Below are positions 1 to 64,000 of a stretch of 64,000 bases of DNA, piece after piece. The stretch's first letter is position 1; each line of letters starts with the position of its first letter. The stretch spans positions 23,069,118-23,133,117 of the forward strand of contig NC_090280.1 of the NCBI RefSeq assembly GCF_037392515.1. Direction: 5' to 3'. Source of the DNA: Haliotis asinina. Lineage: Eukaryota; Mollusca; Gastropoda; Lepetellida; Haliotidae. Below the pieces are notes generated by a model, which saw only the letters and a list, made by a program, of their open reading frames with translations, ran no database searches and had not been told where the DNA came from. Both the position numbers and the translations under genes were made by a program.

Positions 1-2729
1 TTTCTATATCCGAACTGCTTGCTGCTTTAAATAAAGCTCATGATACAGCACCGGGGCCTGATAACATACATTATCAGCTGTTGAAACACTTGCCCCAGTC
101 ATCTCTAGAATCTTTACTTCACATTTTTGACAAAATTTGGACTTCTGGCAATTTTCCAACCTCTTGGCGTAATGCTACCATAGTTCCTGTAGCTAAACCA
201 GGCCGAGATGCCACTGATCCGTCTAACTATAGACCGATCTCGCTGACTAGCTGTGTTTGTAAAACAATGGAACGAATGATCAATGACCGCTTGGTGTATT
301 ATTTAGAATCCAACCATCTTATTTCTGATATTCAGTGTGGATTCAGAAAGAACCATAGCATCTCGTTCGATTGGAATCATATGTTAAGGATGCTTTCATT
401 GCCGGTGACCATGTTGTGTCGATCTTCTTTGATCTTGAGAAAGCATACGACACAGCATGGAAACATGGTATTTTAAAAGATTTACATTCATTAGGCCTCC
501 GTGGCCGATTACGAGAATTCATTTCTAAATTTCTGAGTAACAGACAGTTTAAGGTCCGTGTGGGCACCACTTCTTCTGATTATTTTCAGCAAGAGCAAGG
601 TGTCCCACAGGGCAGTATCCTGTCTGTTACTCTTTTTAGCATTAAGATAAACAGTCTGTCAAAAGTTTTAAATAATAATACTGATAGTTCTCTTTTTGTT
701 GATGATTTTAATGTATCATGTCGTGGCAAACATATGCAGACCATCGAGAGGCAGTTACAACTGTGCCTCAATAAAATCCACAGATGGTGCTTGGAAAATG
801 GCTTTAAGTTTTCTATGACAAAGACCAATTGTATACATTTCTGCCGTAAAACAAGTTGCCACAAAGCACCAAATCTTTATTTGAATAAACATCCTATTAA
901 AGTTGTGGATGAAGTCAAGTTTCTTGGTCTTATTTTTGACAGACGTCTCACTTTCAAACCTCACATTAAGCAACTGAAACTTAAGTGCTTGAAGGCATTA
1001 GATATCATTAAAGTTGTTTCTAACACTAAATGGGGTGGCGACCAAGCCACACTCCTCAATCTCTACCGTTCCTTAGTCCGTCCCAAGCTGGACTATGGTT
1101 CTATCGTTTATGGTGGGGCCACTAAGGCCACTTTAAAGCTACTGGACCCTGTCCACCACCAGGGTCTCAGACTCTGCATGGGGGCGTTTCGCACATCTCC
1201 GGTAGAATCTCTGTATGTGGAAGCTGCTGAGCTTCCACTGTCTCTAAGACGCATTATACTATCTTTGCAGTATATAACCAAATTAAAATCAAACCCTTCT
1301 AATCCTGCTTTTAACTGTGTTTTTAACCCAAAGTATTCTCACCGTTATGATAAAAAACCTAATGCTGTTCCACCCCTCGGCATCAGAATTAGAGAGCACA
1401 TATCTGCTGCTGACATTGATCTAAATCTTATTGCCGAATCCCGTCTTATATCTACATCACCATGGTGTATCGTTGAACCAGAGGTTGATGTATCACTTTC
1501 CAAGTTTAAAAATCAGAAACAAATGAATTGGTCTATCGGCAGGAATTTACTATCCTACAAGATAAGTATACTTCCTACTACCCTATTTTTACAGATGGAT
1601 CCAAGGATGGTGGTAAGGTTGCTTCTGCTGCCGTCTTTGGATCTGAAGCATTGTCTTTTCGGCTTCCAGACAATGCTTCTATATTTACAGCTGAGGCAAA
1701 TGCTTTGTTAACAGCTCTACAGTATATGAAACACAGCAATCTGCGTAAATTTGTTGTTTTCTCAGATTCATTGTCCTGCCTTCAAGCACTTAAGAATCGC
1801 TCTCCTTCTCATCCACTCATTATTAATATTCTGGAATCATACCAGTCGTTATGCATGAACTCGTACATCATCGTCTTTTGCTGGCTGCCCAGCCACATGG
1901 GCATTAGAGGCAATTCCAAGGCTGATGCAGAGGCCAAGGCAGCCTTGGACAAGGAAATCTCTCCTTTTAGTATCTCGTATAGAGATTTTAGGCCCTGTAT
2001 CCGTTCATATGTACGCCAACTCTTTCAGGCGCTGTGAGATACACAGATCAATAATAAATTATTTCAAATTAAGCCAGCCATTGGATATACTCATCTAAAT
2101 TGCGTTACTCGATTTGATGAGGTTATCCTTAGACGTTGCCGTATAGGCCATTCTCGGTACACGCACGAGTTCCTTTTGAAGGGTGAAGACGCCCCTTCCT
2201 GTATTCCTTGCCAGGAGCAAATAACAGTCAAGCATATACTACTTGACTGTGTGGATTTTGCTCCTGCAAGAAATACTTTTTATTCGTCTAATAGTTTAAA
2301 AGATCTTTTTAACAATGTGAGTTATCACCTAATTTTAGGTTACCTGAAAGAAATAAATCTGTTAAATAAGTTATAATTTGTCTTTTGACATACAGCATGC
2401 TTTTACTCCTATCATTTCATTGGTCTTCCAGGTAATCAAAACGCTATTTCTTATCTGTAGTTGTTAGTTTTTTACAACAGTTGTGATATTGACTAACGTT
2501 TTACTGCCCTTTGTTGGTAGATTAGTGTTTTGCTTTTTAATATTATGATACTGACTTACATTTTGCGGCCTTTCATTGGCAGATTATTGTATTGCCTTTT
2601 AATATTATGGTACTGAGTAACTTTTTACTGCCCTTTGTTGGCAGAATATTGTCTGGATTCTCAATGTTCACGTCGCTATATGGCTGAAAGATTGCCGCCT
2701 GCGACGTTAAACCACACATCAATCAATCA
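1..2729 (+). mobile_element. I/Nimb-type non-LTR retrotransposon, 5' end outside window
   Basis: LINE entered part-way through the reverse transcriptase. RT, RNase H and a C-terminal CxxC/HxxxxC knuckle follow in order, then a roughly 350-nt 3' UTR and a short (ATCA)n tail at 2717-2729. The RNase H domain and the motif set fit the I superfamily (Nimb-like). The 3' junction is fixed by comparison with the paralogous locus near 45585, which has the flank ATAATAGT-CAGTGCTGTAG without the element. The element therefore inserted after the duplication, into the intron of gene G0. No target-site duplication can be scored because the 5' end is off-window. Confidence 0.85.
3..2376 (+). pseudogene. LINE ORF2 remnant: RT, RNase H, zinc-knuckle
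   Basis: Reading starts in frame 3 (APGPDNIHYQLLK, then NYRPISLTS). It shifts to frame 2 near 355-371, where the expected residues after FRKNHS are deleted. The palm motifs GVPQGSIL and FVDD (695-706) follow. A second shift near 1510-1575 enters frame 1 for RNase H, where TDGS, AEA, SDS and HMGIRGN-AD keep all four acidic residues. An in-frame TGA at 2035-2037 replaces an expected Trp (QLFQAL*DTQINNKL). After it come RRCRIGHSRYTHEFLL and CIPC-x7-HILLDC, ending at 2376. Two frameshifts plus a nonsense codon make it inactive. Confidence 0.85.
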
Positions 2730-3315
2730 ATATAATAGTCGCAGTGCTGTAGCCTTTGTTAGGTTCTTCCTCCTTTTTTCAATACATCATACACTTTAAC
2801 TCATGTCACTTGCTCGTGTCATGCACAGTCAAGCTCCCCACATCGGTCTTTGACACACATTCACCTCTAACAACAATACACATGAGGATAAACCGGACAA
2901 ATGGACAAAATACATGTGGCACGAGGGTGAAAGTAGTGCATTCTTTACAAACTTTAGGTTACACTTTCACACTGGTAACTCTTTTTCCGAAAGCAGGTGA
3001 TCACACAAAAACATACATTTGCTTTAACAAATGAGAACAGAACCGCTGTGGTGGGATTAGGAATTCAAAATATAAAGCATGAGAAATGTGCAGCACTCTG
3101 AGCTCAAAGAGATCACAATGAAGAAAGGCAGTTACGAACACTCTTCAAATATACTTTCGAATCAAAAACAAATTAACATGCTCTAACCCTTAATTATTTT
3201 GGGAAATATTTTCAACTAATATCACAATTGTTACGGTTGATAAATTGCCATTAAAAAAGATATAAGAAATGTCCATCGAAATATCAAAATATTACACAGA
3301 CAAGTTTAAAATTCT
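2730..3315. other. Intronic flank, duplicated at 45585-46165
   Basis: No gene seen. The stretch aligns base for base, with scattered changes, to 45585-46165, which flanks the dead V cassette. Short open frames here are not conserved between the two copies. Confidence 0.6.
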
Positions 3316-3550
3316 GCGAGTGAGTAGTTGGTTGCATGGCTGTTAACACTTAACAACATTCCATATATATGGCGGCGATCTGTAAATAATCGAGTCTGGA
3401 CCAGACAGTCCGGTGATCAGCATCATGAGCATACATATACGCACATATACATGTGTCAACCAAATCAGAGAGCTACCCGATCCCGTTAGTCGTCTCGTAC
3501 GACAAGTAGTGGGTAATGAAGTCCAATTCCCGCCCTGATCTTCACATGTA
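3316..3550 (+). mobile_element. Gastropod SINE-like repeat, variant with modified 5' end
   Basis: Contains the core TCTGTAAATAATCGAGTCTG, then GACCAGACAGTCCGGTGATC, CCGATCCCGTTAGTCGTCTC and a degraded end. It has orthologous copies at 42078-42344 and 46168-46416, so it predates the cassette duplications. Confidence 0.8.
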
Positions 3551-3684
3551 TACTTCCATCCTTAACTCCACAAAAGCACACGCATGCACACGCACGTACA
3601 CACACACGTCTTTATATATGGTTAATTACGTTTTAGTTTAGGCTCATTCATTTACTTATCTACCATTCTGTTAACTCCACTCAC

Positions 3685-4026
3685 GTGCTATAACGAGGAC
3701 CTGTCTACATCCAGTAATTTCCTGTCCATTGCTTCCCTGATAGTAGTAAGTACCAGCGTCATTGTAGATGGTGAACCTCAGCTGTCCGGCCTGTGATGGG
3801 GAGTCCTCCCCGGTGTATCTGATCCTGGTCCCGTAGCCGGTGTGACTGTTGTTGAGTCCCTCTAGTCGGTGTGAGCTAGGGATGACTACTAACAGTTTCT
3901 TAGATACCGAGCCATTCATAAACACGGAGTATACTGAGCTGACATTCTCAGGGTTCATGGTCATGGTAACATCTTCACCAACACGTGTAACTGTGTATGG
4001 GTATCCAGTTGTCATGGAGGCTACAG
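3685..4026 (-). CDS. V-like Ig exon, copy 1 (G0)
   Basis: 342 nt, phase 1-1, acceptor GAGTACAG, donor GTGAGT. It encodes GYPYTVTRVGEDVTMTM, GTRIRYTGEDSPSQAGQLRF and DAGTYYYQGSNG. It is 12 nt shorter than the intact copy in unit 2, and TGT has become TAT at the F-strand cysteine. Confidence 0.8.
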
Positions 4027-4333
4027 CTGTACTCAAAACAAATATTACTCCTGAAAACAAGGCTAACAGTTGACATAAATATTCAAGCTCATTATTGAAG
4101 CCCGATCAATATATTACAAGTTGATAGGTACATACCACATATGCAGGTACGCAAACGAATTGTGAACGAGAAATTTAGGCGTCAAAATATCTAGTTTCTC
4201 AAAAAAAATTTTCTTAGACAAAACTGGTCACTTATATAATGTCATGTAAAGCTCATTTAATGGGTTTCTTTACAGCTGACAGGTACATACCACACACATG
4301 TAAGCCCCAAAAGAGAATGTAAGCCAAAGACAT
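3685..4333 (-). CDS. Ig-superfamily receptor gene G0, 5' two exons only
   Basis: First two exons of a cluster member whose remaining exons lie left of the window. Exon 1 is 4333..4291 (start codon plus 13 hydrophobic codons). Exon 2 is 4026..3685 (V-like Ig domain), or 4050..3685 if the upstream in-frame acceptor is used. Phases join 1-1. The reading frame is open, but the V domain has lost four residues (VTVQ) found in the other copies. The F-strand YYC has become YYY, so the domain keeps only one cysteine. A LINE at 1-2729 occupies the following intron. The gene may still be expressed with an altered V fold, or may be decaying. Confidence 0.7.
4291..4333 (-). CDS. Signal-peptide exon, G0
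   Basis: 43 coding nt, phase 1 donor GGTATGTACC. Encodes MSLAYILFWGLHVC, a typical hydrophobic leader start. It matches the exons at 26960-27002 and 47168-47210. Confidence 0.75.
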
Positions 4334-4403
4334 GGCTGCTAGCGTGGTAAATTCATACTGATACATCACGCACCTTAACAATTGTTTTCAAGAGATGAAA
4401 TAT

Positions 4404-4429
4404 TTAGTTTCGATGGATAATATTTCCCT
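4404..4429 (-). promoter_or_regulatory. Conserved element upstream of the G0 start codon
   Basis: On the minus strand it reads AGGGAAATATTATCCATCGA followed by AACTAA. It lies about 70 nt before the ATG and is shared by all four signal-peptide exons. It combines a GGGAAA (kappa-B-like) and a GAAACT (IRF-like) core. The factor assignment is speculative. Confidence 0.4.
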
Positions 4430-4571
4430 ACAAAAAATGGGTAACTTCCCGTTGAATTTAAACACATGCCTACGAGGTCTTAGCCTTTAATAGTCAGTAA
4501 CTAGTTGTTTACATTCATATGGACAGACAAGTGACGTTGATAACAGACTACTCAGAAACCTACCTTTGGTT

Positions 4572-4727
4572 GGTAATGTTGCAGCTATATCGCAGAGGTC
4601 TATATATAATCGAGTCTGTACCAGAGAATCTAGTGATCAACAGCATGAGCATCAACCTGCTCAATCGGAATACCATGGTATTTTTCAACCAGGTCAGCGA
4701 GTCACCCGATTCCGTTAGTCAGACAGA
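4572..4727 (+). mobile_element. Gastropod SINE-like repeat, partial
   Basis: Starts at GCAGCTATATCGCAGAGGTC and ends at TTCCGTTAGTCAGACAG; the right-hand third is missing. It has orthologous copies at 27246-27368 and 47440-47593, upstream of the corresponding cassettes. Confidence 0.75.
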
Positions 4728-5478
4728 TTGTTTTATTCATTATGCGGACATGTTTGTCTATAATACAGTTTACAAATACAGTTTACAAGTTTGAAGATAT
4801 TGTGAGGGAATAATGCTGTCATATGGAATATTCGACTGGAATAGTTAGTTGGCTATTATCAACATTTTGTAGCAGTGAAAACTGTCGTATGTCGTATGTG
4901 CTGGTTTTTCTGACAAATGTGAAAAATGAGGTTTTCAGTTTGAGTTTCAGGCCGACCATTACAGTGTGGACGGTACAATTCTGTTATTGGTAATGAGCCG
5001 TGAGAATGAGCCGTGAGACTTTCATCACCTCAAAGAAATTAGGCAAGCAACACTTCAGTAAACTCTGCTTTTCTCGGCTGCCTTTATTGTATTTTCTCAA
5101 ACCGGCCTTGATTGTCTCAACAAAGTCCCAAGTGCTGAAACTGCCACATGTTAAGACATTAATCGTAAGGTTGACCCGAGGGAGAAAAAAGTTCACTGAC
5201 TGTAATGAGAAATTACAGGGATTCCACAGGAGGACAGAAGATGACTAAAGGGGAAGTCTAGAGGTCCGACGACGAAAGTACAGTTTTAGTTGTTCTGTGG
5301 CCACAAATGCCGTTACATATCCCTAACCAATATCTATTGTCTATCTAATTAGCACATGAGTTCAATCCACGTGTAAACCTATTATTTAGTTTCATCCAGA
5401 GATGACAGAACTGTTTTATTATGGTTTGCCGAAAGGGATACGCATTTTTACTGGGATAAGACTGAAGTGGTTGTTTTA
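4728..5478. other. Intergenic, duplicated at about 47600-48160 and in part at 27400-28260
   Basis: Upstream flank of G0. It aligns to the flanks of the other signal-peptide/V cassettes, and no gene is visible. Confidence 0.55.
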
Positions 5479-5490
5479 AAAAGTGGTGGT

Positions 5491-7720
5491 TACAATATGA
5501 AATGTTATGTCATTTTATGTCAGTTTTACAAACGATTTTTTACTTGATTTGTACTGCAGCAATAACGATTCCTACTGGAAATTACTTCGGTTCTGGATTA
5601 AAGATTCAGGATCCGTCATTTGTATTCCGCCTTTGAAACAAAATGATGCAGATGAAAATCCAACTTTATTCACTGATACGCAGAAAGCAGAGAAACTTAA
5701 TCAGTATTTTCAGTCTATATCTAGTATTAACGAAGTAAACACTGATTTGCCATTCTCTGGATTGTGTAACTATTTATGTAAATGAAGTGTCTGATATAAT
5801 CCAATGTTTACATCTTGAAAAAGCTTCTGGCCCGGACAGAATCAGTCATAAGTTTCTTAAAAGTGTAGCACATTCAATAAGTATTCCACTATGCATGTTA
5901 TTCAATCAATCATTAAAGACTCGTATATAAATCAAGTATGAGGAAAGAATCACATGTAAATCCCTTATTAAAAAGGGCGACCGCTCAATGGTCTCTAACT
6001 ATCGACCTATGTCCTTGATCAGTTGTGTGGGCAAGGTGTTTGAGACAGTGATGTTCAAACATCTGTACAACTATTTTCATGTAAATCAATTATTATTATA
6101 TAAGTACCAATCAGGATTTCAGTCTAGTCATTCAACTGTCCATCAATTACTTGAAATTTATGACCAAATATGTGAGGCCTTAGATGATAAAAAACACTAT
6201 TGTATGGTGTTTTGTGATGTCTCTAAAGCTTTTGATCGTGTGTGGCCTAAAGGTTTATTGTTGAAATTAGAAAAGTACGGAATTCATGGTTCATTGTTAA
6301 ATTGGCTAGCTGATTACATAAGTAATCGTTCACAAAGCGTCTTTGTAAATGGAGCCCTATCCAAGCCGAGGTATTTACAAGCTGGTGTCCCACAAGCTGA
6401 TGACTTAGACTGCTTGACACGATTATTTGCTGATGATTCGTCGCCAGGCTTATCTTCTCATGATCATCTATTCATTGAAAGAGAACTGAATTCAAACTTG
6501 GAAAGACTGCGGGCTTGGGCAAAGCGGTGGCTTATAACATATAATCCTGATAAAACTGAGGCAACTATTTTCACCTTACATAGGAATATTGAGGCATTCA
6601 ATCTCTACTTCAACGGGGTTCGGGTCTAAACCGTTGAAAATCATAAACATTTGGGATTAACGTTTAGAAAAGATTGTAAATGGTCTCACCACATTGATAA
6701 TATTGTAAAAACAGCTTCAAAAATGATATCTTCTCTACGTAAACTTAAATTTTTATTACCGCGCTGTGTATTGAATAGAATTTATGTAATGTTCATAAGA
6801 CCCCATTTTGAATATGCGTGTGAGGTATGGGATGGGTGTTCTCAATACCAAGCAAATTAGAAGCAGCAAGAATTGTAACAGGTTTACCCAAATATACACA
6901 TCATGAACATATGTATTATGAAACTGGTTGGGAATCTTTAGCAGAGCGTAGGAGAAAGCGAAAACGTTGTCTTTTTTACAAAATACAGCATACAGCTTAA
7001 TGATCTTGTTCCTGGGAAGGTAGCGTCTAAAAGTAACTATAATCTTCGTAACTCTGACGATGTCTCGCTTCCCTTCTCCCGTTTGAAGTTTTCTTACAAT
7101 TCGTATTTTCCTTCCACAATTAGAATGTGGAATGAATTTCCAGTTGAAGTTAGAAAAGCGTGTCACTGAATTCTTTTAAATCAAATATTGTTGTAACACA
7201 AAACACAGCTCCCAAATACTTTGATTTTGGACCGAGAATCACTAATATCACCCTTACAAAACTACGTTACATGTGTAGTCAACTGAATTTCGATCTATTC
7301 CGTGCTGGCATAATAGATAACCCCAAAATTTCTTGTGGATATATATGTGAAAATTCTCATCATTACCTATTTGGCTGTCAACTATATACTCAACAGAGAT
7401 CTATCATGATGGCTAATTTACGCAGTGTTACCATTGTTACTATAAACTCTGAGTTACTGCTACGTGGCAATGCAGATCTGACTGATCATGCAAATTAAAA
7501 CATATTTAAACTTGTTCAAACACATATTTGTCAATCAAAAAATTTTTCTTAATTATTGCAATTGCCCCAATCTTTCTCATCTTTCTGTTCTTGTCTGTCC
7601 ATCTTGTATAATGAATGTAAATAATATTATGTAAATACTACGGAGAAGGTGTTCTAAGTTGTACAACATGTACCCAATCCTTTTCTCATGAATAAAATAT
7701 GTTTAAAACAAAAACAAAAC
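5491..7720 (+). mobile_element. CR1/L2-like LINE, 5'-truncated, with target-site duplication
   Basis: Bounded by direct repeats AAAAGTGGTGGT at 5479-5490 and 7721-7732. The paralogous locus near 48975 shows the uninterrupted site (TTTTAAAAAATGGTGGTATT). The 5' end lies in the endonuclease-RT linker, so the endonuclease is absent. The 3' end has AATAAAATATG and an A-rich tail (AAAACAAAAACAAAAC). The insertion postdates the unit duplication. Confidence 0.9.
5507..7498 (+). pseudogene. RT ORF remnant of the CR1/L2-like LINE
   Basis: Pieces in several frames. A linker (KAEKLNQYFQSI) is followed after a frameshift near 5765 by KASGPDRISHKFLK. The RT core from 5988 reads NYRPMSLISCVGKVFE, QSGFQSSHSTVHQLL and VFCDVSKAFDRVW. 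After AGVPQ the expected GSVLGPLLF stretch is deleted (near 6395), although LFADD is kept. Stops follow at 6627-6629 and 6858-6860, then a degraded C-terminal region to about 7498. It is inactive. Confidence 0.85.
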
Positions 7721-7732
7721 AAAAGTGGTGGT

Positions 7733-8433
7733 ATTCCTTTGAGAAGTGGCAATTGGTATAACTTGAGGGAAATGTCTCGAGTGCGTGCCATTGTATATGT
7801 ATTTGGGTATTAAATGCTTCTCCTCATATGTTATTGTGGAATAAGCATATTTGATATGTGCTATTGAAAACAGAAGATCTTAAAGCTAACTGACCATAAA
7901 CATGTCAAAGTTCACACTGGTAACGAGCACCGTTCTTTGATAGCTGATTGCTTTGTGAACATGCTGTTATGATGAATTGTAAACTATTCTGTCAATGCCT
8001 GACTACGTAGCACATCAGTCACTTACTGGCCGTTTATTTACGAGGGGATATCAAAAAGGTTTTACTTGTCACCAAGACGTTTTCATAGTAGAAACTTCAG
8101 TTTTGATTGTTGGTCTTTAAGACATCTTTACATTGTCACCATCCAGAGTTACACGTTTCTCCCAACATTTCTTGACCTTGTGTAGACCCCTTAAATAGAC
8201 CACCTAATTTCATGGAAAACCAACACTCCGCCTCTTCAACAGTATCTTCAAAATACTATTAGGTGTGTAGTGTTTGATATTATATTGGTCAGTGTGTTCA
8301 GAAAGCGTAAGAGTTTAGTCTTTTTGATAAAACAGGTTAAAGCTGCTATACTGATTGAAAAACTGTGTTTTCACATTATCGATGTTGATGAAATAAAACA
8401 TAAATGTTATGAAATGAAAATGAAAGGTACAGC
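7733..8433. other. Intergenic region between unit 1 and G0
   Basis: Downstream flank of unit 1, alignable to 28290-28740 and 30290-30470, then to 32930-33060. It lacks the segment of about 2 kb present in units 2 and 3 (30500-32900, 50400-52480). No gene seen. Confidence 0.5.
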
Positions 8434-8439
8434 TTTATT
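8434..8439 (-). terminator. Candidate poly(A) signal, unit 1
   Basis: AATAAA on the minus strand about 500 nt after the tail-exon stop, at the same place as the signals in units 2 and 3. Confidence 0.45.
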
Positions 8440-8789
8440 GATTGATCAAAACTGTTTTTGCTAAATCAGTGTTGTTGACATGCTATGATATACTGTGAGT
8501 AAAGCTCAAAGCTTTTCCTCACAAGCGTCCGCTTTCTGAAAGGACATACTGTTCGGTAACTGCATACATCATGGCGTTGAACAGACATCAACATTCTCCG
8601 GGTATGTAAAGGACAAGCAGGAACAAATCTCACAATTCTGTGGATATCGGTACAGTCCTCTTTAAGAGTACCTCTGTAAAAGAGGCAATCGTGGAAAACA
8701 TTTTCTCTTATTGGGTGTGTAGTAAGTGGAGTACTCTTGTTTTTCCAGCTGAAATGATGAGCTAGCTGAGGTGTTAATCTGTATAGGTT

Positions 8790-9010
8790 CTGTGGAAGAA
8801 GTTGAAGAGTGGAGAGACATATAGATGTGGAACTGTTCCGTCAGTTTAGGCTTCACCTGGTACTGTGGTCCTCTGTTGAGGAAGATGAAGAGTGGTGAGA
8901 CGTGTAGATGTGGAACTGTTCCGTCAGTTTAGGCTTCACCTGGTACTGTTGCCATGTGCTGAGGAAGATGGAGGATAGAGAGACGTGTAGATGTGGAACT
9001 GTTCCCTCAG
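8790..9010 (-). repeat. 83-bp minisatellite at the receptor stop codon, unit 1
   Basis: Two clear copies plus a degenerate one, spaced 83 bp (anchors ACCTGG at 8855 and 8938). The copy nearest the gene encodes FHIYTSL and the stop codon; the rest lie in the 3' UTR. Confidence 0.8.
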
Positions 9011-9119
9011 GGGTAGCTCGTAATCATGTAGAGGTAAGACATCGTTGTTGGAAGCACGAGGTACATCACTGAAGTCATGGGATAACCTCTCTGCCATCAC
9101 AGTGAGGTAGTCACCACAT
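8936..9119 (-). CDS. Tail exon, unit 1
   Basis: Phase 2 acceptor (AATTATAG), 61 codons including stop. It carries DYLTV, then HDYELPLREQFHIYTSL. Pro replaces the Leu of the first YxxL, so the ITAM consensus is lost here. It ends inside the 83-bp repeat. Confidence 0.8.
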
Positions 9120-9463
9120 CTATAATTACAACATTACACTTATATTGCCCTTAATTTTGACTTGTCCATAAATGCCTGCATTTTTCTTTCAAGTAGTGTG
9201 CAGTGGAAATCACCTCCCACTTCAACCATGATCATACATTTCCTACCCTTTTTTAACAAACTGTGCATAAGTTACATAGATACAATTGTTACTTTTTTAG
9301 TCATTTCCACAGTTAATCTGTGAAGGCTTATAGTAAGATTTCTGAAGTAAGTTGAGTAAATGGTGTTTCACACCAAAGACAACAACCGTTTATTTGAAGA
9401 CTTGTTCTCTGGTAATTACGATGTCTGACATACGAGTCCAGATGAAAACGTAAAAGCATGTAC

Positions 9464-9479
9464 CTGTTGTCCTGGTTCT
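9464..9479 (-). CDS. 16-nt microexon, unit 1
   Basis: AGAACCAGGACAACAG between a TTTTACTTGCAG acceptor and a GTACATG donor. Phase 1-2; encodes ENQDN. Identical in all three units. Confidence 0.75.
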
Positions 9480-9626
9480 CTGCAAGTAAAACAAAAGACA
9501 AACTTGAACATTTCTGAACAGATCGGTTCGTCCACACAGAGTAACAGTAAAGAATAAGTCGCTTTTAGAATAGTCCATCAACATCACCAAAACCAGAACT
9601 ACACAGTTGTGCTTCATGATAACCAT

Positions 9627-9688
9627 GTGGGGAATCGAACCTAAGTCTTTGGCGTGAACACCTTATCCATTGGCCTACCGACCACTTC
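9627..9688 (-). repeat. tRNA-like SINE fragment
   Basis: The minus strand has an A-box-like GTAGGCCAATGGATAAG and a perfect B box GGTTCGATTCC. The acceptor and T stems do not pair, so it is a tRNA-derived repeat rather than a tRNA gene. Same position in units 2 and 3. Confidence 0.55.
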
Positions 9689-10004
9689 CGTACTGAATCA
9701 AAAAAACAAAACAACATTTACAAACTAAAATGAGAACAAAATTTTGCAGCACATGAAGGTGAACCGCGGATATGCTCCCATACTGTTCGACACTGCTTTC
9801 AGCAATATCCCACCAATACTACGCTTGTCTGAAATATGCCGAGAACACCCAGATTGTAACCTGTTGTAACATGCATGGTTGTATAAGACAGGTTCTGACC
9901 AGATCGTGCACGTTGGGGTAATATTGTGTCGGCTGTGGTGTGTTGGGAATTGAAGGGGGTTGACACTTACATTGCATGCAAAACTATTCATGCATTCTTT
10001 GTAC

Positions 10005-10121
10005 CTTTTACATCCTTGCAGACAAGAACAGCGACTGCTGCCACCACCACTGCCACAGCAGTCAGCATAACGGAATAGACAGCTACGACAGGGACAATGT
10101 CGTCTACGTTTGCTTCACCCT
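10005..10121 (-). CDS. Transmembrane exon TM-b, unit 1
   Basis: 117 nt, phase 1-1, acceptor TTATATCAG. Encodes EANVDDIVPVVAVYSVMLTA followed by VAVVVAAVAVLVCKDVK: an acidic N-side, then about 24 hydrophobic residues. Related in sequence to TM-a. Confidence 0.8.
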
Positions 10122-10644
10122 CTGATATAAGACACATATAAGATGACACATATCTGTGTTAAGTATGACAATTCAAGTGTCAATACAGCGACGTATTCAC
10201 CATGGAGTATTTTCTTGTTCCTATTAAAGCATTAATCAACTTTATGGCATAAATAATGTTTTTAAACCGAGAAAATAGTATTTTTCTCTACAGAAACGGT
10301 AAAGCAATAAAGTAAGCAAGCCATGAATAAGGGCGAATCATTCGGGATGACCGTTACAGCTGTCCAGACTAGTGGATCCTTTTCCCCAACACGATCCATC
10401 ACCAATTTCTGCTTGAACACTGAAAAATGTCTTAAGTATTGGGACATCTAGAATATCAACGACTTTGACTCTATTTACAATGTTGTAGCTATTCTATTAT
10501 GGCTATTTCAAACTAAATAATCGGGGGTTTGGGTCTCTTTCCTTGGTTTGAGACACGACTCCCGTTCCAGGTTTCAGACATAAGACAGTTAGAGCTACGT
10601 TTCATTATACCATACACGGTAGTTCGTGTTTCATAGCCCATGCA

Positions 10645-10787
10645 CTGTCTGTAAATAATCGAGTCTCGACCAGACAATCCAGTGATCAACAGCATAACCA
10701 CCGATCTGCTCAAATGGGAACCGATGACATATGGGTATTGCAAGCATGGGTATCTGAAGGCTATCTACCCCAGATCTTCAAGGGTCC
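10645..10787 (+). mobile_element. Gastropod SINE-like repeat, internal deletion
   Basis: Middle (TCTGTAAATAATCGAGTCTC) joined to the 3' end (GCAAGCATGGGTATCTGAAG); the segment between is missing. Confidence 0.7.
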
Positions 10788-10901
10788 TTCAGACGGGAGA
10801 TAGTTCGAGCTACGTTCACTCGACATATTAGTACCCTATACGGCAGTTCGAGTTTCAAATTCGTTACAAATCACGTTAGTTGTTAACCTTCAGACACCAA
10901 C

Positions 10902-10957
10902 CTTCTATTTCCTGGTAGCTCCCATCGTTTTCGTCTTCCCTGTGATACGACACCAGG
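10902..10957 (-). CDS. 56-nt tyrosine exon 2 (YQEI), unit 1
   Basis: Phase 2-1, weak donor AG|GTTGG. Encodes LVSYHREDENDGSYQEIE. Paralogous to the YEEI exon at 11716-11771. Confidence 0.75.
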
Positions 10958-11070
10958 CTGATGAAAGTGAACATTGAACGTGAGCATAATGAGAGGAAAT
11001 TATTAAGCTGGGACACACTCTCAATTTATATCGCGCCCCAAATCGTGTATATTCTTGCCTGGTTGGTTTG

Positions 11071-11230
11071 TTGTTTAACGCCACAATCAGCAATATCAAA
11101 GATATATGTCGACGGTCTGTAAATAAATGGTTCTGGACCAGATAATCCAGTGTTCAACAGCATTACCATCGATCCGGTTCGTCAGCTTTTACGACAAGCA
11201 TGGGTTGATGAAAACCACTTTACCACGGGT
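11071..11230 (+). mobile_element. SINE-like repeat, TTGTTTAACGCC subfamily
   Basis: Diverged relative of the main SINE (GGTTCTGGACCAGATAATCC, CGTCAGCTTTTACGACAAGC). Orthologous copies at 35879-36039 and 54985-55140. Confidence 0.7.
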
Positions 11231-11294
11231 AATTACACCAATGTGGTGATGAAATATTTATTCATCTTACTTGAAGATTGATGAACATACTCAC

Positions 11295-11316
11295 CGATGA
11301 CGAGCAAATCCTCTCT
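11295..11316 (-). CDS. 22-nt microexon 2, unit 1
   Basis: AGAGAGGATTTGCTCGTCAT then CG, acceptor AACTTTCAG, donor GTGAGTA. Phase 1-2; encodes RGFARH. Confidence 0.7.
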
Positions 11317-11715
11317 CTGAAAGTTTAAAGTGTGTGGAAACAATTATGCATACAAAATTAGCTAATTAATTACTAACTTTAAGTTTCATCACGGATGTTT
11401 TGTGCACATCTGTATATACCACCCCCGTACATTGCACACTGATGTTATTATTTTTCTCTACTTAGAAGTTTAAGAGTTTAAGAGATACTTTACATAACAC
11501 GGCATTAGTTTCAGTAGGTCAATCACTGCTCATAGTTGTCAGAATTTGAAAATGCTTATACAACTTTAGTTTTGTATGTTGACAGCTTACCAAAAGTCCA
11601 AGACTGATTTTCAGACATTGTACATAACACACTACCCCTTTAATAATTCGCATGACCTGTTTAACGTCATCTGAATCAACTGACGCGGTGTACAACAATG
11701 ACGTCCTGCGCCAAC

Positions 11716-11771
11716 CTGCTATCTCCTCGTAGCCTCCGTCTGTGTCTGCGTCACGGGTGTATGTGACAACG
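11716..11771 (-). CDS. 56-nt tyrosine exon 1 (YEEI), unit 1
   Basis: Acceptor CTTCCCCAG, phase 2-1, donor AG|GTTGG. Encodes VVTYTRDADTDGGYEEIA. pYEEI is the classic optimal ligand of Src-family SH2 domains. If the weak donor is ignored the frame runs open to about 11519. Confidence 0.75.
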
Positions 11772-12176
11772 CTGGGGAAGGAAATGTAGAAAGTGGTCGG
11801 AATCAAGGATATTTAAGAAAAAAACAATCCGCTTTCCTTAGACACAGAATCTTGCAAAGGACAAGATAGTTGTAACGGTTAAATGCATGAATGTGTTCAC
11901 AAAAAGGGTAAGCACGTTCTGAGTTATGGGTAGTTAAGGATCTTCTAACATTTGCCTGAAATGACAAAAACTGTGATACCAGCAGCTCATTAGCTCATTG
12001 TGCTATTAATTCAGATTGGGTTCAGTATTCCATATATACTGCTACTGATTAGTGTAGCATAGCCAATCAAATCACTGTGTTTGTGATTAAGTGTTTCTAC
12101 AGTAACTTGGAAAATAGCAGATACTACGAAGTTGTTTAGTCATTTGTCTTACTTGTATCTGATAGCAGGTACTCAC

Positions 12177-12198
12177 CTATTAAATGTGTATCCTTTAC
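12177..12198 (-). pseudogene. 22-nt microexon 1, unit 1, acceptor lost
   Basis: Aligns to the microexons at 36895-36916 and 56032-56053, with donor GTGAGT intact. The preceding bases are TTTCTG instead of TTTCAG, so the acceptor AG is gone. Confidence 0.7.
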
Positions 12199-13008
12199 CA
12201 GAAACAAATAAGTCTGTGTAAATAGTTACATATGCGCAATGTTAGATGAAAAATATAAGATAAACAAACTTCCCGTATAGTTAGAAATAAACAGCTTGAA
12301 ATTTGTAGACCGACATGTTTTTTTAACAAATGTCGATTAAAATTAGTGTCTTGGAGACTGAAGGTCATTAAATCTGTAAATATGTGCACACTGTTGATTC
12401 ATATCCTCTTCAAGCACCTTGGCTTGATTCCATACTGAACTACTTCTGAAACCCCAGCATACCATTATTATCATTAATCATGGAAGATGTAAAACGAATT
12501 TTGAACCCAAACTGTGCTTGAAGTAATCTGACTTTGACAGATAAACACGATGCATATTAAGAAATGCGTGCATTCCTGTCTGGTGACGTGATCCACCATT
12601 TGTTGAAAATGACCATTTTACCTGCAAATCACGTAGAAATACATAAAACGTGGCGTTTCCACAACACATTGTCAGATCAGTCAACTGTGTATCAAAATGA
12701 TACCGAAATTTTCAACCGCACCAAATTGTTGTCTTTGGCACAACACGTGATCGAGCACACCCTTGACAACCATTTGTCCAGCCGGAGATCGCCACATTGT
12801 CTTCACTCATTGAAGGAACAGGACTGAGTGTATTCTCTTTACAAGTCCTGATTTCATCTCAGTCAGGGGTATAGAAGGATCACAGTGACGTGGAAAGTGT
12901 AACAGCAGGGTTGATGGAAGCGTACTGATCTGTAGAGAGACTGGTAATCATGACAGGACACATATACACGTCTGTCGTGGTCGAGTTACAGCTCAAACGC
13001 ATACATAC

Positions 13009-13026
13009 TGAGAGCCACTGTCGTTT
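13009..13026 (-). CDS. 18-nt microexon, unit 1
   Basis: AAACGACAGTGGCTCTCA, acceptor GCTGGGAACAG, donor GTATGT. Phase 1-1; encodes TTVAL after the TM-a stop-transfer basics. Confidence 0.6.
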
Positions 13027-13674
13027 CTGTTCCCAGCATGGCGGAGATGAACGCCTTCACATTTTGCAGAAGGATTATGCAAATGATGACCATAACCGTT
13101 ACTGACATTGACTGTGTGAAACTTTTGACCACGGTTGGAAATAAGTTTGACACCCTTCAACGTTATCGTTAATTCATTTTTGCACTAATTTGAGAAAGAT
13201 TACTTTAGCTTTTACTTGTGTTTCAATCCTCATTGACAATTTCAGTGTCAACGGGGACAAGTTCTTTTCTTCGTGTACCACGGACATTAAACATTTTATC
13301 TCAGTGGTGCGTTTCTAAATTAGTTCAGTATACTTGCACCGCCTTCTCTTACAATCTATCCTCTCTCTCAAACTCTTCCTTAAAGGCCTGTCTCAGATTC
13401 CATCTCCCAACAAGAGACTTAGTCTTCTTCCTTGATGAATTGTCACCATCAAGGACACTTTAACATTTAATCAAGATACACCACAGACACGTTGCAAATC
13501 AGACCTAAACAGGATCAGTCACTTTAGGTAGGACAAAATGATCATATCGTCGAAAATGTCAGTATGAATGGAAATACTTATTAGCTAGCTTTCTACTGAG
13601 TGTGAGTGCAAATAGACATCTAGACATCAGGCGCTACATACAAATGTATTGTTATATGCTTTGCTCTAGACACC

Positions 13675-13841
13675 TCATTCACCCCACCCATCCACCCCTG
13701 TCCCCAAACCCCACCCAGCCACCCACAACCCCCACAACCCCCACCATCCCTCCTCGCCACCCACCCCCTTCACCCTTCACCCTTCCTCACCCCACCCCCT
13801 TCACCCTTCACCCTTCCTCACCACCTCGCCCTTATCCCTGA
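13675..13841 (+). repeat. C-rich polypyrimidine tract (CCCCACC)n
   Basis: About 165 nt of CCACC/CCCTTCACCC repeats in the unit 1 intron before TM-a. Absent from the same intron in unit 2, which has (ACACGC)n instead. Confidence 0.85.
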
Positions 13842-13948
13842 CTGTCATACATTATTCACCACATATAAAAATGTGCAGTGGGATAACTTAGTGACGATGT
13901 ATACGTGCACACACTCAGGCAAGACGCTATCACATCACACCGTATTAC

Positions 13949-14071
13949 CTCCACGTCTGTGTTTTCTACAAACAACAACTATGACGACAACGGCGATGAC
14001 CACGATGAGGACCGAACAGACAGCAGTCACGGGAACGGTGGAAACGACACCAGATTCAGTGACCTCACGTG
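13949..14071 (-). CDS. Transmembrane exon TM-a, unit 1
   Basis: 123 nt, phase 1-1, acceptor ATGTTTCAG, donor GGTAAT. Encodes REVTESGVVSTVPVTAVCSV, a hydrophobic stretch of about 25 residues, then CRKHRRG: a type I membrane anchor with basic stop-transfer residues. Confidence 0.85.
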
Positions 14072-14436
14072 CTGAAACATTTAATTTGGACAATATTCAG
14101 TTCAGTAAAGAATAATCATGTTTACTTATCAGAAAAAAAAAGATGCAAGACACGTTGCTTTATTTAAGGTACATGACGTGCTTACAAAATACCAGACATA
14201 TAATGTACACCAGGATTAGAAATATAACCAGGGCTGCCCCGTATCTGCGAAATTGAGTGGGTGGGTGGGTGAGAAGTTCATTTGAAATAACACTTTCCAA
14301 CTGCATTACAACCTGTTGCGTTCTCGCTACAACGCCCATCGATCTATTGTCACAGACGGATTCAACGGTAATGGTCAAATTGCAAGTGATACAGTCATTG
14401 GATCCAAAACCATTCTAAGAACTTCATCGATTTTAC

Positions 14437-14688
14437 AGTCAACCAGCCAGTCAGTCAATCAGCCAGTTAGTCAGCGAGTCAGACAGTCAGTCAGTCAGTC
14501 AGAGAGTCAGTCAACTTGACACAACAACGACACGATCCAAAACCATTCTAAGAACTTCATCGCTTTTACAGTCAACCAGCCAGTCAGTTAATCAGCCAGT
14601 TAGTCAGCGAGTCAACCAGTCAGTCAGTCAGTCAGTCAGTCAGAGAGTCAGTCAGAGAGTCAGTCAGAGAGTCAGTCAAGTTGATGCA
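14437..14688 (+). repeat. (CAGT)n arrays, two tandemly duplicated blocks
   Basis: Two blocks of CAGTCAGT/CAGAGAGT with the same leading sequence (CCAAAACCATTCTAAGAACT) duplicated at about 133-bp spacing. A related array sits at 58604-58748 in unit 3. Confidence 0.85.
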
Positions 14689-15233
14689 ACAACGTCACTC
14701 TCTACGTCAGCACTACAAGAGACCATGCAACGTCAGCGTTCAACAATTTGCAAGTAACATCACGGGTCTTCATGAGACTTCAATCTGATTCAGACATATT
14801 TAATGGGTTGACACATGCGATGTTCATCTCAAATAATCTTTCTCACAGGACATCCCCATCAACCTCACTGTCTACGCCAGTTCAACAGGAGGCCATGCAA
14901 CGTTGGAAACATCAGCGATCGAACTAGTGCAGGCGAAGTTCTAAAGAGGCGGAAAAGTGTCGAATTTGGTGTCACATATAAAGGGAAGATTAGGAGGCAT
15001 CTGTGCCGCTTGGCTGCTTTTTGATTTTACAAAAACATTGTCGTGATATTGACAGTTGATTGACGTTCTTATCAATATTACGAGTTGATACGGCTAATGA
15101 TTTTGAATCGTTGGGTACCACTGCCGTTGGTGTTCTCGCAGCTGTTCCATCACGTTAAGATGAATGGAAGGGCAGATGTCATCCAAAAGACAGGCTGTAT
15201 GTTATAGATTCTATTATAGAAGTGTTGACTTAC

Positions 15234-15494
15234 AGAAGACATCCAGTGTCAGGTTCCGTGATGCACTCCCATGTGTGTTGTTGACGTGACACATGTACTG
15301 TCTAGACACAGACACATCTACAGCTGGTATAGACAACACAGCCTTCCTGTGTCCTGTCATCACCATCTGTCTTGATGTGTCCCACCAGGTTACAGTGCAG
15401 GCAGGGTTACAGTCAGCAGAACATCTCGTCGTTACAGGTTTCCCTTCCTCCAGTTTGCCCCTTATGCCGTCAAAGTGTATCTGGTCAGGTCCAT
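15234..15494 (-). CDS. Ig domain II exon, unit 1
   Basis: 261 nt, phase 1-1, acceptor CATTGCAG, donor GTAAGT. I/C2-set domain: EEGKPVTTRC, then the cysteine-rich ADCNPACTVTWW, then VSRQYMCHVNNTHGSASRNL. Siglec/CD22-like layout with extra B-C loop cysteines. Confidence 0.85.
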
Positions 15495-15776
15495 CTGCAA
15501 TGCATGTGAGATGGTCAGCTAGGAAGGAAGTCTTTTTCTGAGATGTAAGTCTAGTTTCCGTCTGTGACGTAAATGTCTGAATAAAGACCAGCTGCTTGGT
15601 TTGGCCTGTGCTCTTGGGATTCATAAGAATGGCAAACCTCCCTGTCTCGCGATCGTATCAAGTTGTTTTCCTCTAACAATAAGTACCGTCTACAGCTGGG
15701 ACACCGTTGTAACTCACCCACCCACTCTGTTGCTATGCGCAACTCTTGACAACATATCCGGGTGATCATACCAGCG

Positions 15777-15849
15777 CCCCGTTCCTCAAAGCGATCGTAA
15801 TTCCCATACTTTACCACAGACGTACGACAGTTCGCTTTGAGGAACGGGG
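15777..15849. repeat. Foldback hairpin with 18-bp perfect arms
   Basis: CCCCGTTCCTCAAAGCGA at 15777-15794 pairs exactly with 15832-15849. Probably a small palindromic MITE in the Ig III to Ig II intron. Not seen in units 2 or 3. Confidence 0.75.
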
Positions 15850-16053
15850 TCCAGCCGCAGTTTTGAAACTTTCAACTGATCATTGAAGCAAACTTGTCGC
15901 TCATTCCTATCAGGACTTTCACAATAATGATTTCTGTTCTGTTTACACAGAACTTCTGCGAAAGAAACTTGTCACAAAAGTGTGACTCAGCAGAGTTTCA
16001 AGGATACTTAATACGAGGTTCTGTTACCTAAAGCAAGGTAGGTTCTTACTCAC

Positions 16054-16353
16054 AGAGAACATTCAGCACATGTTCGTGGCTCCAGTCAGACTTCAGTCCC
16101 TCCTCCACAGCCTGGCAACTGTAGATGTCTCCCCAGTTCTCTCTGCTGGCGTGAATTATTGTCAGGTCATCTCCACCTGTAGGAGACTCATCACCAGATT
16201 CTAGCAGGGTCCTGTCCCTTCTCCAGATGTAGGTCATGGTCAGTAGGGGGTGGTCCGGGGGTAGACTCCGGGAGGTGGAGGAACATGTAAGGGTGACATT
16301 CTCACCTGATACAGGTGAGGCAGGGCCGGTGATGGTAGGTGTGGTTGGCCTCT
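16054..16353 (-). CDS. Ig domain III exon, unit 1
   Basis: 300 nt, phase 1-1, acceptor TTTTTTCACAG, donor GTGAGTAAG. Encodes RPTTPTITGPASPVSGENVT then LTC, YIWRRDRTLLESG and GDIYSCQAVEEG. Canonical Cys-Trp-Cys pattern of a C2/I-set domain. Confidence 0.85.
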
Positions 16354-16429
16354 CTGTGAAAAAATATAGCAAAGACCTTAACCTTAACGCTTGTGTCAAT
16401 GTACTACAATGTCAATGTTTTTACTAAAT

Positions 16430-17355
16430 CCTCTATACTTGTTCATTAATTTTCCATCTATTAAATGTTAAACAGTTTAAGTGTTCCCTCGTCACGCCAA
16501 GGATCCTCAGTCCACAGTTACAACAGGGAATACGTTTTGACTGGATCTTAATGCTTCAAACCGTTTTGTTGATTAAATTTGATAGTTACCGCGCAACTAC
16601 TTACTGAATCGAGTTAACAGTATTTTCCATAGAGAGGCGGTAAAAGATGCAAGACTGGTGCACTCGGATACACTTATTCATGTTAACCTGCGATAAAGCT
16701 TCTTTGTCGGCTTATATATGTCTTTTGGCATGGTTAATATCCTGCATTGGGAATAAACATTGTATTTAGCGACCCTTGTGCGTAGTAATGCGTGACGTCA
16801 CAAGCTCAGTTTTCTAATGATCACTCATTTGACTGCGTTACATTATGTAGTTCCCAGTCAACTTTTATGTTAAAGAACGTATTGTTGTCACCAAATATTA
16901 GCTTAGTTTGAAAAATGACAAGAAACACATATGGAATTTGGGAAACTTTCAGTTAAACTTTTGAACAACAAATATAATGTTCTCCCCATCGAAACAATAC
17001 CCCTTATGAACTCTCCAGTCTCATGTGTAAATTACTCATCGGCATCATGAAAAAGAACGGATCTGACCCCGAACCACTAGTTCTCAGATGTAAATTAGAG
17101 AGACCATATCTCTCATTACGAGACAACAATTTTCTCTCATCAAGGCACTCACAGTGCACGGCCGTCAATCTGGACACGATCGCCAATAGATGGGCGTGTT
17201 TGTTTACAGTGTGAAAGTAGTCACTAAAATTTGCATATGACCTCTCTAATTTGCATTGGTATATGCATATGACCGCAAGGGATACCGAAAATATCCGTTG
17301 GCTTTATGATAAATACAGAAGAACCAGCATATCTCTGGAATAGTTGACATAAATA
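16430..17355. other. Unit 1 intron, no gene seen
   Basis: Start of the 10-kb V-to-III intron. The first 200 nt align to the single-copy flanks in units 2 and 3; the rest is unique and non-coding as far as I can see. Confidence 0.5.
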
Positions 17356-17359
17356 CCAC

Positions 17360-17490
17360 ACACAATACACACACATGCACACACAATACACACATGCACA
17401 CACACAATACACAAATTCACACACACAATATACCCATGCACACACAATGCACACATGCACACACACAATGCACACATGTACACACAATAC
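17360..17490 (+). repeat. (CACACAAT/CACATG) microsatellite
   Basis: Imperfect ACACACAATACACACATGCA repeats. A smaller relative is at 26155-26220. Confidence 0.85.
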
Positions 17491-17504
17491 TATGGAATAC
17501 TGTA

Positions 17505-17860
17505 AGGGGCATTCTCGCGATCTCGACCTTTGGAAGCAATTTTAAAAAGCCAAAAGTGCGAGAATGCGAGATCGCGTGAACGTGAGATTTGGCCAAAATC
17601 TCGCGTTCTCGCGATCTCGCATTCTCGTGTTTTTGGTACAGAGCACGTTTCTGTCAAAAGTCGATAACATGAGAATTCGACATTTGTACATGCTGTCAGA
17701 TCTCGCAAACTCGCAAACTCGACTTGTCAAATAAGGCCACAAAAACACGAAATCACGAGAAAACGAGAATGCGACGTTTCATTTTCTCGCATTCTCGCGA
17801 TCTCACGATCTCGCGTTTTAGACGTTGGTGTTGCGCATGCGCATTATCTCGAGGTCAAAG
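17505..17860. repeat. CpG-rich palindromic repeat (CTCGCGATCTCGCATTCTCG)
   Basis: Alternating runs such as GCGAGAATGCGAGATCGCG and CTCGCGTTCTCGCGATCTCG form nested inverted repeats over 350 nt. Other blocks are at 19790-20310 and 22855-23045. Confidence 0.8.
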
Positions 17861-17934
17861 CGCATGCGCATGTTAGTAGCGTTGTGGTCATGCTTCATTC
17901 ACGCTTTTTACTGCCCAAGCATTTAACAAATTTA

Positions 17935-18350
17935 TGACAATGCTTGAAAATCCTTTGTAGTGTATGTAAGCCCGCTGCTGTTGTTATAATTTCTTATGTA
18001 CTTCAAAATCCAGAACATGTTCGATATAATTTAATAAACGAAATCGTGAACATGGATGTCAAATATAAGCAGAAACACTAAAGTGTGCTGAAGCTGGAAA
18101 AGGTTAACGTCAGTGAGTGATAAACTATTGGATAAAGCCGCATCAATTCGCGACTATTCGCAGCTACACTGTATAGAACTAATCACTGACCTGGGCTTTT
18201 CTACATGATGTAATTTCATGTAAAGCTAGCATTAGTCTGTCTCACAGTCCCTAAACACAATATTTTCCCTACTGCCTAACCCTCAGTGCAATGCTTAAGC
18301 CCTAAGTGAAACAAGTATAGATTTCATCAGGTCAGGTTCAGGTCTGGTCT
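17935..18350 (+). repeat. Intronic dispersed repeat, copy 1
   Basis: Shares CTTGAAAATCCTTTGTA, TATAAGCCCGCT-like sequence and TTAGTCTGTCTCACAGTCCC with 21665-21885, and in reverse orientation with 25915-26165. Family unknown. Confidence 0.6.
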
Positions 18351-19785
18351 CCCTTGAACTCCTTTTCATTTTATACCAATCTATTTGTCACAATCAAAAT
18401 TATATATTCACAGACAAAGCCTTAGTCTATGCTAGTAGTGTGTAGCAGGCTGCTAAAATGTGCTTGTCTAGTGTTTATTCGACACCATATTAACTACTTT
18501 CGGCCCACAATACTAGTTTGTCTTCCGCTCCCACCTGACTGCAAAACATCCTGACTTACACAGTTCTTTGTCTCCTGGCTCCAAGAAATAGAAATACATT
18601 TGTGTCGCTAATATTTGTGTTCCTGTAGCGCCCATGACACAGTGAATCCAATGCTTTATTAACGCAGACTACGGGTTATGAGTGACATAACTGTTCCATA
18701 TCGGGGTGGAAGAAGGCTCTCTGTTATAACACAAATATACACAATATGCATAACATAGCATCGCATCTAATGAACTTGTCGTCATAATCATCATCATCGT
18801 AAATGCATATTAATGCATAAAGGTGCACGTACAGTGATTAAGCGCCGCAATATAGCGCAGATGACTTACGTTATCACAGGTTTACAGTGATATACAAAAC
18901 GAGAGTTAGCAAAAATATTTATATTAATACATAGTATAATACTGAAATGGACTAGAGATACTGTGTACAGAACCTGGGGGTAACGCGAAAGATATTGTAC
19001 AAAGAAACCTATAACATGTGAGTGACACGAGAGTGGGTCTGCATATCCAACAACACCACAGTCAACGCATGCATTAAACGCATATATGTACAACACACTG
19101 ATCAAATGTAATCTGTGTCAAGTATATAATATATACATGCTAGATGAGATATATCAATCTTTGAAGATACAGAAACTAGATAGCAAACAAGAACTCTAGC
19201 CAGCATATTGACTAATCAGTAAACAACTTAACCATAAATGATTCAAACTGATTCATACAAGTTAAATGGTACGCTGTATATTGACTTTTGTTTTGTTTAC
19301 CATGAGCACATTTGTACCTACTTTGTGTATTGATTAATATTAGGGTTTAATTGACTATGTGTGTCACAATTAAAATGCATAGCAACTAACCTTTGACTCT
19401 GATCTAACTGTGACACAGAATTGTAAATGAAACTAAAAGAAAAGAGGCAGCTGACAACTATTTGCAGCTTAAATACATAAAGCATTCGTGGTCTACGAGA
19501 CCACTATATCCTGATATAAGATAATATATGCCTATTATTTATTTTTTTGTGTACACAATGTGCAACCACTTAATTCATCCCTATTACACCATACGTTCTT
19601 TGCTTGGTGAAATACTCCACAAACGTATCGTACGACAGTAATTTACACAGGTACCCAAAAAAGTTCGCCTACAAAAAAGTAAATGTGGTTTAATATTCCT
19701 TCCGTCTTCCATGCTTTTTAGAAATTAATCAACCTCTCTGAGCTACCCGTGATCTCAATTCAACATGACTGTATAGGTAACTGGC
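18351..19785. other. Unit 1 intron, no gene seen
   Basis: AT-rich sequence with only short random frames and no Ig-like exon on either strand. Confidence 0.5.
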
Positions 19786-19789
19786 AGAA

Positions 19790-20310
19790 AAGCGCGAGAT
19801 TGCGAGATTGCGAGATCGCGAGATTTGTCAAGTGTCGCAATCTTGCGTTCTCACGTCCTCGCGTTCTCGTGTTTTTGAAAATGGCTATCTAGAACTGTAT
19901 ATGCAATTGGTACAAAAGCACGAGAACGCGACATTGCGAGATCGCGAGATCTCGTGTTCTCGTGTTTTTGAAAATGGGTATCTAGAACTGTATAGGCAAT
20001 TGGTACAAAAGCACGAGAACGCGACATTGCGAGATCGCGAGATTTGTCAAGTGTCGCAATCTCGTGTTCTCGCGTTCTCGTGTTTTTGAAAATGGCTATC
20101 TAGAACTGTATAATTTTATGCAATTGGTACAAAAGCACGAGAATGCAAGATCGCGAGACTTTTCAATTGTCGCAATCTCGCGTTCTCGTGTTTTTGCTAA
20201 TGATTACATAGAACTGAATAGGTAAATGAAACCAAAACTACGAGAACGCGATATTGCGAGATCGCGAGATTTGTCAAGTGTCGCCATCTCGCGTTCTCGT
20301 GTTTTTGAAA
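19790..20310. repeat. Tandem CpG-rich palindromic repeat, about five units
   Basis: Spaced copies (92-119 bp) of an inverted repeat built from AAAAGCACGAGAACGCGA and TCGCGTTCTCGTGTTTTT. They are separated by a constant linker (GGCTATCTAGAACTGTATA, CAATTGGTAC). Confidence 0.85.
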
Positions 20311-20650
20311 TCACAGTCTAGTAGTAGGGTTACATATGCTACCAAACCCGAGGAGGAGTATTTTATCCAAATTTGAACAGTCATGAATGTAAAACACAAA
20401 TACTAGTTTGTATTAATTCAGATTTGTGCAATTTTTCTTGTGTGAACACTATATTGATGGAACAGCCCTCATGATGGATCAGCCTGGCATTCAAAACCTT
20501 GTCTTGCACGTTCATAACACGTGCTAAACGTGCCCTGCACGTGCGGCTGCTCATTCTTCTCTGGTATCCTTCGTAGTCTAGTGGATAAAACCTCCACGCA
20601 AGAGAGCGAACGGTTGCGGATTCCAAACCAGTTACCAGCTGTATTTTGGA

Positions 20651-20831
20651 GTGTGTGAGTGAGTATAGTTTTACGCCGCACTCACCAATATTCCAGCTAT
20701 TTGGAAGCGGTCTGCAAATAATCGAGTCTGGACCAGACAATCTAATGAGCAACAACATGAGCAGAGATCTGTCCAACTGGGAACCGATGACATGTGTCAA
20801 GCAAGTCAGCGAGCCTGACTACCTGATCCCC
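20651..20831 (+). mobile_element. Gastropod SINE-like repeat, 3'-truncated
   Basis: GTGAGTGAGTATAGTTTTAC through CCTGACTACCTGATCCC. Just upstream (20570-20640) is a tRNA-like piece (TCGTAGTCTAGTGGATAAAA). Confidence 0.8.
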
Positions 20832-21013
20832 TGTATTTTGAAAGTTTTCAGTAATGTAATATTTTGTGATAGCTGTATCTGTCATAAAAAGCATGGTCAT
20901 TCCACCTTTCATTTGGTTAAATAATGACCATTTCCAAGCCTAAATTATGACATGGTCGAAATGTAACCTGACATGAGATTTCAAAACGTGTTCTTCAAAA
21001 CCTAGGTTTAGAT

Positions 21014-21256
21014 TGAGTGAGTTTAGTTTTACGCCGCACTCAGCAATATTACAGCTATATGGCGGTGGTCTGTAAATAATTGAGTCTGGACCAGACAATC
21101 CAGTGATCAACAACATGAGCATCGATCTGCGCAATTAGGAACCGATGACATGTGACCACCCGATCCCGTTAGTCGCCTCTTACGACCAGCTGAGTCGCCT
21201 TTTATGGCAAGCATGGGTTGCTGGAGGCCTATTCTACCCCGGGACCTTCACGGGTC
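21014..21256 (+). mobile_element. Gastropod SINE-like repeat, near full length
   Basis: From TGAGTGAGTTTAGTTTTACG to ACCTTCACGGGTCC, with both conserved ends and a small internal deletion. One of the best copies here for defining the family. Confidence 0.85.
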
Positions 21257-21664
21257 CTAGGTTTAGAAATGATCAGTGCAACGTCACAGCAGAGCACTAC
21301 CTGATTATGGAAGAAACCTAGTTTACTGCAGACAAAATCGGAGATAGGTTAATAAGAGATCGTTATCAATCTTCATTGCGCTTCTATGAACGTTTTATCA
21401 CCGCCACTACGTTTCGTTTCGTTTCCTATGCTATCCTATTCCCTTGTTTTGTTTTGTTTTTTTCATTAAACGTCCGGCTCTCGCCGTGTCTGTATTGAAG
21501 CGTTGGTGTTGTTGTTTACTGGCGCTCGCTATACAACGAATAGTGTCCACGTTCTATCACGATCAATTACGCTCCTTTGTGCTACGACACATTCTTCTGC
21601 GTTTGGTGTGCTTTCCTATGAATTGTGTCACGCTGCCAGACAAAATTAATTGTGAATTCATGAC

Positions 21665-21885
21665 ATAGCTTGAAAATCCTTTGTAATTTGCATAACGAAG
21701 TGTATGGTAGTGTATATAAGCCCGCTCCCGTTGATAGAATTTCCTATGTACTTCAGAATCCGGTTCGCAGCTATTCGCAGCAAGACCGGCAGTTACAGCA
21801 AAATTCACAGACCAGTGAGAATCCTCATAACGTAATATCACATACGGCTATCATTAGTTTGTCTCACAGTCCCTAAAGACGGATT
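21665..21885 (+). repeat. Intronic dispersed repeat, copy 2
   Basis: See 17935-18350. Shares TTTGTCTCACAGTCCCTAAA and the preceding CACAGACCAGTGAGAATCC. Confidence 0.6.
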
Positions 21886-21889
21886 TTAG

Positions 21890-22850
21890 CGGAATTAAAT
21901 AAACATGAGCTGAAATTTGTCAGGATACTTACAGACATACTTTCATTTATTTAGAACCCCCAAAATATTACTTCGGCTAGGGCCGAGCTCTCAAAGCTTA
22001 AATCTAGAACATGGATCTTGAATTGTAGTTAAATCCCTAGATTGGTATCATATCTACAGATGTTTACGTAAATATGATTCCAATCTATGGCTTGAAATAC
22101 ACTTGAAGATACATTTGAGAGGTCAAAGATGCTTCTGAAGGAACGTGCCAAGCCGGACAGAACGCTTGTGATATAGTGTGTCTGTTGAGACTATACAGAA
22201 AAGAGTGCTGTGCTTTGAGCAAACTTGTTGGCACATGCTCTATTAAGTTTTATTTAGGTAGATATAATTGCATTTTGTCTGTCATGTGTACTAGTAAATT
22301 TATGCATTTGCATACTCGCGGGCTAACGGCTTTCGGCTCAATTTATGCTTTTCAGAATACAGTGGAAATACATACGATTTTTGTACGTGCGAATGCTTGG
22401 TTTGATCCTTTATAACATAGTACAAAATGTTGTGATTTAATATATTTCTTTTAAGACATATTAATAATCATTTCACAGTTGCCCATGGCCACTCTTCTTT
22501 AACATAAACGTGCTGATTCAGCATGAGACAATAAAGGTTAATTAGGAAACCCCAAGAGTTTTAATTAAGGAAAGAAAAGCTGTCAAAACACTGTCACTTC
22601 CTGCCCAGGACCCCAGGATGTCACACCCTCACAAGCTAAGAGAAGTAAGGAACCTTCTCAAACAGCTAGACAACACATAACAACAAGACAGTATCTTTTC
22701 TCTGGGACTCTCGGTATGTTATGAATGTTGGTTTTTCATCGTTAACTATACATTTTCAACCAAACCATACCTGGAATTCAGATTTCGTTTTAATATTCTG
22801 CATTCCAGTTTTAGTAGTACCCGGTGGCCCCATTTAGGCCATCCCGCAAT
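21890..22850. other. Unit 1 intron, no gene seen
   Basis: Unique-looking AT-rich intron with no convincing coding or RNA gene. Confidence 0.5.
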
Positions 22851-22854
22851 CAAG

Positions 22855-23045
22855 TGTTCTCGCGTTCGTATGTTTATTGAGATCGGTACATAAAATAGAA
22901 GAGTACGGGCAACTCCTGCAAAAGCACGAGATCGCGAGATAGCGAAATCACGAGATCTGTCAAATGTCGCGATCTCAGAAATCATTACCTGGAACTGTAT
23001 GGGCCATGGACACAAAAGCACGTGAACGCGAGACTGCGAGATATA
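22855..23045. repeat. CpG-rich palindromic repeat, short block
   Basis: AAAGCACGAGATCGCGAGAT and AAAGCACGTGAACGCGAGAC, the same family as 17505-17860 and 19790-20310. Confidence 0.75.
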
Positions 23046-24733
23046 ACTGATGCAAACTCTTGTCAGTTTCAAGTCCTGCTTTGTACTTGGACGAATGACA
23101 GATTCCAGCCACGCAGTAGTTTACCATCTCTACTGACATGATTTTTGACTGGATCGAGCGCAAATTCAGAGAATTCATGTGTTTTCCAAACCCAACATCT
23201 CTATATACATTCTTCATGGATAACGACTTGTTTTAGTGTGTATGATTTTGTTTGACAACATTATATGAATCCATACTGAAACGACGCATCAAGTACACAA
23301 AAAGAAGTTGTTATCCATAAAGAATCTTACTTTCTTGTGACTCGCTATACTTCTAAAATGCCCATCAAACAGATCATCTGTCTGTACACACAATGAACCC
23401 TCAGCATATCAGCAAATGAAAAAGCCAATCAGAAGCCGTCGTTACTCCTGAGTGCACATCCAGGTGCTAAGACTGGGTTCGGTCTCCCGAGGACTTCGTT
23501 TCGGGGGAAGTAAGTCCAAGTACAACATATTGCACTTTTGAATCGCGATTGTACACTTATAATTTTGTTTATTTCTTTTTTGTAAAAGCAGCAATGTATA
23601 TTACATATCATGAATAAGTGATGAATGTGTTTTAATTATGTTTGATTTTTTGGTTGCATGTGACCTTTAATCATTGAACACAACAGGTATTAATATGCTT
23701 GTAAACCAAATAAAACTCAGCACTCGGAATATCATTTAACAAATAGTAGTAGTTCGTGTTTGGTACTATTTTCTCTATCCTATAAGTATGAATACATTTG
23801 ACCAGTGTATGGCACTTACACGAGGTTATTGCATACGTTGACTGTGCGGATGCTGGCCATGGATGTGTGGACACAGTCCCGTATCACCCACAAGATAGGT
23901 TTCGTTGTACAATATTTTTAGTATATTCTAATTCAGCTTAGTATGTAACACGACTTCTGACTGGTCAATGCTATGAATTTCCGACCGTATAATCAGCATA
24001 TACGGCAGCAATTTGAAAACCGATTAACCAAAACCTTTGAATGAATCCCAACACTGTCAGGGTAACGCTGTTTTTTCATATTTTGTATACATTTGCAGAA
24101 GCACTAGGTCAGTTAACTCACCTATCCCACAAAAAATGGATGGAAAGACAGCGCAGTATCATAAATTTTGTTGTAAGATCAAACAATTTACTTGCAACGG
24201 GCTGTTCACCCATCATTGTTAGATCATGGAACAAGATTCATGACGTCATTATAGAGTGTCACGTCAACCACTATAACGTCATTTGACTAAAGAACTGTAA
24301 CGGTCCGTCGGTAAGGAATCAAAGGACCATTATCATTTACAGCGGTCCGCTCATTTCTGATAACCAGAGGGCGGTTTCATGTTAATTCCATTTTATTTTA
24401 ACTGTAACACTATGATTTATTCATCATAGTCAGGCTTAGTCAGTGTGAACATAACAACCGTGCTGAAGGGAACTAATTTGTCTGGTGATTGTCTTAGTTC
24501 ATGGAGTGATATGATTAACCTTTGAGCTAGGGGAACTTTGACCTGATTTAAAAATATAATTTTGTTTTCACTAAAACCAGCATAATACGAGTTGAATTAG
24601 AATTGGGATAATGTACTGTGGTTGACGAATTAGGGACGTAATTAAGTTATATAACCTGCGGTACACATCCCCAGTCCGTCAAACACAGTACAGTTATCCC
24701 CTCTTTTCACCATTAGGCCACATGTTATTTTAA
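23046..24733. other. Unit 1 intron, no gene seen
   Basis: No conserved coding signal. Frames on both strands are short and unrelated to known domains I recognise. Confidence 0.5.
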
Positions 24734-24864
24734 GGTAACGCTATTTTTCAGGGCATATCATTTGCGAAAGCCCGAGGTCTTTCACAAAATGCCCGACGAA
24801 GGATCGCAGTTAGAAAGGACCGAGGGATCCTGTAAATGATAATGCCCTGACAATTAGCGTTACC
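24734..24864. repeat. Foldback element, 131-bp imperfect palindrome
   Basis: GGTAACGCTA...CAGGGCAT..CATTT pairs with AAATGA..ATGCCCTG...TAGCGTTACC. Inner arms CGAGGTCTTTC / GAAAGGACCGAG also pair. MITE-like. Confidence 0.75.
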
Positions 24865-25914
24865 GTTATTATAGCTATAATAAATATAATTTTAGTAAAA
24901 AAGAACACAAGCAACGCCATCGGTTTAGAAGCATTTACTGCTAACAACAAACGACGAAGATCAATGACACACATTTTACAAATATAGACACGACATAGAA
25001 CAACACAGATGACGTCACTGTTTTCAGTGCTCAACAACGTTAGCCTTCCAGTCGATATTTTTATTGCTGTATGTTGTAATTTATGGAACGATTGTGATGG
25101 TTGGCACAAGCAAGAAAGTGCATGATGACACATGTGTATGTGACGAATGTGATCATTATATTGTCAATAATGAGCTCAGGTTCAAACGAGCCGTAGGTGA
25201 TTGAACTTCAACTGCTGAGCTACTTATGACGTCACCTAACAACGGGATGGATAATGACCCTCATCAAGCATTTTACAGGCATTAGCAAGCTACATTGACC
25301 GCTCATTTCCGATAACGTGCGATAATAATTCTATCCATTTCAGCTCTAAAACTCTTTACGCAACGTTCATTTTGTTGATCACTGTAAACATGTAATCACG
25401 AAAGTGACCTGTGTTATATTGCATGGCGTAATACATGTATACGCCCTCTGTTTATTATGAAGGCATGTTCATCAGATGTGTTTTAATATTATGTACATAG
25501 TGTATATTATTGTTATTACAGGGTGTGTTCTTCCCGAAATATATGGAAATAAACAGGTATCTCACACATAACCCCTAGTCTGTGGTTAATAAGACTTTGG
25601 AACTTATGGCTACCACAGGAAAACTAATATTTACGAAACAAATGTATTTCTATTTCTTTGAATGTGGAGACAAAAGATTAATGCAAGGCAGGGTGTTTTG
25701 TAGTCAGGCTGGAGCAGAAGAAAATATATTGATTAATATTTCATGGCCCATAGTGATGAAAATGGTGTCGAGTAAAACATTGGACACGCTCATTTTAGCC
25801 GATTGATACAATTTGGTGTGTTAGAATTTTGCTGGAACGTATATGTTAGCCTGGCATTAACGTTTTGCCTGTGAATATATACATTTTTGATTGTATACCC
25901 ATTTAAACTGAAAA
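24865..25914. other. Unit 1 intron, no gene seen
   Basis: No recognisable coding or RNA gene. Confidence 0.5.
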
Positions 25915-26165
25915 TGCGCTCAAGACAGAATAGACCTGAACCCGAGGAAAATCAAGACTTGCTTCATTTAGGGCTAAACCATTGCAGTGAGGGCTGGACA
26001 GTAGAGAAAGATAATGTCTTCAGGGACTGTGAGACAGACTAATGCTGGCCTCGTATGATATTACATAATGGAGAAACTCACTGGTCTGTGATTATTTCTG
26101 TGACTGCCGGTGTTGCTGCGACTAGCTCCGAACTGACGCGGCTTTAAGCATTATTCCATACACTA
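25915..26165 (-). repeat. Intronic dispersed repeat, copy 3 (reverse)
   Basis: Reverse complement matches 17990-18350 (GCATTAGTCTGTCTCACAGT, GGTTCAGGTCT). Confidence 0.6.
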
Positions 26166-26368
26166 CACACATGAACACACACAATGCACACATGTACACA
26201 CTCACTGCACACTAACACACACATATTCGGACCCATGTCGCTATATACCAGCATACGATAATTTCCTCCCCTCAGCTTTCACTATTGGCAATAGAAGGTT
26301 AAACAGCTATTCATTCCTGTTGGAGATGCATTGCAACAGTCAACCTTTATTCTTCATATACTACTCAC

Positions 26369-26710
26369 GTACTACAACGAGGACCTGTCTACATCCAGTA
26401 ACTTCCTACCTATTGGTTCCCTGACAGTAGTAAGTACCAGCGTCCTGTACAGTAACATTGTAGATGGTAAACCTCATCTGTCCGGTCTGTGATGGTGAGT
26501 CCTCCTCGGTGTATCTGATCCTGGTCCTGTACCCGCTGTTGAGCACTACACGGTGTGACTTGGGCTGGACCAGTAACAGTCTCTCAGCTACCGAACCATC
26601 CACCCATACATAATATATAAAGCTAACACTGTCTGGTTTCATGGTCATGGTAACATCTTCGCCAACACGTGTAACAGTGTATGGGTATCCAGTTGTCATG
26701 GAGGCAAGAC
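26369..26710 (-). pseudogene. V-like Ig exon, copy 2 (unit 1), nonsense codon
   Basis: 342 nt, acceptor GAGTGCAG, donor GTGAGT. Encodes GYPYTVTRVGEDVTMTM and DAGTYYCQGTNR, then TAG where the other copies have CAG (Gln). Four residues before GYRTRIRY are also missing. The F-strand cysteine is kept. Confidence 0.8.
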
Positions 26711-26959
26711 CTGCACTCAAAACAAATAATACTCACTCGGTTGACATAAATATTGAAGCACATTATTTAAGCCTGCTCCATATAATACAAGTTCACAGAT
26801 ACATACCACATATACAGGCACGCAAACGAAATGTAAGTCACAAATTAAAGCGTCAAAATATGAAGCAATACTATTTTCATAGAAAACACTGGTCACTTAT
26901 AAAAAGTCATGTAAAGCTCAGGATAATTCAAATGCTCTTTTCAGCTAGCACATACATAC

Positions 26960-27002
26960 CACACACATGTAAGCCCCAAAACAGAATGTGAGTCACAGAC
27001 AT
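26960..27002 (-). CDS. Signal-peptide exon, unit 1
   Basis: 43 coding nt, ATG intact, donor GGTATGTATG. Encodes MSVTHILFWGLHVC. Confidence 0.7.
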
Positions 27003-27072
27003 GTCTACTGGCGTGGTAAATTCATACTGACACATCACGCACTTTGACATTTGTTTTTAAGCGTTGAAATAT

Positions 27073-27098
27073 TTAGTTTCGCTGGATAATATTTCCCT
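27073..27098 (-). promoter_or_regulatory. Conserved upstream element, unit 1
   Basis: Minus strand AGGGAAATATTATCCAGCGA then AACTAA, 71 nt before the ATG. Same element as at 4404, 43095 and 47281. Confidence 0.4.
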
Positions 27099-27245
27099 AA
27101 AAAAGCGGGTAACTTCCCGTTGAATTTTAACCTATGTTTACGTGCGCTTAACGTTACATAGTCAGTAATGAGTTGTTTACATTCATATCCACAGACAAAT
27201 AATGTTGGTGACAGATTACTCACAAAACTGCTTTTGTTAAGTATT

Positions 27246-27368
27246 ATTGCAGCTATATGGCGCCGGTTTGTATATAATCGAGTCTGGAATAGAGAATCCA
27301 GTGATCAATAGCATGAGCATCGACTGCTCAACCAAGTCAACTAGTCACCCGATCCCGTTAGTCAGACA
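27246..27368 (+). mobile_element. Gastropod SINE-like repeat, partial
   Basis: Orthologue of 4572-4727 and 47440-47593, with a further internal deletion. Confidence 0.7.
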
Positions 27369-28362
27369 GATCGTTGTATTGGTTATGGGGTCATGTTTGC
27401 CTGTACAGTTTACAAATCATCTAAGAATGGTCAAAATATGGGTATAGAAAGGTTGATCGATGTTTGAAGATATTGTGAGGGAATACAGTGGTTATATTGA
27501 ACATTCGGCAGGAACAGTTAGTTGTCCATAATGAACATTTTGTAGCAGTGAAAACTATTCATCTCGTATATCCTGTTTTTTTCCTAACAAATGAAAAAAA
27601 TAGGGTTGTATGTTTGAGTTTGTGCCGACCATCACAGTGTGAACGGTAAAATTCTGTTATTGGTGTATCATCGTCATTCCTATATATGTTGACTTTGAAT
27701 TGGTTGTGGGATGCTCTATATTTACAAAATCCCTGGATCAAATGATGAGTTCTAGTTTCGAGCGTAATAATGTTCATTCATTAACAACAACTTGAAACAG
27801 AACTTACTCACTTTTATTTGGGTACGTGGAGTTCCTTCTTATTATTGAAAATTCTAAATACAGACAAACAGACTTTATACGCTTGTTGAACCAGTATCGA
27901 TGAAAATATTATACTGAGATATTTATAATATGTCACTAACAGTCACTCACAATGATGACGTCGTTATGGAGCACAACAATAGCTGATGTGTCGAGATTCA
28001 GCTCCAAACCCACTGGGGCAAAACGATTCCAGAAAATTCAGTTGTCTTTGGAGACCATAGATGATGTTACATAGACTTACAACTAGGAAATGAGTTAAAT
28101 GGCGTACAAGCTATATTCAATCCAGAACGTTCATGTGTTAAGCCTTGAGTCGACGAACGGATTATGTATTCTTAGCCAATATCTATTGTCTATCTAATTA
28201 GCACATGAACTGAATCCACATGTAAACCTAATATCTACTTTTGTCCAGAGATGATTCAACCGTTTTCATTATGGTTTGCCTAAAGGAACACGCATTTTAA
28301 GCGAAATGTCTCGAGTGCGTGCCACTGTATACGTATTTGGGTATTACTTGCTTCTCCGACTA
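27369..28362. other. Intergenic, duplicated flank
   Basis: Aligns in patches to 4740-5460 and 47600-48950. No gene seen. Confidence 0.5.
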
Positions 28363-28602
28363 GTGAAGGTTCGGGGTAGAATAGACCTTCAGCAACCCAT
28401 GCTTGCCATAAAAGGCGACTAACGGGATCGGAGGGTCAGGCTCGCTGACTTGGTTGACATACGTCATCGGTTCCCAATTGCGCAGATCGATGCTCACATT
28501 GTTGGTCACTGGATTGTCTGATCCAGACTCGACTATTTACAGACCACCATCATATAGCTGGATTATTGCTGAGTGCGGCGTAAAACTAAACTCACTCACT
28601 CG
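28363..28602 (-). mobile_element. Gastropod SINE-like repeat, full length, reverse
   Basis: Reverse complement runs from GAGTGAGTGAGTTTAGTTTTACGCC-type head to AGGCCTATTCTACCCCGAAC. It is absent from the aligned site near 49060 in the next unit, so it is a later insertion. Confidence 0.85.
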
Positions 28603-29121
28603 TTTGCTTCTCCTAATATGTTTTCGTAGTATAAGCAGATTTGTTGTGTTATTGAAAAGTGGAGATATTAAAACTAACTGACCATGCTTCTCAGTCTTAA
28701 ACATGTCAAAGTTCACACTGGTAACGAGTATCCGGGCCCAGTATCTCTAAAGCTAATAGAACCAAGGCGTTGTACGTTTATCTGTTTTGAATGGATATAT
28801 CCCAGGGTCAAATCCCCTACCACATATGCCCGTGGAATGCTTGCGACTGACTATCGTCCAAACTAATCTCAAGTTCACAATAGTAAGTGTTATATGTGTA
28901 CGCGATTATCTGCGATAGCTAGAACAGAACAGAATACGAATAACAGTCGCAACTTAAGGGGTGTAGTAAATTCAGTCAGGTATGTAACGTTGCTTCCTTC
29001 TGGTTCGATAAATGTTTACTACTGCTATTCTATTTTAACTTCAATCTAACGGACATCGCTTTACTATTTGTTTCCCTTGGCACTACCTTCACGTTGATGT
29101 GCAACGGTGCAACCTCTACCA

Positions 29122-29985
29122 AAGTCAAAAAGCTTATTGTACAAACGACATCCGGCTCATATACATATCATACTGTTTCACACGGGAATGACACATTCTT
29201 TAAAGACTTTGTTACTTTTAACTAGTGCATTTTTATTATAATAATGTATAGTGAAAGGTTTGATATCTGAGGTTCGTTCTTAGTCCTTATCAAATGATTT
29301 GTAATATATTTCTTTCGAAGATCACTATAAAATGGACAGACGCACACAGAGTGAATTTCATTTCCTAGTTGTATATGCATAACTGACATATTCGTTCCGA
29401 TTTTGCAATGAACAATTTTCTTCCCTCATTTTCGACATGGTCTAATGAACCTAGCCGATATTAGATAAAATGGTTCCCTACAGTTTCCGGCGTGAGTACT
29501 GATGAAAGAAATTCCGGTTGAAATAAAGTCTTGAACGTGTTGTAATAGGCATAACATGAACTATCTTCCAAAGTTGAATGCCCCTCGAGCTAAATATATC
29601 TACAGACCGAGTTCAAAATTCTTTGTGAAACATGTCTACACTTCCAACTGATTCACAAAACCATATACAACCATAGCCATGGACAAATAGAAGATTCCTT
29701 ACACGCGATACCTGTGTAATTTCCCCCATGTTATCTGAATGTAAAATCACGTTGTAGCTATACTGGGAAGACGGTGTCCATGCATATGGAGAAGTTTGAA
29801 CCAGTGTTTTAAACATCTGGGAATTAATATATATTGGCTTTCTCCCACATTCACCATGCACCATACAATTTGGTGAAGAGGAGCCAACACTAAGAACTTT
29901 TTGAGATGCTAATAAATGAATCTTCTCCAAACATTCATACCGCTGGAATCCCCATACCTCTGAGTCGTATGATAAAGTTGGTTGT
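29122..29985 (-). mobile_element. LINE fragment, present only in this unit
   Basis: The minus frame 29999..29613 reads PTLSYDSEVWGFQRYECLEK, then SPNCMVHGECGRKPIYINSQ. These are typical of the post-RT C-terminal region of LINE ORF2. The paralogous site near 49610 lacks the block, which supports insertion of a 5'-truncated element. Exact ends are uncertain by about 10 nt. Confidence 0.6.
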
Positions 29986-29989
29986 ATAA

Positions 29990-31400
29990 TATGGCTCACG
30001 TATTCTGCATTACTGTTTAAGAAAGTTCATTTAATACGGTTAACGCTACGTTGTTTTGTGAAAATGTAGGTTGAGTGAACGTCCACCGTGCTGATGTGTG
30101 AGTATTAACTGAACCGTTGCTTTACCTGTATACTTTTGAATGTTATCGAGACCAATGTAGTATCTGTAACAAATCTACATGTGATGTTTATGTTAGCGGA
30201 TTGCTCATTGTAAACCATTCTATTAATGGCTACGTAGCACATCATTCAGCTGCTGGTCTGATGCTGGTTTATGTACGAGGGAATATGAAAAAGGTTCTAA
30301 TTATCATCAAGACGTTTTCAGGGTAGAAAATCCATTTTTGATTTTTGGACCTTAAGACTTCTTTACACTGTCACCATCCACAGTAACATATTCTCCCAGC
30401 ATTTCTTGACCTTGTGCAGACCTCTTAAATAGACCCCCTAATTTCATGTAAACACTCCGTCTCTTCAATGACCTCAAAGGTATCATCATAATGGTGTCCA
30501 CATCTTGGCTCATTTGTCAGGGACATATGTTCAGTTTGAAAATTCCGTTTTACATCTCACAAGTATCAAAAGATGGACTGTCTTCATCATAAACAGATTT
30601 CATCTCCTTTTGATTCTGTCGGGCAGTGCAACCATTCAATTGCAAAAGGTTGATAACACTGCATGACTCAATCTTCTGGAAACATGGGGTTACTTGTGTT
30701 TAGGATGAACTACAAGAAGAATTCATAAAGTGAAGCAAGACGTTACTGGTCCATTAATTAGATAGGGATTACTGATATTGCCTTGTCGTTTTCAGCACAA
30801 TTTACAATAAATTCCTGGCGATAAAATTATTCTTATTTTACTAAATGAGTCTGAGGTTTGCTGAGTTAGAGAGCGTAACAACTATACAAACCATTCACAT
30901 CTTTGTATGTAGAAGCTTTCGTGGAGTGAAGACATTGACACCAACCTACACAGTATTGGGTATATGTGGCAGAAATCCTTTGTTTATTCTTACATTTAAA
31001 TGTTTCATGAAATATTGAATTAAAGTATTATATGTACCTGATTTAAAATAGCATATTTAATGCAAGTGGCAAGAATACAATGTTCGCTTGAACCGGACTG
31101 TCACTCCCCTCTCTTCTGCAGTTCTAAACCTAGAAGTTATACTTTCTGAAAGGGTACTTTTGGCAGCATACCTCAAGTAACTAACAATTGCAAAATCCCA
31201 TAGGAAGAGAAGTGTCAGACAGGAATTAAAGACAGGAAACAGAAAGCAGTGGTGGTACTAGAAGAGCATGTCTTTGATGACTGCACGTGTTAATGACAGA
31301 CTGGTAAATATGTGGAAACATGAAGCACTAGTAGTTGGAAACCATATTTTAAGAACCAGTATGTAATGACGTCTTCCTTCCTGGTCATTAACGATCTATT
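29990..31400. other. Intergenic, duplicated at 49620-50940
   Basis: No gene seen. The right part (from about 30840) is highly similar to 50380 onward. Confidence 0.5.
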
Positions 31401-31780
31401 ACGCCCAGCTCCATTGAAAACTGTCTCGTGCCTTTGTCCGATCTGAAACCACGTACAGTTAAAATCGTTTTCTGTGCCACAGTACAGAAATACACAGCTG
31501 TATCGTTTTCGAAGGGTGTTATTTCACATTCCATTTGTAACTTCAGCATTTATCATCCAAAACTGTGTACAACAGGAGATATGGATTGTGTCAGATCAGA
31601 CAACATCTCGTAGGAGATATCATTTTAACAGTAGATTTTGCACAAAGCCCTGACAATGCTATGACGTCATGAACTCGATAACGTCACAATGTTATGACAT
31701 CGATGCACCGGAAGTCTGATGGCAGTGCAGTCTTCAGACATGTACAGTTTTCACTGAAAACTAATCAAGAATGATTTTGG

Positions 31781-31963
31781 ATGATAAACAGAATCTCACT
31801 CTCGTGTTTACTGATATCAATTATATCAATACCCGTTGGTAAAGGTGAAAATATCCTTGCCAAGCCTCGGATATTTGTTACTTTATCAACTTGTGTTGAT
31901 ATATTTGATATCAGTAGACATTTCGATGAGATTCTCTATTTCTTTACACGAGTGGTTGACTGA
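31781..31963 (+). CDS. Small ORF with signal-like N-terminus, copy 1 (speculative)
   Basis: 60 codons starting MINRISLSCLLISIISIPVG, a basic-then-hydrophobic start resembling a signal peptide, with no recognised family. The copy at 51325-51507 encodes the identical protein; the three nucleotide differences are all synonymous (F, T, R). The nearby frame at 31428 has changed amino acids between copies. It could simply be chance within a recent duplication. Confidence 0.2.
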   Translation: MINRISLSCLLISIISIPVGKGENILAKPRIFVTLSTCVDIFDISRHFDEILYFFTRVVD

Positions 31964-32257
31964 TATCTGCATGAAACGGGTTGTTAACAGTTGTTCAAAT
32001 GTCAGCTGGTGTTAAGCTACAGATCACGATACTTCAGTCCTAAGACAAATACCTCCTGAGGAATACATTCTAGGCAGAGTGATACCAATACAGAAGTAGG
32101 CTAGCAGTAATGTGAATTCCTGTATAATGTGGGACATCTGTTTTAAGTAATCTGGTTGATCAAATTTGCAGCATTTAAAACTAAAGTAAAACTTTTAAAG
32201 CATTTATAGAAGACATAAAAACAACGATTTAACGATTTTTAACGATTCTTATTGAAT

Positions 32258-32330
32258 CGTGTGTGAGAGTGTTAGTCCGTGCGTGCGTGCGTGAGTGCGT
32301 GTGTGTCCACGCGCGCGTGTGCATGTATGT
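32258..32330 (+). repeat. (GTGC/GT)n microsatellite
   Basis: GTGCGTGCGTGCGTGAGTGCG followed by GT and GC alternation. Length differs from the paralogue at 51808-51878. Confidence 0.8.
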
Positions 32331-32530
32331 TGAGAATGGGTACTATATTTATGTAGAGTTTTATTTGAGGTGCTGACAATCAAAAGATCACAATCGGAAA
32401 CCGATCTGTTACTTATGATTTATGGAATTAAGAAATTGTGGAGCCTTAGCCGACAAGCCCATCCATTTAGCTCATGTGCAAATTACTATGTGCAATCCTA
32501 TTATGTGTGTAGTGTTTGATATATAGAGAA

Positions 32531-32664
32531 AACTAAACTATGTCCCATGTAATACCTTATTTATCAAACTAGTGAATGGTTTGGTATCTAAATCGCTTTC
32601 GCTCGTTAGATACCGATGCCATTCACGAGTTTTATAAATATGGTGTTACACGGGACACAGTTTC
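32531..32664. repeat. Foldback MITE-like palindrome, unit 2
   Basis: AACT..TGTCCCATGTAATACC...GAATGGTTTGGTATCTAA pairs with TTAGATACC..CCATTCAC...GGTGTTACACGGGACA..AGTT around a short loop. Copy at 52081-52214; unit 1 lacks it. Confidence 0.75.
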
Positions 32665-33072
32665 GTATTTTATTTATTACTCACCCGGCATTAGCAAAAT
32701 AATATCGAGCAAAGTACTTCTTTACTAGGAATTCCACGAGTGTGATGACACTAAGCTTTCCGAAAGTCAAGCAAGGTCTAATGCTATTGTGACCGAGGTA
32801 TTAGCACGTCATAACAATAAAACACTTTGACGTCATACGTACGCCATCACGCGATGTTATCACACAATGTGTAACTTTCTAAAATTACCTAACAGTGATA
32901 TCTACAACAGATGAATAATAAAATGTCGATCGGTGTGTTGAGAAAGCATAAGAGTTAAATCTTTCTGATAAAACAGGTTAAAGCTATATTGATTGAAAAA
33001 TTGTGTTTTCACATTATCGCTGTTGATGAAATATAACATAAGTTTCATGAAACGAAAATAAAAGGTTTTAAC

Positions 33073-33078
33073 TTTATT
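33073..33078 (-). terminator. Candidate poly(A) signal, unit 2
   Basis: Minus-strand AATTAATAAAGTT, about 850 nt after the stop codon. The intervening 3' UTR is mostly the 83-bp array. Confidence 0.45.
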
Positions 33079-33279
33079 AATTGAATAAGAATGTTGATGC
33101 TAAATCAGCGTTGTTAATATACTTTGATATACATCAGTTAAGCTCAGAGACCAATACCAGTACAATCCTCTGTTAAAAATGGCATCGTGGCAAACATTTC
33201 CTGTTGTTGGGTGATTAGTAAATGAAGTACTCTTGTTTTGGCAGCTGAAATGTTAGCTTGTTGAGATGTTAAACTGTAT

Positions 33280-34004
33280 AGGCTCTGTTGAAAAGTGAAA
33301 ACACGTGCTCATGTGGAACTGTACCGTCAGTTTAGGTTTCACCTAGTACTGTGGTCCTCTGTTGAGGAAGATGAAGGATGGAAAGACGTGTAGATGTGAA
33401 ACTGTACCGTCAGTTTAGGTTTCACCTAGTACTGTGGTCCTCTGTAGAGGAAGATGAAGGATGGAAAGACGTGTAGATGTGGAACTGTACCGTCAGTTTA
33501 GGTTTTACCTGGTACTGTGGTCCTCTGTTGAGGAAGATGAAGGATGGAGAGACGTGTAAGTGTGGAACTGTACCGTCAGTTTAGGTTTCACCTGGTACTG
33601 TGGTCCATTGATGAGGAAGATGAAGGATGGAGAGACGTGTAGACGTGGAACTGTACCGTCAGTTTAGGTTTCACCTAGTACTGTGGTCCTCTGTAGAGGA
33701 AGATAAAGGATGGAAAGACGTGTAGATGTGGAACTGTACCGTCAGTTTAGGTTTTACCTGGTACTGTGGTCCTCTGTTGAGGAAGATGAAGGATGGAGAG
33801 ACGTGTAGATGTGGAACTGTACCGTCAGTTTAGGTTTTAGCTGGTACTGTGGTCCTCTGTTGAGGAAGATGAAGGATGGAGAGACGTGTAAGTGTGGAAC
33901 TGTACCGTCAGTTTAGGTTTCACCTGGTACTGTGGTCCTCTGTTGAGGAAGATGAAGGATGGAGAGATGTGTAGATGTGGAACTGATCCCGCAGGAGTCG
34001 TTCG
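33280..34004 (-). repeat. 83-bp minisatellite, about 8 copies, unit 2
   Basis: Anchors at 33341, 33424, 33507, 33590, 33673, 33756, 33839 and 33922 are spaced exactly 83. The unit derives from the end of the receptor tail: FHIYTSLHPSSSSTEDHSTR, stop, then 20-odd nt of 3' UTR. Only the copy at 33922 is coding. Units 1 and 3 have about two copies. Confidence 0.9.
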
Positions 34005-34103
34005 TAATCGTATAGGGGTAAGACATCGTTGTTGGAAGCACGAGGTACATCACTGAAGTCATGGGATAACCTCTCTGCCATCACAGTGAGATATTCACCA
34101 AAT
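33920..34103 (-). CDS. Tail exon with ITAM, unit 2
   Basis: Acceptor TGATTACAG, phase 2, 61 codons with stop. Contains FGEYLTVMAERL, then YDYERLLRDQFHIYTSL: YxxL-x7-YxxL, matching the ITAM consensus. Ends HSTR-stop inside the first 83-bp repeat. Confidence 0.85.
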
Positions 34104-37100
34104 CTGTAATCACAACATTACACTTATGTTACACTTGCCCATAGGTGCATGTATTTTTCTTTCAAGCAGTGTGCAACGGAAATCACCTCCTATAAACCAC
34201 TTCAACTATGGTCATAGATTTCCAAAACATTTTAAGCAAATTGTGCATCAGTTACATAGATACATTTGCTACTTTCTCTGTCATTTCCACAGGTAATCGA
34301 TGCCGGCGTTTACCTAAGATTTCTAAAGGTACGTTTAGTAAATGGTGTTTGACACAGAAGACAGCAACCGTTGATATGAAGATTTGTTCACTAGTTATTA
34401 CGATGACTGACTCCAGCACTTAAGATAAAAACATGAAAATGTGTACCTGTTGTCCTGGTTCTCTGCAAGTAAAACAAAAGACTGAGTAACAGTAAAGAAT
34501 TAGTCGTTCTCAGACTAGTTCATCAACATCACCAAAACTAGAACACCATAACTATGGCTTCATTATGCTCATATGGGGAATCGAACCTGCGTCTGTGGCG
34601 TGAACACCCTATCCACTGGCCTACCGACCGCTCCATTACTGAATAAAGGAATCAAAACAACTTCACAAACTAAAACGAGAAGAAAATATTGCAGCACGTC
34701 AAGGTGAACCACGGATATGCCCGTATACTGTTCGACGCTGCATTCAACAATATCCCAGCTAGACTACGCTTGTCTGATACACGCCAGACTTGCCGAGAAC
34801 ACCCAGTGGTTGATATAAAGAGCGTCGATTTACGCAACTGGGATACGTCGGAAAAACATGCATGAGCATAATCAACCAGCGTTTCTCACCTGTTGTAACA
34901 AGCATGGTTGTTGAAGTTCTGACCAGGCCCTCACGTTGGGGTAAATTTTTGTTGGTTGTGGTGTGTTGGGGATTGGAGGGGTGGGGGTTGAAACTTACAT
35001 TGCATGCAAAAATATTCATGCATTCGTTGTACCTTTCACGTCCGTGCAAACAAGAACAGTGACTGCTGCCACCACAACTGCCACAGCAGTCAGCATAACG
35101 GAGTAGACAGCTACGATGGGGACGATGTCGTCTACGTTTGCATCACCTTCTGATACAAGACAAAGATGACACATATTTGTATTAAGTATGATAATTCATG
35201 TGACAATATAGCGACGTATTTCACCATGGTGTATTTTCTAGTTCCTGTTACAGCACTAAATAACTTTATGACATAAATAATGTCAACTGACAAAACAGTA
35301 TTTTGCTCTACAAGAACTATGACACAATAAAGTAAGCAAGCGATGAATAAGGAAGAATCATTCACCGGGATGACCATTACAGCTCTCCAGACAAGTGGAT
35401 CCTTTTCCCCAACACGGCCTATCACCAATATCTGGTAGTGCTTTAGGAACACTGAGAAATGTCCTAAGTATTCGGACATCTAGAATATCCGACTCTATTT
35501 ACAATGTTATAGCTATTCTATTATGGCTATTTCAGACTAAATAATCGGGGGTTTTGGTCTCCTTGGTCGGTTTGAGACACGAGTTCTGTTCCAGGCTTCA
35601 GACACTAGACAGTTCCAGCTACGTTTACTCGACATATCAGTACCCTATACGGCAGTTCGAGTTTCACAGTCGTTACACATCATGCTAGTTGTTAACCTTC
35701 AGACACCAACCTTCTATTTCCTGGTAGCTCCCATCGTTTTCGTCTTCCCTGTGATACGACACCACACTGGTAAAAGGGAACATTGAACGTGAGTATAATG
35801 AGAGGAAATTATTAAGCTGTGACACACTCTCAATTCATATCGCGCTCCTAGTCGTGTATAGTTTTGTCGGGTTGGTTTGTTGTTTAACGCCACACTCAGC
35901 AATATGACAACTATATGTTGACGATCTATAAATAAATGGTCTTGGATCACATAATCCAGTGTTCAACAGCACAAGCATCGATCCCGTTCGTCAGCTTTTA
36001 CGACAAGTATGGGTTGATGAAAATCACTTTACCACGGGTAATTACACCAATGTGGTGATGAAATATTTATTCATCTTACTTGAAGATTGATGAACATACT
36101 CACCGATGACGAGCACATCCTCTCTCTGAAAGTTTAAAGTGTGTGGGAACAATTATGCATACAAACTTAAAGTATATATTTATTTCGTGCACACTGATGT
36201 TACCATTCTTTCTCCATTTAGAAGTTTAAGAGTTTAAGAGATACTGTACATCATACGGTATGAGTTTTAGTAGAAGGTCAATCAGTGCTAATAGTTGTCA
36301 GAATTATGAAATGTTAATAGACCTGTAGTTTTGGTTGCAAACGGTTCCGGACTTTTTTTCAGACATTCTACATAACACTACACTTTAAATAATTCGTCTG
36401 ACCTGTTTAACGTCATCTGAATCAACCGACGTGACGTACTAGAATGACGTCCAGCACCAACCTACTATCTCCTCGTAGCCTCCGCCTGTGTCTACGTCAC
36501 GGGTGTAAGTGACAACGCTGGGGGAAGGAAATGTAGAAGGTGGTTGGAATCAAGGATATTTACAAAAAGCAATCCGCTGTCCTCAGAAACAAAATTTTGC
36601 AAAAGGACAAAATAGTTGTTACAGTTATATGTATGAATGTGTTCACAAAATGGGTAAGCAAGTTATCAGTATTTGAAGCTCTTCTAACGTTTGCCTGAAA
36701 GAACGAAATCTTTTTGACACCAACAGCTCATTAGCGATGTGCCATTAATTCTGCTTGGGCTCATGATCCACATATACTGCTACTGATAAGTGAAATAGAG
36801 CTAATCAAATCACTGTATTTGTGATTAAGTGTTTCCACAATAGCAGCTACTACATAATTTTAAGTCAGCTGGTTACACATTTTGCCTTACTCACCGATTA
36901 TATGTGCATCCTCTACCTGAAACAAATAAATTTGTGTAAATAATGACATATCCACAATGTTCGATGCAAAATAGAAGATAAACGAATTTCCGGTATAATT
37001 ATACATCTTTGAAGTGGAAATAAATATCTTGCTATTTGTAGAACGACATGTTTATAGAACGACATGTTTGTACAACGACATGTTTGTAGAACAAACGCAA

Positions 37101-40100
37101 CCTGAGTAACACCAGTGTCTTGAAGCATGAATGTCGATTAAAACTAGTGTCCTGGAGCCAATGTAAACATAAACTTGGAAACTGAAGTCCATTAAACATG
37201 TAAATTTGTGCACACTGTTGATATATATCCTCTTCAAGCATCATCTTGAAGGTTCCATACTGAAGTACTTTAGAAACGCGAGTATCATATTATCATTCAT
37301 TATGGAGGGTGCAAAACGAACAGAAACTGTGCTCAAATTAATCTGACTTTCACAGATGAACTTGACGCATACCAAGAAATGCCCACGTGACCCACCATTT
37401 GCTGGAAATCAACTTTTCAATTTTCCGTGAAAATGCATAAACGTGGCGTTTTCACAACACATTGTCAGATCAGTCAACTGTGTACCGAAATCACACCGAA
37501 ATTTTGAACTGCACCAAATTGTTGACTTGGGCACAACATGTGATCGAGCACATCTTTGCCAACCATGTGTCTAGCCCGAGATCGCCGCATACAAGTTCAA
37601 GCCAGCCTCCAGAACAGATATTACCATTCATAGAAGAAGGGATATCGTCAGTCTCCAGACGGTACGATAGCGATTACGTCAGCAAGGGCTGCGTGCGCAT
37701 AAGTATTCTATTTACTGACGAGTCCTGATTTCATCTCAGTCATGCGTATACAAGGATCAGAGTGACATGGACAGCGTAACGGTGATTGTTGAGTTCAGCA
37801 GCGTTGAGGGAAGCGTATTACTAATGATTTGTTGAGAGACTGATAGTCATGACAGGACACGTGTGGACGTCTGCCGTAGTCGAGTTACAGCTCAAAATGA
37901 TACTTACTGAGAACAAGAGTCGTTCCTGCTCCCAGCATGGCGCCAGATCAACGTCTTCACATTTTGCAGGAGGATTATGCAAATGACGGTCATAACCGTT
38001 ACTGACATTGGCTCTGTGAAAGTTTTGAGCGCGTTTGGAAATAAATTTGATCCCTTCAACGTTATCGTTAATTCAACTTTGCACTGACTACTTTTGTTTT
38101 TTCTTGTGTTTCAACCCTAAATGACAATTTCAGTGTCAAGAGGGACAAGTTCTTTTCTTCGTTTAAAACGGAAATTCAACGTCTTATCCCAATGGTGCGT
38201 TTCTAAAGTAGTTCAGTATACTTCACAGTCTCCTCTCACAATCTGTCCTCTTTCAAACTCTTCCTTAAAGACGGTCTCAGATTCCATTTCCCCACAAGAG
38301 ACTTGGTTTTCTTCCTTGATGAATATTCACCATCAAGGACACTTTTACATTTAATCAAGATACACCACAGACACGTCACAAATCACACCTAGAGAGAATC
38401 ACTTAATATAGGTAGGACAAAAATCATCATTTCCTTGAAAATGTATCACATGTCAGTAGGAAGTGAAATAATTATCAGCTAGCTTTCTACTGAGTATGGG
38501 TGGAAATAGACATCAGACGCTACATGCCAAAGTATTGTAATATGTTTTGCAGACAAAGAAGAGGCATCAAATCAGTCCTTATTAGTACTGCTTAACATTT
38601 CTATAGGTGCATAGATGTACATGAGTTGTGGGGTAAAACGTTTTAAAGTACTACTCTGGTAACTATCTGATCCCCCATCCCCACCTTCCTAACCAGCGCG
38701 TCGTTTTCCCAGACTGTCATACATTATTCACTACATATAAGAAGTGCAAAGGGATAACTTACTGACGATGCACTGAACACATACACACGCACACACGCAC
38801 ACACGCACACACGCACACACGCACACACGCACACACGCACTCACGCACACGCACACGCACAAGCATCCACTCAACACGCTATTAAGTGAGATCGGTATAT
38901 GTAATTACTGAACCAAAGTGTTTGTGAGTTCTAGTCATTCACTGTCACATCACACCGTTTTACCTCCACGTCTCTGTTTTCTACAAACAACAACCATGAC
39001 GACGACAGTGATGATCACGATCAGGATGGAGCAGACAGCAGTCACTGGGACGATGGAAACGACACCAGATTCATTAAGCTCACGTGCTGAAACATTTAAT
39101 ATGGACAATATTCAGTTTAGCATTGTATAATCCTGTTTACCTTTCAGAAAAAAATAACATCCAAGATATGTTGCTTTATTTAAGGTACATGATGTGATTG
39201 AGTAAATGAGTGGAGTTTTATATCACTTATAACCCAGAAACATCACCCGTCTTAAGAAGATTTTAATTAGGTTCATGGCATGTCAACCGGGTTGACCCTT
39301 CCGATGTTCATCTAAAATGACACTTTCCAACTGCAATATAACCAGTTGCGTTCTCGATACAACACCCATCGATCCATCTTCATAGAGGGATCCAATAATA
39401 ATGGTCAAGTTACCAGTGCTACTGTCATTGCATCAATTTGAAGGGAGTAAAAACTTTATTACATATCTCATGCAAATATAATCTTGAATTTTACATATTC
39501 TGTCACAAAGCATGTTTCCGGAATCTGTGGAGGCCTTACTGAAGACCTCTAGTGTCAGGTTGCGTGATGCACTCCCATGGCTGTTGTTGACGTGACACGT
39601 GTACTGTCCAGACACAGACACATCTATAGCTGGTATAGACAACACAGCCTTCCTGTGTCCTGTAATCACCATCTGTCTGGATGTGTCCCACCAGGTTACA
39701 GTGCAGGCAGGGTTACAGTCAGCAAAACATCTCACTGTTACAGGTTTCCCTTCTTCTACCTGCAGCTTGTCCCTTGTGCCGTGAAACTGTATCTGGTCAG
39801 GTCCATCTGCAAAGCATGTGATATAATCAGAAATAATAATTTGATAACTTGATATTTTCTTCTATCATACCAATACCACTGTATATCAATTTCACTTGAA
39901 TTAATATTTCATCAACTTTCGGTTTAGACTTTTGAAGTTGGTTAGGTTTTATTTTTTACTCAATGCCTATTCTACTTTTAGTGTTGATCACATCTACATC
40001 TGCTAGCCTTGTCGAGTCTAGGCTCACCAATATAAGACTCCCAGTTTCAAAGATCTTACTGTTGTCACGAAAATATTACATTCAAATGCAAACGACGACA

Positions 40101-43032
40101 CATTACGCACATTCTGTTTTCGTTCCTCTAAGTCATACGTGTACGTATCAGTCAGGTATTCCGACTGGATGGTCGACCGCGACCGCAGCAGGGGAAACGT
40201 CCAATGTTTTCTTTGTACGAGTTTGATAGCCGCTCAACTGTGATTTTGTTAACAGTGGGAATCTACAGTCAACTGTATTTTGTATGTACACGTCCGATAT
40301 TGTCATTTGTATGCTCCGCCTGACCAACGTTGACAGTTCGAGTCATGTATTATCTTGACGTTCCTGTATATCTCATCTGATGCCCTTACGATTGTATCTC
40401 TAATGATCAGTGCCTGTACCAGATATTGTCAACGTTTCATGCATTTTACCGTATTCTTAATTGTAAACCCAATATTGTCACGATTTTAAAAAGAAGCGTT
40501 TTTGAGGACAAAAACCCCTTGAGTGAGTGAGTGAGTAGGTTGAGTTTTACGCCGCACTCAGCAATATTCCAGCTATATAGCAGCGGCCTATAAATAATCG
40601 AGTCTGGACCAGACAATCCAGTGATCAATAACATGACCATCGATCTGCGCAAATGGGAACCGATGACATGTGTCAACCAAGTCAGCGAGCCTGACCACCC
40701 CATTCCGTTAGTCGCGTCCTACGACAAGCAGAGTCGCCTTTTATGGCAAGCATAGGTTGCTGAAGGCCTATTCTACCCCGGGACCTTTACGGGTACTCGT
40801 CGATAAATCACTGTAGATTATTTTTCCCATAATTTTCTTGCATCTGTGCATGGTCAGAGTTTTCAGGGTCAAATCACACACTCCTGACTGAAAATTGTAA
40901 ACATGAAATTTTCATGCCATACTTTCAATCGCTTTGATCTGATTCAGTACATATTATGTATTGTTAGTTTTGTGTTGATCTTTCGTATTTCAGCTGAGTG
41001 GCCCGTGCCCGTTTTTTGCTCATTTAAAATATATGTCCAGGTGAGAAACAATGACATTACATAATTTTAAAGTGTTCGTGTATATTGGACATAACACCTG
41101 ACACCGCTTGCCTTTGAAGCTGAAAGCCTTCACCACAGATTCTGGCTGTGTTCTCTTCCGAAAGTTCTATATCAACGGACACCAGTAATGCCTTTTTGTT
41201 AGCGCTATGAGTAAACATGGTGTGGAGTTTGGAGCTATATAAATTGACACATTATTGTGTAGCTGTCATTAAGTCCTATCAGAACCACAAAGGTACTATC
41301 ATAATAATGATTCAGAACATAACGGTTCTATGTAAGTTGTATGCTAAGTTGCATAGATATGCGAGGTTCCTGTACCGTAAACAAAGGTACGTTCTTACTC
41401 ACAGAGGACATCCAGTACATGTTCGTGACTCCAGTCAGACTCCAGCCCCTCCTCCACAGCCTGGCAGCTGTAGGTGTCTCCCTGGTTCTCTCCGCTGACC
41501 TGGGTTATTGTCAAGTTATCTCCACCTGTTGGAGACTCATCACCAGATTCTAGGAGGGTCCTGTCCCTCCTCCAGATGTAGGTCATGGTCAGTTGGGGGT
41601 GGTCCGGGGGCAGACTCCGGGACGAGGAGTTGGAGCATGTGAGGGTGACATTCTCACCTGATACAGGTGAGGCAGGTCCGGTGATGGTAGGTGTGGTTGG
41701 CCTCTCTGTGAAAAAAATTTAACAGCTTCGCCGAGACCTTAACACCAGTACTAATCAACATGGTTTTACGAAATGTGTGAAAAACATTTTAAAATATGAA
41801 TCCACTGAGACATAATGAACTAAATGAACTGAATGAACTAAATGCTCTGACACTTTTATTAATGACGTATTCACCTTTATTGTCAATCAAATAAGCGCCA
41901 GCGACACGCTAATACTCCTAATCGGTTTGTTGATTAAATGTTCTACACAACATTTAATCAGTTGGCTGGACTAATCCCAAGGTCCGGCGTAAAAATGACA
42001 TTAGATATGCTCGTTGTTGTTACCTTGACTGGCGCTCGGGATTCTAGCAACAAGACAGGTGGATTCGGATATACTGCGAGTGAGTAGTTGGTTGGACTGT
42101 TGTTAACACGTAAGAACATTCCATATATATATATATATATATATATATATGGATGCGATCTGTAAATAATCAAGTCTGGACCGGACAATCCCGTGACCAG
42201 CATCATGAGCATACATCTACGCAATTGGGATACGATGACATGTGTCAACCAAGTCAGCGAGTCTGACTACACAATCCCATTAGTCGTCTCGTGCGACAAG
42301 CAAGGGGTAAAGAAGACCAATTCTAACCCGGATCTTCACGGGTATACTGTGAGTAGGCTTGCCATGTGTAACTCGACAAAAGCACATGCATGCACACGCA
42401 CGTACACACACACGAGTCTTTATATATGGTTAATTACGTTTTAGTTTAGACGCATTCTTTTAGTTATCTACCGTTCTGTTAACTCCACTCAGTACTCACG
42501 TGCTACAACGAGGACATGTCTACATCCAGTAACATTCTCTCCATTGCTTCCCTGACAGTAGTAAGTACCAGCGTCCTGTACAGTAACATTGTAGATGGTA
42601 AACCTCAGCTGTCCGTTCTGTGATGGTGAGTCCTCCCCGGTGTATCGTATCCTGGTCCTGTAGCCAGTGTGACTGTTGTTGAATACCCATACACGGTGTG
42701 TCTTGGACTGGACCAGTAACAGTCTCTTAGATACAGAACCATTCCCCACTACAAAATACTGGAAGCTGACATTTTCTGGGTTCATGGCCATGGTAACATC
42801 TTCACCAGCACGTGTAACAGTGTGTGGGTATCCAATTGTCATGGACACTAGAGCTGTATACGAAAAGGTAATTAGAATCAGAACTCAACAACCCTAGATA
42901 CAGACGTTAGACATTGCGTAAGATTAAAGTGAAAAGCAACTTAATCAGAGATTCAATATATATTTCAGTTTTCGAAAACAGATACATACCAAACCCACAT
43001 AGTGCTACGGACACAATGGAACCCAGAAACAT
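33920..43032 (-). CDS. Ig-superfamily receptor with ITAM tail, unit 2 (complete)
   Basis: Complete, intact gene model. Exons: 43032..42990 signal peptide; 42853..42500 V; 41705..41403 Ig III; 39806..39540 Ig II; 39086..38964 TM-a; 37925..37908; 36916..36895; 36517..36462 (YEEI); 36125..36104; 35766..35711 (YQEI); 35149..35033 TM-b; 34462..34447; 34103..33920 tail. They total 1581 nt (526 aa) if all are used, or 487 aa without TM-b. Type I membrane protein: V-like domain lacking the B-strand Cys, two canonical C2/I-set domains, TM with RKQRR stop-transfer, cytoplasmic YEEI, YQEI, YLTV and an ITAM (YERL-x7-YTSL). Two TM exons imply alternative splicing, since using both would place the ITAM outside. 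Ligand unknown; an activating, possibly immune, role is inferred. Confidence 0.8.
34447..34462 (-). CDS. 16-nt microexon, unit 2
   Basis: AGAACCAGGACAACAG, phase 1-2, same splice sites as units 1 and 3. Confidence 0.75.
34573..34634 (-). repeat. tRNA-like SINE fragment
   Basis: Minus strand GGTCGGTAGGCCAGTGGATA and B box GGTTCGATTCC. Orthologue of 9627-9688. Confidence 0.55.
35033..35149 (-). CDS. Transmembrane exon TM-b, unit 2
   Basis: 117 nt, phase 1-1. Encodes DANVDDIVPIVAVYSVMLTA and VAVVVAAVTVLVCTDVK. Shares the IVPxxAVxS...VVV pattern with TM-a, so the two look like tandem duplicates. Confidence 0.8.
35711..35766 (-). CDS. 56-nt tyrosine exon 2 (YQEI), unit 2
   Basis: Encodes VVSYHREDENDGSYQEIE, phase 2-1, acceptor TTTTACCAG, donor AG|GTTGG. 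Confidence 0.75.
35879..36039 (+). mobile_element. SINE-like repeat, TTGTTTAACGCC subfamily
   Basis: Orthologue of 11071-11230, in the intron between the YQEI exon and microexon 2. Confidence 0.7.
36104..36125 (-). CDS. 22-nt microexon 2, unit 2
   Basis: AGAGAGGATGTGCTCGTCAT then CG, phase 1-2; encodes RGCARH. Confidence 0.7.
36462..36517 (-). CDS. 56-nt tyrosine exon 1 (YEEI), unit 2
   Basis: Encodes VVTYTRDVDTGGGYEEIV, phase 2-1. Read-through of the weak donor ends six codons on (tag after WCWTSF). Confidence 0.75.
36895..36916 (-). CDS. 22-nt microexon 1, unit 2
   Basis: GTAGAGGATGCACATATAAT then CG, acceptor TTGTTTCAG, donor GTGAGTAA. Phase 1-2; encodes RGCTYN. Confidence 0.7.
37908..37925 (-). 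CDS. 18-nt microexon, unit 2
   Basis: GAACGACTCTTGTTCTCA, acceptor CTGGGAGCAG, donor GTAAGT. Phase 1-1; encodes TTLVL. Confidence 0.6.
38779..38863 (+). repeat. (ACACGC)n microsatellite
   Basis: Hexanucleotide array in the intron after TM-a. Its unit 3 counterpart is at 57838-57896. Confidence 0.9.
38964..39086 (-). CDS. Transmembrane exon TM-a, unit 2
   Basis: 123 nt, phase 1-1. Encodes RELNESGVVSIVPVTAVCSI, LIVIITVVVMVVV, then CRKQRRG. Confidence 0.85.
39540..39806 (-). CDS. Ig domain II exon, unit 2
   Basis: 267 nt, phase 1-1. GPDQIQFHGTRDKLQVEEGK, CFADCNPACTVTWW, VSGQYTCHVNNSHGSASRNL. Six nt longer than unit 1. Confidence 0.85.
40521..40795 (+). mobile_element. Gastropod SINE-like repeat, full length
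   Basis: Head GAGTGAGTGAGTGAGTAGGT to tail GGACCTTTACGGGT, with all internal blocks. In the Ig III to Ig II intron; unit 3 has an orthologous copy at 59675-59937. Confidence 0.9.
41403..41705 (-). CDS. Ig domain III exon, unit 2
   Basis: 303 nt, phase 1-1. RPTTPTITGPASPVSGENVT, LTCSNSSSRSL, TYIWRRDRTLLESGDESPTG, GDTYSCQAVEEG, VLDVL. Canonical Cys-Trp-Cys. Confidence 0.85.
42078..42344 (+). mobile_element. Gastropod SINE-like repeat with (AT)n expansion
   Basis: Same variant as 3316-3550, with the CCATATATATGG motif expanded to about (AT)13 at 42123-42150. Confidence 0.8.
42500..42853 (-). CDS. V-like Ig exon, copy 3 (unit 2), intact
   Basis: 354 nt, phase 1-1, acceptor TTCGTATACAG, donor GTGAGTA. 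Encodes GYPHTVTRAGEDVTMAM, GYRTRIRYTGEDSPSQNGQL and VQDAGTYYCQGSNG. The B-strand position is Met instead of Cys. The only cysteines are YYC and a later TGC. Five N-glycosylation sequons. Confidence 0.85.
42990..43032 (-). CDS. Signal-peptide exon, unit 2
   Basis: Encodes MFLGSIVSVALCGF, then donor GGTATGTATC. Differs in sequence from the other three leader exons but has the same length and phase. Confidence 0.8.
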
Positions 43033-43094
43033 AGTCACTACAGTGGTAAGCAGAAACTGACAGATACAGTCTCTGATATAATGCGTCACATAAT

Positions 43095-43119
43095 GTAGTT
43101 TCACTAAGCAATATTTCCT
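43095..43119 (-). promoter_or_regulatory. Conserved upstream element, unit 2
   Basis: Minus strand AGGAAATATTGCTTAGTGAA then ACTAC, 63 nt before the ATG. The most diverged copy, but the GGAAATATT and GAAACTA cores persist. Confidence 0.4.
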
Positions 43120-43139
43120 GATAAACATTTCCCGGTGAA

Positions 43140-45584
43140 CCTTACGTTGTGCGACGATATTTCACTGTGAATGATATACGTTTTTTTGTGAATATGTCCT
43201 CCATCAACGCCCACATGGATACAATGTGTCAAACCCATCTCTGGTGATCACCCACTCACGCACAGATTCAACCACTCACTCACTCACCCACTGATTTACC
43301 CACTCACTCACCATTCACCCACTCACAGATTCATCCACTCACTCATCGATTCAACTACTCACCAAATCACCCACTCACTCATTCACCTACCCATTCACCC
43401 ACCCATATTTACCTACCCAAACACTCACTCACCAACCCACCTATTCACACACCCATTCACCCACTGATTCACCAATCAGTTTTACTGCTTGTACGGAAAA
43501 GTACTGTGTTTGACTCGGGGTATCGCTACAAGTGATACCTATTTAAAATATTGATAATCTGTCTACAAATCTGACATGACGCGATAACGCTAAATATAAT
43601 TTCGCTGACAAATGAGTATTAAATGTTAAAATCTCAGTGCTTACAAAAACATTTTCGCCTCCTCCACAGCATGACTGCTTAATTTGAATACACCTCTCTA
43701 CCAAAACACCACTGCAACCCAACCACTCACACCGAGATTTACCCTCTCGTGAACTGTCAAGAGCAATATTCCCTCTATCAAACATTTACTGTTTGAGCAG
43801 CCACGTCTTTCTCCTCTCACGTACACACATACAAAATATAATGCAGTACGAATATGGCAGGTAGCGTTTTGATGTGAAGAATGAAACACCACTCCGAAAT
43901 TTTGATAGCAAGTGTAAACCAGCGGGGGAGGGAAAATCCCAGGGATATAGAAACGAGTTCCGTACTTCCGTAAACTTTGTGCGAAGCAGATCTCCTGAAC
44001 TATTTGTGATAGCTTGGTACACATGTCAAACATGATCCCAAGATGAACTTGTTCAGAGCAGATCTCGTAGCTAGCTTCGTAGAACTTGGAACACATGCCA
44101 AGCATAATTGATCCCTTTCGGGGATTAGACCCGGACATGAATTTTTTTTAGGTTTCCATGTCCTTAGCAGATCACCCAAACGTTTGCTTTATCAAACGTG
44201 GTACACATGTTCGCTTTGTTCACCATGATCCCTAGATGTGTCTTTCGGGTGTTGCACCAGTGTGTGAAATTTGTTTGTTATTTTTTGTTTGGTTGGTTGG
44301 TTGGGTTTTTTTTCTTTGTTACCTTGAGAAGACGTTTGACATTGAAATTGGAACAGAACCTTAAAACTGTTCACTATTACTTCACCAAACTTGGCATATG
44401 GATAGGCCTGGTGGTATAGTGACGCCTTCTTTTAGGTTTGGATATCTGAATAAAATATTTTGGGCGTTTAGATGGCAACAACTTCGACCTCGACTGACTT
44501 TGGTGGTAGTGTTTTTTCTAGGAGCACAACTGTAAAACCTTACAAGCCTCCCACTCTACCATATGCACAGCAAAACACTGGCATACAGTTGCGGGGGATA
44601 TTGATGACTTTTGTCTTAATGGTTCGTTCCTATTGACAGCAGGGTGATTATTTAGAGAGATATTCAATCTACATACCTCAAGGAATATACAAATAGTCCT
44701 TATAAACCTCATTGCAAAATGCCTGCGATAGTTGTGATCATATTCTGTCCTTCACTTGATGAAGGGAAGGAAGTAGCCCAGAAAAGTCGTGTTGTAAATA
44801 ATAAAGACGTTGTAAATCCATACACGATGCAGTGGTTTGTCAGACAGCTTCTCCACAGTGACCGACTCCTGGTAGACTTGGTGAAGGATTTCACTTGATG
44901 TACATCACTGTACTGTCGATCATCACTGTACATCACCATCAACAAAACCTTCCAACTTCAAACCTTGGCACACAGAGAATAGCTGTGGAATTCCTTGTTT
45001 TCGTCATGAGTCTTGACATGCATCATCAGAGGATCATCACATAAATACATATGTGCAAAAGTACACAATAAGATTCTGCCATGAAGAGCCTCCACATTAA
45101 TCAAAACCCGGCCTTCCGAATTGATTGGCATACACAAAGGATTAAGAGACTTAGAAGCGTTAGAATGGAAAATTCTAAAACAGTGAATCACCATGTTTGA
45201 AAGGTATTTTTGACTAATAAGAATAAAGGAAACAGCTGTATGTGCTGCACTGCAACATGGCCATTACAGACAGTAACATCGGTGATTTATGGATTAAGCA
45301 CGAGCCAAAGTGAGTGAATGTGTTGCAATATGGAAAGAACTAGATGACATTGAAAACTCAGTATCTGAAAAAGTTAATACAGCTTCTACAAGTACAGTTA
45401 AGTTCTGTCTGAAGTGTTGCCAAAACCTTGGTGAAAAGACACTTTGAAATGAAAAGTCAAGGGCTGTTTGAGTATAGGTAGGTTCGATTCTCCTCCTATG
45501 AAAACTTGCTGAAGTATGTTGCATTTTTGGCATTCATGCCATAAATGGTACATTATGTGACCAGTTTATATGCTTTGCTTATAA
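43140..45584. other. Region between live and dead V cassettes
   Basis: Contains CACTCACC repeats (43250-43475) and loosely periodic sequence at 43990-44250 (GGTACACATG, ATGATCCCTAGATG). No gene recognised; several short frames without family signal. Confidence 0.5.
43250..43475 (+). repeat. (CACTCACC/CATTCACC)n degenerate minisatellite
   Basis: Imperfect CACTCACCCACTCACTCACC-type units. Confidence 0.85.
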
Positions 45585-46167
45585 TAGTCTCAGTGCTGTA
45601 GTCTTTGTAAGGTTCTTCCTCCCTTTTCCCTTCATCATACAATTTAACTCATGTCACTTGCTCGTCTCATGCACAGTCAAGCTCCCCACATCGCTCTTTG
45701 AAACACATTCTAACAGCAATACACATGATGATAAACCGGACAAATGGACAAAATACATGTGGCACGAGGGTGAAAATAGTGCATTCTTTACAAACGTTAG
45801 GGTACACTTTAACACTGGTAACTCTTTTTCCGAAAGCAGCTGATCACACAAAAACATACATGATGGTAGATTTGCTTTAACAAATGAGAACACAAACGCT
45901 GTGGTGGGATTAGGAATTCCAAATATAAAGCATGAGAAATATGCGGCACTCTGAGCTCAAGGAGATCACAATGAAGAAAGACAGTTACGAACACTCTTCA
46001 AATATACTTTCGAATCAAAAACAAATTAACAAGCTCTAATCCTAAATTATTTTGGGAAACATTTTCAACTAATATCACAATTGTTACGGTTGATAAATTG
46101 GTATAAGAAGGTATAAGAAATATCCTTCGAAATATCAAAATATTACACAGACAAGTCTAAAATACTG

Positions 46168-46416
46168 CGAGTGAGTAGTTGGTTGCATGGCTGCTAACAC
46201 TTAACAACATTCCATATATATGGCGACGATCTGTAAATAATCGAGTCTGGACCAGACAGTCCGGTGATCAGCACCATGAACATACATATACGCAATTGGG
46301 ATACGATGACATGTGTTAACCAAGTCAGAGAGCCTGAGTACCCGATCCCCTTAGTCGTCTTTTACGACAAGCAATGGGTAATGAAGACCAATTCCCCCCC
46401 TGATCTTCACATGTAT
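46168..46416 (+). mobile_element. Gastropod SINE-like repeat, variant
   Basis: Orthologue of 3316-3550, better preserved (ATTGGGATACGATGACATGT). Confidence 0.8.
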
Positions 46417-46554
46417 ACTTCCATCTTTAACTCCAAAAAAAGCACACGCATGCACACGCATGAACACACGCACGCATACACACAGGTATGGTTAATTACG
46501 TTTTAGTTTAGGCTCATTCATTTACTTATATACTGTTCTGTTAACTCCACTCAC

Positions 46555-47210
46555 GTGCTACAACGAGGACATGTCTACATCCAGTAACTTCCTGTCCATT
46601 GTTTCCCTGACAGTAGTAAGTACCAGCGTCCTGTACAGTAACATTGTAGATGGTAAACCTCAGTTGTCCGGTCTGTGATGGTGAGTCCTCCTCGGTGTAT
46701 CTGATCCTGGTCCTGTAGCCGACTACTGTTGAGTACCTCTACACGGTGTGACTTGGACTGGACCAGTAACAGTCTCTTAGATACCGAACCATTTACCCAT
46801 ACATAATATAAGAAGCTGACATTGTTTGGGTTCATGGCCATGGTAACATCTTCACCAACACGTGTAACAGTGTATCGGTATCCAGTTGTCATGGAGACTA
46901 GAGCTGCACTCAAAACAAATATTACTCATGAAAACAAGGCTGACATAAATATTCAAGCACATTATTTAAGCCCTCTCAATATATTACAAGTTGACAGATA
47001 CATGGCACCTATACATTCAAGCAAACGATATGTAAACCAGAAATTAAGGCGTCAAACTATCTAGTTTCTCTGAATAATGTTTTATTAGAGAAAACTGGTC
47101 ACTTATAAAAAGTCATGTAAAGCTCATGTAATTCAACTAATGTTCTTTTCAGCTGACAGGTACATGCTGCATGCACGTAAGCCCCAAAACAGAATGTAAG
47201 CCAAAGACCT
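46555..47210 (-). pseudogene. Dead signal-peptide/V cassette, copy 4
   Basis: Leader exon 47210..47168 has ATG changed to AGG and donor GT changed to GC. V exon 46903..46555 is 349 nt because of a 5-nt deletion after VEVLNS, which shifts the frame. Flanks align to those of G0 (2735-5300), so this is a displaced copy of that cassette upstream of the live unit 2 cassette. Confidence 0.85.
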
Positions 47211-47280
47211 ACCTACAAGCGTGGTAAATTCATACTGACACATCACGCACTTTAACAATTGTTTTCAAGAGATGAAATAT

Positions 47281-47306
47281 TTAGTTTCGCTGGATAATAT
47301 TTCCCT
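47281..47306 (-). promoter_or_regulatory. Conserved upstream element, dead cassette
   Basis: AGGGAAATATTATCCAGCGA then AACTAA, 71 nt upstream of the former start codon. Confidence 0.35.
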
Positions 47307-47439
47307 AGAAAAAAACGGTAACTTCCCGTTGAATTTTAACACATGCCTACGAGGTCTTAACCTTTAATTAGGTGTTTACATTCATATGGACAGACAAGTA
47401 ACGTTGATGACAGATTATTCACAAAACTGCTTTTGGTAG

Positions 47440-47593
47440 GTAATATTGCAGCTATATCGCAGAGCTCTGTATATAATCGAGCCTGGACCAGACAATCTAG
47501 TGATCAATAGCATGAGCATCAACCTGCTCAATCGGAATACCATGGTATTTCTCAACCAGGTCAGCGAGTCACCAGATTTCGTTAGTCAGACAG
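47440..47593 (+). mobile_element. Gastropod SINE-like repeat, partial
   Basis: Orthologue of 4572-4727. Confidence 0.75.
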
Positions 47594-47599
47594 ATTGTT

Positions 47600-50500
47600 T
47601 TATTCATTATGCCGGCCTGTTTGCCTATAATACAGTTTACAAATACAGTTTACAAGTTTGAAGATATTGTGAGGGAATAAAGCGGTTATTTGGAATATTC
47701 GACTGGAATAGTTAGTTGGCTATTATAAACATTTTGTAGCAGTGAAAACTATTCATGCCGTATGTGCTGTTTCTTCTGACAAATGTGAAACATGAGGTTT
47801 TCAGTTTGAGTTTCAGGCAGACCAAAATTCTGTTATGGGTAATGATCCCCGAGAAAGAGCCGTGAGACTTTCATCACCTCTCAGAAATTAGGCAAGGAGC
47901 ACTTCAGTATACTCTGCTTTTTCTTTCCTGCTTTTATTGTATTTTCTCAAACCGGCCTGGAATTGCTCAATAAAGTCCCAAGTGCTAAAACTGCCACATG
48001 TTAAGACATTAACTCGCAAGGTTCACCGGAAGAAGGAAGAAGTCCACTGACTGAAATGAGAAATTAAAGGGATTCCACAGGAGGACAGAGGGGGACTACG
48101 GAGGTCTAGAGGTCCGACGATAAAAGTACAGTTTTAGTTGTTCTGTCGCCACAAATGCCGCCTTATACCAAGACGTCTCTTTCCGTGAAGACCCTCCGAG
48201 ACATCGATAAACCCAGCCGCCGTTTCTGAACAGACTGATCCAACATTCATCAGTAGACAGCACTCTCTACCAATCACGTCGCTGCCACCCACTTCCAGTT
48301 GCAGTCGGCGTTAACGGTGTAGACGGGGGGTCAATGTCATTACACGGAAGGAGCGTGCCAGCCATACCAAGTCGTGGAAAGACTGTTCGTGTGCTGATGG
48401 CGTGTCCTAGTATTATAGCTGCCGTCCACAGTAAGGTCACGAATCTGCAGACTTTCAGTTCGTGTCGTGACTCTTTCCTATCTCATAATTTCAAGCATCT
48501 TTAGAATAAAATAGGTATCTATTTAGAAAAAACGTCGTACATTTTGGACAATTGCCTACGACATACCCGTGGAATTACAGGCCGGATTTTGATGAGAGAT
48601 AGTCCACATTGACATGTATATTTATTCCCGTGATTTCACGGTTTTTATTGAAAAGAAAAGTGGGAAGTTTATGCTCTATTTGTTGATTTGATCAACCATG
48701 ATTGATTTTGGGAAGGATTGGAGTTTCTTCAAAAATGTTAAATGGCGTACAAGCTATATACACTCGAGAACCTTCATGTGTTAAGCCTTGAGTCGACGAC
48801 AGGGTTATATATCCTTAGCCATATATCTATTCTCTTTCTAAATAGTATATTGAACTGAATACACGTGTAAACCTAATATCTAGTTTCGTCCAGAGATGAT
48901 TGAACTGATTTCACTATGGTTTGCCGAAAGGGATACGCATTTTAAATGGGATAAGACTGAAGTGGGTGTTTTAAAAAATGGTGGTATTCTCTCGAGAAGT
49001 GGCAGTTGGTATAATTGGTAGAAAATCTCTCGAGAGCGTGCCATTGTATACGTATTTGGGTATTAATTGCTTCTAACATATCATCGTGGAATAAGCATAT
49101 TGTATGTGTTATTGTGAAATGGAGATAAAAACTAACTGACCATGCTTCTCAGTCTTAACCATGTCAAAGTTCACACTGGTAACGAGTATCCGGGCCCAGT
49201 ATCTCTAAAGCTAACAGAACCAAGGCGCTGTACGTTTATCTGTATTGAGTGTATATAACCCAGGGTCAAATCCCCTACCACATATGCCTTCGTGGAATAC
49301 TTGCGACTGGCCATCGATGTTTCGTCCCAGCTATAATCTCAATTTCACAACAAACAACGTCATCGTAAGTTGTTTTTTGTCTGTAAACGCGATTATCTGT
49401 GATAGCTAGAATAGAATGGAATATGGATTACAGTCACAAATCAGAGAGTCTAGTAAATTCAGTCAAGTATATAACCTTACTTTCTTCTAGTCCGAGAAGT
49501 CTTTACTATTGCTATCCTATGTTAACTTTAATCTAATTGACATCTCTTTACTATTTGTTTCCCTTTACACTAACTTCAGGTTGATGTGCAACGGTTCAAT
49601 CTTTATCGTATGGTTCATATATTCTGCATTAATGTTAAAAATTGTTTATATAAGACTGTTAACACTAAGTTGTTTTGTGAAAATGTAGATTCTGTCAACG
49701 TTCACAGTGGTGACGTGTAGAGTATTAATTGAACAATTATCCTGACCATTCTAGTTTCTGTAACAAATCTACATGTGATGTTTAGGTCCTTTAATGTCTG
49801 ATTGCTTTGTGAGCATGTTGTAATAATTAGTTGTGAACCTTTCTGTTAATACCTAACCAACACACCGTTTCTTCAATGACCTCACTGTTAACGTCAAAAT
49901 GGTGGCCAGATCTTGACTCATCTGTCAAGGACATATAATCGGTTGGAAAATTCCTTTTTACATCTCACAACAGAATCATAAGATGGACTATTTCCAGATT
50001 TCATTTCATTTCTAATTATGTCGGGAAGTGCAACCATTCAATTGCAAAAAGTTGATGCATGACTCAGTCTTCTCGAAACATGGGATTACTCAAATACCAG
50101 AAGAATGAATAAAGTGAAGCAGATAGTTTCTGGTCCATTAACTAGGTAAGGATTACTCATATTGCCACATCAGTTTCAACATAATTTACAATAAATTCAT
50201 GGCGATAATTAGAACATTCTTATTTCCCTTTACTAATATGTATTTGTATGGTCAGACCTCTTACCAAGCGGACTGATTCCCTCTCTCGCACTGTACTATG
50301 ACAGATATTACATAGATTTATACCAATTCCGTTTGAATTATTCTTCATGATATTTGACACTAAAATTATTCCTATTTTACTGCATGAGTCTGATGTTTGC
50401 TGAGTTAGAGAGCGTAACAAATATACAAACCATTCACATCTTTGTATGTAGAAGCTTTCTTGGAGTGAAGACATCGACACCAACCTACACAGTATTGGGT

Positions 50501-50960
50501 ACATGTGGCAGAAATCCTTTGTATATTCTTACATTTAAATGTTCCATGAACTATTGAATTAGAGTATTAGATATAGCTAATGTTAGATAGCATATTTAAT
50601 GCAGGACATGTGGCAAGAATACAATGTTCGCTTGAACAGGACTGTCACTCCCCTCTCTTCTGCAGTTCTAAACCTAGAAGTTATACTTTCTGAAAGGGTA
50701 CTTTTGGCAGCATACCTCAAGTAACTAAAAATTGCAAAATCCCCTAGGAAGAGAAGTGTCAGACAGGAATTAAAGACAGGAAGCAGGAAACAGTGATGGT
50801 ACTAGAAGAGCATGTCTTTGATGACTGGACGTGTTAATGACAGACTGGTAAATAAGTGGAAACATGAAGCACTAGTAGTTGGAAACCATATTTTAAGAAC
50901 CAGTATGTAATGACGTCTTCCTTCCTGGTCATTGACGATCTATTACGCCCAGCTCCATTG
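47600..50960. other. Intergenic, duplicated flank
   Basis: Aligns to 4740-5470, 7733-8000 and 28100-31400. Includes the empty sites for the LINEs at 5491-7720 and 29122-29985. No gene seen. Confidence 0.55.
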
Positions 50961-51324
50961 AAAACTGTCTCGTGCCTTTGTCCGATCTGAAACCACGTAC
51001 AGTTAAAATCTTTTTCTGTGCCACAGTACAGAAATACACGGCTGTATCGTTTTCGAAGGGTGTTATTTCACATTCCATCTGTAACGTCAGCATTTATCAT
51101 CCAAAACTGTGTTCCACAGGAGATATCGCTTGTGTCAGATCAGGCGACATCTCTGAGGAGATATCATTTTGATGGTAGATTTTCCACAAAGTCCTGACAA
51201 TGCTATGACGTCATGAACTCGATAACGTCACAATGTTATGACACCGATGCACCGGAAGTCTGATGGCAGTGCTCTCTTCAGATATGTACAGTCTTCACTG
51301 AAAACTAATCAAGAATGATTTTGG

Positions 51325-51507
51325 ATGATAAACAGAATCTCACTCTCGTGTTTACTGATATCAATTATATCAATACCCGTTGGTAAAGGTGAAAATATCC
51401 TTGCCAAGCCTCGGATATTTGTTACTTTATCAACTTGTGTTGATATATTTGATATCAGTAGACATTTCGATGAGATTCTCTATTTTTTTACCAGAGTGGT
51501 TGACTGA
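51325..51507 (+). CDS. Small ORF with signal-like N-terminus, copy 2 (speculative)
   Basis: Encodes the same 60 residues as 31781-31963; see there. Confidence 0.2.
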   Translation: MINRISLSCLLISIISIPVGKGENILAKPRIFVTLSTCVDIFDISRHFDEILYFFTRVVD

Positions 51508-51807
51508 TATCTGCATGAAACGGATTGTTAACAGTTGTTCAAATGTCAGCTGGTGTTAAGCTACAGATCACGATACGTCAGTCCTAAGACAAATACTTCC
51601 TCAGGTATACATTCTAGGCAGAGTGATACCAATACGGAAGTAGGATAGCAGTAATGTGAATTCCTGTACAATGTGGGACATCTGTTTGAAGTAATCTGGT
51701 TGATCAAATTTGCAGCATTTAAAACTAAAGTAAAACTTTTAAAGCATTTATAGAAGACATAAAAACAACGATTTAACGATTTTTAACGATTCTTATTGAA
51801 TCGTGTG

Positions 51808-51878
51808 TGAGTGTTAGTCCGTGCGCGCGTGCGTGCGTGCGTGCGTGCGTGTGTGTCCACGTGCGCGTGTGCATGTAT
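51808..51878 (+). repeat. (GTGC)n microsatellite
   Basis: Paralogue of 32258-32330 with more GCGT units. Confidence 0.8.
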
Positions 51879-52080
51879 GTTGAAAATGGGTATTATATTT
51901 ATGTAGAGTTTTATTTGAGGTGCTGACAATCAAAAGATCACAATCGGAAACCGATCTGTTACTGATGACTTATGGAATTAAGAAATTGTGGAGCCTTAGC
52001 CGACAAGCCCATCCATTTAGCTCATGTGCAAATTACCATGTGCGATCCTATTATGTGTGTAGTGTTTGATATATAGAGAA

Positions 52081-52214
52081 AACTAAACTATGTCCCATGT
52101 AATACCTTATTTATCAACCGAGTGAATGGTTTGGTATCTAAATCGCTTTCGCTCGTTAGATACCGATACCATTCACCAATTTCATAAATATGGTGTTACA
52201 CGGGACACAGTTTC
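52081..52214. repeat. Foldback MITE-like palindrome, unit 3
   Basis: Paralogue of 32531-32664; arms slightly diverged. Confidence 0.75.
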
Positions 52215-52628
52215 GTATTTTATTTATTACTCACCCAGCATTAGCAAAATAATATCGAGCAAAGTACTTCTTTACTAGGAGTTCAACGATTGTGATGACA
52301 CTAAGCTTTCCGAGAGTCAAGCAAGGTCTAATGCTATTGTACCCGAGGTATTAGCATTTAACGTCATAACAATAAAACACTTTCACGTCATATGTACGTC
52401 ATCGCGTGGTGTTATTACACAATGTGTAATAACTTTCTAAAATTACCTAACAGTGATATCTACAACGGATGAGTAATAAAATGTTGATCGGTGTGTTGAG
52501 AAAGCATGAGTTAAATGTTTCTGATAAAACAGGTTAAAGCTATATTGATTGAAAAATTGTGTTTTCACATTATCGCTGTTGATGAAATATAACATAAGTT
52601 TCATGAAACGAAAATAAAAGGTTTTAAC

Positions 52629-52634
52629 TTTATT
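52629..52634 (-). terminator. Candidate poly(A) signal, unit 3
   Basis: Minus-strand AATAAA in AATTAATAAAGTT, about 345 nt after the stop. Confidence 0.45.
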
Positions 52635-52834
52635 AATTGAATAAGAATGTTGATGCTAAATCAGCGTTGTTAATATACTTTGATATACATCAGTTAAGCT
52701 CAGAGACCAATACCAGTACAATCCTCTGTTAAAAATGGCATCGTGGCAAACATTTCCTCTTGTTGGGTGATTAGTAAATGAAGTACTCTTGTTTTGGCAG
52801 CTGAAACGTTAGCTTGTTGAGATGTTAAAATGTA

Positions 52835-53060
52835 TAGGCTCTGTTGAAAAGTGGAGACACGTGCATATGTGGAACTGTACCGTCAGTTTGGGTTTCACCT
52901 GGTACTGTGGTCCTCTGTTGAGGAAGATGAAGGATGGAGACACGTGCATATGTGGAACTGCACCGTCAGTTTAGGTTTCACCTAGTACTGTGGTCCTCTG
53001 TTGAGGAAGATGAAGGATGGAGAGACGTGTAGATGTGGAACTGATCCCGCAGGAGTCGTT
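52835..53060 (-). repeat. 83-bp minisatellite, about 2 copies, unit 3
   Basis: Anchors at 52897 and 52980 plus a partial. The short allele of the 8-copy array in unit 2. Confidence 0.85.
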
Positions 53061-53161
53061 CGTAATCGTATAGGGGTAAGACATCGATGTTGGAAGCACG
53101 AGGTTCATCACTGAAGTCATGGGATAATCTCTCTGCCATCACAGTGAGATATTCACCACAT
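52978..53161 (-). CDS. Tail exon with ITAM, unit 3
   Basis: CGEYLTVMAERL, then YDYERLLRDQFHIYTSL and HSTR-stop. Same consensus ITAM as unit 2. Confidence 0.85.
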
Positions 53162-56100
53162 CTGTAATCACAACATTACACTTATGTTGCACTTGCCCAT
53201 AGGTGCATGTATTTTTCTTTCAAGCAGTGTGCAGCGGAAATCACCTCCTATAAACCACTTCAACCATGATCATAGATTTCCAAAACATTTTTAGCAAATT
53301 GTGCATCAGTTACATAGATACATTTGCTACTTTCTCTGTCATTTCCACAGGTAATCGATGCCGGCGTTTATCTAAGATTTCTAAAGGTACGTTTAGTAAA
53401 TGGTGTTTAACACAGAAGACAGCAACCGTTGATATGAAGATTTGTTCACTAGTTATTACGATGATTGACTCCAGCACTTAAGATAAAAACATGAAAACGT
53501 GTACCTGTTGTCCTGGTTCTCTGCAAGTAAAACAAAAGACAAACTTGTACATTTCTAAACTGATCGATTCATCCAACAATGAGTAACAGTAAAGAATTAG
53601 TCGTACTCAGAATAGTCCATCAACATCACCAAAACCAGAACACGATAAATATGGTTTCATTATACTCATATGGGGGAATCGAACCTGCGTCTGTGGCCTG
53701 AACACCTTATCCACTGACCTACCGACCGCTCCATTACTGAATAAAAGAATCAAAACACACTTCACAAACTAAAATGAGAACAAAATATTGCAGCACGCGA
53801 AGGTGAACCACGGATATGCCCGTATGCTGTTCGAGGCTGCATTCAACAATATCCCAGCTAGACTACGCTTGTCTGATACACCCGAGAACATAGATAGACT
53901 TGCCGAAACACCCAGTGGTTGATATAAAGAGCGTCGATTTACGCAACTGGGATACGAGAGATCATGCATGAGCATAATCAACCAGCGTTTCTCACCTGTT
54001 GTAACAAGCATGGTTGTTGAAGACAGGTTCTGACCAGGCCCTGCACGTTGGGGTAAGTTTCTGTTGCTTGTTCAGTGTTGGGGATTGGAGGTGGGTTGAA
54101 ACTTACATTGCATGCAAAAATATTCATGCATTCTTTGTACCTTTCACGTCCTTGCAGACAAGAACAGTGAGAGCTGCCACCACAACTGCCACAGCAGTCA
54201 GCATAACGGAGTAGACAGCTACGATGGGGACGATGTCGTCCACGTTTGCATCACCTTCTGATATAAGACAAAGATGACACATATCTGCATTAAGTAGGAT
54301 AATTCAAGTGACAATACAGCGCCGTATTTCACCATGGTGTATGTTCTAGTGTCTGTTAAAGCATTAATTTACTTTATGACATAAATAATGTCAACTGACA
54401 AAATAGTATTTTGCTCTGCAAGAACTATAACGCAATAAAGTAAGCAAGCCATGAATAAGGAAGAATCATTCACCGGGATGACCATTACAGCTCTCCAGAC
54501 TAGTGGATCCTTTTCCCCAACACGGCCTATCACCAATATCTGGTCGTCCTTTATGAATACTGAGAGAAGTACTCAGTATTCGGACATCTAGAAAATCCGA
54601 CTATTTACAATGTTATAGCTATTCTATTATGGCTATTTCAGACTAAATAATCGGGGGTTTGGTCTCCTTGGTTGGTTTGAGACACGACTCCCGTTCCAGG
54701 CTTCAGACACTAGACAGTTCGAGCTACGTTTACTCGACATATCAGTACCCTATACGGCAGTTCGAGTTTCACAGTCGTTACACATCATGCTAGTTGTTAA
54801 CCTTCAGACACCAACCTTCTATTTCCTGGTAGCTCCCATCATTTTCGTCTTCCCTGTGATACGACACCACACTGGTAAAAGGGAACATTGAACGTGAGCA
54901 TAATGAGAGGAAATTATTAAGCTGGGACACGCTCTCAGTTCACATCGCGCTCCTAGTCGTGTATAGTTTTGTCTGGTTGGTTTGTTGTTTAACGCCGCAC
55001 TCAGCAATATGACACCTATATGTCGACGGTCTGTAAATAAATGGTTCTGGACCAGATAATCCAGTGTTCAACAACACAAGCATCGATCCCGTTCATCACC
55101 TTTTACAAGCATGGGTTGATGAAAACCACTTTACCACGGGTAATTACACCCATGTGGTGATGAAACATTATTCATCTTACTTGAAGATTGATGAACATAC
55201 TCACCGATGACGAGCACATCCTCTCTCTGAAAGTTTAAAGTGTGTGGGAACAATTATGCATACAAACTGAAAGTATATATTTACTTCTTGCACACTGATG
55301 TTACCATTTTTTCTACATTTAGAAGTTTAAGAGTTTAAGAGAAACTGTACATCATACGGTATGAGTTTCAGTAGAAGGTCAGTCAGTGCTAACAGTTGTC
55401 ACGGATTTTAAAATGTTACAGACCTATAGTTTTGAATGTTGACAGCTTGCAACAAGTCCAGGACTGTTTTTCAGACATTCTACATAATGCTACCCCTTTA
55501 ACAATTCGTATGACCTGTTTAACGTCATCTGATTTAACTGACGTGGAGTACAACAATGACGTCCAGCACCAACCTACTATCTCCTCGTAGTCTCCGTCTG
55601 TGTCTGCGTCACGGGTGTATGTGACAACGCTAGGGGAAAGAAATGTAGAAAGTGGTCGGAATCAAGGATATTTAAAAAAAACAAAGACAATCCGCTTTCC
55701 TCAGACACAGAATCTTGCAAGGAACAAAATAGTTGCTACAGTTATATGCATGAATGTGTTCACAAAAAGGGTAAGCAAGTTCTGCCTTATCGGTATTTGA
55801 CGCTCTTCTAACATTTACCTGAAAGAACGAAATCTTTTTGACACCAACAGCTCATTAGCGATGTGCCATTAATTCTGCTTGGGCTTATGCTCCACATATA
55901 CTGCTACTAATAAGTGAAGTATAGCTAATCAAATCACTGTATTTCTGATTAAGTGTTTCCACAATACCATTGAAAAATAGCAGCTACTACAAAATTTTAA
56001 GTCAGCTGTTTACACATTTTGCCTTACTCACCGATAATATGTGCATCCTCTACCTGAAACAAATAATTTTGTGTAAATAATGACATATGCACAATGTTAG

Positions 56101-59100
56101 ATGTAAAATATGAGATAAACGAATTTCCTGTATAATTATACATCTTTGAAGTGGAAATAAATATCTTGCTATTTGTAGAACGACATGTTTGTAGAACAAA
56201 TGTCAGCTGATTAACACCAGTGTCTTGAAGCAAACACTTGGAAACTGAAGTCCATTAAACATGTAAATTTGTGCACACTGTTGATTTATATCCTCTTCAA
56301 GCATCAACTTGAAGGTTCCATACTGAAGTACTTTAGAAACGCGCGTATCATATTATTATCATTCATTATGGAGGAGGCAAAACGAACAGAATCTGTCCTT
56401 GAAGTAATCTGACTTTCACAGATGAACTTGATGCACACCAAGAAATACGTGCATTCCTGTATGGTCAAGTGACCCACCATTTGCTGGAAATCACCTTTTC
56501 ACCTGCAAATCGCGTAAAAATGCATAAAACGTGACGTTTTCACAACATATTGTTAGATCAGTCAACTGTGCACCAAAATCACACCGAAATTTTGAACTGC
56601 ACCAAATTGTTGACTTTGGCACAACACGTGATCGAGCACATCCTTGACAACCATGTGTCCAGCTCGAGATCACCGCATTGTCTTCACTCTTTTTTAAGGA
56701 ACAGGTTCAAGTCAATCTCCAGAAGAGACATTACCATTCACGGAAGAAGGGATATCGTCAGTCTCCAGACGGTACGATTGTGATTACGTCAGCTGGGACT
56801 GTGTGCGCATAAGTATTCTCTTTACTGCCGAGTCCTGATCTCATCTCAGTCATGCATATACAAGGGCGACGTGGACAGCGTAACGCTGATTGTTGAGTTC
56901 AGCAGGGATGGTGGAGGCGTAATGATTTGTAACGAGATTAGTAGTGATGGCAGGACACACGTGCACGTCTGTCGTGGTCGAGTTACAGCTCAAATGAATA
57001 CGTACTGAGAACAAGAGTCGTTCCTTTTCCCAACAGGAAGGCAGATCAACGACTTCACATTTTCCAGCAGGATTATGCAAATGATGGCCATACCCGTTAC
57101 TGTCACTGACTGTGAAACTTTTGAGCGCGTTTGGAAGTAAATTTGACCCCATTCAACGTTATCGCTAATTCATGTTTGCACTAAACTGAGAATGACTAAT
57201 TTTGATTTTACTCGTGTTTCAATCTTGTTTGACGACTTCGGTTTCAACAAGGACAAGTTATTTTCTTCGTTTATCACGGATATTCAATGTCTTATCCCAG
57301 TGATGCGTTTTTAAAGTAGTTCAGTATACTTTCACCGCCTTCCCTTATAATCTATCCTCTCTATCAAACTCTTCCTTAAAGGCCTGGCTCAAATTCCATC
57401 TCCCCACAAGAGACTTGGTCTTCTTCCTTGATGAATACCAATTGTCACCATCAAGGACACTTTTACATTTAATCAAGATACACACAGACACGTTAGAAAT
57501 CACACCTGGAGAGAATCAGTTAATATAGGTAGGACAAAATGATCATTTCGTCGAAAATGCATCACATGTCAGTATGAAGTGAAATAATTATTAGCTAACT
57601 CTTTACTGAGTATGTGTGGAAATAGACATCAGACGCGACATACCAAAGTATTGTTGTATGTTTTGCAGACAAAGAAGAGGCATGAAATCAATACTTATTA
57701 CTATTGCTTAACATTTCTATAGGTGTATATATGTATATGAGTTGTTGGGTAAAAGTACTACTCTGGTAAATATCTGACGTGCCCTTTTCCCCGCTCCCCA
57801 CTACCCTCTCCGACCCTCTAGCGACGATGCACTCAACATACACACGCACACGCACACGCACACGCACACGCACACGCACACGCACACGCACACGCTCAAC
57901 ATGCTATTAAGTGAGATCGGTATACGTAATTACTGAACCAAAGTAGTCAAGAAGTGTTTGTGAGAGAGGCCACTTCACGTCCCTCTCGAGTTCTAGTCAT
58001 TCACTGTCACATCACACTGTATTACCTCCACGTCTCTGTTTTCTACAAACAACAACTATGACGACAATGGCGATGACCACGATCAGGATGGAGCAGACAG
58101 CAGTCACTGGGACGATGGAAACGACACCAGATTCATTAACCTCGCGTGCTGAAACATTTAATATGGACAACATTCAGTTTAGCATTGTATAATCCTGTTT
58201 ACTTTTCAGAAACAAATAACATCCAAGATATGTTGCTTTATTTAAGGTACATGATGTGATTACAAAATACCAGAGATATAATTTATACCTGGATTACAAA
58301 TATAACCAGGGCTGCCCCGTATCTGCGAATTTGAGTGGGTGGGTGAGGGAGTGAGGGGGTGAGCGGGTAAATTGGTGGGTATGAGTGAGTGAGTAAATGA
58401 GTGGAGTTTTATGCCACTTATACCCCAGTAACATCACGCCTCTTAAGAAGATTTTAATTAGGTTCACGACATATCAACTGGGTTGACCCTTCCGATGTTC
58501 ATCAGAAATGACACTTTCAAACTGCAATACAACCAGTTGCGTTCTCGATACAACACCCATCGATCCGTCTTCATAGAGGGATCCAATAATAATCGTCAAG
58601 TTGCCAGTCAACCAACCAGTGAGCCAGTCAGTCCGTGAGCCAGTCAGTCAGTCAGTCAGTCAGTCAGTCAGTCAGTCAGTCAGTCAATCAGTCAGTCAGT
58701 CAGTCAGTCAGTCACTCAGTCACTCAGTCAGTCACTCAGTCAGTCATATCATCAGATTAATAGTCAAGATTGACCTCCTGAGCCATATTACTAGTTTGTA
58801 TAAATACCTGTTCAGACTGTCTGTGTGTTTTGAGAAATTTGAAGGGAGTAAAAACTTAAAAGTCATTATATATCTCATTCAAATGTAATCTTGAATTTTA
58901 CATATTCTGTCACGAAGTATGTTTCCGGAATCTGTGGAGGCCTTACTGAAGACCTCTAGTGTCAGGTTGCGTGATGCACTCCCATGGCTGTTGTTGACGT
59001 GACACGTGTACTGTCCAGACACAGACACATCTATAGCTGGTGTAGACAACACATCCTCCCCGTGTCCTGTAATCACCATCTGTCTGGATGTGTCCCACCA

Positions 59101-62100
59101 GGTTACAGTGCAGGCAGGGTTACAGTCAACGGAACATCTCACTATCACAGGTTTCCCCTCTTCTACCTCCCATGTGCCGTGAAACTGTATCTGGACAGGT
59201 CCATCTGCAAAGCGTGTGAGATAATCAGAAATAATAATTTGATATTTTCTTCTATCATACCAATACCAAGGCATATCAATTTCAATTGAATTAATGTTTC
59301 ATCAACTTTAGGTTTAGACTTTTGAAGTTGGTTAGGTTTAATTTTTTCTCATGCCAGGCTACATCTTCTAGCCTTATCGAGTCTAGGCTCATCAATATAA
59401 GATTCCCAGTTTCAAAGATCTTACTGTTGTCACGAAACATTACATTCAAATGCAAACGACGACACATTACGCACATTCTGTTTTTGTTCCTATAAGTCAT
59501 ACGTGTCCCGTATCAGTCAGGTATATCCGACAGGATGAACTTACTATTATATCTCTAATGATCAGTGCCTGTACCAGATATTGTCAACGTTTCATGCATT
59601 TTACCGTATTCTTAATTGTAAACCCAATATTGTCACTGTTTTAAAAAGAAGCGCTTTTAAGGAGAGAAGCTCCGTGAGTGAGTGAGGGAATGGATTGCGC
59701 TTTACGCAGCAGTCAGCAATAGTCGAGCTCTGTGAATAATCGAGACTGGACCAGACAATCCAGTTATCAACAACATGAGCATCGATCTGCTCAACTGGGA
59801 ACCGATGACATGTGTCCACCAAGTCAGTGAACCTGACCACCCGATCCCGTTAGTCGCCTTTTATAACAAGTATAGTCGCCTTTTATGGCAAGCATGGGTT
59901 GGTGAAGGCCTATTCTACCCCGGACCTTCGGGGATCCAAAATCTCCATGACGCTCAGGGCTGTTGTCACAGACTAAGTTATTTCAATAAGTTTCTTTGAA
60001 GCTTCATTTATTCAAACGATCAATTTGTTTCAACATATGTCCAAAGTGCACTGAAATTCTGTCCCCTTTGTCTATGTCATGTATTCAGCAAACATTCGGT
60101 GTATCCCCTCTTAACATCACCAACCCTCCGGGCAGGACCCTTAATTCTCAAACGTTATCAATATATGGCAGTTAACACTTCCCTACGTCGGCGAATCTTA
60201 CGTATATACATGTGCATGGGCCAGTGACCTTGCACAATGTGGCGTAATGGCCCTGTGTATAAAAATCTGAATGATATGATCAGTTGGCGAGACCAGCCAG
60301 GGAGACCAACCAAGGAGACCAGTCAGGAAAACAAGAAGCGAACGGATTGTGCGGTTAGTCGGGTTGTCGGCCAAGGCCGTCGCTCCAAATACGACTACGT
60401 CGACGGTGAAGAAACGCCTTCCGACTTCTGAATGTGTGAGGTGACAGAACGGGTCTCCAAATCAGGAACATTGGCCACTCAGTCCTGTCACATGTTTACC
60501 ACTGTATATACCTTTGCGACCATCATTCGACCAAACAATAATAAAACATGGCTGCTGCTATCTTCTTCTCTACCACTGACTTTTGTTTTTCTTCCGTCTC
60601 TTGTCCACCATCCTGAACTACCACCAGACAGCAACCACAAACGAACTCTCTTAGGCAAGTATACTCTTAAAACAAGTAGGGTAACCTGAACTTTGAAATC
60701 TGGTAGAAAGAAAACCCATTCAGGAACGTTACAATGACATTCTTTTTGTGTATGCAGCATCATTTCACGTTATCACCACACGCAAACACAATGCATGGGA
60801 AGCACGTGCACAACGTCGGACCCTCCTACGCGTGCATGGGGTGCCATTATGAATCCTGACGTTTCTCAGGCTCTTCCGTAGACTGTATTTTTCGGATAGT
60901 TTTCTTGCATTCGTGGATGGTCAGAGTTCAGAGGTCAAATCACACACTTCTCACTGAAAATTGTAAACCTGAAATGTTCATGACATACTCCAGTCACCTA
61001 ACAAGGGGGATAAGTGAACGAACAGGTATGCTTTGAATGAAATCCAGGTGGAAGTTGGTTATGTTCTCAAAACATCCATTGTTACTGTATCAGCATTGAT
61101 TCAATCGCATATATCTCCCAATTTCGACAATCATACATTGAAAGTACAGTTCACTTACTGTTTTTAAGAGTATATATGAAATCTGGGAAAAGAATGCCTC
61201 TTAAAACAGTTTTGAAATTATTATCATGTTGAGGTTTGAAATTTCCAGAAAGTTGTGTCCCATCCCTATCCTTTATCCATCTCCACTGAGAAATGTACAA
61301 GTACAGTGTTAACCATTACTGATGAATGAATGAAGACTCAGTACAAGGTAAAATACCAACTACTCATTCAACGTGTGGCACAGGCCTTCATGACTGTCAC
61401 AATCAAGTATGAATTGTCCATAATTTATATCAAGAGGACCTTCATTAACAGTTACGTACCTTGCCATCACGTTGAAACAAGATCAACATTGAAATATTAG
61501 TTCTAAGGTAACCAGTTAAAACCCCTTTCGTTTAGTAAACGACCACCGCTCAACTTTTGGCCCGCGTGGTTGGTATCGAATCTCATGTGTTCCGTATTTT
61601 CCTGATATTTTACATAACCTTGTTTTGACCTTTGTCTGTCACCGTGCATTTACATTATCTGAAATCTGCATATTTGATGCTACGCTAGAATTGCAAGCCT
61701 GAGGAACATAAATTGGCGCTTTCGTAACCCGTGTCATGTGATTCAGTAAATGTATGTATTGTTAGTTTTGTGTTGATCGTTTGTATTTGAGCTGAGTGGT
61801 CCGTTTTGCTCATATCTAAAGCACATGTCCAGGTCAGCAACAATGACATGACATATTTTTGGTCACTGGTGTATATTCGATAAAACACCTGACACCGCTT
61901 GCCTTTGAAGCTGAAAGCTTTCATCACAGTTTCTGACTATGTTCTCTCCCAACAGTCAATAACGCCCTATTGTTAGCGCTATGAGCATACTTGGTGTGGA
62001 GTTTGGCGCTATATCAATGGACACATTATTATGTTGTTGCTGTCATTAATTCCCAACCGAACCACCAAGTTACTATCACAATAATGATTCAGGACCTAAA

Positions 62101-62479
62101 GGTTCTATGTAAGCTGCATGCTAAGTTGTATAGATATACGAGGTTCCTGTACCGTAAACAAAGGTACGTTCTTACTCACAGAGGACATCCAGTACATGTC
62201 CGTGACTCCAGTCAGACTCCAGCCCCTCTTCCACAGCCTGGCAGCTGTAGTTGTCTCCCTGGTTCTCTCTGCTGACGTGGGGTATTGTAAGGTCATCTCC
62301 ACCTGTAGGAGACTCATCACCAGATTCCAGCAGGGTCCTGTCCCTCCTCCAGATGTAGGTCATGTTCAGAGGGGGGTGGTCCGGGGGTAGACTCCGGGAC
62401 GAGGAGGAGCATGTGAGGGTGACATTCTTACCTGACACAGGTAAGGCAGGTTCGGTGATGGTAGGTGTGGCTGGCTTCT
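52978..62479 (-). CDS. Ig-superfamily receptor with ITAM tail, unit 3 (5' partial)
   Basis: Exons: 62479..62180 Ig III; 59204..58947 Ig II; 58148..58026 TM-a; 57023..57006; 56053..56032; 55629..55574 (YEEI); 55226..55205; 54871..54816 (YQEI); 54257..54141 TM-b; 53520..53505; 53161..52978 tail. Signal-peptide and V exons must lie right of the window. The visible 1172 nt stay in frame (389 residues then stop). All splice sites checked are GT/AG and no lesion was found. Cytoplasmic motifs are YEEI, YQEI, YLTV and the ITAM YERL-x7-YTSL, as in unit 2. The Ig II to Ig III intron carries two insertions absent from unit 2. Confidence 0.75.
53505..53520 (-). CDS. 16-nt microexon, unit 3
   Basis: AGAACCAGGACAACAG, phase 1-2. 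Confidence 0.75.
53670..53730 (-). repeat. tRNA-like SINE fragment
   Basis: B box GGTTCGATTCC on the minus strand. Orthologue of 9627 and 34573. Confidence 0.55.
54141..54257 (-). CDS. Transmembrane exon TM-b, unit 3
   Basis: DANVDDIVPIVAVYSVMLTA, VAVVVAALTVLVCKDVK. 117 nt, phase 1-1. Confidence 0.8.
54816..54871 (-). CDS. 56-nt tyrosine exon 2 (YQEI), unit 3
   Basis: VVSYHREDENDGSYQEIE, phase 2-1. Confidence 0.75.
54985..55140 (+). mobile_element. SINE-like repeat, TTGTTTAACGCC subfamily
   Basis: Orthologue of 11071-11230 and 35879-36039. Confidence 0.7.
55205..55226 (-). CDS. 22-nt microexon 2, unit 3
   Basis: Identical to the unit 2 copy; RGCARH, phase 1-2. Confidence 0.7.
55574..55629 (-). 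CDS. 56-nt tyrosine exon 1 (YEEI), unit 3
   Basis: VVTYTRDADTDGDYEEIV, phase 2-1, acceptor TTCCCCTAG. Confidence 0.75.
56032..56053 (-). CDS. 22-nt microexon 1, unit 3
   Basis: GTAGAGGATGCACATATTAT then CG; RGCTYY, phase 1-2, acceptor TTGTTTCAG. Confidence 0.7.
57006..57023 (-). CDS. 18-nt microexon, unit 3
   Basis: GAACGACTCTTGTTCTCA, acceptor TTGGGAAAAG, donor GTACGT; TTLVL, phase 1-1. Confidence 0.6.
57838..57896 (+). repeat. (ACACGC)n microsatellite
   Basis: Pure hexanucleotide run in the intron after TM-a. Confidence 0.9.
58026..58148 (-). CDS. Transmembrane exon TM-a, unit 3
   Basis: 123 nt, phase 1-1: VNESGVVSIVPVTAVCSILI, further hydrophobic residues, then CRKQRRG. Confidence 0.85.
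58604..58748 (+). repeat. (CAGT)n microsatellite
   Basis: Long CAGTCAGTCAGT run in the TM-a to Ig II intron. The site in unit 2 near 39420 lacks it. Confidence 0.9.
58947..59204 (-). CDS. Ig domain II exon, unit 3
   Basis: 258 nt, phase 1-1. GPVQIQFHGTWEVEEGKPVI, CSVDCNPACTVTWW, SGQYTCHVNNSHGSAS. Nine nt shorter than unit 2. Confidence 0.85.
59675..59937 (+). mobile_element. Gastropod SINE-like repeat, full length
   Basis: Orthologue of 40521-40795, more diverged (GATTGCGCTTTACGCAGCAG head). Confidence 0.8.
59940..60875. mobile_element. Unclassified insertion specific to unit 3
   Basis: The homologous intron of unit 2 runs from the SINE end (40795) directly to TTTTCTTGCATCTGTGCATG, whereas unit 3 has about 930 extra nt here. 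It includes AATAATAAAACATGGCTGCT, which resembles an LTR poly(A) region, but I could not define terminal repeats. Family unknown. Confidence 0.4.
61000..61740. mobile_element. Second unclassified insertion specific to unit 3
   Basis: Unit 2 reads CATACTTTCAATCGCTTTGA then TCTGATTCAGTA continuously. Unit 3 has about 740 nt between CATACTCCAG and TGATTCAGTA. No coding domain seen. Confidence 0.4.
62180..62479 (-). CDS. Ig domain III exon, unit 3
   Basis: 300 nt, phase 1-1. KPATPTITEPALPVSGKNVT, LTCSSSSRSL, TYIWRRDRTLLESGDESPTG, GDNYSCQAVEEG. Confidence 0.85.
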
Positions 62480-62940
62480 CTGTGAAAAATATAACACATG
62501 ATACCAGACCTTAACACCAGTGCCAATAAACATGGTTAAAAACATTCTAAAATATGAATCCAACGAGACATCATAAACTAAATGAACTAAATGCTTTGAC
62601 TCTTTTGTTAATGAAGTATTCACCGTTATTGTCAGTTAAATAAACGCCGGCGACTCGCTAATACTCCTAATCGACTTGTTGATTAAATGTACTCTGTGAA
62701 AAAATATAACAAATGATCCGAGACCTTAGCACGAGTGCCAGTAAACATGGTTTTACTAAATGTGTGGTTTGCCTCTCTGTGAAAAACGTTTCAAAATATG
62801 AATCCACTGAGACATAATAAACTGAATAAAGTAAATGCTCTGACACTTTCATTTATTAAGTATTCACCTTTATTGTCAATTAAATAAGCGCTAGCGACAC
62901 GTTAATACCCCTAAACGGTTCGTTGATTAAATGTACTACA
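62480..62940 (-). repeat. Tandem duplication of the Ig III upstream intron
   Basis: The block at about 62480-62695 is repeated at 62695-62940 (AAACATGGTT, ATATGAATCCA, TTGATTAAATGTACT). The second block contains a stray GTTTGCCTCTCTGTGAAAAA, a vestige of the exon III acceptor. Units 1 and 2 have one copy. Confidence 0.7.
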
Positions 62941-62974
62941 CAACTACTTTCCCCTTGGTCAAATGAATAAATCA

Positions 62975-63765
62975 TATCTGTATGTATGTCTGTATGTCTT
63001 TATGTACTTCTGTATGCATCTCTTTACGTATGCCTGAATGTATGTCTGCATGTATCTCTGTATGTATTTCTGTATACATGTCTATGTATATATGTATGTA
63101 TCATGTCTATCTGTGTGTCTTTAAGTACCTCTGTATGCATGTCTCTACGTCTGTATGTATGTCCGTATGTATGTCTGTATGTATGTCTGTATGTATCTAT
63201 GTATGCATGTCTATATATATGTCTGTATATATGTCTGTATGTATCTTTGTATGCATGTCTGCATGTATGCCTGTATGTATCTCTGTATACATGTCCATGT
63301 ATATATGTATGTATGTCTGTGTGTCTTTATGTACTTCTGTATGTATCTCTGTACGTATGTCTGCATGTATGTATGTCTGTATGTATCTCTGTACGTATGT
63401 CTGTCTGTATGTATGTCTGTATGTATGTCTGTATGTATCTCTGTACGTATGTCTGCATGTCTGTATGCATCTCTGTATGTATGCCTGTATGTATTCTGTA
63501 TATATGTCTGTATGTATGTCTGTATGTATCTCGGTATGTATCTCTGTACGTATGTCTGTATGTATATCTGTATGTATGTCTGTATGTATCTCTGTATTTA
63601 TGTATGTATGTATCTCTGTATGTATGTCTGTATGTATCTCTGTATGTATGTCTGTATGTATCTCTGTAGGTCTCTGTATGTATGTCTGTATGTATCTACG
63701 TATCTATGTATCTATCTATCTATGTATGTATCTATGTATGTATCTATGTATCTGTGTCAGATTCG
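62975..63765 (+). repeat. (TATGTCTG/TATG)n compound microsatellite, about 790 bp
   Basis: TGTATGTATGTCTGTATGTA-type repeat. Frames stay open throughout only because the repeat lacks stop codons on the plus strand; the Cys/Tyr/Val/Met-rich translations are not genes. Confidence 0.95.
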
Positions 63766-63851
63766 GGATTCAAATCTTAAAAACATGAAGCCAAAAAACC
63801 TACGTTTTTCCATAGTTCAGCCTCAAGTTAGACTTTTCTTCATATTCTTGT

Positions 63852-63871
63852 TTCGGGATTCAAATCCCGAA
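63852..63871. repeat. Palindrome TTCGGGATTCAAATCCCGAA
   Basis: 9-bp perfect arms around CA. The half-site TTCGGGATTCAAATC also occurs about 90 nt earlier (63762-63776). Confidence 0.7.
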
Positions 63872-63944
63872 TCAGAATATTTCGTTCAGATTTGGAGTTA
63901 TGACCAACAGTGTCAATATACATCATCCCACCCCTTCTAAGGTA

Positions 63945-64000
63945 CTAGTACATGTATGTATGTATGTGGGTAGGTGGGGGCGGTGGATGGATGGATGGAT
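63945..64000 (+). repeat. (GTAT)n/(GGAT)n microsatellite at window edge
   Basis: ATGTATGTATGTATGTGGGT then GGATGGATGGAT. Confidence 0.9.

Follow-up and report, generated by a model that had tools for sequence, protein, structure and literature searches.

The minus strand of a 64,000-nucleotide stretch of the Haliotis asinina genome (hereafter the window) carries a lineage-specific array of Haliotis receptor genes, composed of three recently duplicated units (U3, U2 and U1), the 5′ end of another copy (G0) and a relic 5′ end, all in the same orientation. The units follow one plan: V-like, C2 and I-set Ig exons lead to a transmembrane exon, TM1, which is followed by a pair of phosphotyrosine exons, another transmembrane exon (TM2) and a final exon with YxxLx7YxxL. 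Judging from sequence, we hold it to be somewhat probable (about 0.55) that the array encodes tandem germline type I Ig receptors with an ITAM, that each mRNA uses one TM exon, and that the family includes paralogues with a different tail, termed tail B.

Self-comparison of the window showed that U1, U2 and U3 are colinear over most of their length and align with the same exons, which upholds the minus-strand tandem array described in an initial annotation of this DNA. The limits given there coincide exactly with exon boundaries: 3685 is the lower end of the V exon in G0, and 62479 the upper end of the C2 exon in U3. That annotation had placed four loci on one plan. Three units indeed share their exons, but G0, which it had rightly called partial, is represented in the window by a leader and a V exon only, and the relic 5′ end had been overlooked. 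Moreover, the plan comprises 12 exons rather than 13 and two TM exons rather than one, and the U2 product has 520 amino acids with TM2 or 481 without it rather than 526. In the DNA between the tail exons, U2 and U3 diverge by 8.5%, and U1 diverges from either of them by 17–18%. The window is metazoan genomic DNA with a GC content of about 0.40, and no tRNA was found in it.

Splice sites are of the AG/GT type, and phases agree throughout the plan: Ig and TM exons are 1-1, X exons 1-2, and exons C and D 2-1. In U2 the frame runs uninterrupted from ATG to TGA across such sites with matching phases, and all 10 U3 exons inside the window are open; both units are thus as intact as had been claimed, and U1 is decaying as proposed, with lesions in its V exon, X1 and exon F (Table 1). 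A single-ORF reading was dropped because the exons are short and split. Likewise, a leader near 47.2 kb was rejected as that of U2, its ATG being AGG and its donor lost; the leader at 43032–42990 fits instead. An automatic exon scan scored several extra segments (e.g. 35401–35318), none of which is part of the final model.

Table 1. Exons of the array and relic elements, in nucleotide positions of the window
Feature	Position	Strand	Remarks
U3 C2 Ig exon	62180..62479	-	U3 V and leader outside window
U3 I-set Ig exon	58947..59204	-	
U3 TM1 exon	58026..58148	-	
U3 mini-exon X1	56032..56053	-	
U3 exon C	55574..55629	-	YEEI
U3 mini-exon X2	55205..55226	-	
U3 exon D	54816..54871	-	YQEI
U3 TM2 exon	54141..54257	-	
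U3 mini-exon X3	53505..53520	-	
U3 exon F	52978..53161	-	ITAM core intact
Relic leader	near 47207	-	AGG for ATG; relic 5′ end spans 47.2-46.5 kb
Relic V exon (V2a)	46555..46903	-	frameshifted
U2 leader exon	42990..43032	-	MFLGSIVSVALCGF; 10/16 aligned residues identical to RefSeq P0013 leader
U2 V-like exon	42500..42853	-	
U2 C2 Ig exon	41403..41705	-	
U2 I-set Ig exon	39540..39806	-	
U2 TM1 exon	38964..39086	-	
U2 mini-exon X1	36895..36916	-	
U2 exon C	36462..36517	-	VVTYTRDVDTGGGYEEIV
U2 mini-exon X2	36104..36125	-	
U2 exon D	35711..35766	-	VVSYHREDENDGSYQEIE
U2 TM2 exon	35033..35149	-	1-1 phase; paralogous to TM1 (tested on U3 pair)
U2 mini-exon X3	34447..34462	-	16 nt, phase 1 to 2
U2 exon F	33920..34103	-	YERL-LRDQFHI-YTSL (ITAM core), then TGA stop
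U1 leader exon	26960..27002	-	MSVTHILFWGLHVC
U1 V-like exon	26369..26710	-	in-frame TAG
U1 C2 Ig exon	16054..16353	-	
U1 I-set Ig exon	15234..15494	-	
U1 TM1 exon	13949..14071	-	
U1 mini-exon X1	12177..12198	-	acceptor AG lost (CTG)
U1 exon C	11716..11771	-	YEEI
U1 mini-exon X2	11295..11316	-	
U1 exon D	10902..10957	-	YQEI
U1 TM2 exon	10005..10121	-	
U1 mini-exon X3	9464..9479	-	NQDN
U1 exon F	8936..9119	-	ITAM first half degraded (YELP)
G0 leader exon	4291..4333	-	MSLAYILFWGLHVC; phase 1 end before GTATGT; resembles P0005 leader
G0 V-like exon	3685..4026	-	F-strand Cys to Tyr; 12 bp missing, frame kept

Clustered expansion with pseudogenes, another element of the initial annotation, is borne out by the duplicated units, the broken U1 and the relic 5′ end. 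Such damage, together with the G0 V domain that lacks its Cys and the DNA between tail exons that is still 82–92% alike among copies, could also mean that the window holds mostly decaying copies whose common exon plan is duplicated DNA without coding function. This reading is largely refuted by the intact state of U2 and U3, by the recurrence of the same exon plan in RefSeq proteins from four Haliotis species, and by omega values below 1. The latter, summed over pairs of units and taking in the decaying U1, were 0.38 for C2, 0.66 for I-set, 0.38 for TM1, 0.21 for TM2, 0.53 for X3-F and 0.67 for V (V0, V1 and V2b), with 0.99 for four small tail exons on few changes. Positive selection is not indicated by any of these omegas, including that of V.

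Exons of the array recur as exact peptides in RefSeq proteins. For U3 this holds for 9 of 10 exons in H. asinina P0005, the exception being the 6-aa X1, which is replaced in the P0005 model; for U2 and U1, 7 of 11 and 9 of 11 exons, respectively, match some family member. P0001, of 771 aa, looks like U2 and U1 fused, with a few substitutions in its U2 part. These matches and the Ig domains recognised by Pfam substantiate the Ig ectodomain that had been assigned to a gastropod. A protein search that scored the 8000 candidates sharing most words with the query yielded 68 related protein clusters with E values no higher than 0.001, every one of them from Haliotis; counted from the listing, 31 belong to H. 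asinina, 17 to H. cracherodii, 15 to H. rubra and 5 to H. rufescens. The same contig size figure, 105,963,769, stands on all 31 H. asinina rows, which suggests that these members sit on one chromosome. Tail-only searches (E up to 0.01) returned 37 proteins for tail A and 10 for tail B, only from Haliotis. Because the searches need shared 5-residue words, remote relatives in other genera may be missed. Among the matches listed in the open-access literature (titles and abstract openings, and selected passages), we found no description of the Haliotis array and its tail-swapped relatives. As far as these searches go, the family is new, and a variant of known receptor kinds.

Exon F, with ...YDYERLLRDQFHIYTSL..., is the putative signalling exon of the array. 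The ITAM pattern YxxL/I x6-8 YxxL/I is present in U2 and U3 (YERLLRDQFHIYTSL) and absent from U1, which has YELP where YERL is expected. Within the 31 exon-F proteins (a set that includes P0008 and leaves out P0014), 28 from four species keep the core, the misses being P0012, P0030 and P0044. Both ITAM tyrosines are invariant across 26 distinct exon F sequences; from this set, as from the 25 proteins used for glycosylation sequons below, P0001, P0009 and P0044 were left out by hand. When sequences were shuffled, the pattern (L or I, spacing 6–8) arose in 0.8% of trials for exon F and in 1.1% for the whole tail. An acidic residue at position -3 of the first Tyr, which is part of the ITAM definition in the passages of PMC2832619 considered here, is absent in U2 and U3, where -3 is Leu and Asp is found at -1.

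Motif conservation supports the activating-type tails proposed in the initial annotation. That proposal requires, however, that TM1 and TM2 do not end up in the same protein, because joint use of both exons would put exon F and its ITAM outside the cell, and 30 of the 31 exon-F RefSeq models hold the two together. TM1 and TM2 are paralogous, as the U3 pair aligned with a score of 63 versus 30 ± 5 for shuffles, none of 2000 being as high. If both were always used, the product would be a two-pass protein with a cytosolic YEEI/YQEI loop, an extracellular YxxL pair and no true ITAM, and any signalling would run through the loop. In line with such a protein, the models that combine TM2 with the first hydrophobic segment come from four species, an omega of 0.21 places TM2 under purifying selection, and the D-to-TM2 and TM2-to-X3 phases fit. 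Yet N-glycosylation sequons, which are enriched in the ectodomain of 25 proteins (193 seen versus 66 expected), are absent from the TM1–TM2 loop (0 versus 7.6) and depleted after TM2 (4 versus 11.8; 6 of 1000 shuffles as low), so that loop and C-terminus both look cytosolic. Mean charge over the 15 residues flanking TM2 is -6.0 before and 0 after the segment (30 proteins), a pattern that prefers N-out; the corresponding means for TM1 are -0.7 and +3.3 (15 proteins caught by a text pattern). Taken together, sequons and charges make both segments look N-out, C-in. Gene predictors, for their part, tend to chain in-frame exons, which we count against a two-pass protein, as we do the conservation of YxxLx7YxxL, and we regard joint use of both segments as unlikely.

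Alternative use of TM1 and TM2 appears more likely from these sequence features than their joint use. The 1-1 phase of both exons allows either to follow the Ig exons, or TM2 to be skipped, with the frame kept; a direct Ig-to-TM2 splice was not present among the RefSeq models examined. Type I receptors with one TM per mRNA would come in two in-frame forms, one with TM1, the exons for YEEI/YQEI and the ITAM, the other with TM2 and only the ITAM. Their three Ig domains would bind ligand, and clustering of the receptor would allow Src-family and Syk-type kinases to phosphorylate and bind the ITAM, whose signalling would activate the cell, probably a haemocyte.

The V-set Pfam score is above cut-off for P0005, and the F-strand Cys of the V domain is found in 39 of 39 sequences, with a further Cys about 10 residues on in 38 of them. 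No B-strand Cys was found in the B-strand stretch of the five pattern matches displayed, and the canonical V-set pair of B- and F-strand cysteines is lacking. The predicted structure of P0005 is of no more than fair quality, with a mean pLDDT of 61 and values of 46–69 in the V blocks, so no disulfide was read from it. At this quality, the modelled ectodomain resembles the three-Ig ectodomains of nectin-like 4, CEACAM6, MAG and CD22; nectin-like 4 is the best Foldseek match, with OPCML, MAG, CD22 and CEACAM6 close behind, and no weight is given to families missing from these matches. This ranking, the cell-adhesion-like public RefSeq names (e.g. cell adhesion molecule 4-like) and the fact that a single YxxL can serve as an endocytic motif would suit a lineage-specific expansion of nectin-like or CADM-type adhesion proteins that act in tissue, gamete or self recognition and use tyrosine tails for endocytosis or cytoskeletal links, and not for immune activation. 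We consider this quite improbable, given that 28 of 31 proteins preserve the entire YxxLx7YxxL spacing and that immune or allorecognition families more typically show turnover of tandem copies, pseudogenes and exchanged tails (general background; PMC2832619, in part).

Tail B or its stub occurs in 11 of the 68 proteins, and the tail is complete in four of them (P0029, P0033, P0042 and P0065). The P0042 model has no TM before the tail, a sign of imperfect prediction. On a tree of the C2-Ig region built from 58 of the 68 rows (the 10 whose matches fell short of 150 aa were excluded), which supersedes an earlier ectodomain tree of 33 of the 68 proteins selected by text pattern, tail-B rows are scattered, and their placement in one clade was rejected by the AU test (p 1e-51; 11 rows). 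Narrower tests, for which the groups were chosen after the first tree had been seen, gave p 0.0024 (nine main-clade tail-B rows) and 0.0038; they weigh more because the 11-row test mixes in the very divergent ectodomains of P0064 and P0065. All eight main-clade rows of H. rubra group together (97/91) regardless of tail. On the other side, six H. asinina tail-B ectodomains form a clade of their own (99/92), and shuffled tail labels cluster less on the tree than the real ones.

Alike ectodomains with different tails in one species, the signature of paired receptors, were found in the predicted H. rubra proteins P0029 (tail B) and P0011 (ITAM), whose ectodomains are 91% alike over 291 residues and whose tails show no match beyond 7 residues. 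The P0029 ectodomain is 77–81% like those of five H. asinina tail-B proteins, 80–81% like those of two H. asinina tail-A proteins and 47% like that of P0065, and its tail is 75–83% like that of three H. asinina tail-B proteins. The cross-species argument for tail B rests on this one H. rubra model, which could be a chimeric prediction, although its TM region lies slightly nearer to tail-B members (71–75% to P0033, P0036 and P0038, 68% to P0065) than to four tail-B-free proteins of H. rubra (60–70%). An inhibitory role for tail B was not adopted, because the strict ITIM (I/L/V/S)xYxx(L/V) occurs in only one of the four full tails (LTYADL, P0029); a looser pattern, as VVYEEI, occurs in two of the four.

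Paired receptors, activating ones beside ones with another tail, whose ectodomains co-evolve are known mainly from vertebrates and are ascribed to pathogens. In Haliotis, paralogues would join an ectodomain of the same kind to the tyrosine-rich tail B, and recombination within species may keep the ectodomains of both tail kinds alike, a parallel to vertebrate paired receptors. Tentatively, one might even envisage an independent abalone paired-receptor system in which near-identical Ig ectodomains bear an ITAM or a second tyrosine tail, recombination homogenises them in each species, and the choice between two TM exons yields a long tail (YEEI, YQEI and ITAM) or a short one (ITAM only) from a single locus, a possibility to be taken with reserve. 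For CEACAM paired receptors, the same pattern of ectodomains and tails is ascribed to gene conversion and recombination in the relevant passages of PMC2832619. Vertebrate paired receptors, above all CEACAM1/CEACAM3 (as described in these passages) but also LILR, KIR and CD33-related Siglecs, resemble the array in being tandem families with V-like and C2-type Ig domains and pseudogenes, in having members with an ITAM core beside members with another tail, and in ectodomains alike within species (in Haliotis, one H. rubra protein). The YxxL motifs of the CEACAM ITAM are described as split by phase 0 introns, whereas the Haliotis core lies in one exon (PMC2832619, in part). Haliotis further differs from vertebrate paired receptors in its duplicated TM exons, in a second tail that is not evidently inhibitory and in lacking a canonical V disulfide. 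Domain order and predicted fold are like those of the Siglecs MAG and CD22; Siglecs are further defined by an Arg that binds sialic acid and by ITIMs, and the tails of the array carry an ITAM core. The equivalence with vertebrate LRC/Siglec clusters is best treated as an analogy, and the immune role put forward in the initial annotation as a hypothesis.

An Ig receptor with an ITAM is already known from a mollusc, namely CgIgIT2 of the oyster Crassostrea gigas, for which microbe binding and ERK signalling were reported (PMC11999971, in part). Compared by description, it likewise combines Ig domains, a TM and an ITAM, but it has five Ig domains, and its description in the parts of that source drawn on here mentions no array. 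Hydractinia Alr (a 41-gene family) and Botryllus fuhc, also compared by partial description, are alike in forming clusters, in V-set and I-set domains (Alr) and in ITIM, ITAM or hemITAM tails (PMC11999971, PMC12065747); they differ in being allorecognition systems of other phyla, with receptors described as unrelated (PMC12065747). Oyster CgSiglec-1 and the snail FREPs are molluscan IgSF immune proteins too, but the former has two I-set domains and the latter a fibrinogen domain, and neither is described as an ITAM receptor array in the passages concerned (PMC5877582, PMC11999971).

A paired family in a gastropod, confined to Haliotis in these searches, would represent an independent origin and would provide comparative immunology with a molluscan recognition system open to testing in farmed animals. 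Automatic annotation, with its fused gene model and two-TM models, hides the family behind adhesion-molecule names. A third kind of tail is present in H. rubra P0067, which carries YVSLGQEEHVHIYTAL.

The V-like domains of the array lack the B-strand cysteine. In 38 of the 39 proteins with the pattern, a cysteine is found instead about 10 residues past that of the F strand, and these two residues could be disulfide-bonded to each other over the CDR3-like loop. The F-strand cysteine itself is lost in G0, the 5' end of a fourth gene at the window edge.

In all three units, U1, U2 and U3, the ITAM exon (F) overlaps at its 3' end with an 83-bp minisatellite, and the second ITAM tyrosine is thus encoded by the first minisatellite copy. 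Additional copies are strung into the tail of P0009, a related Haliotis RefSeq protein.

The public RefSeq model P0001 (771 aa) appears to fuse two units that lie side by side, the intact U2 and the decaying U1. Peptides of the U1 I-set, TM1, X1 and C exons are matched exactly in P0014, another Haliotis protein related to the array, and those of the C2, TM2 and F exons in P0001. This division may reflect either a near-identical second copy or mixing during gene prediction. In the H. asinina family member P0044, unrelated sequence continues beyond the tail and PF13358, a transposase DDE family, is listed for this protein; the extension may have arisen by insertion or through faulty gene prediction.

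Coordinates of array exons and repeats within the window
Feature	Position	Strand	Remarks
V-like exon, G0	3685-4026
V-like exon, U1	26369-26710
V-like exon, U2	42500-42853
83-bp minisatellite, U1	8789-9010		2.7 copies
83-bp minisatellite, U2	33311-33985		8.1 copies
83-bp minisatellite, U3	52852-53043		2.3 copies
Retrotransposon remains	359-2376	+	reverse transcriptase and RNase H domains, frames broken
Retrotransposon remains	5501-6629	+	reverse transcriptase domain, frame broken
Dispersed repeat (examples)	20649-20830, 21011-21258, 28363-28601, 40521-40797, 59701-59937
Long TGTATGTCTGTA-type microsatellite	62979-63751

Besides retrotransposon remains, the window contains a repeat, roughly 150-270 bp long, that is dispersed in both orientations and is SINE-like on size alone. 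No tRNA gene was found in the 64 kb. The TGTATGTCTGTA-type microsatellite yields spurious long ORFs.
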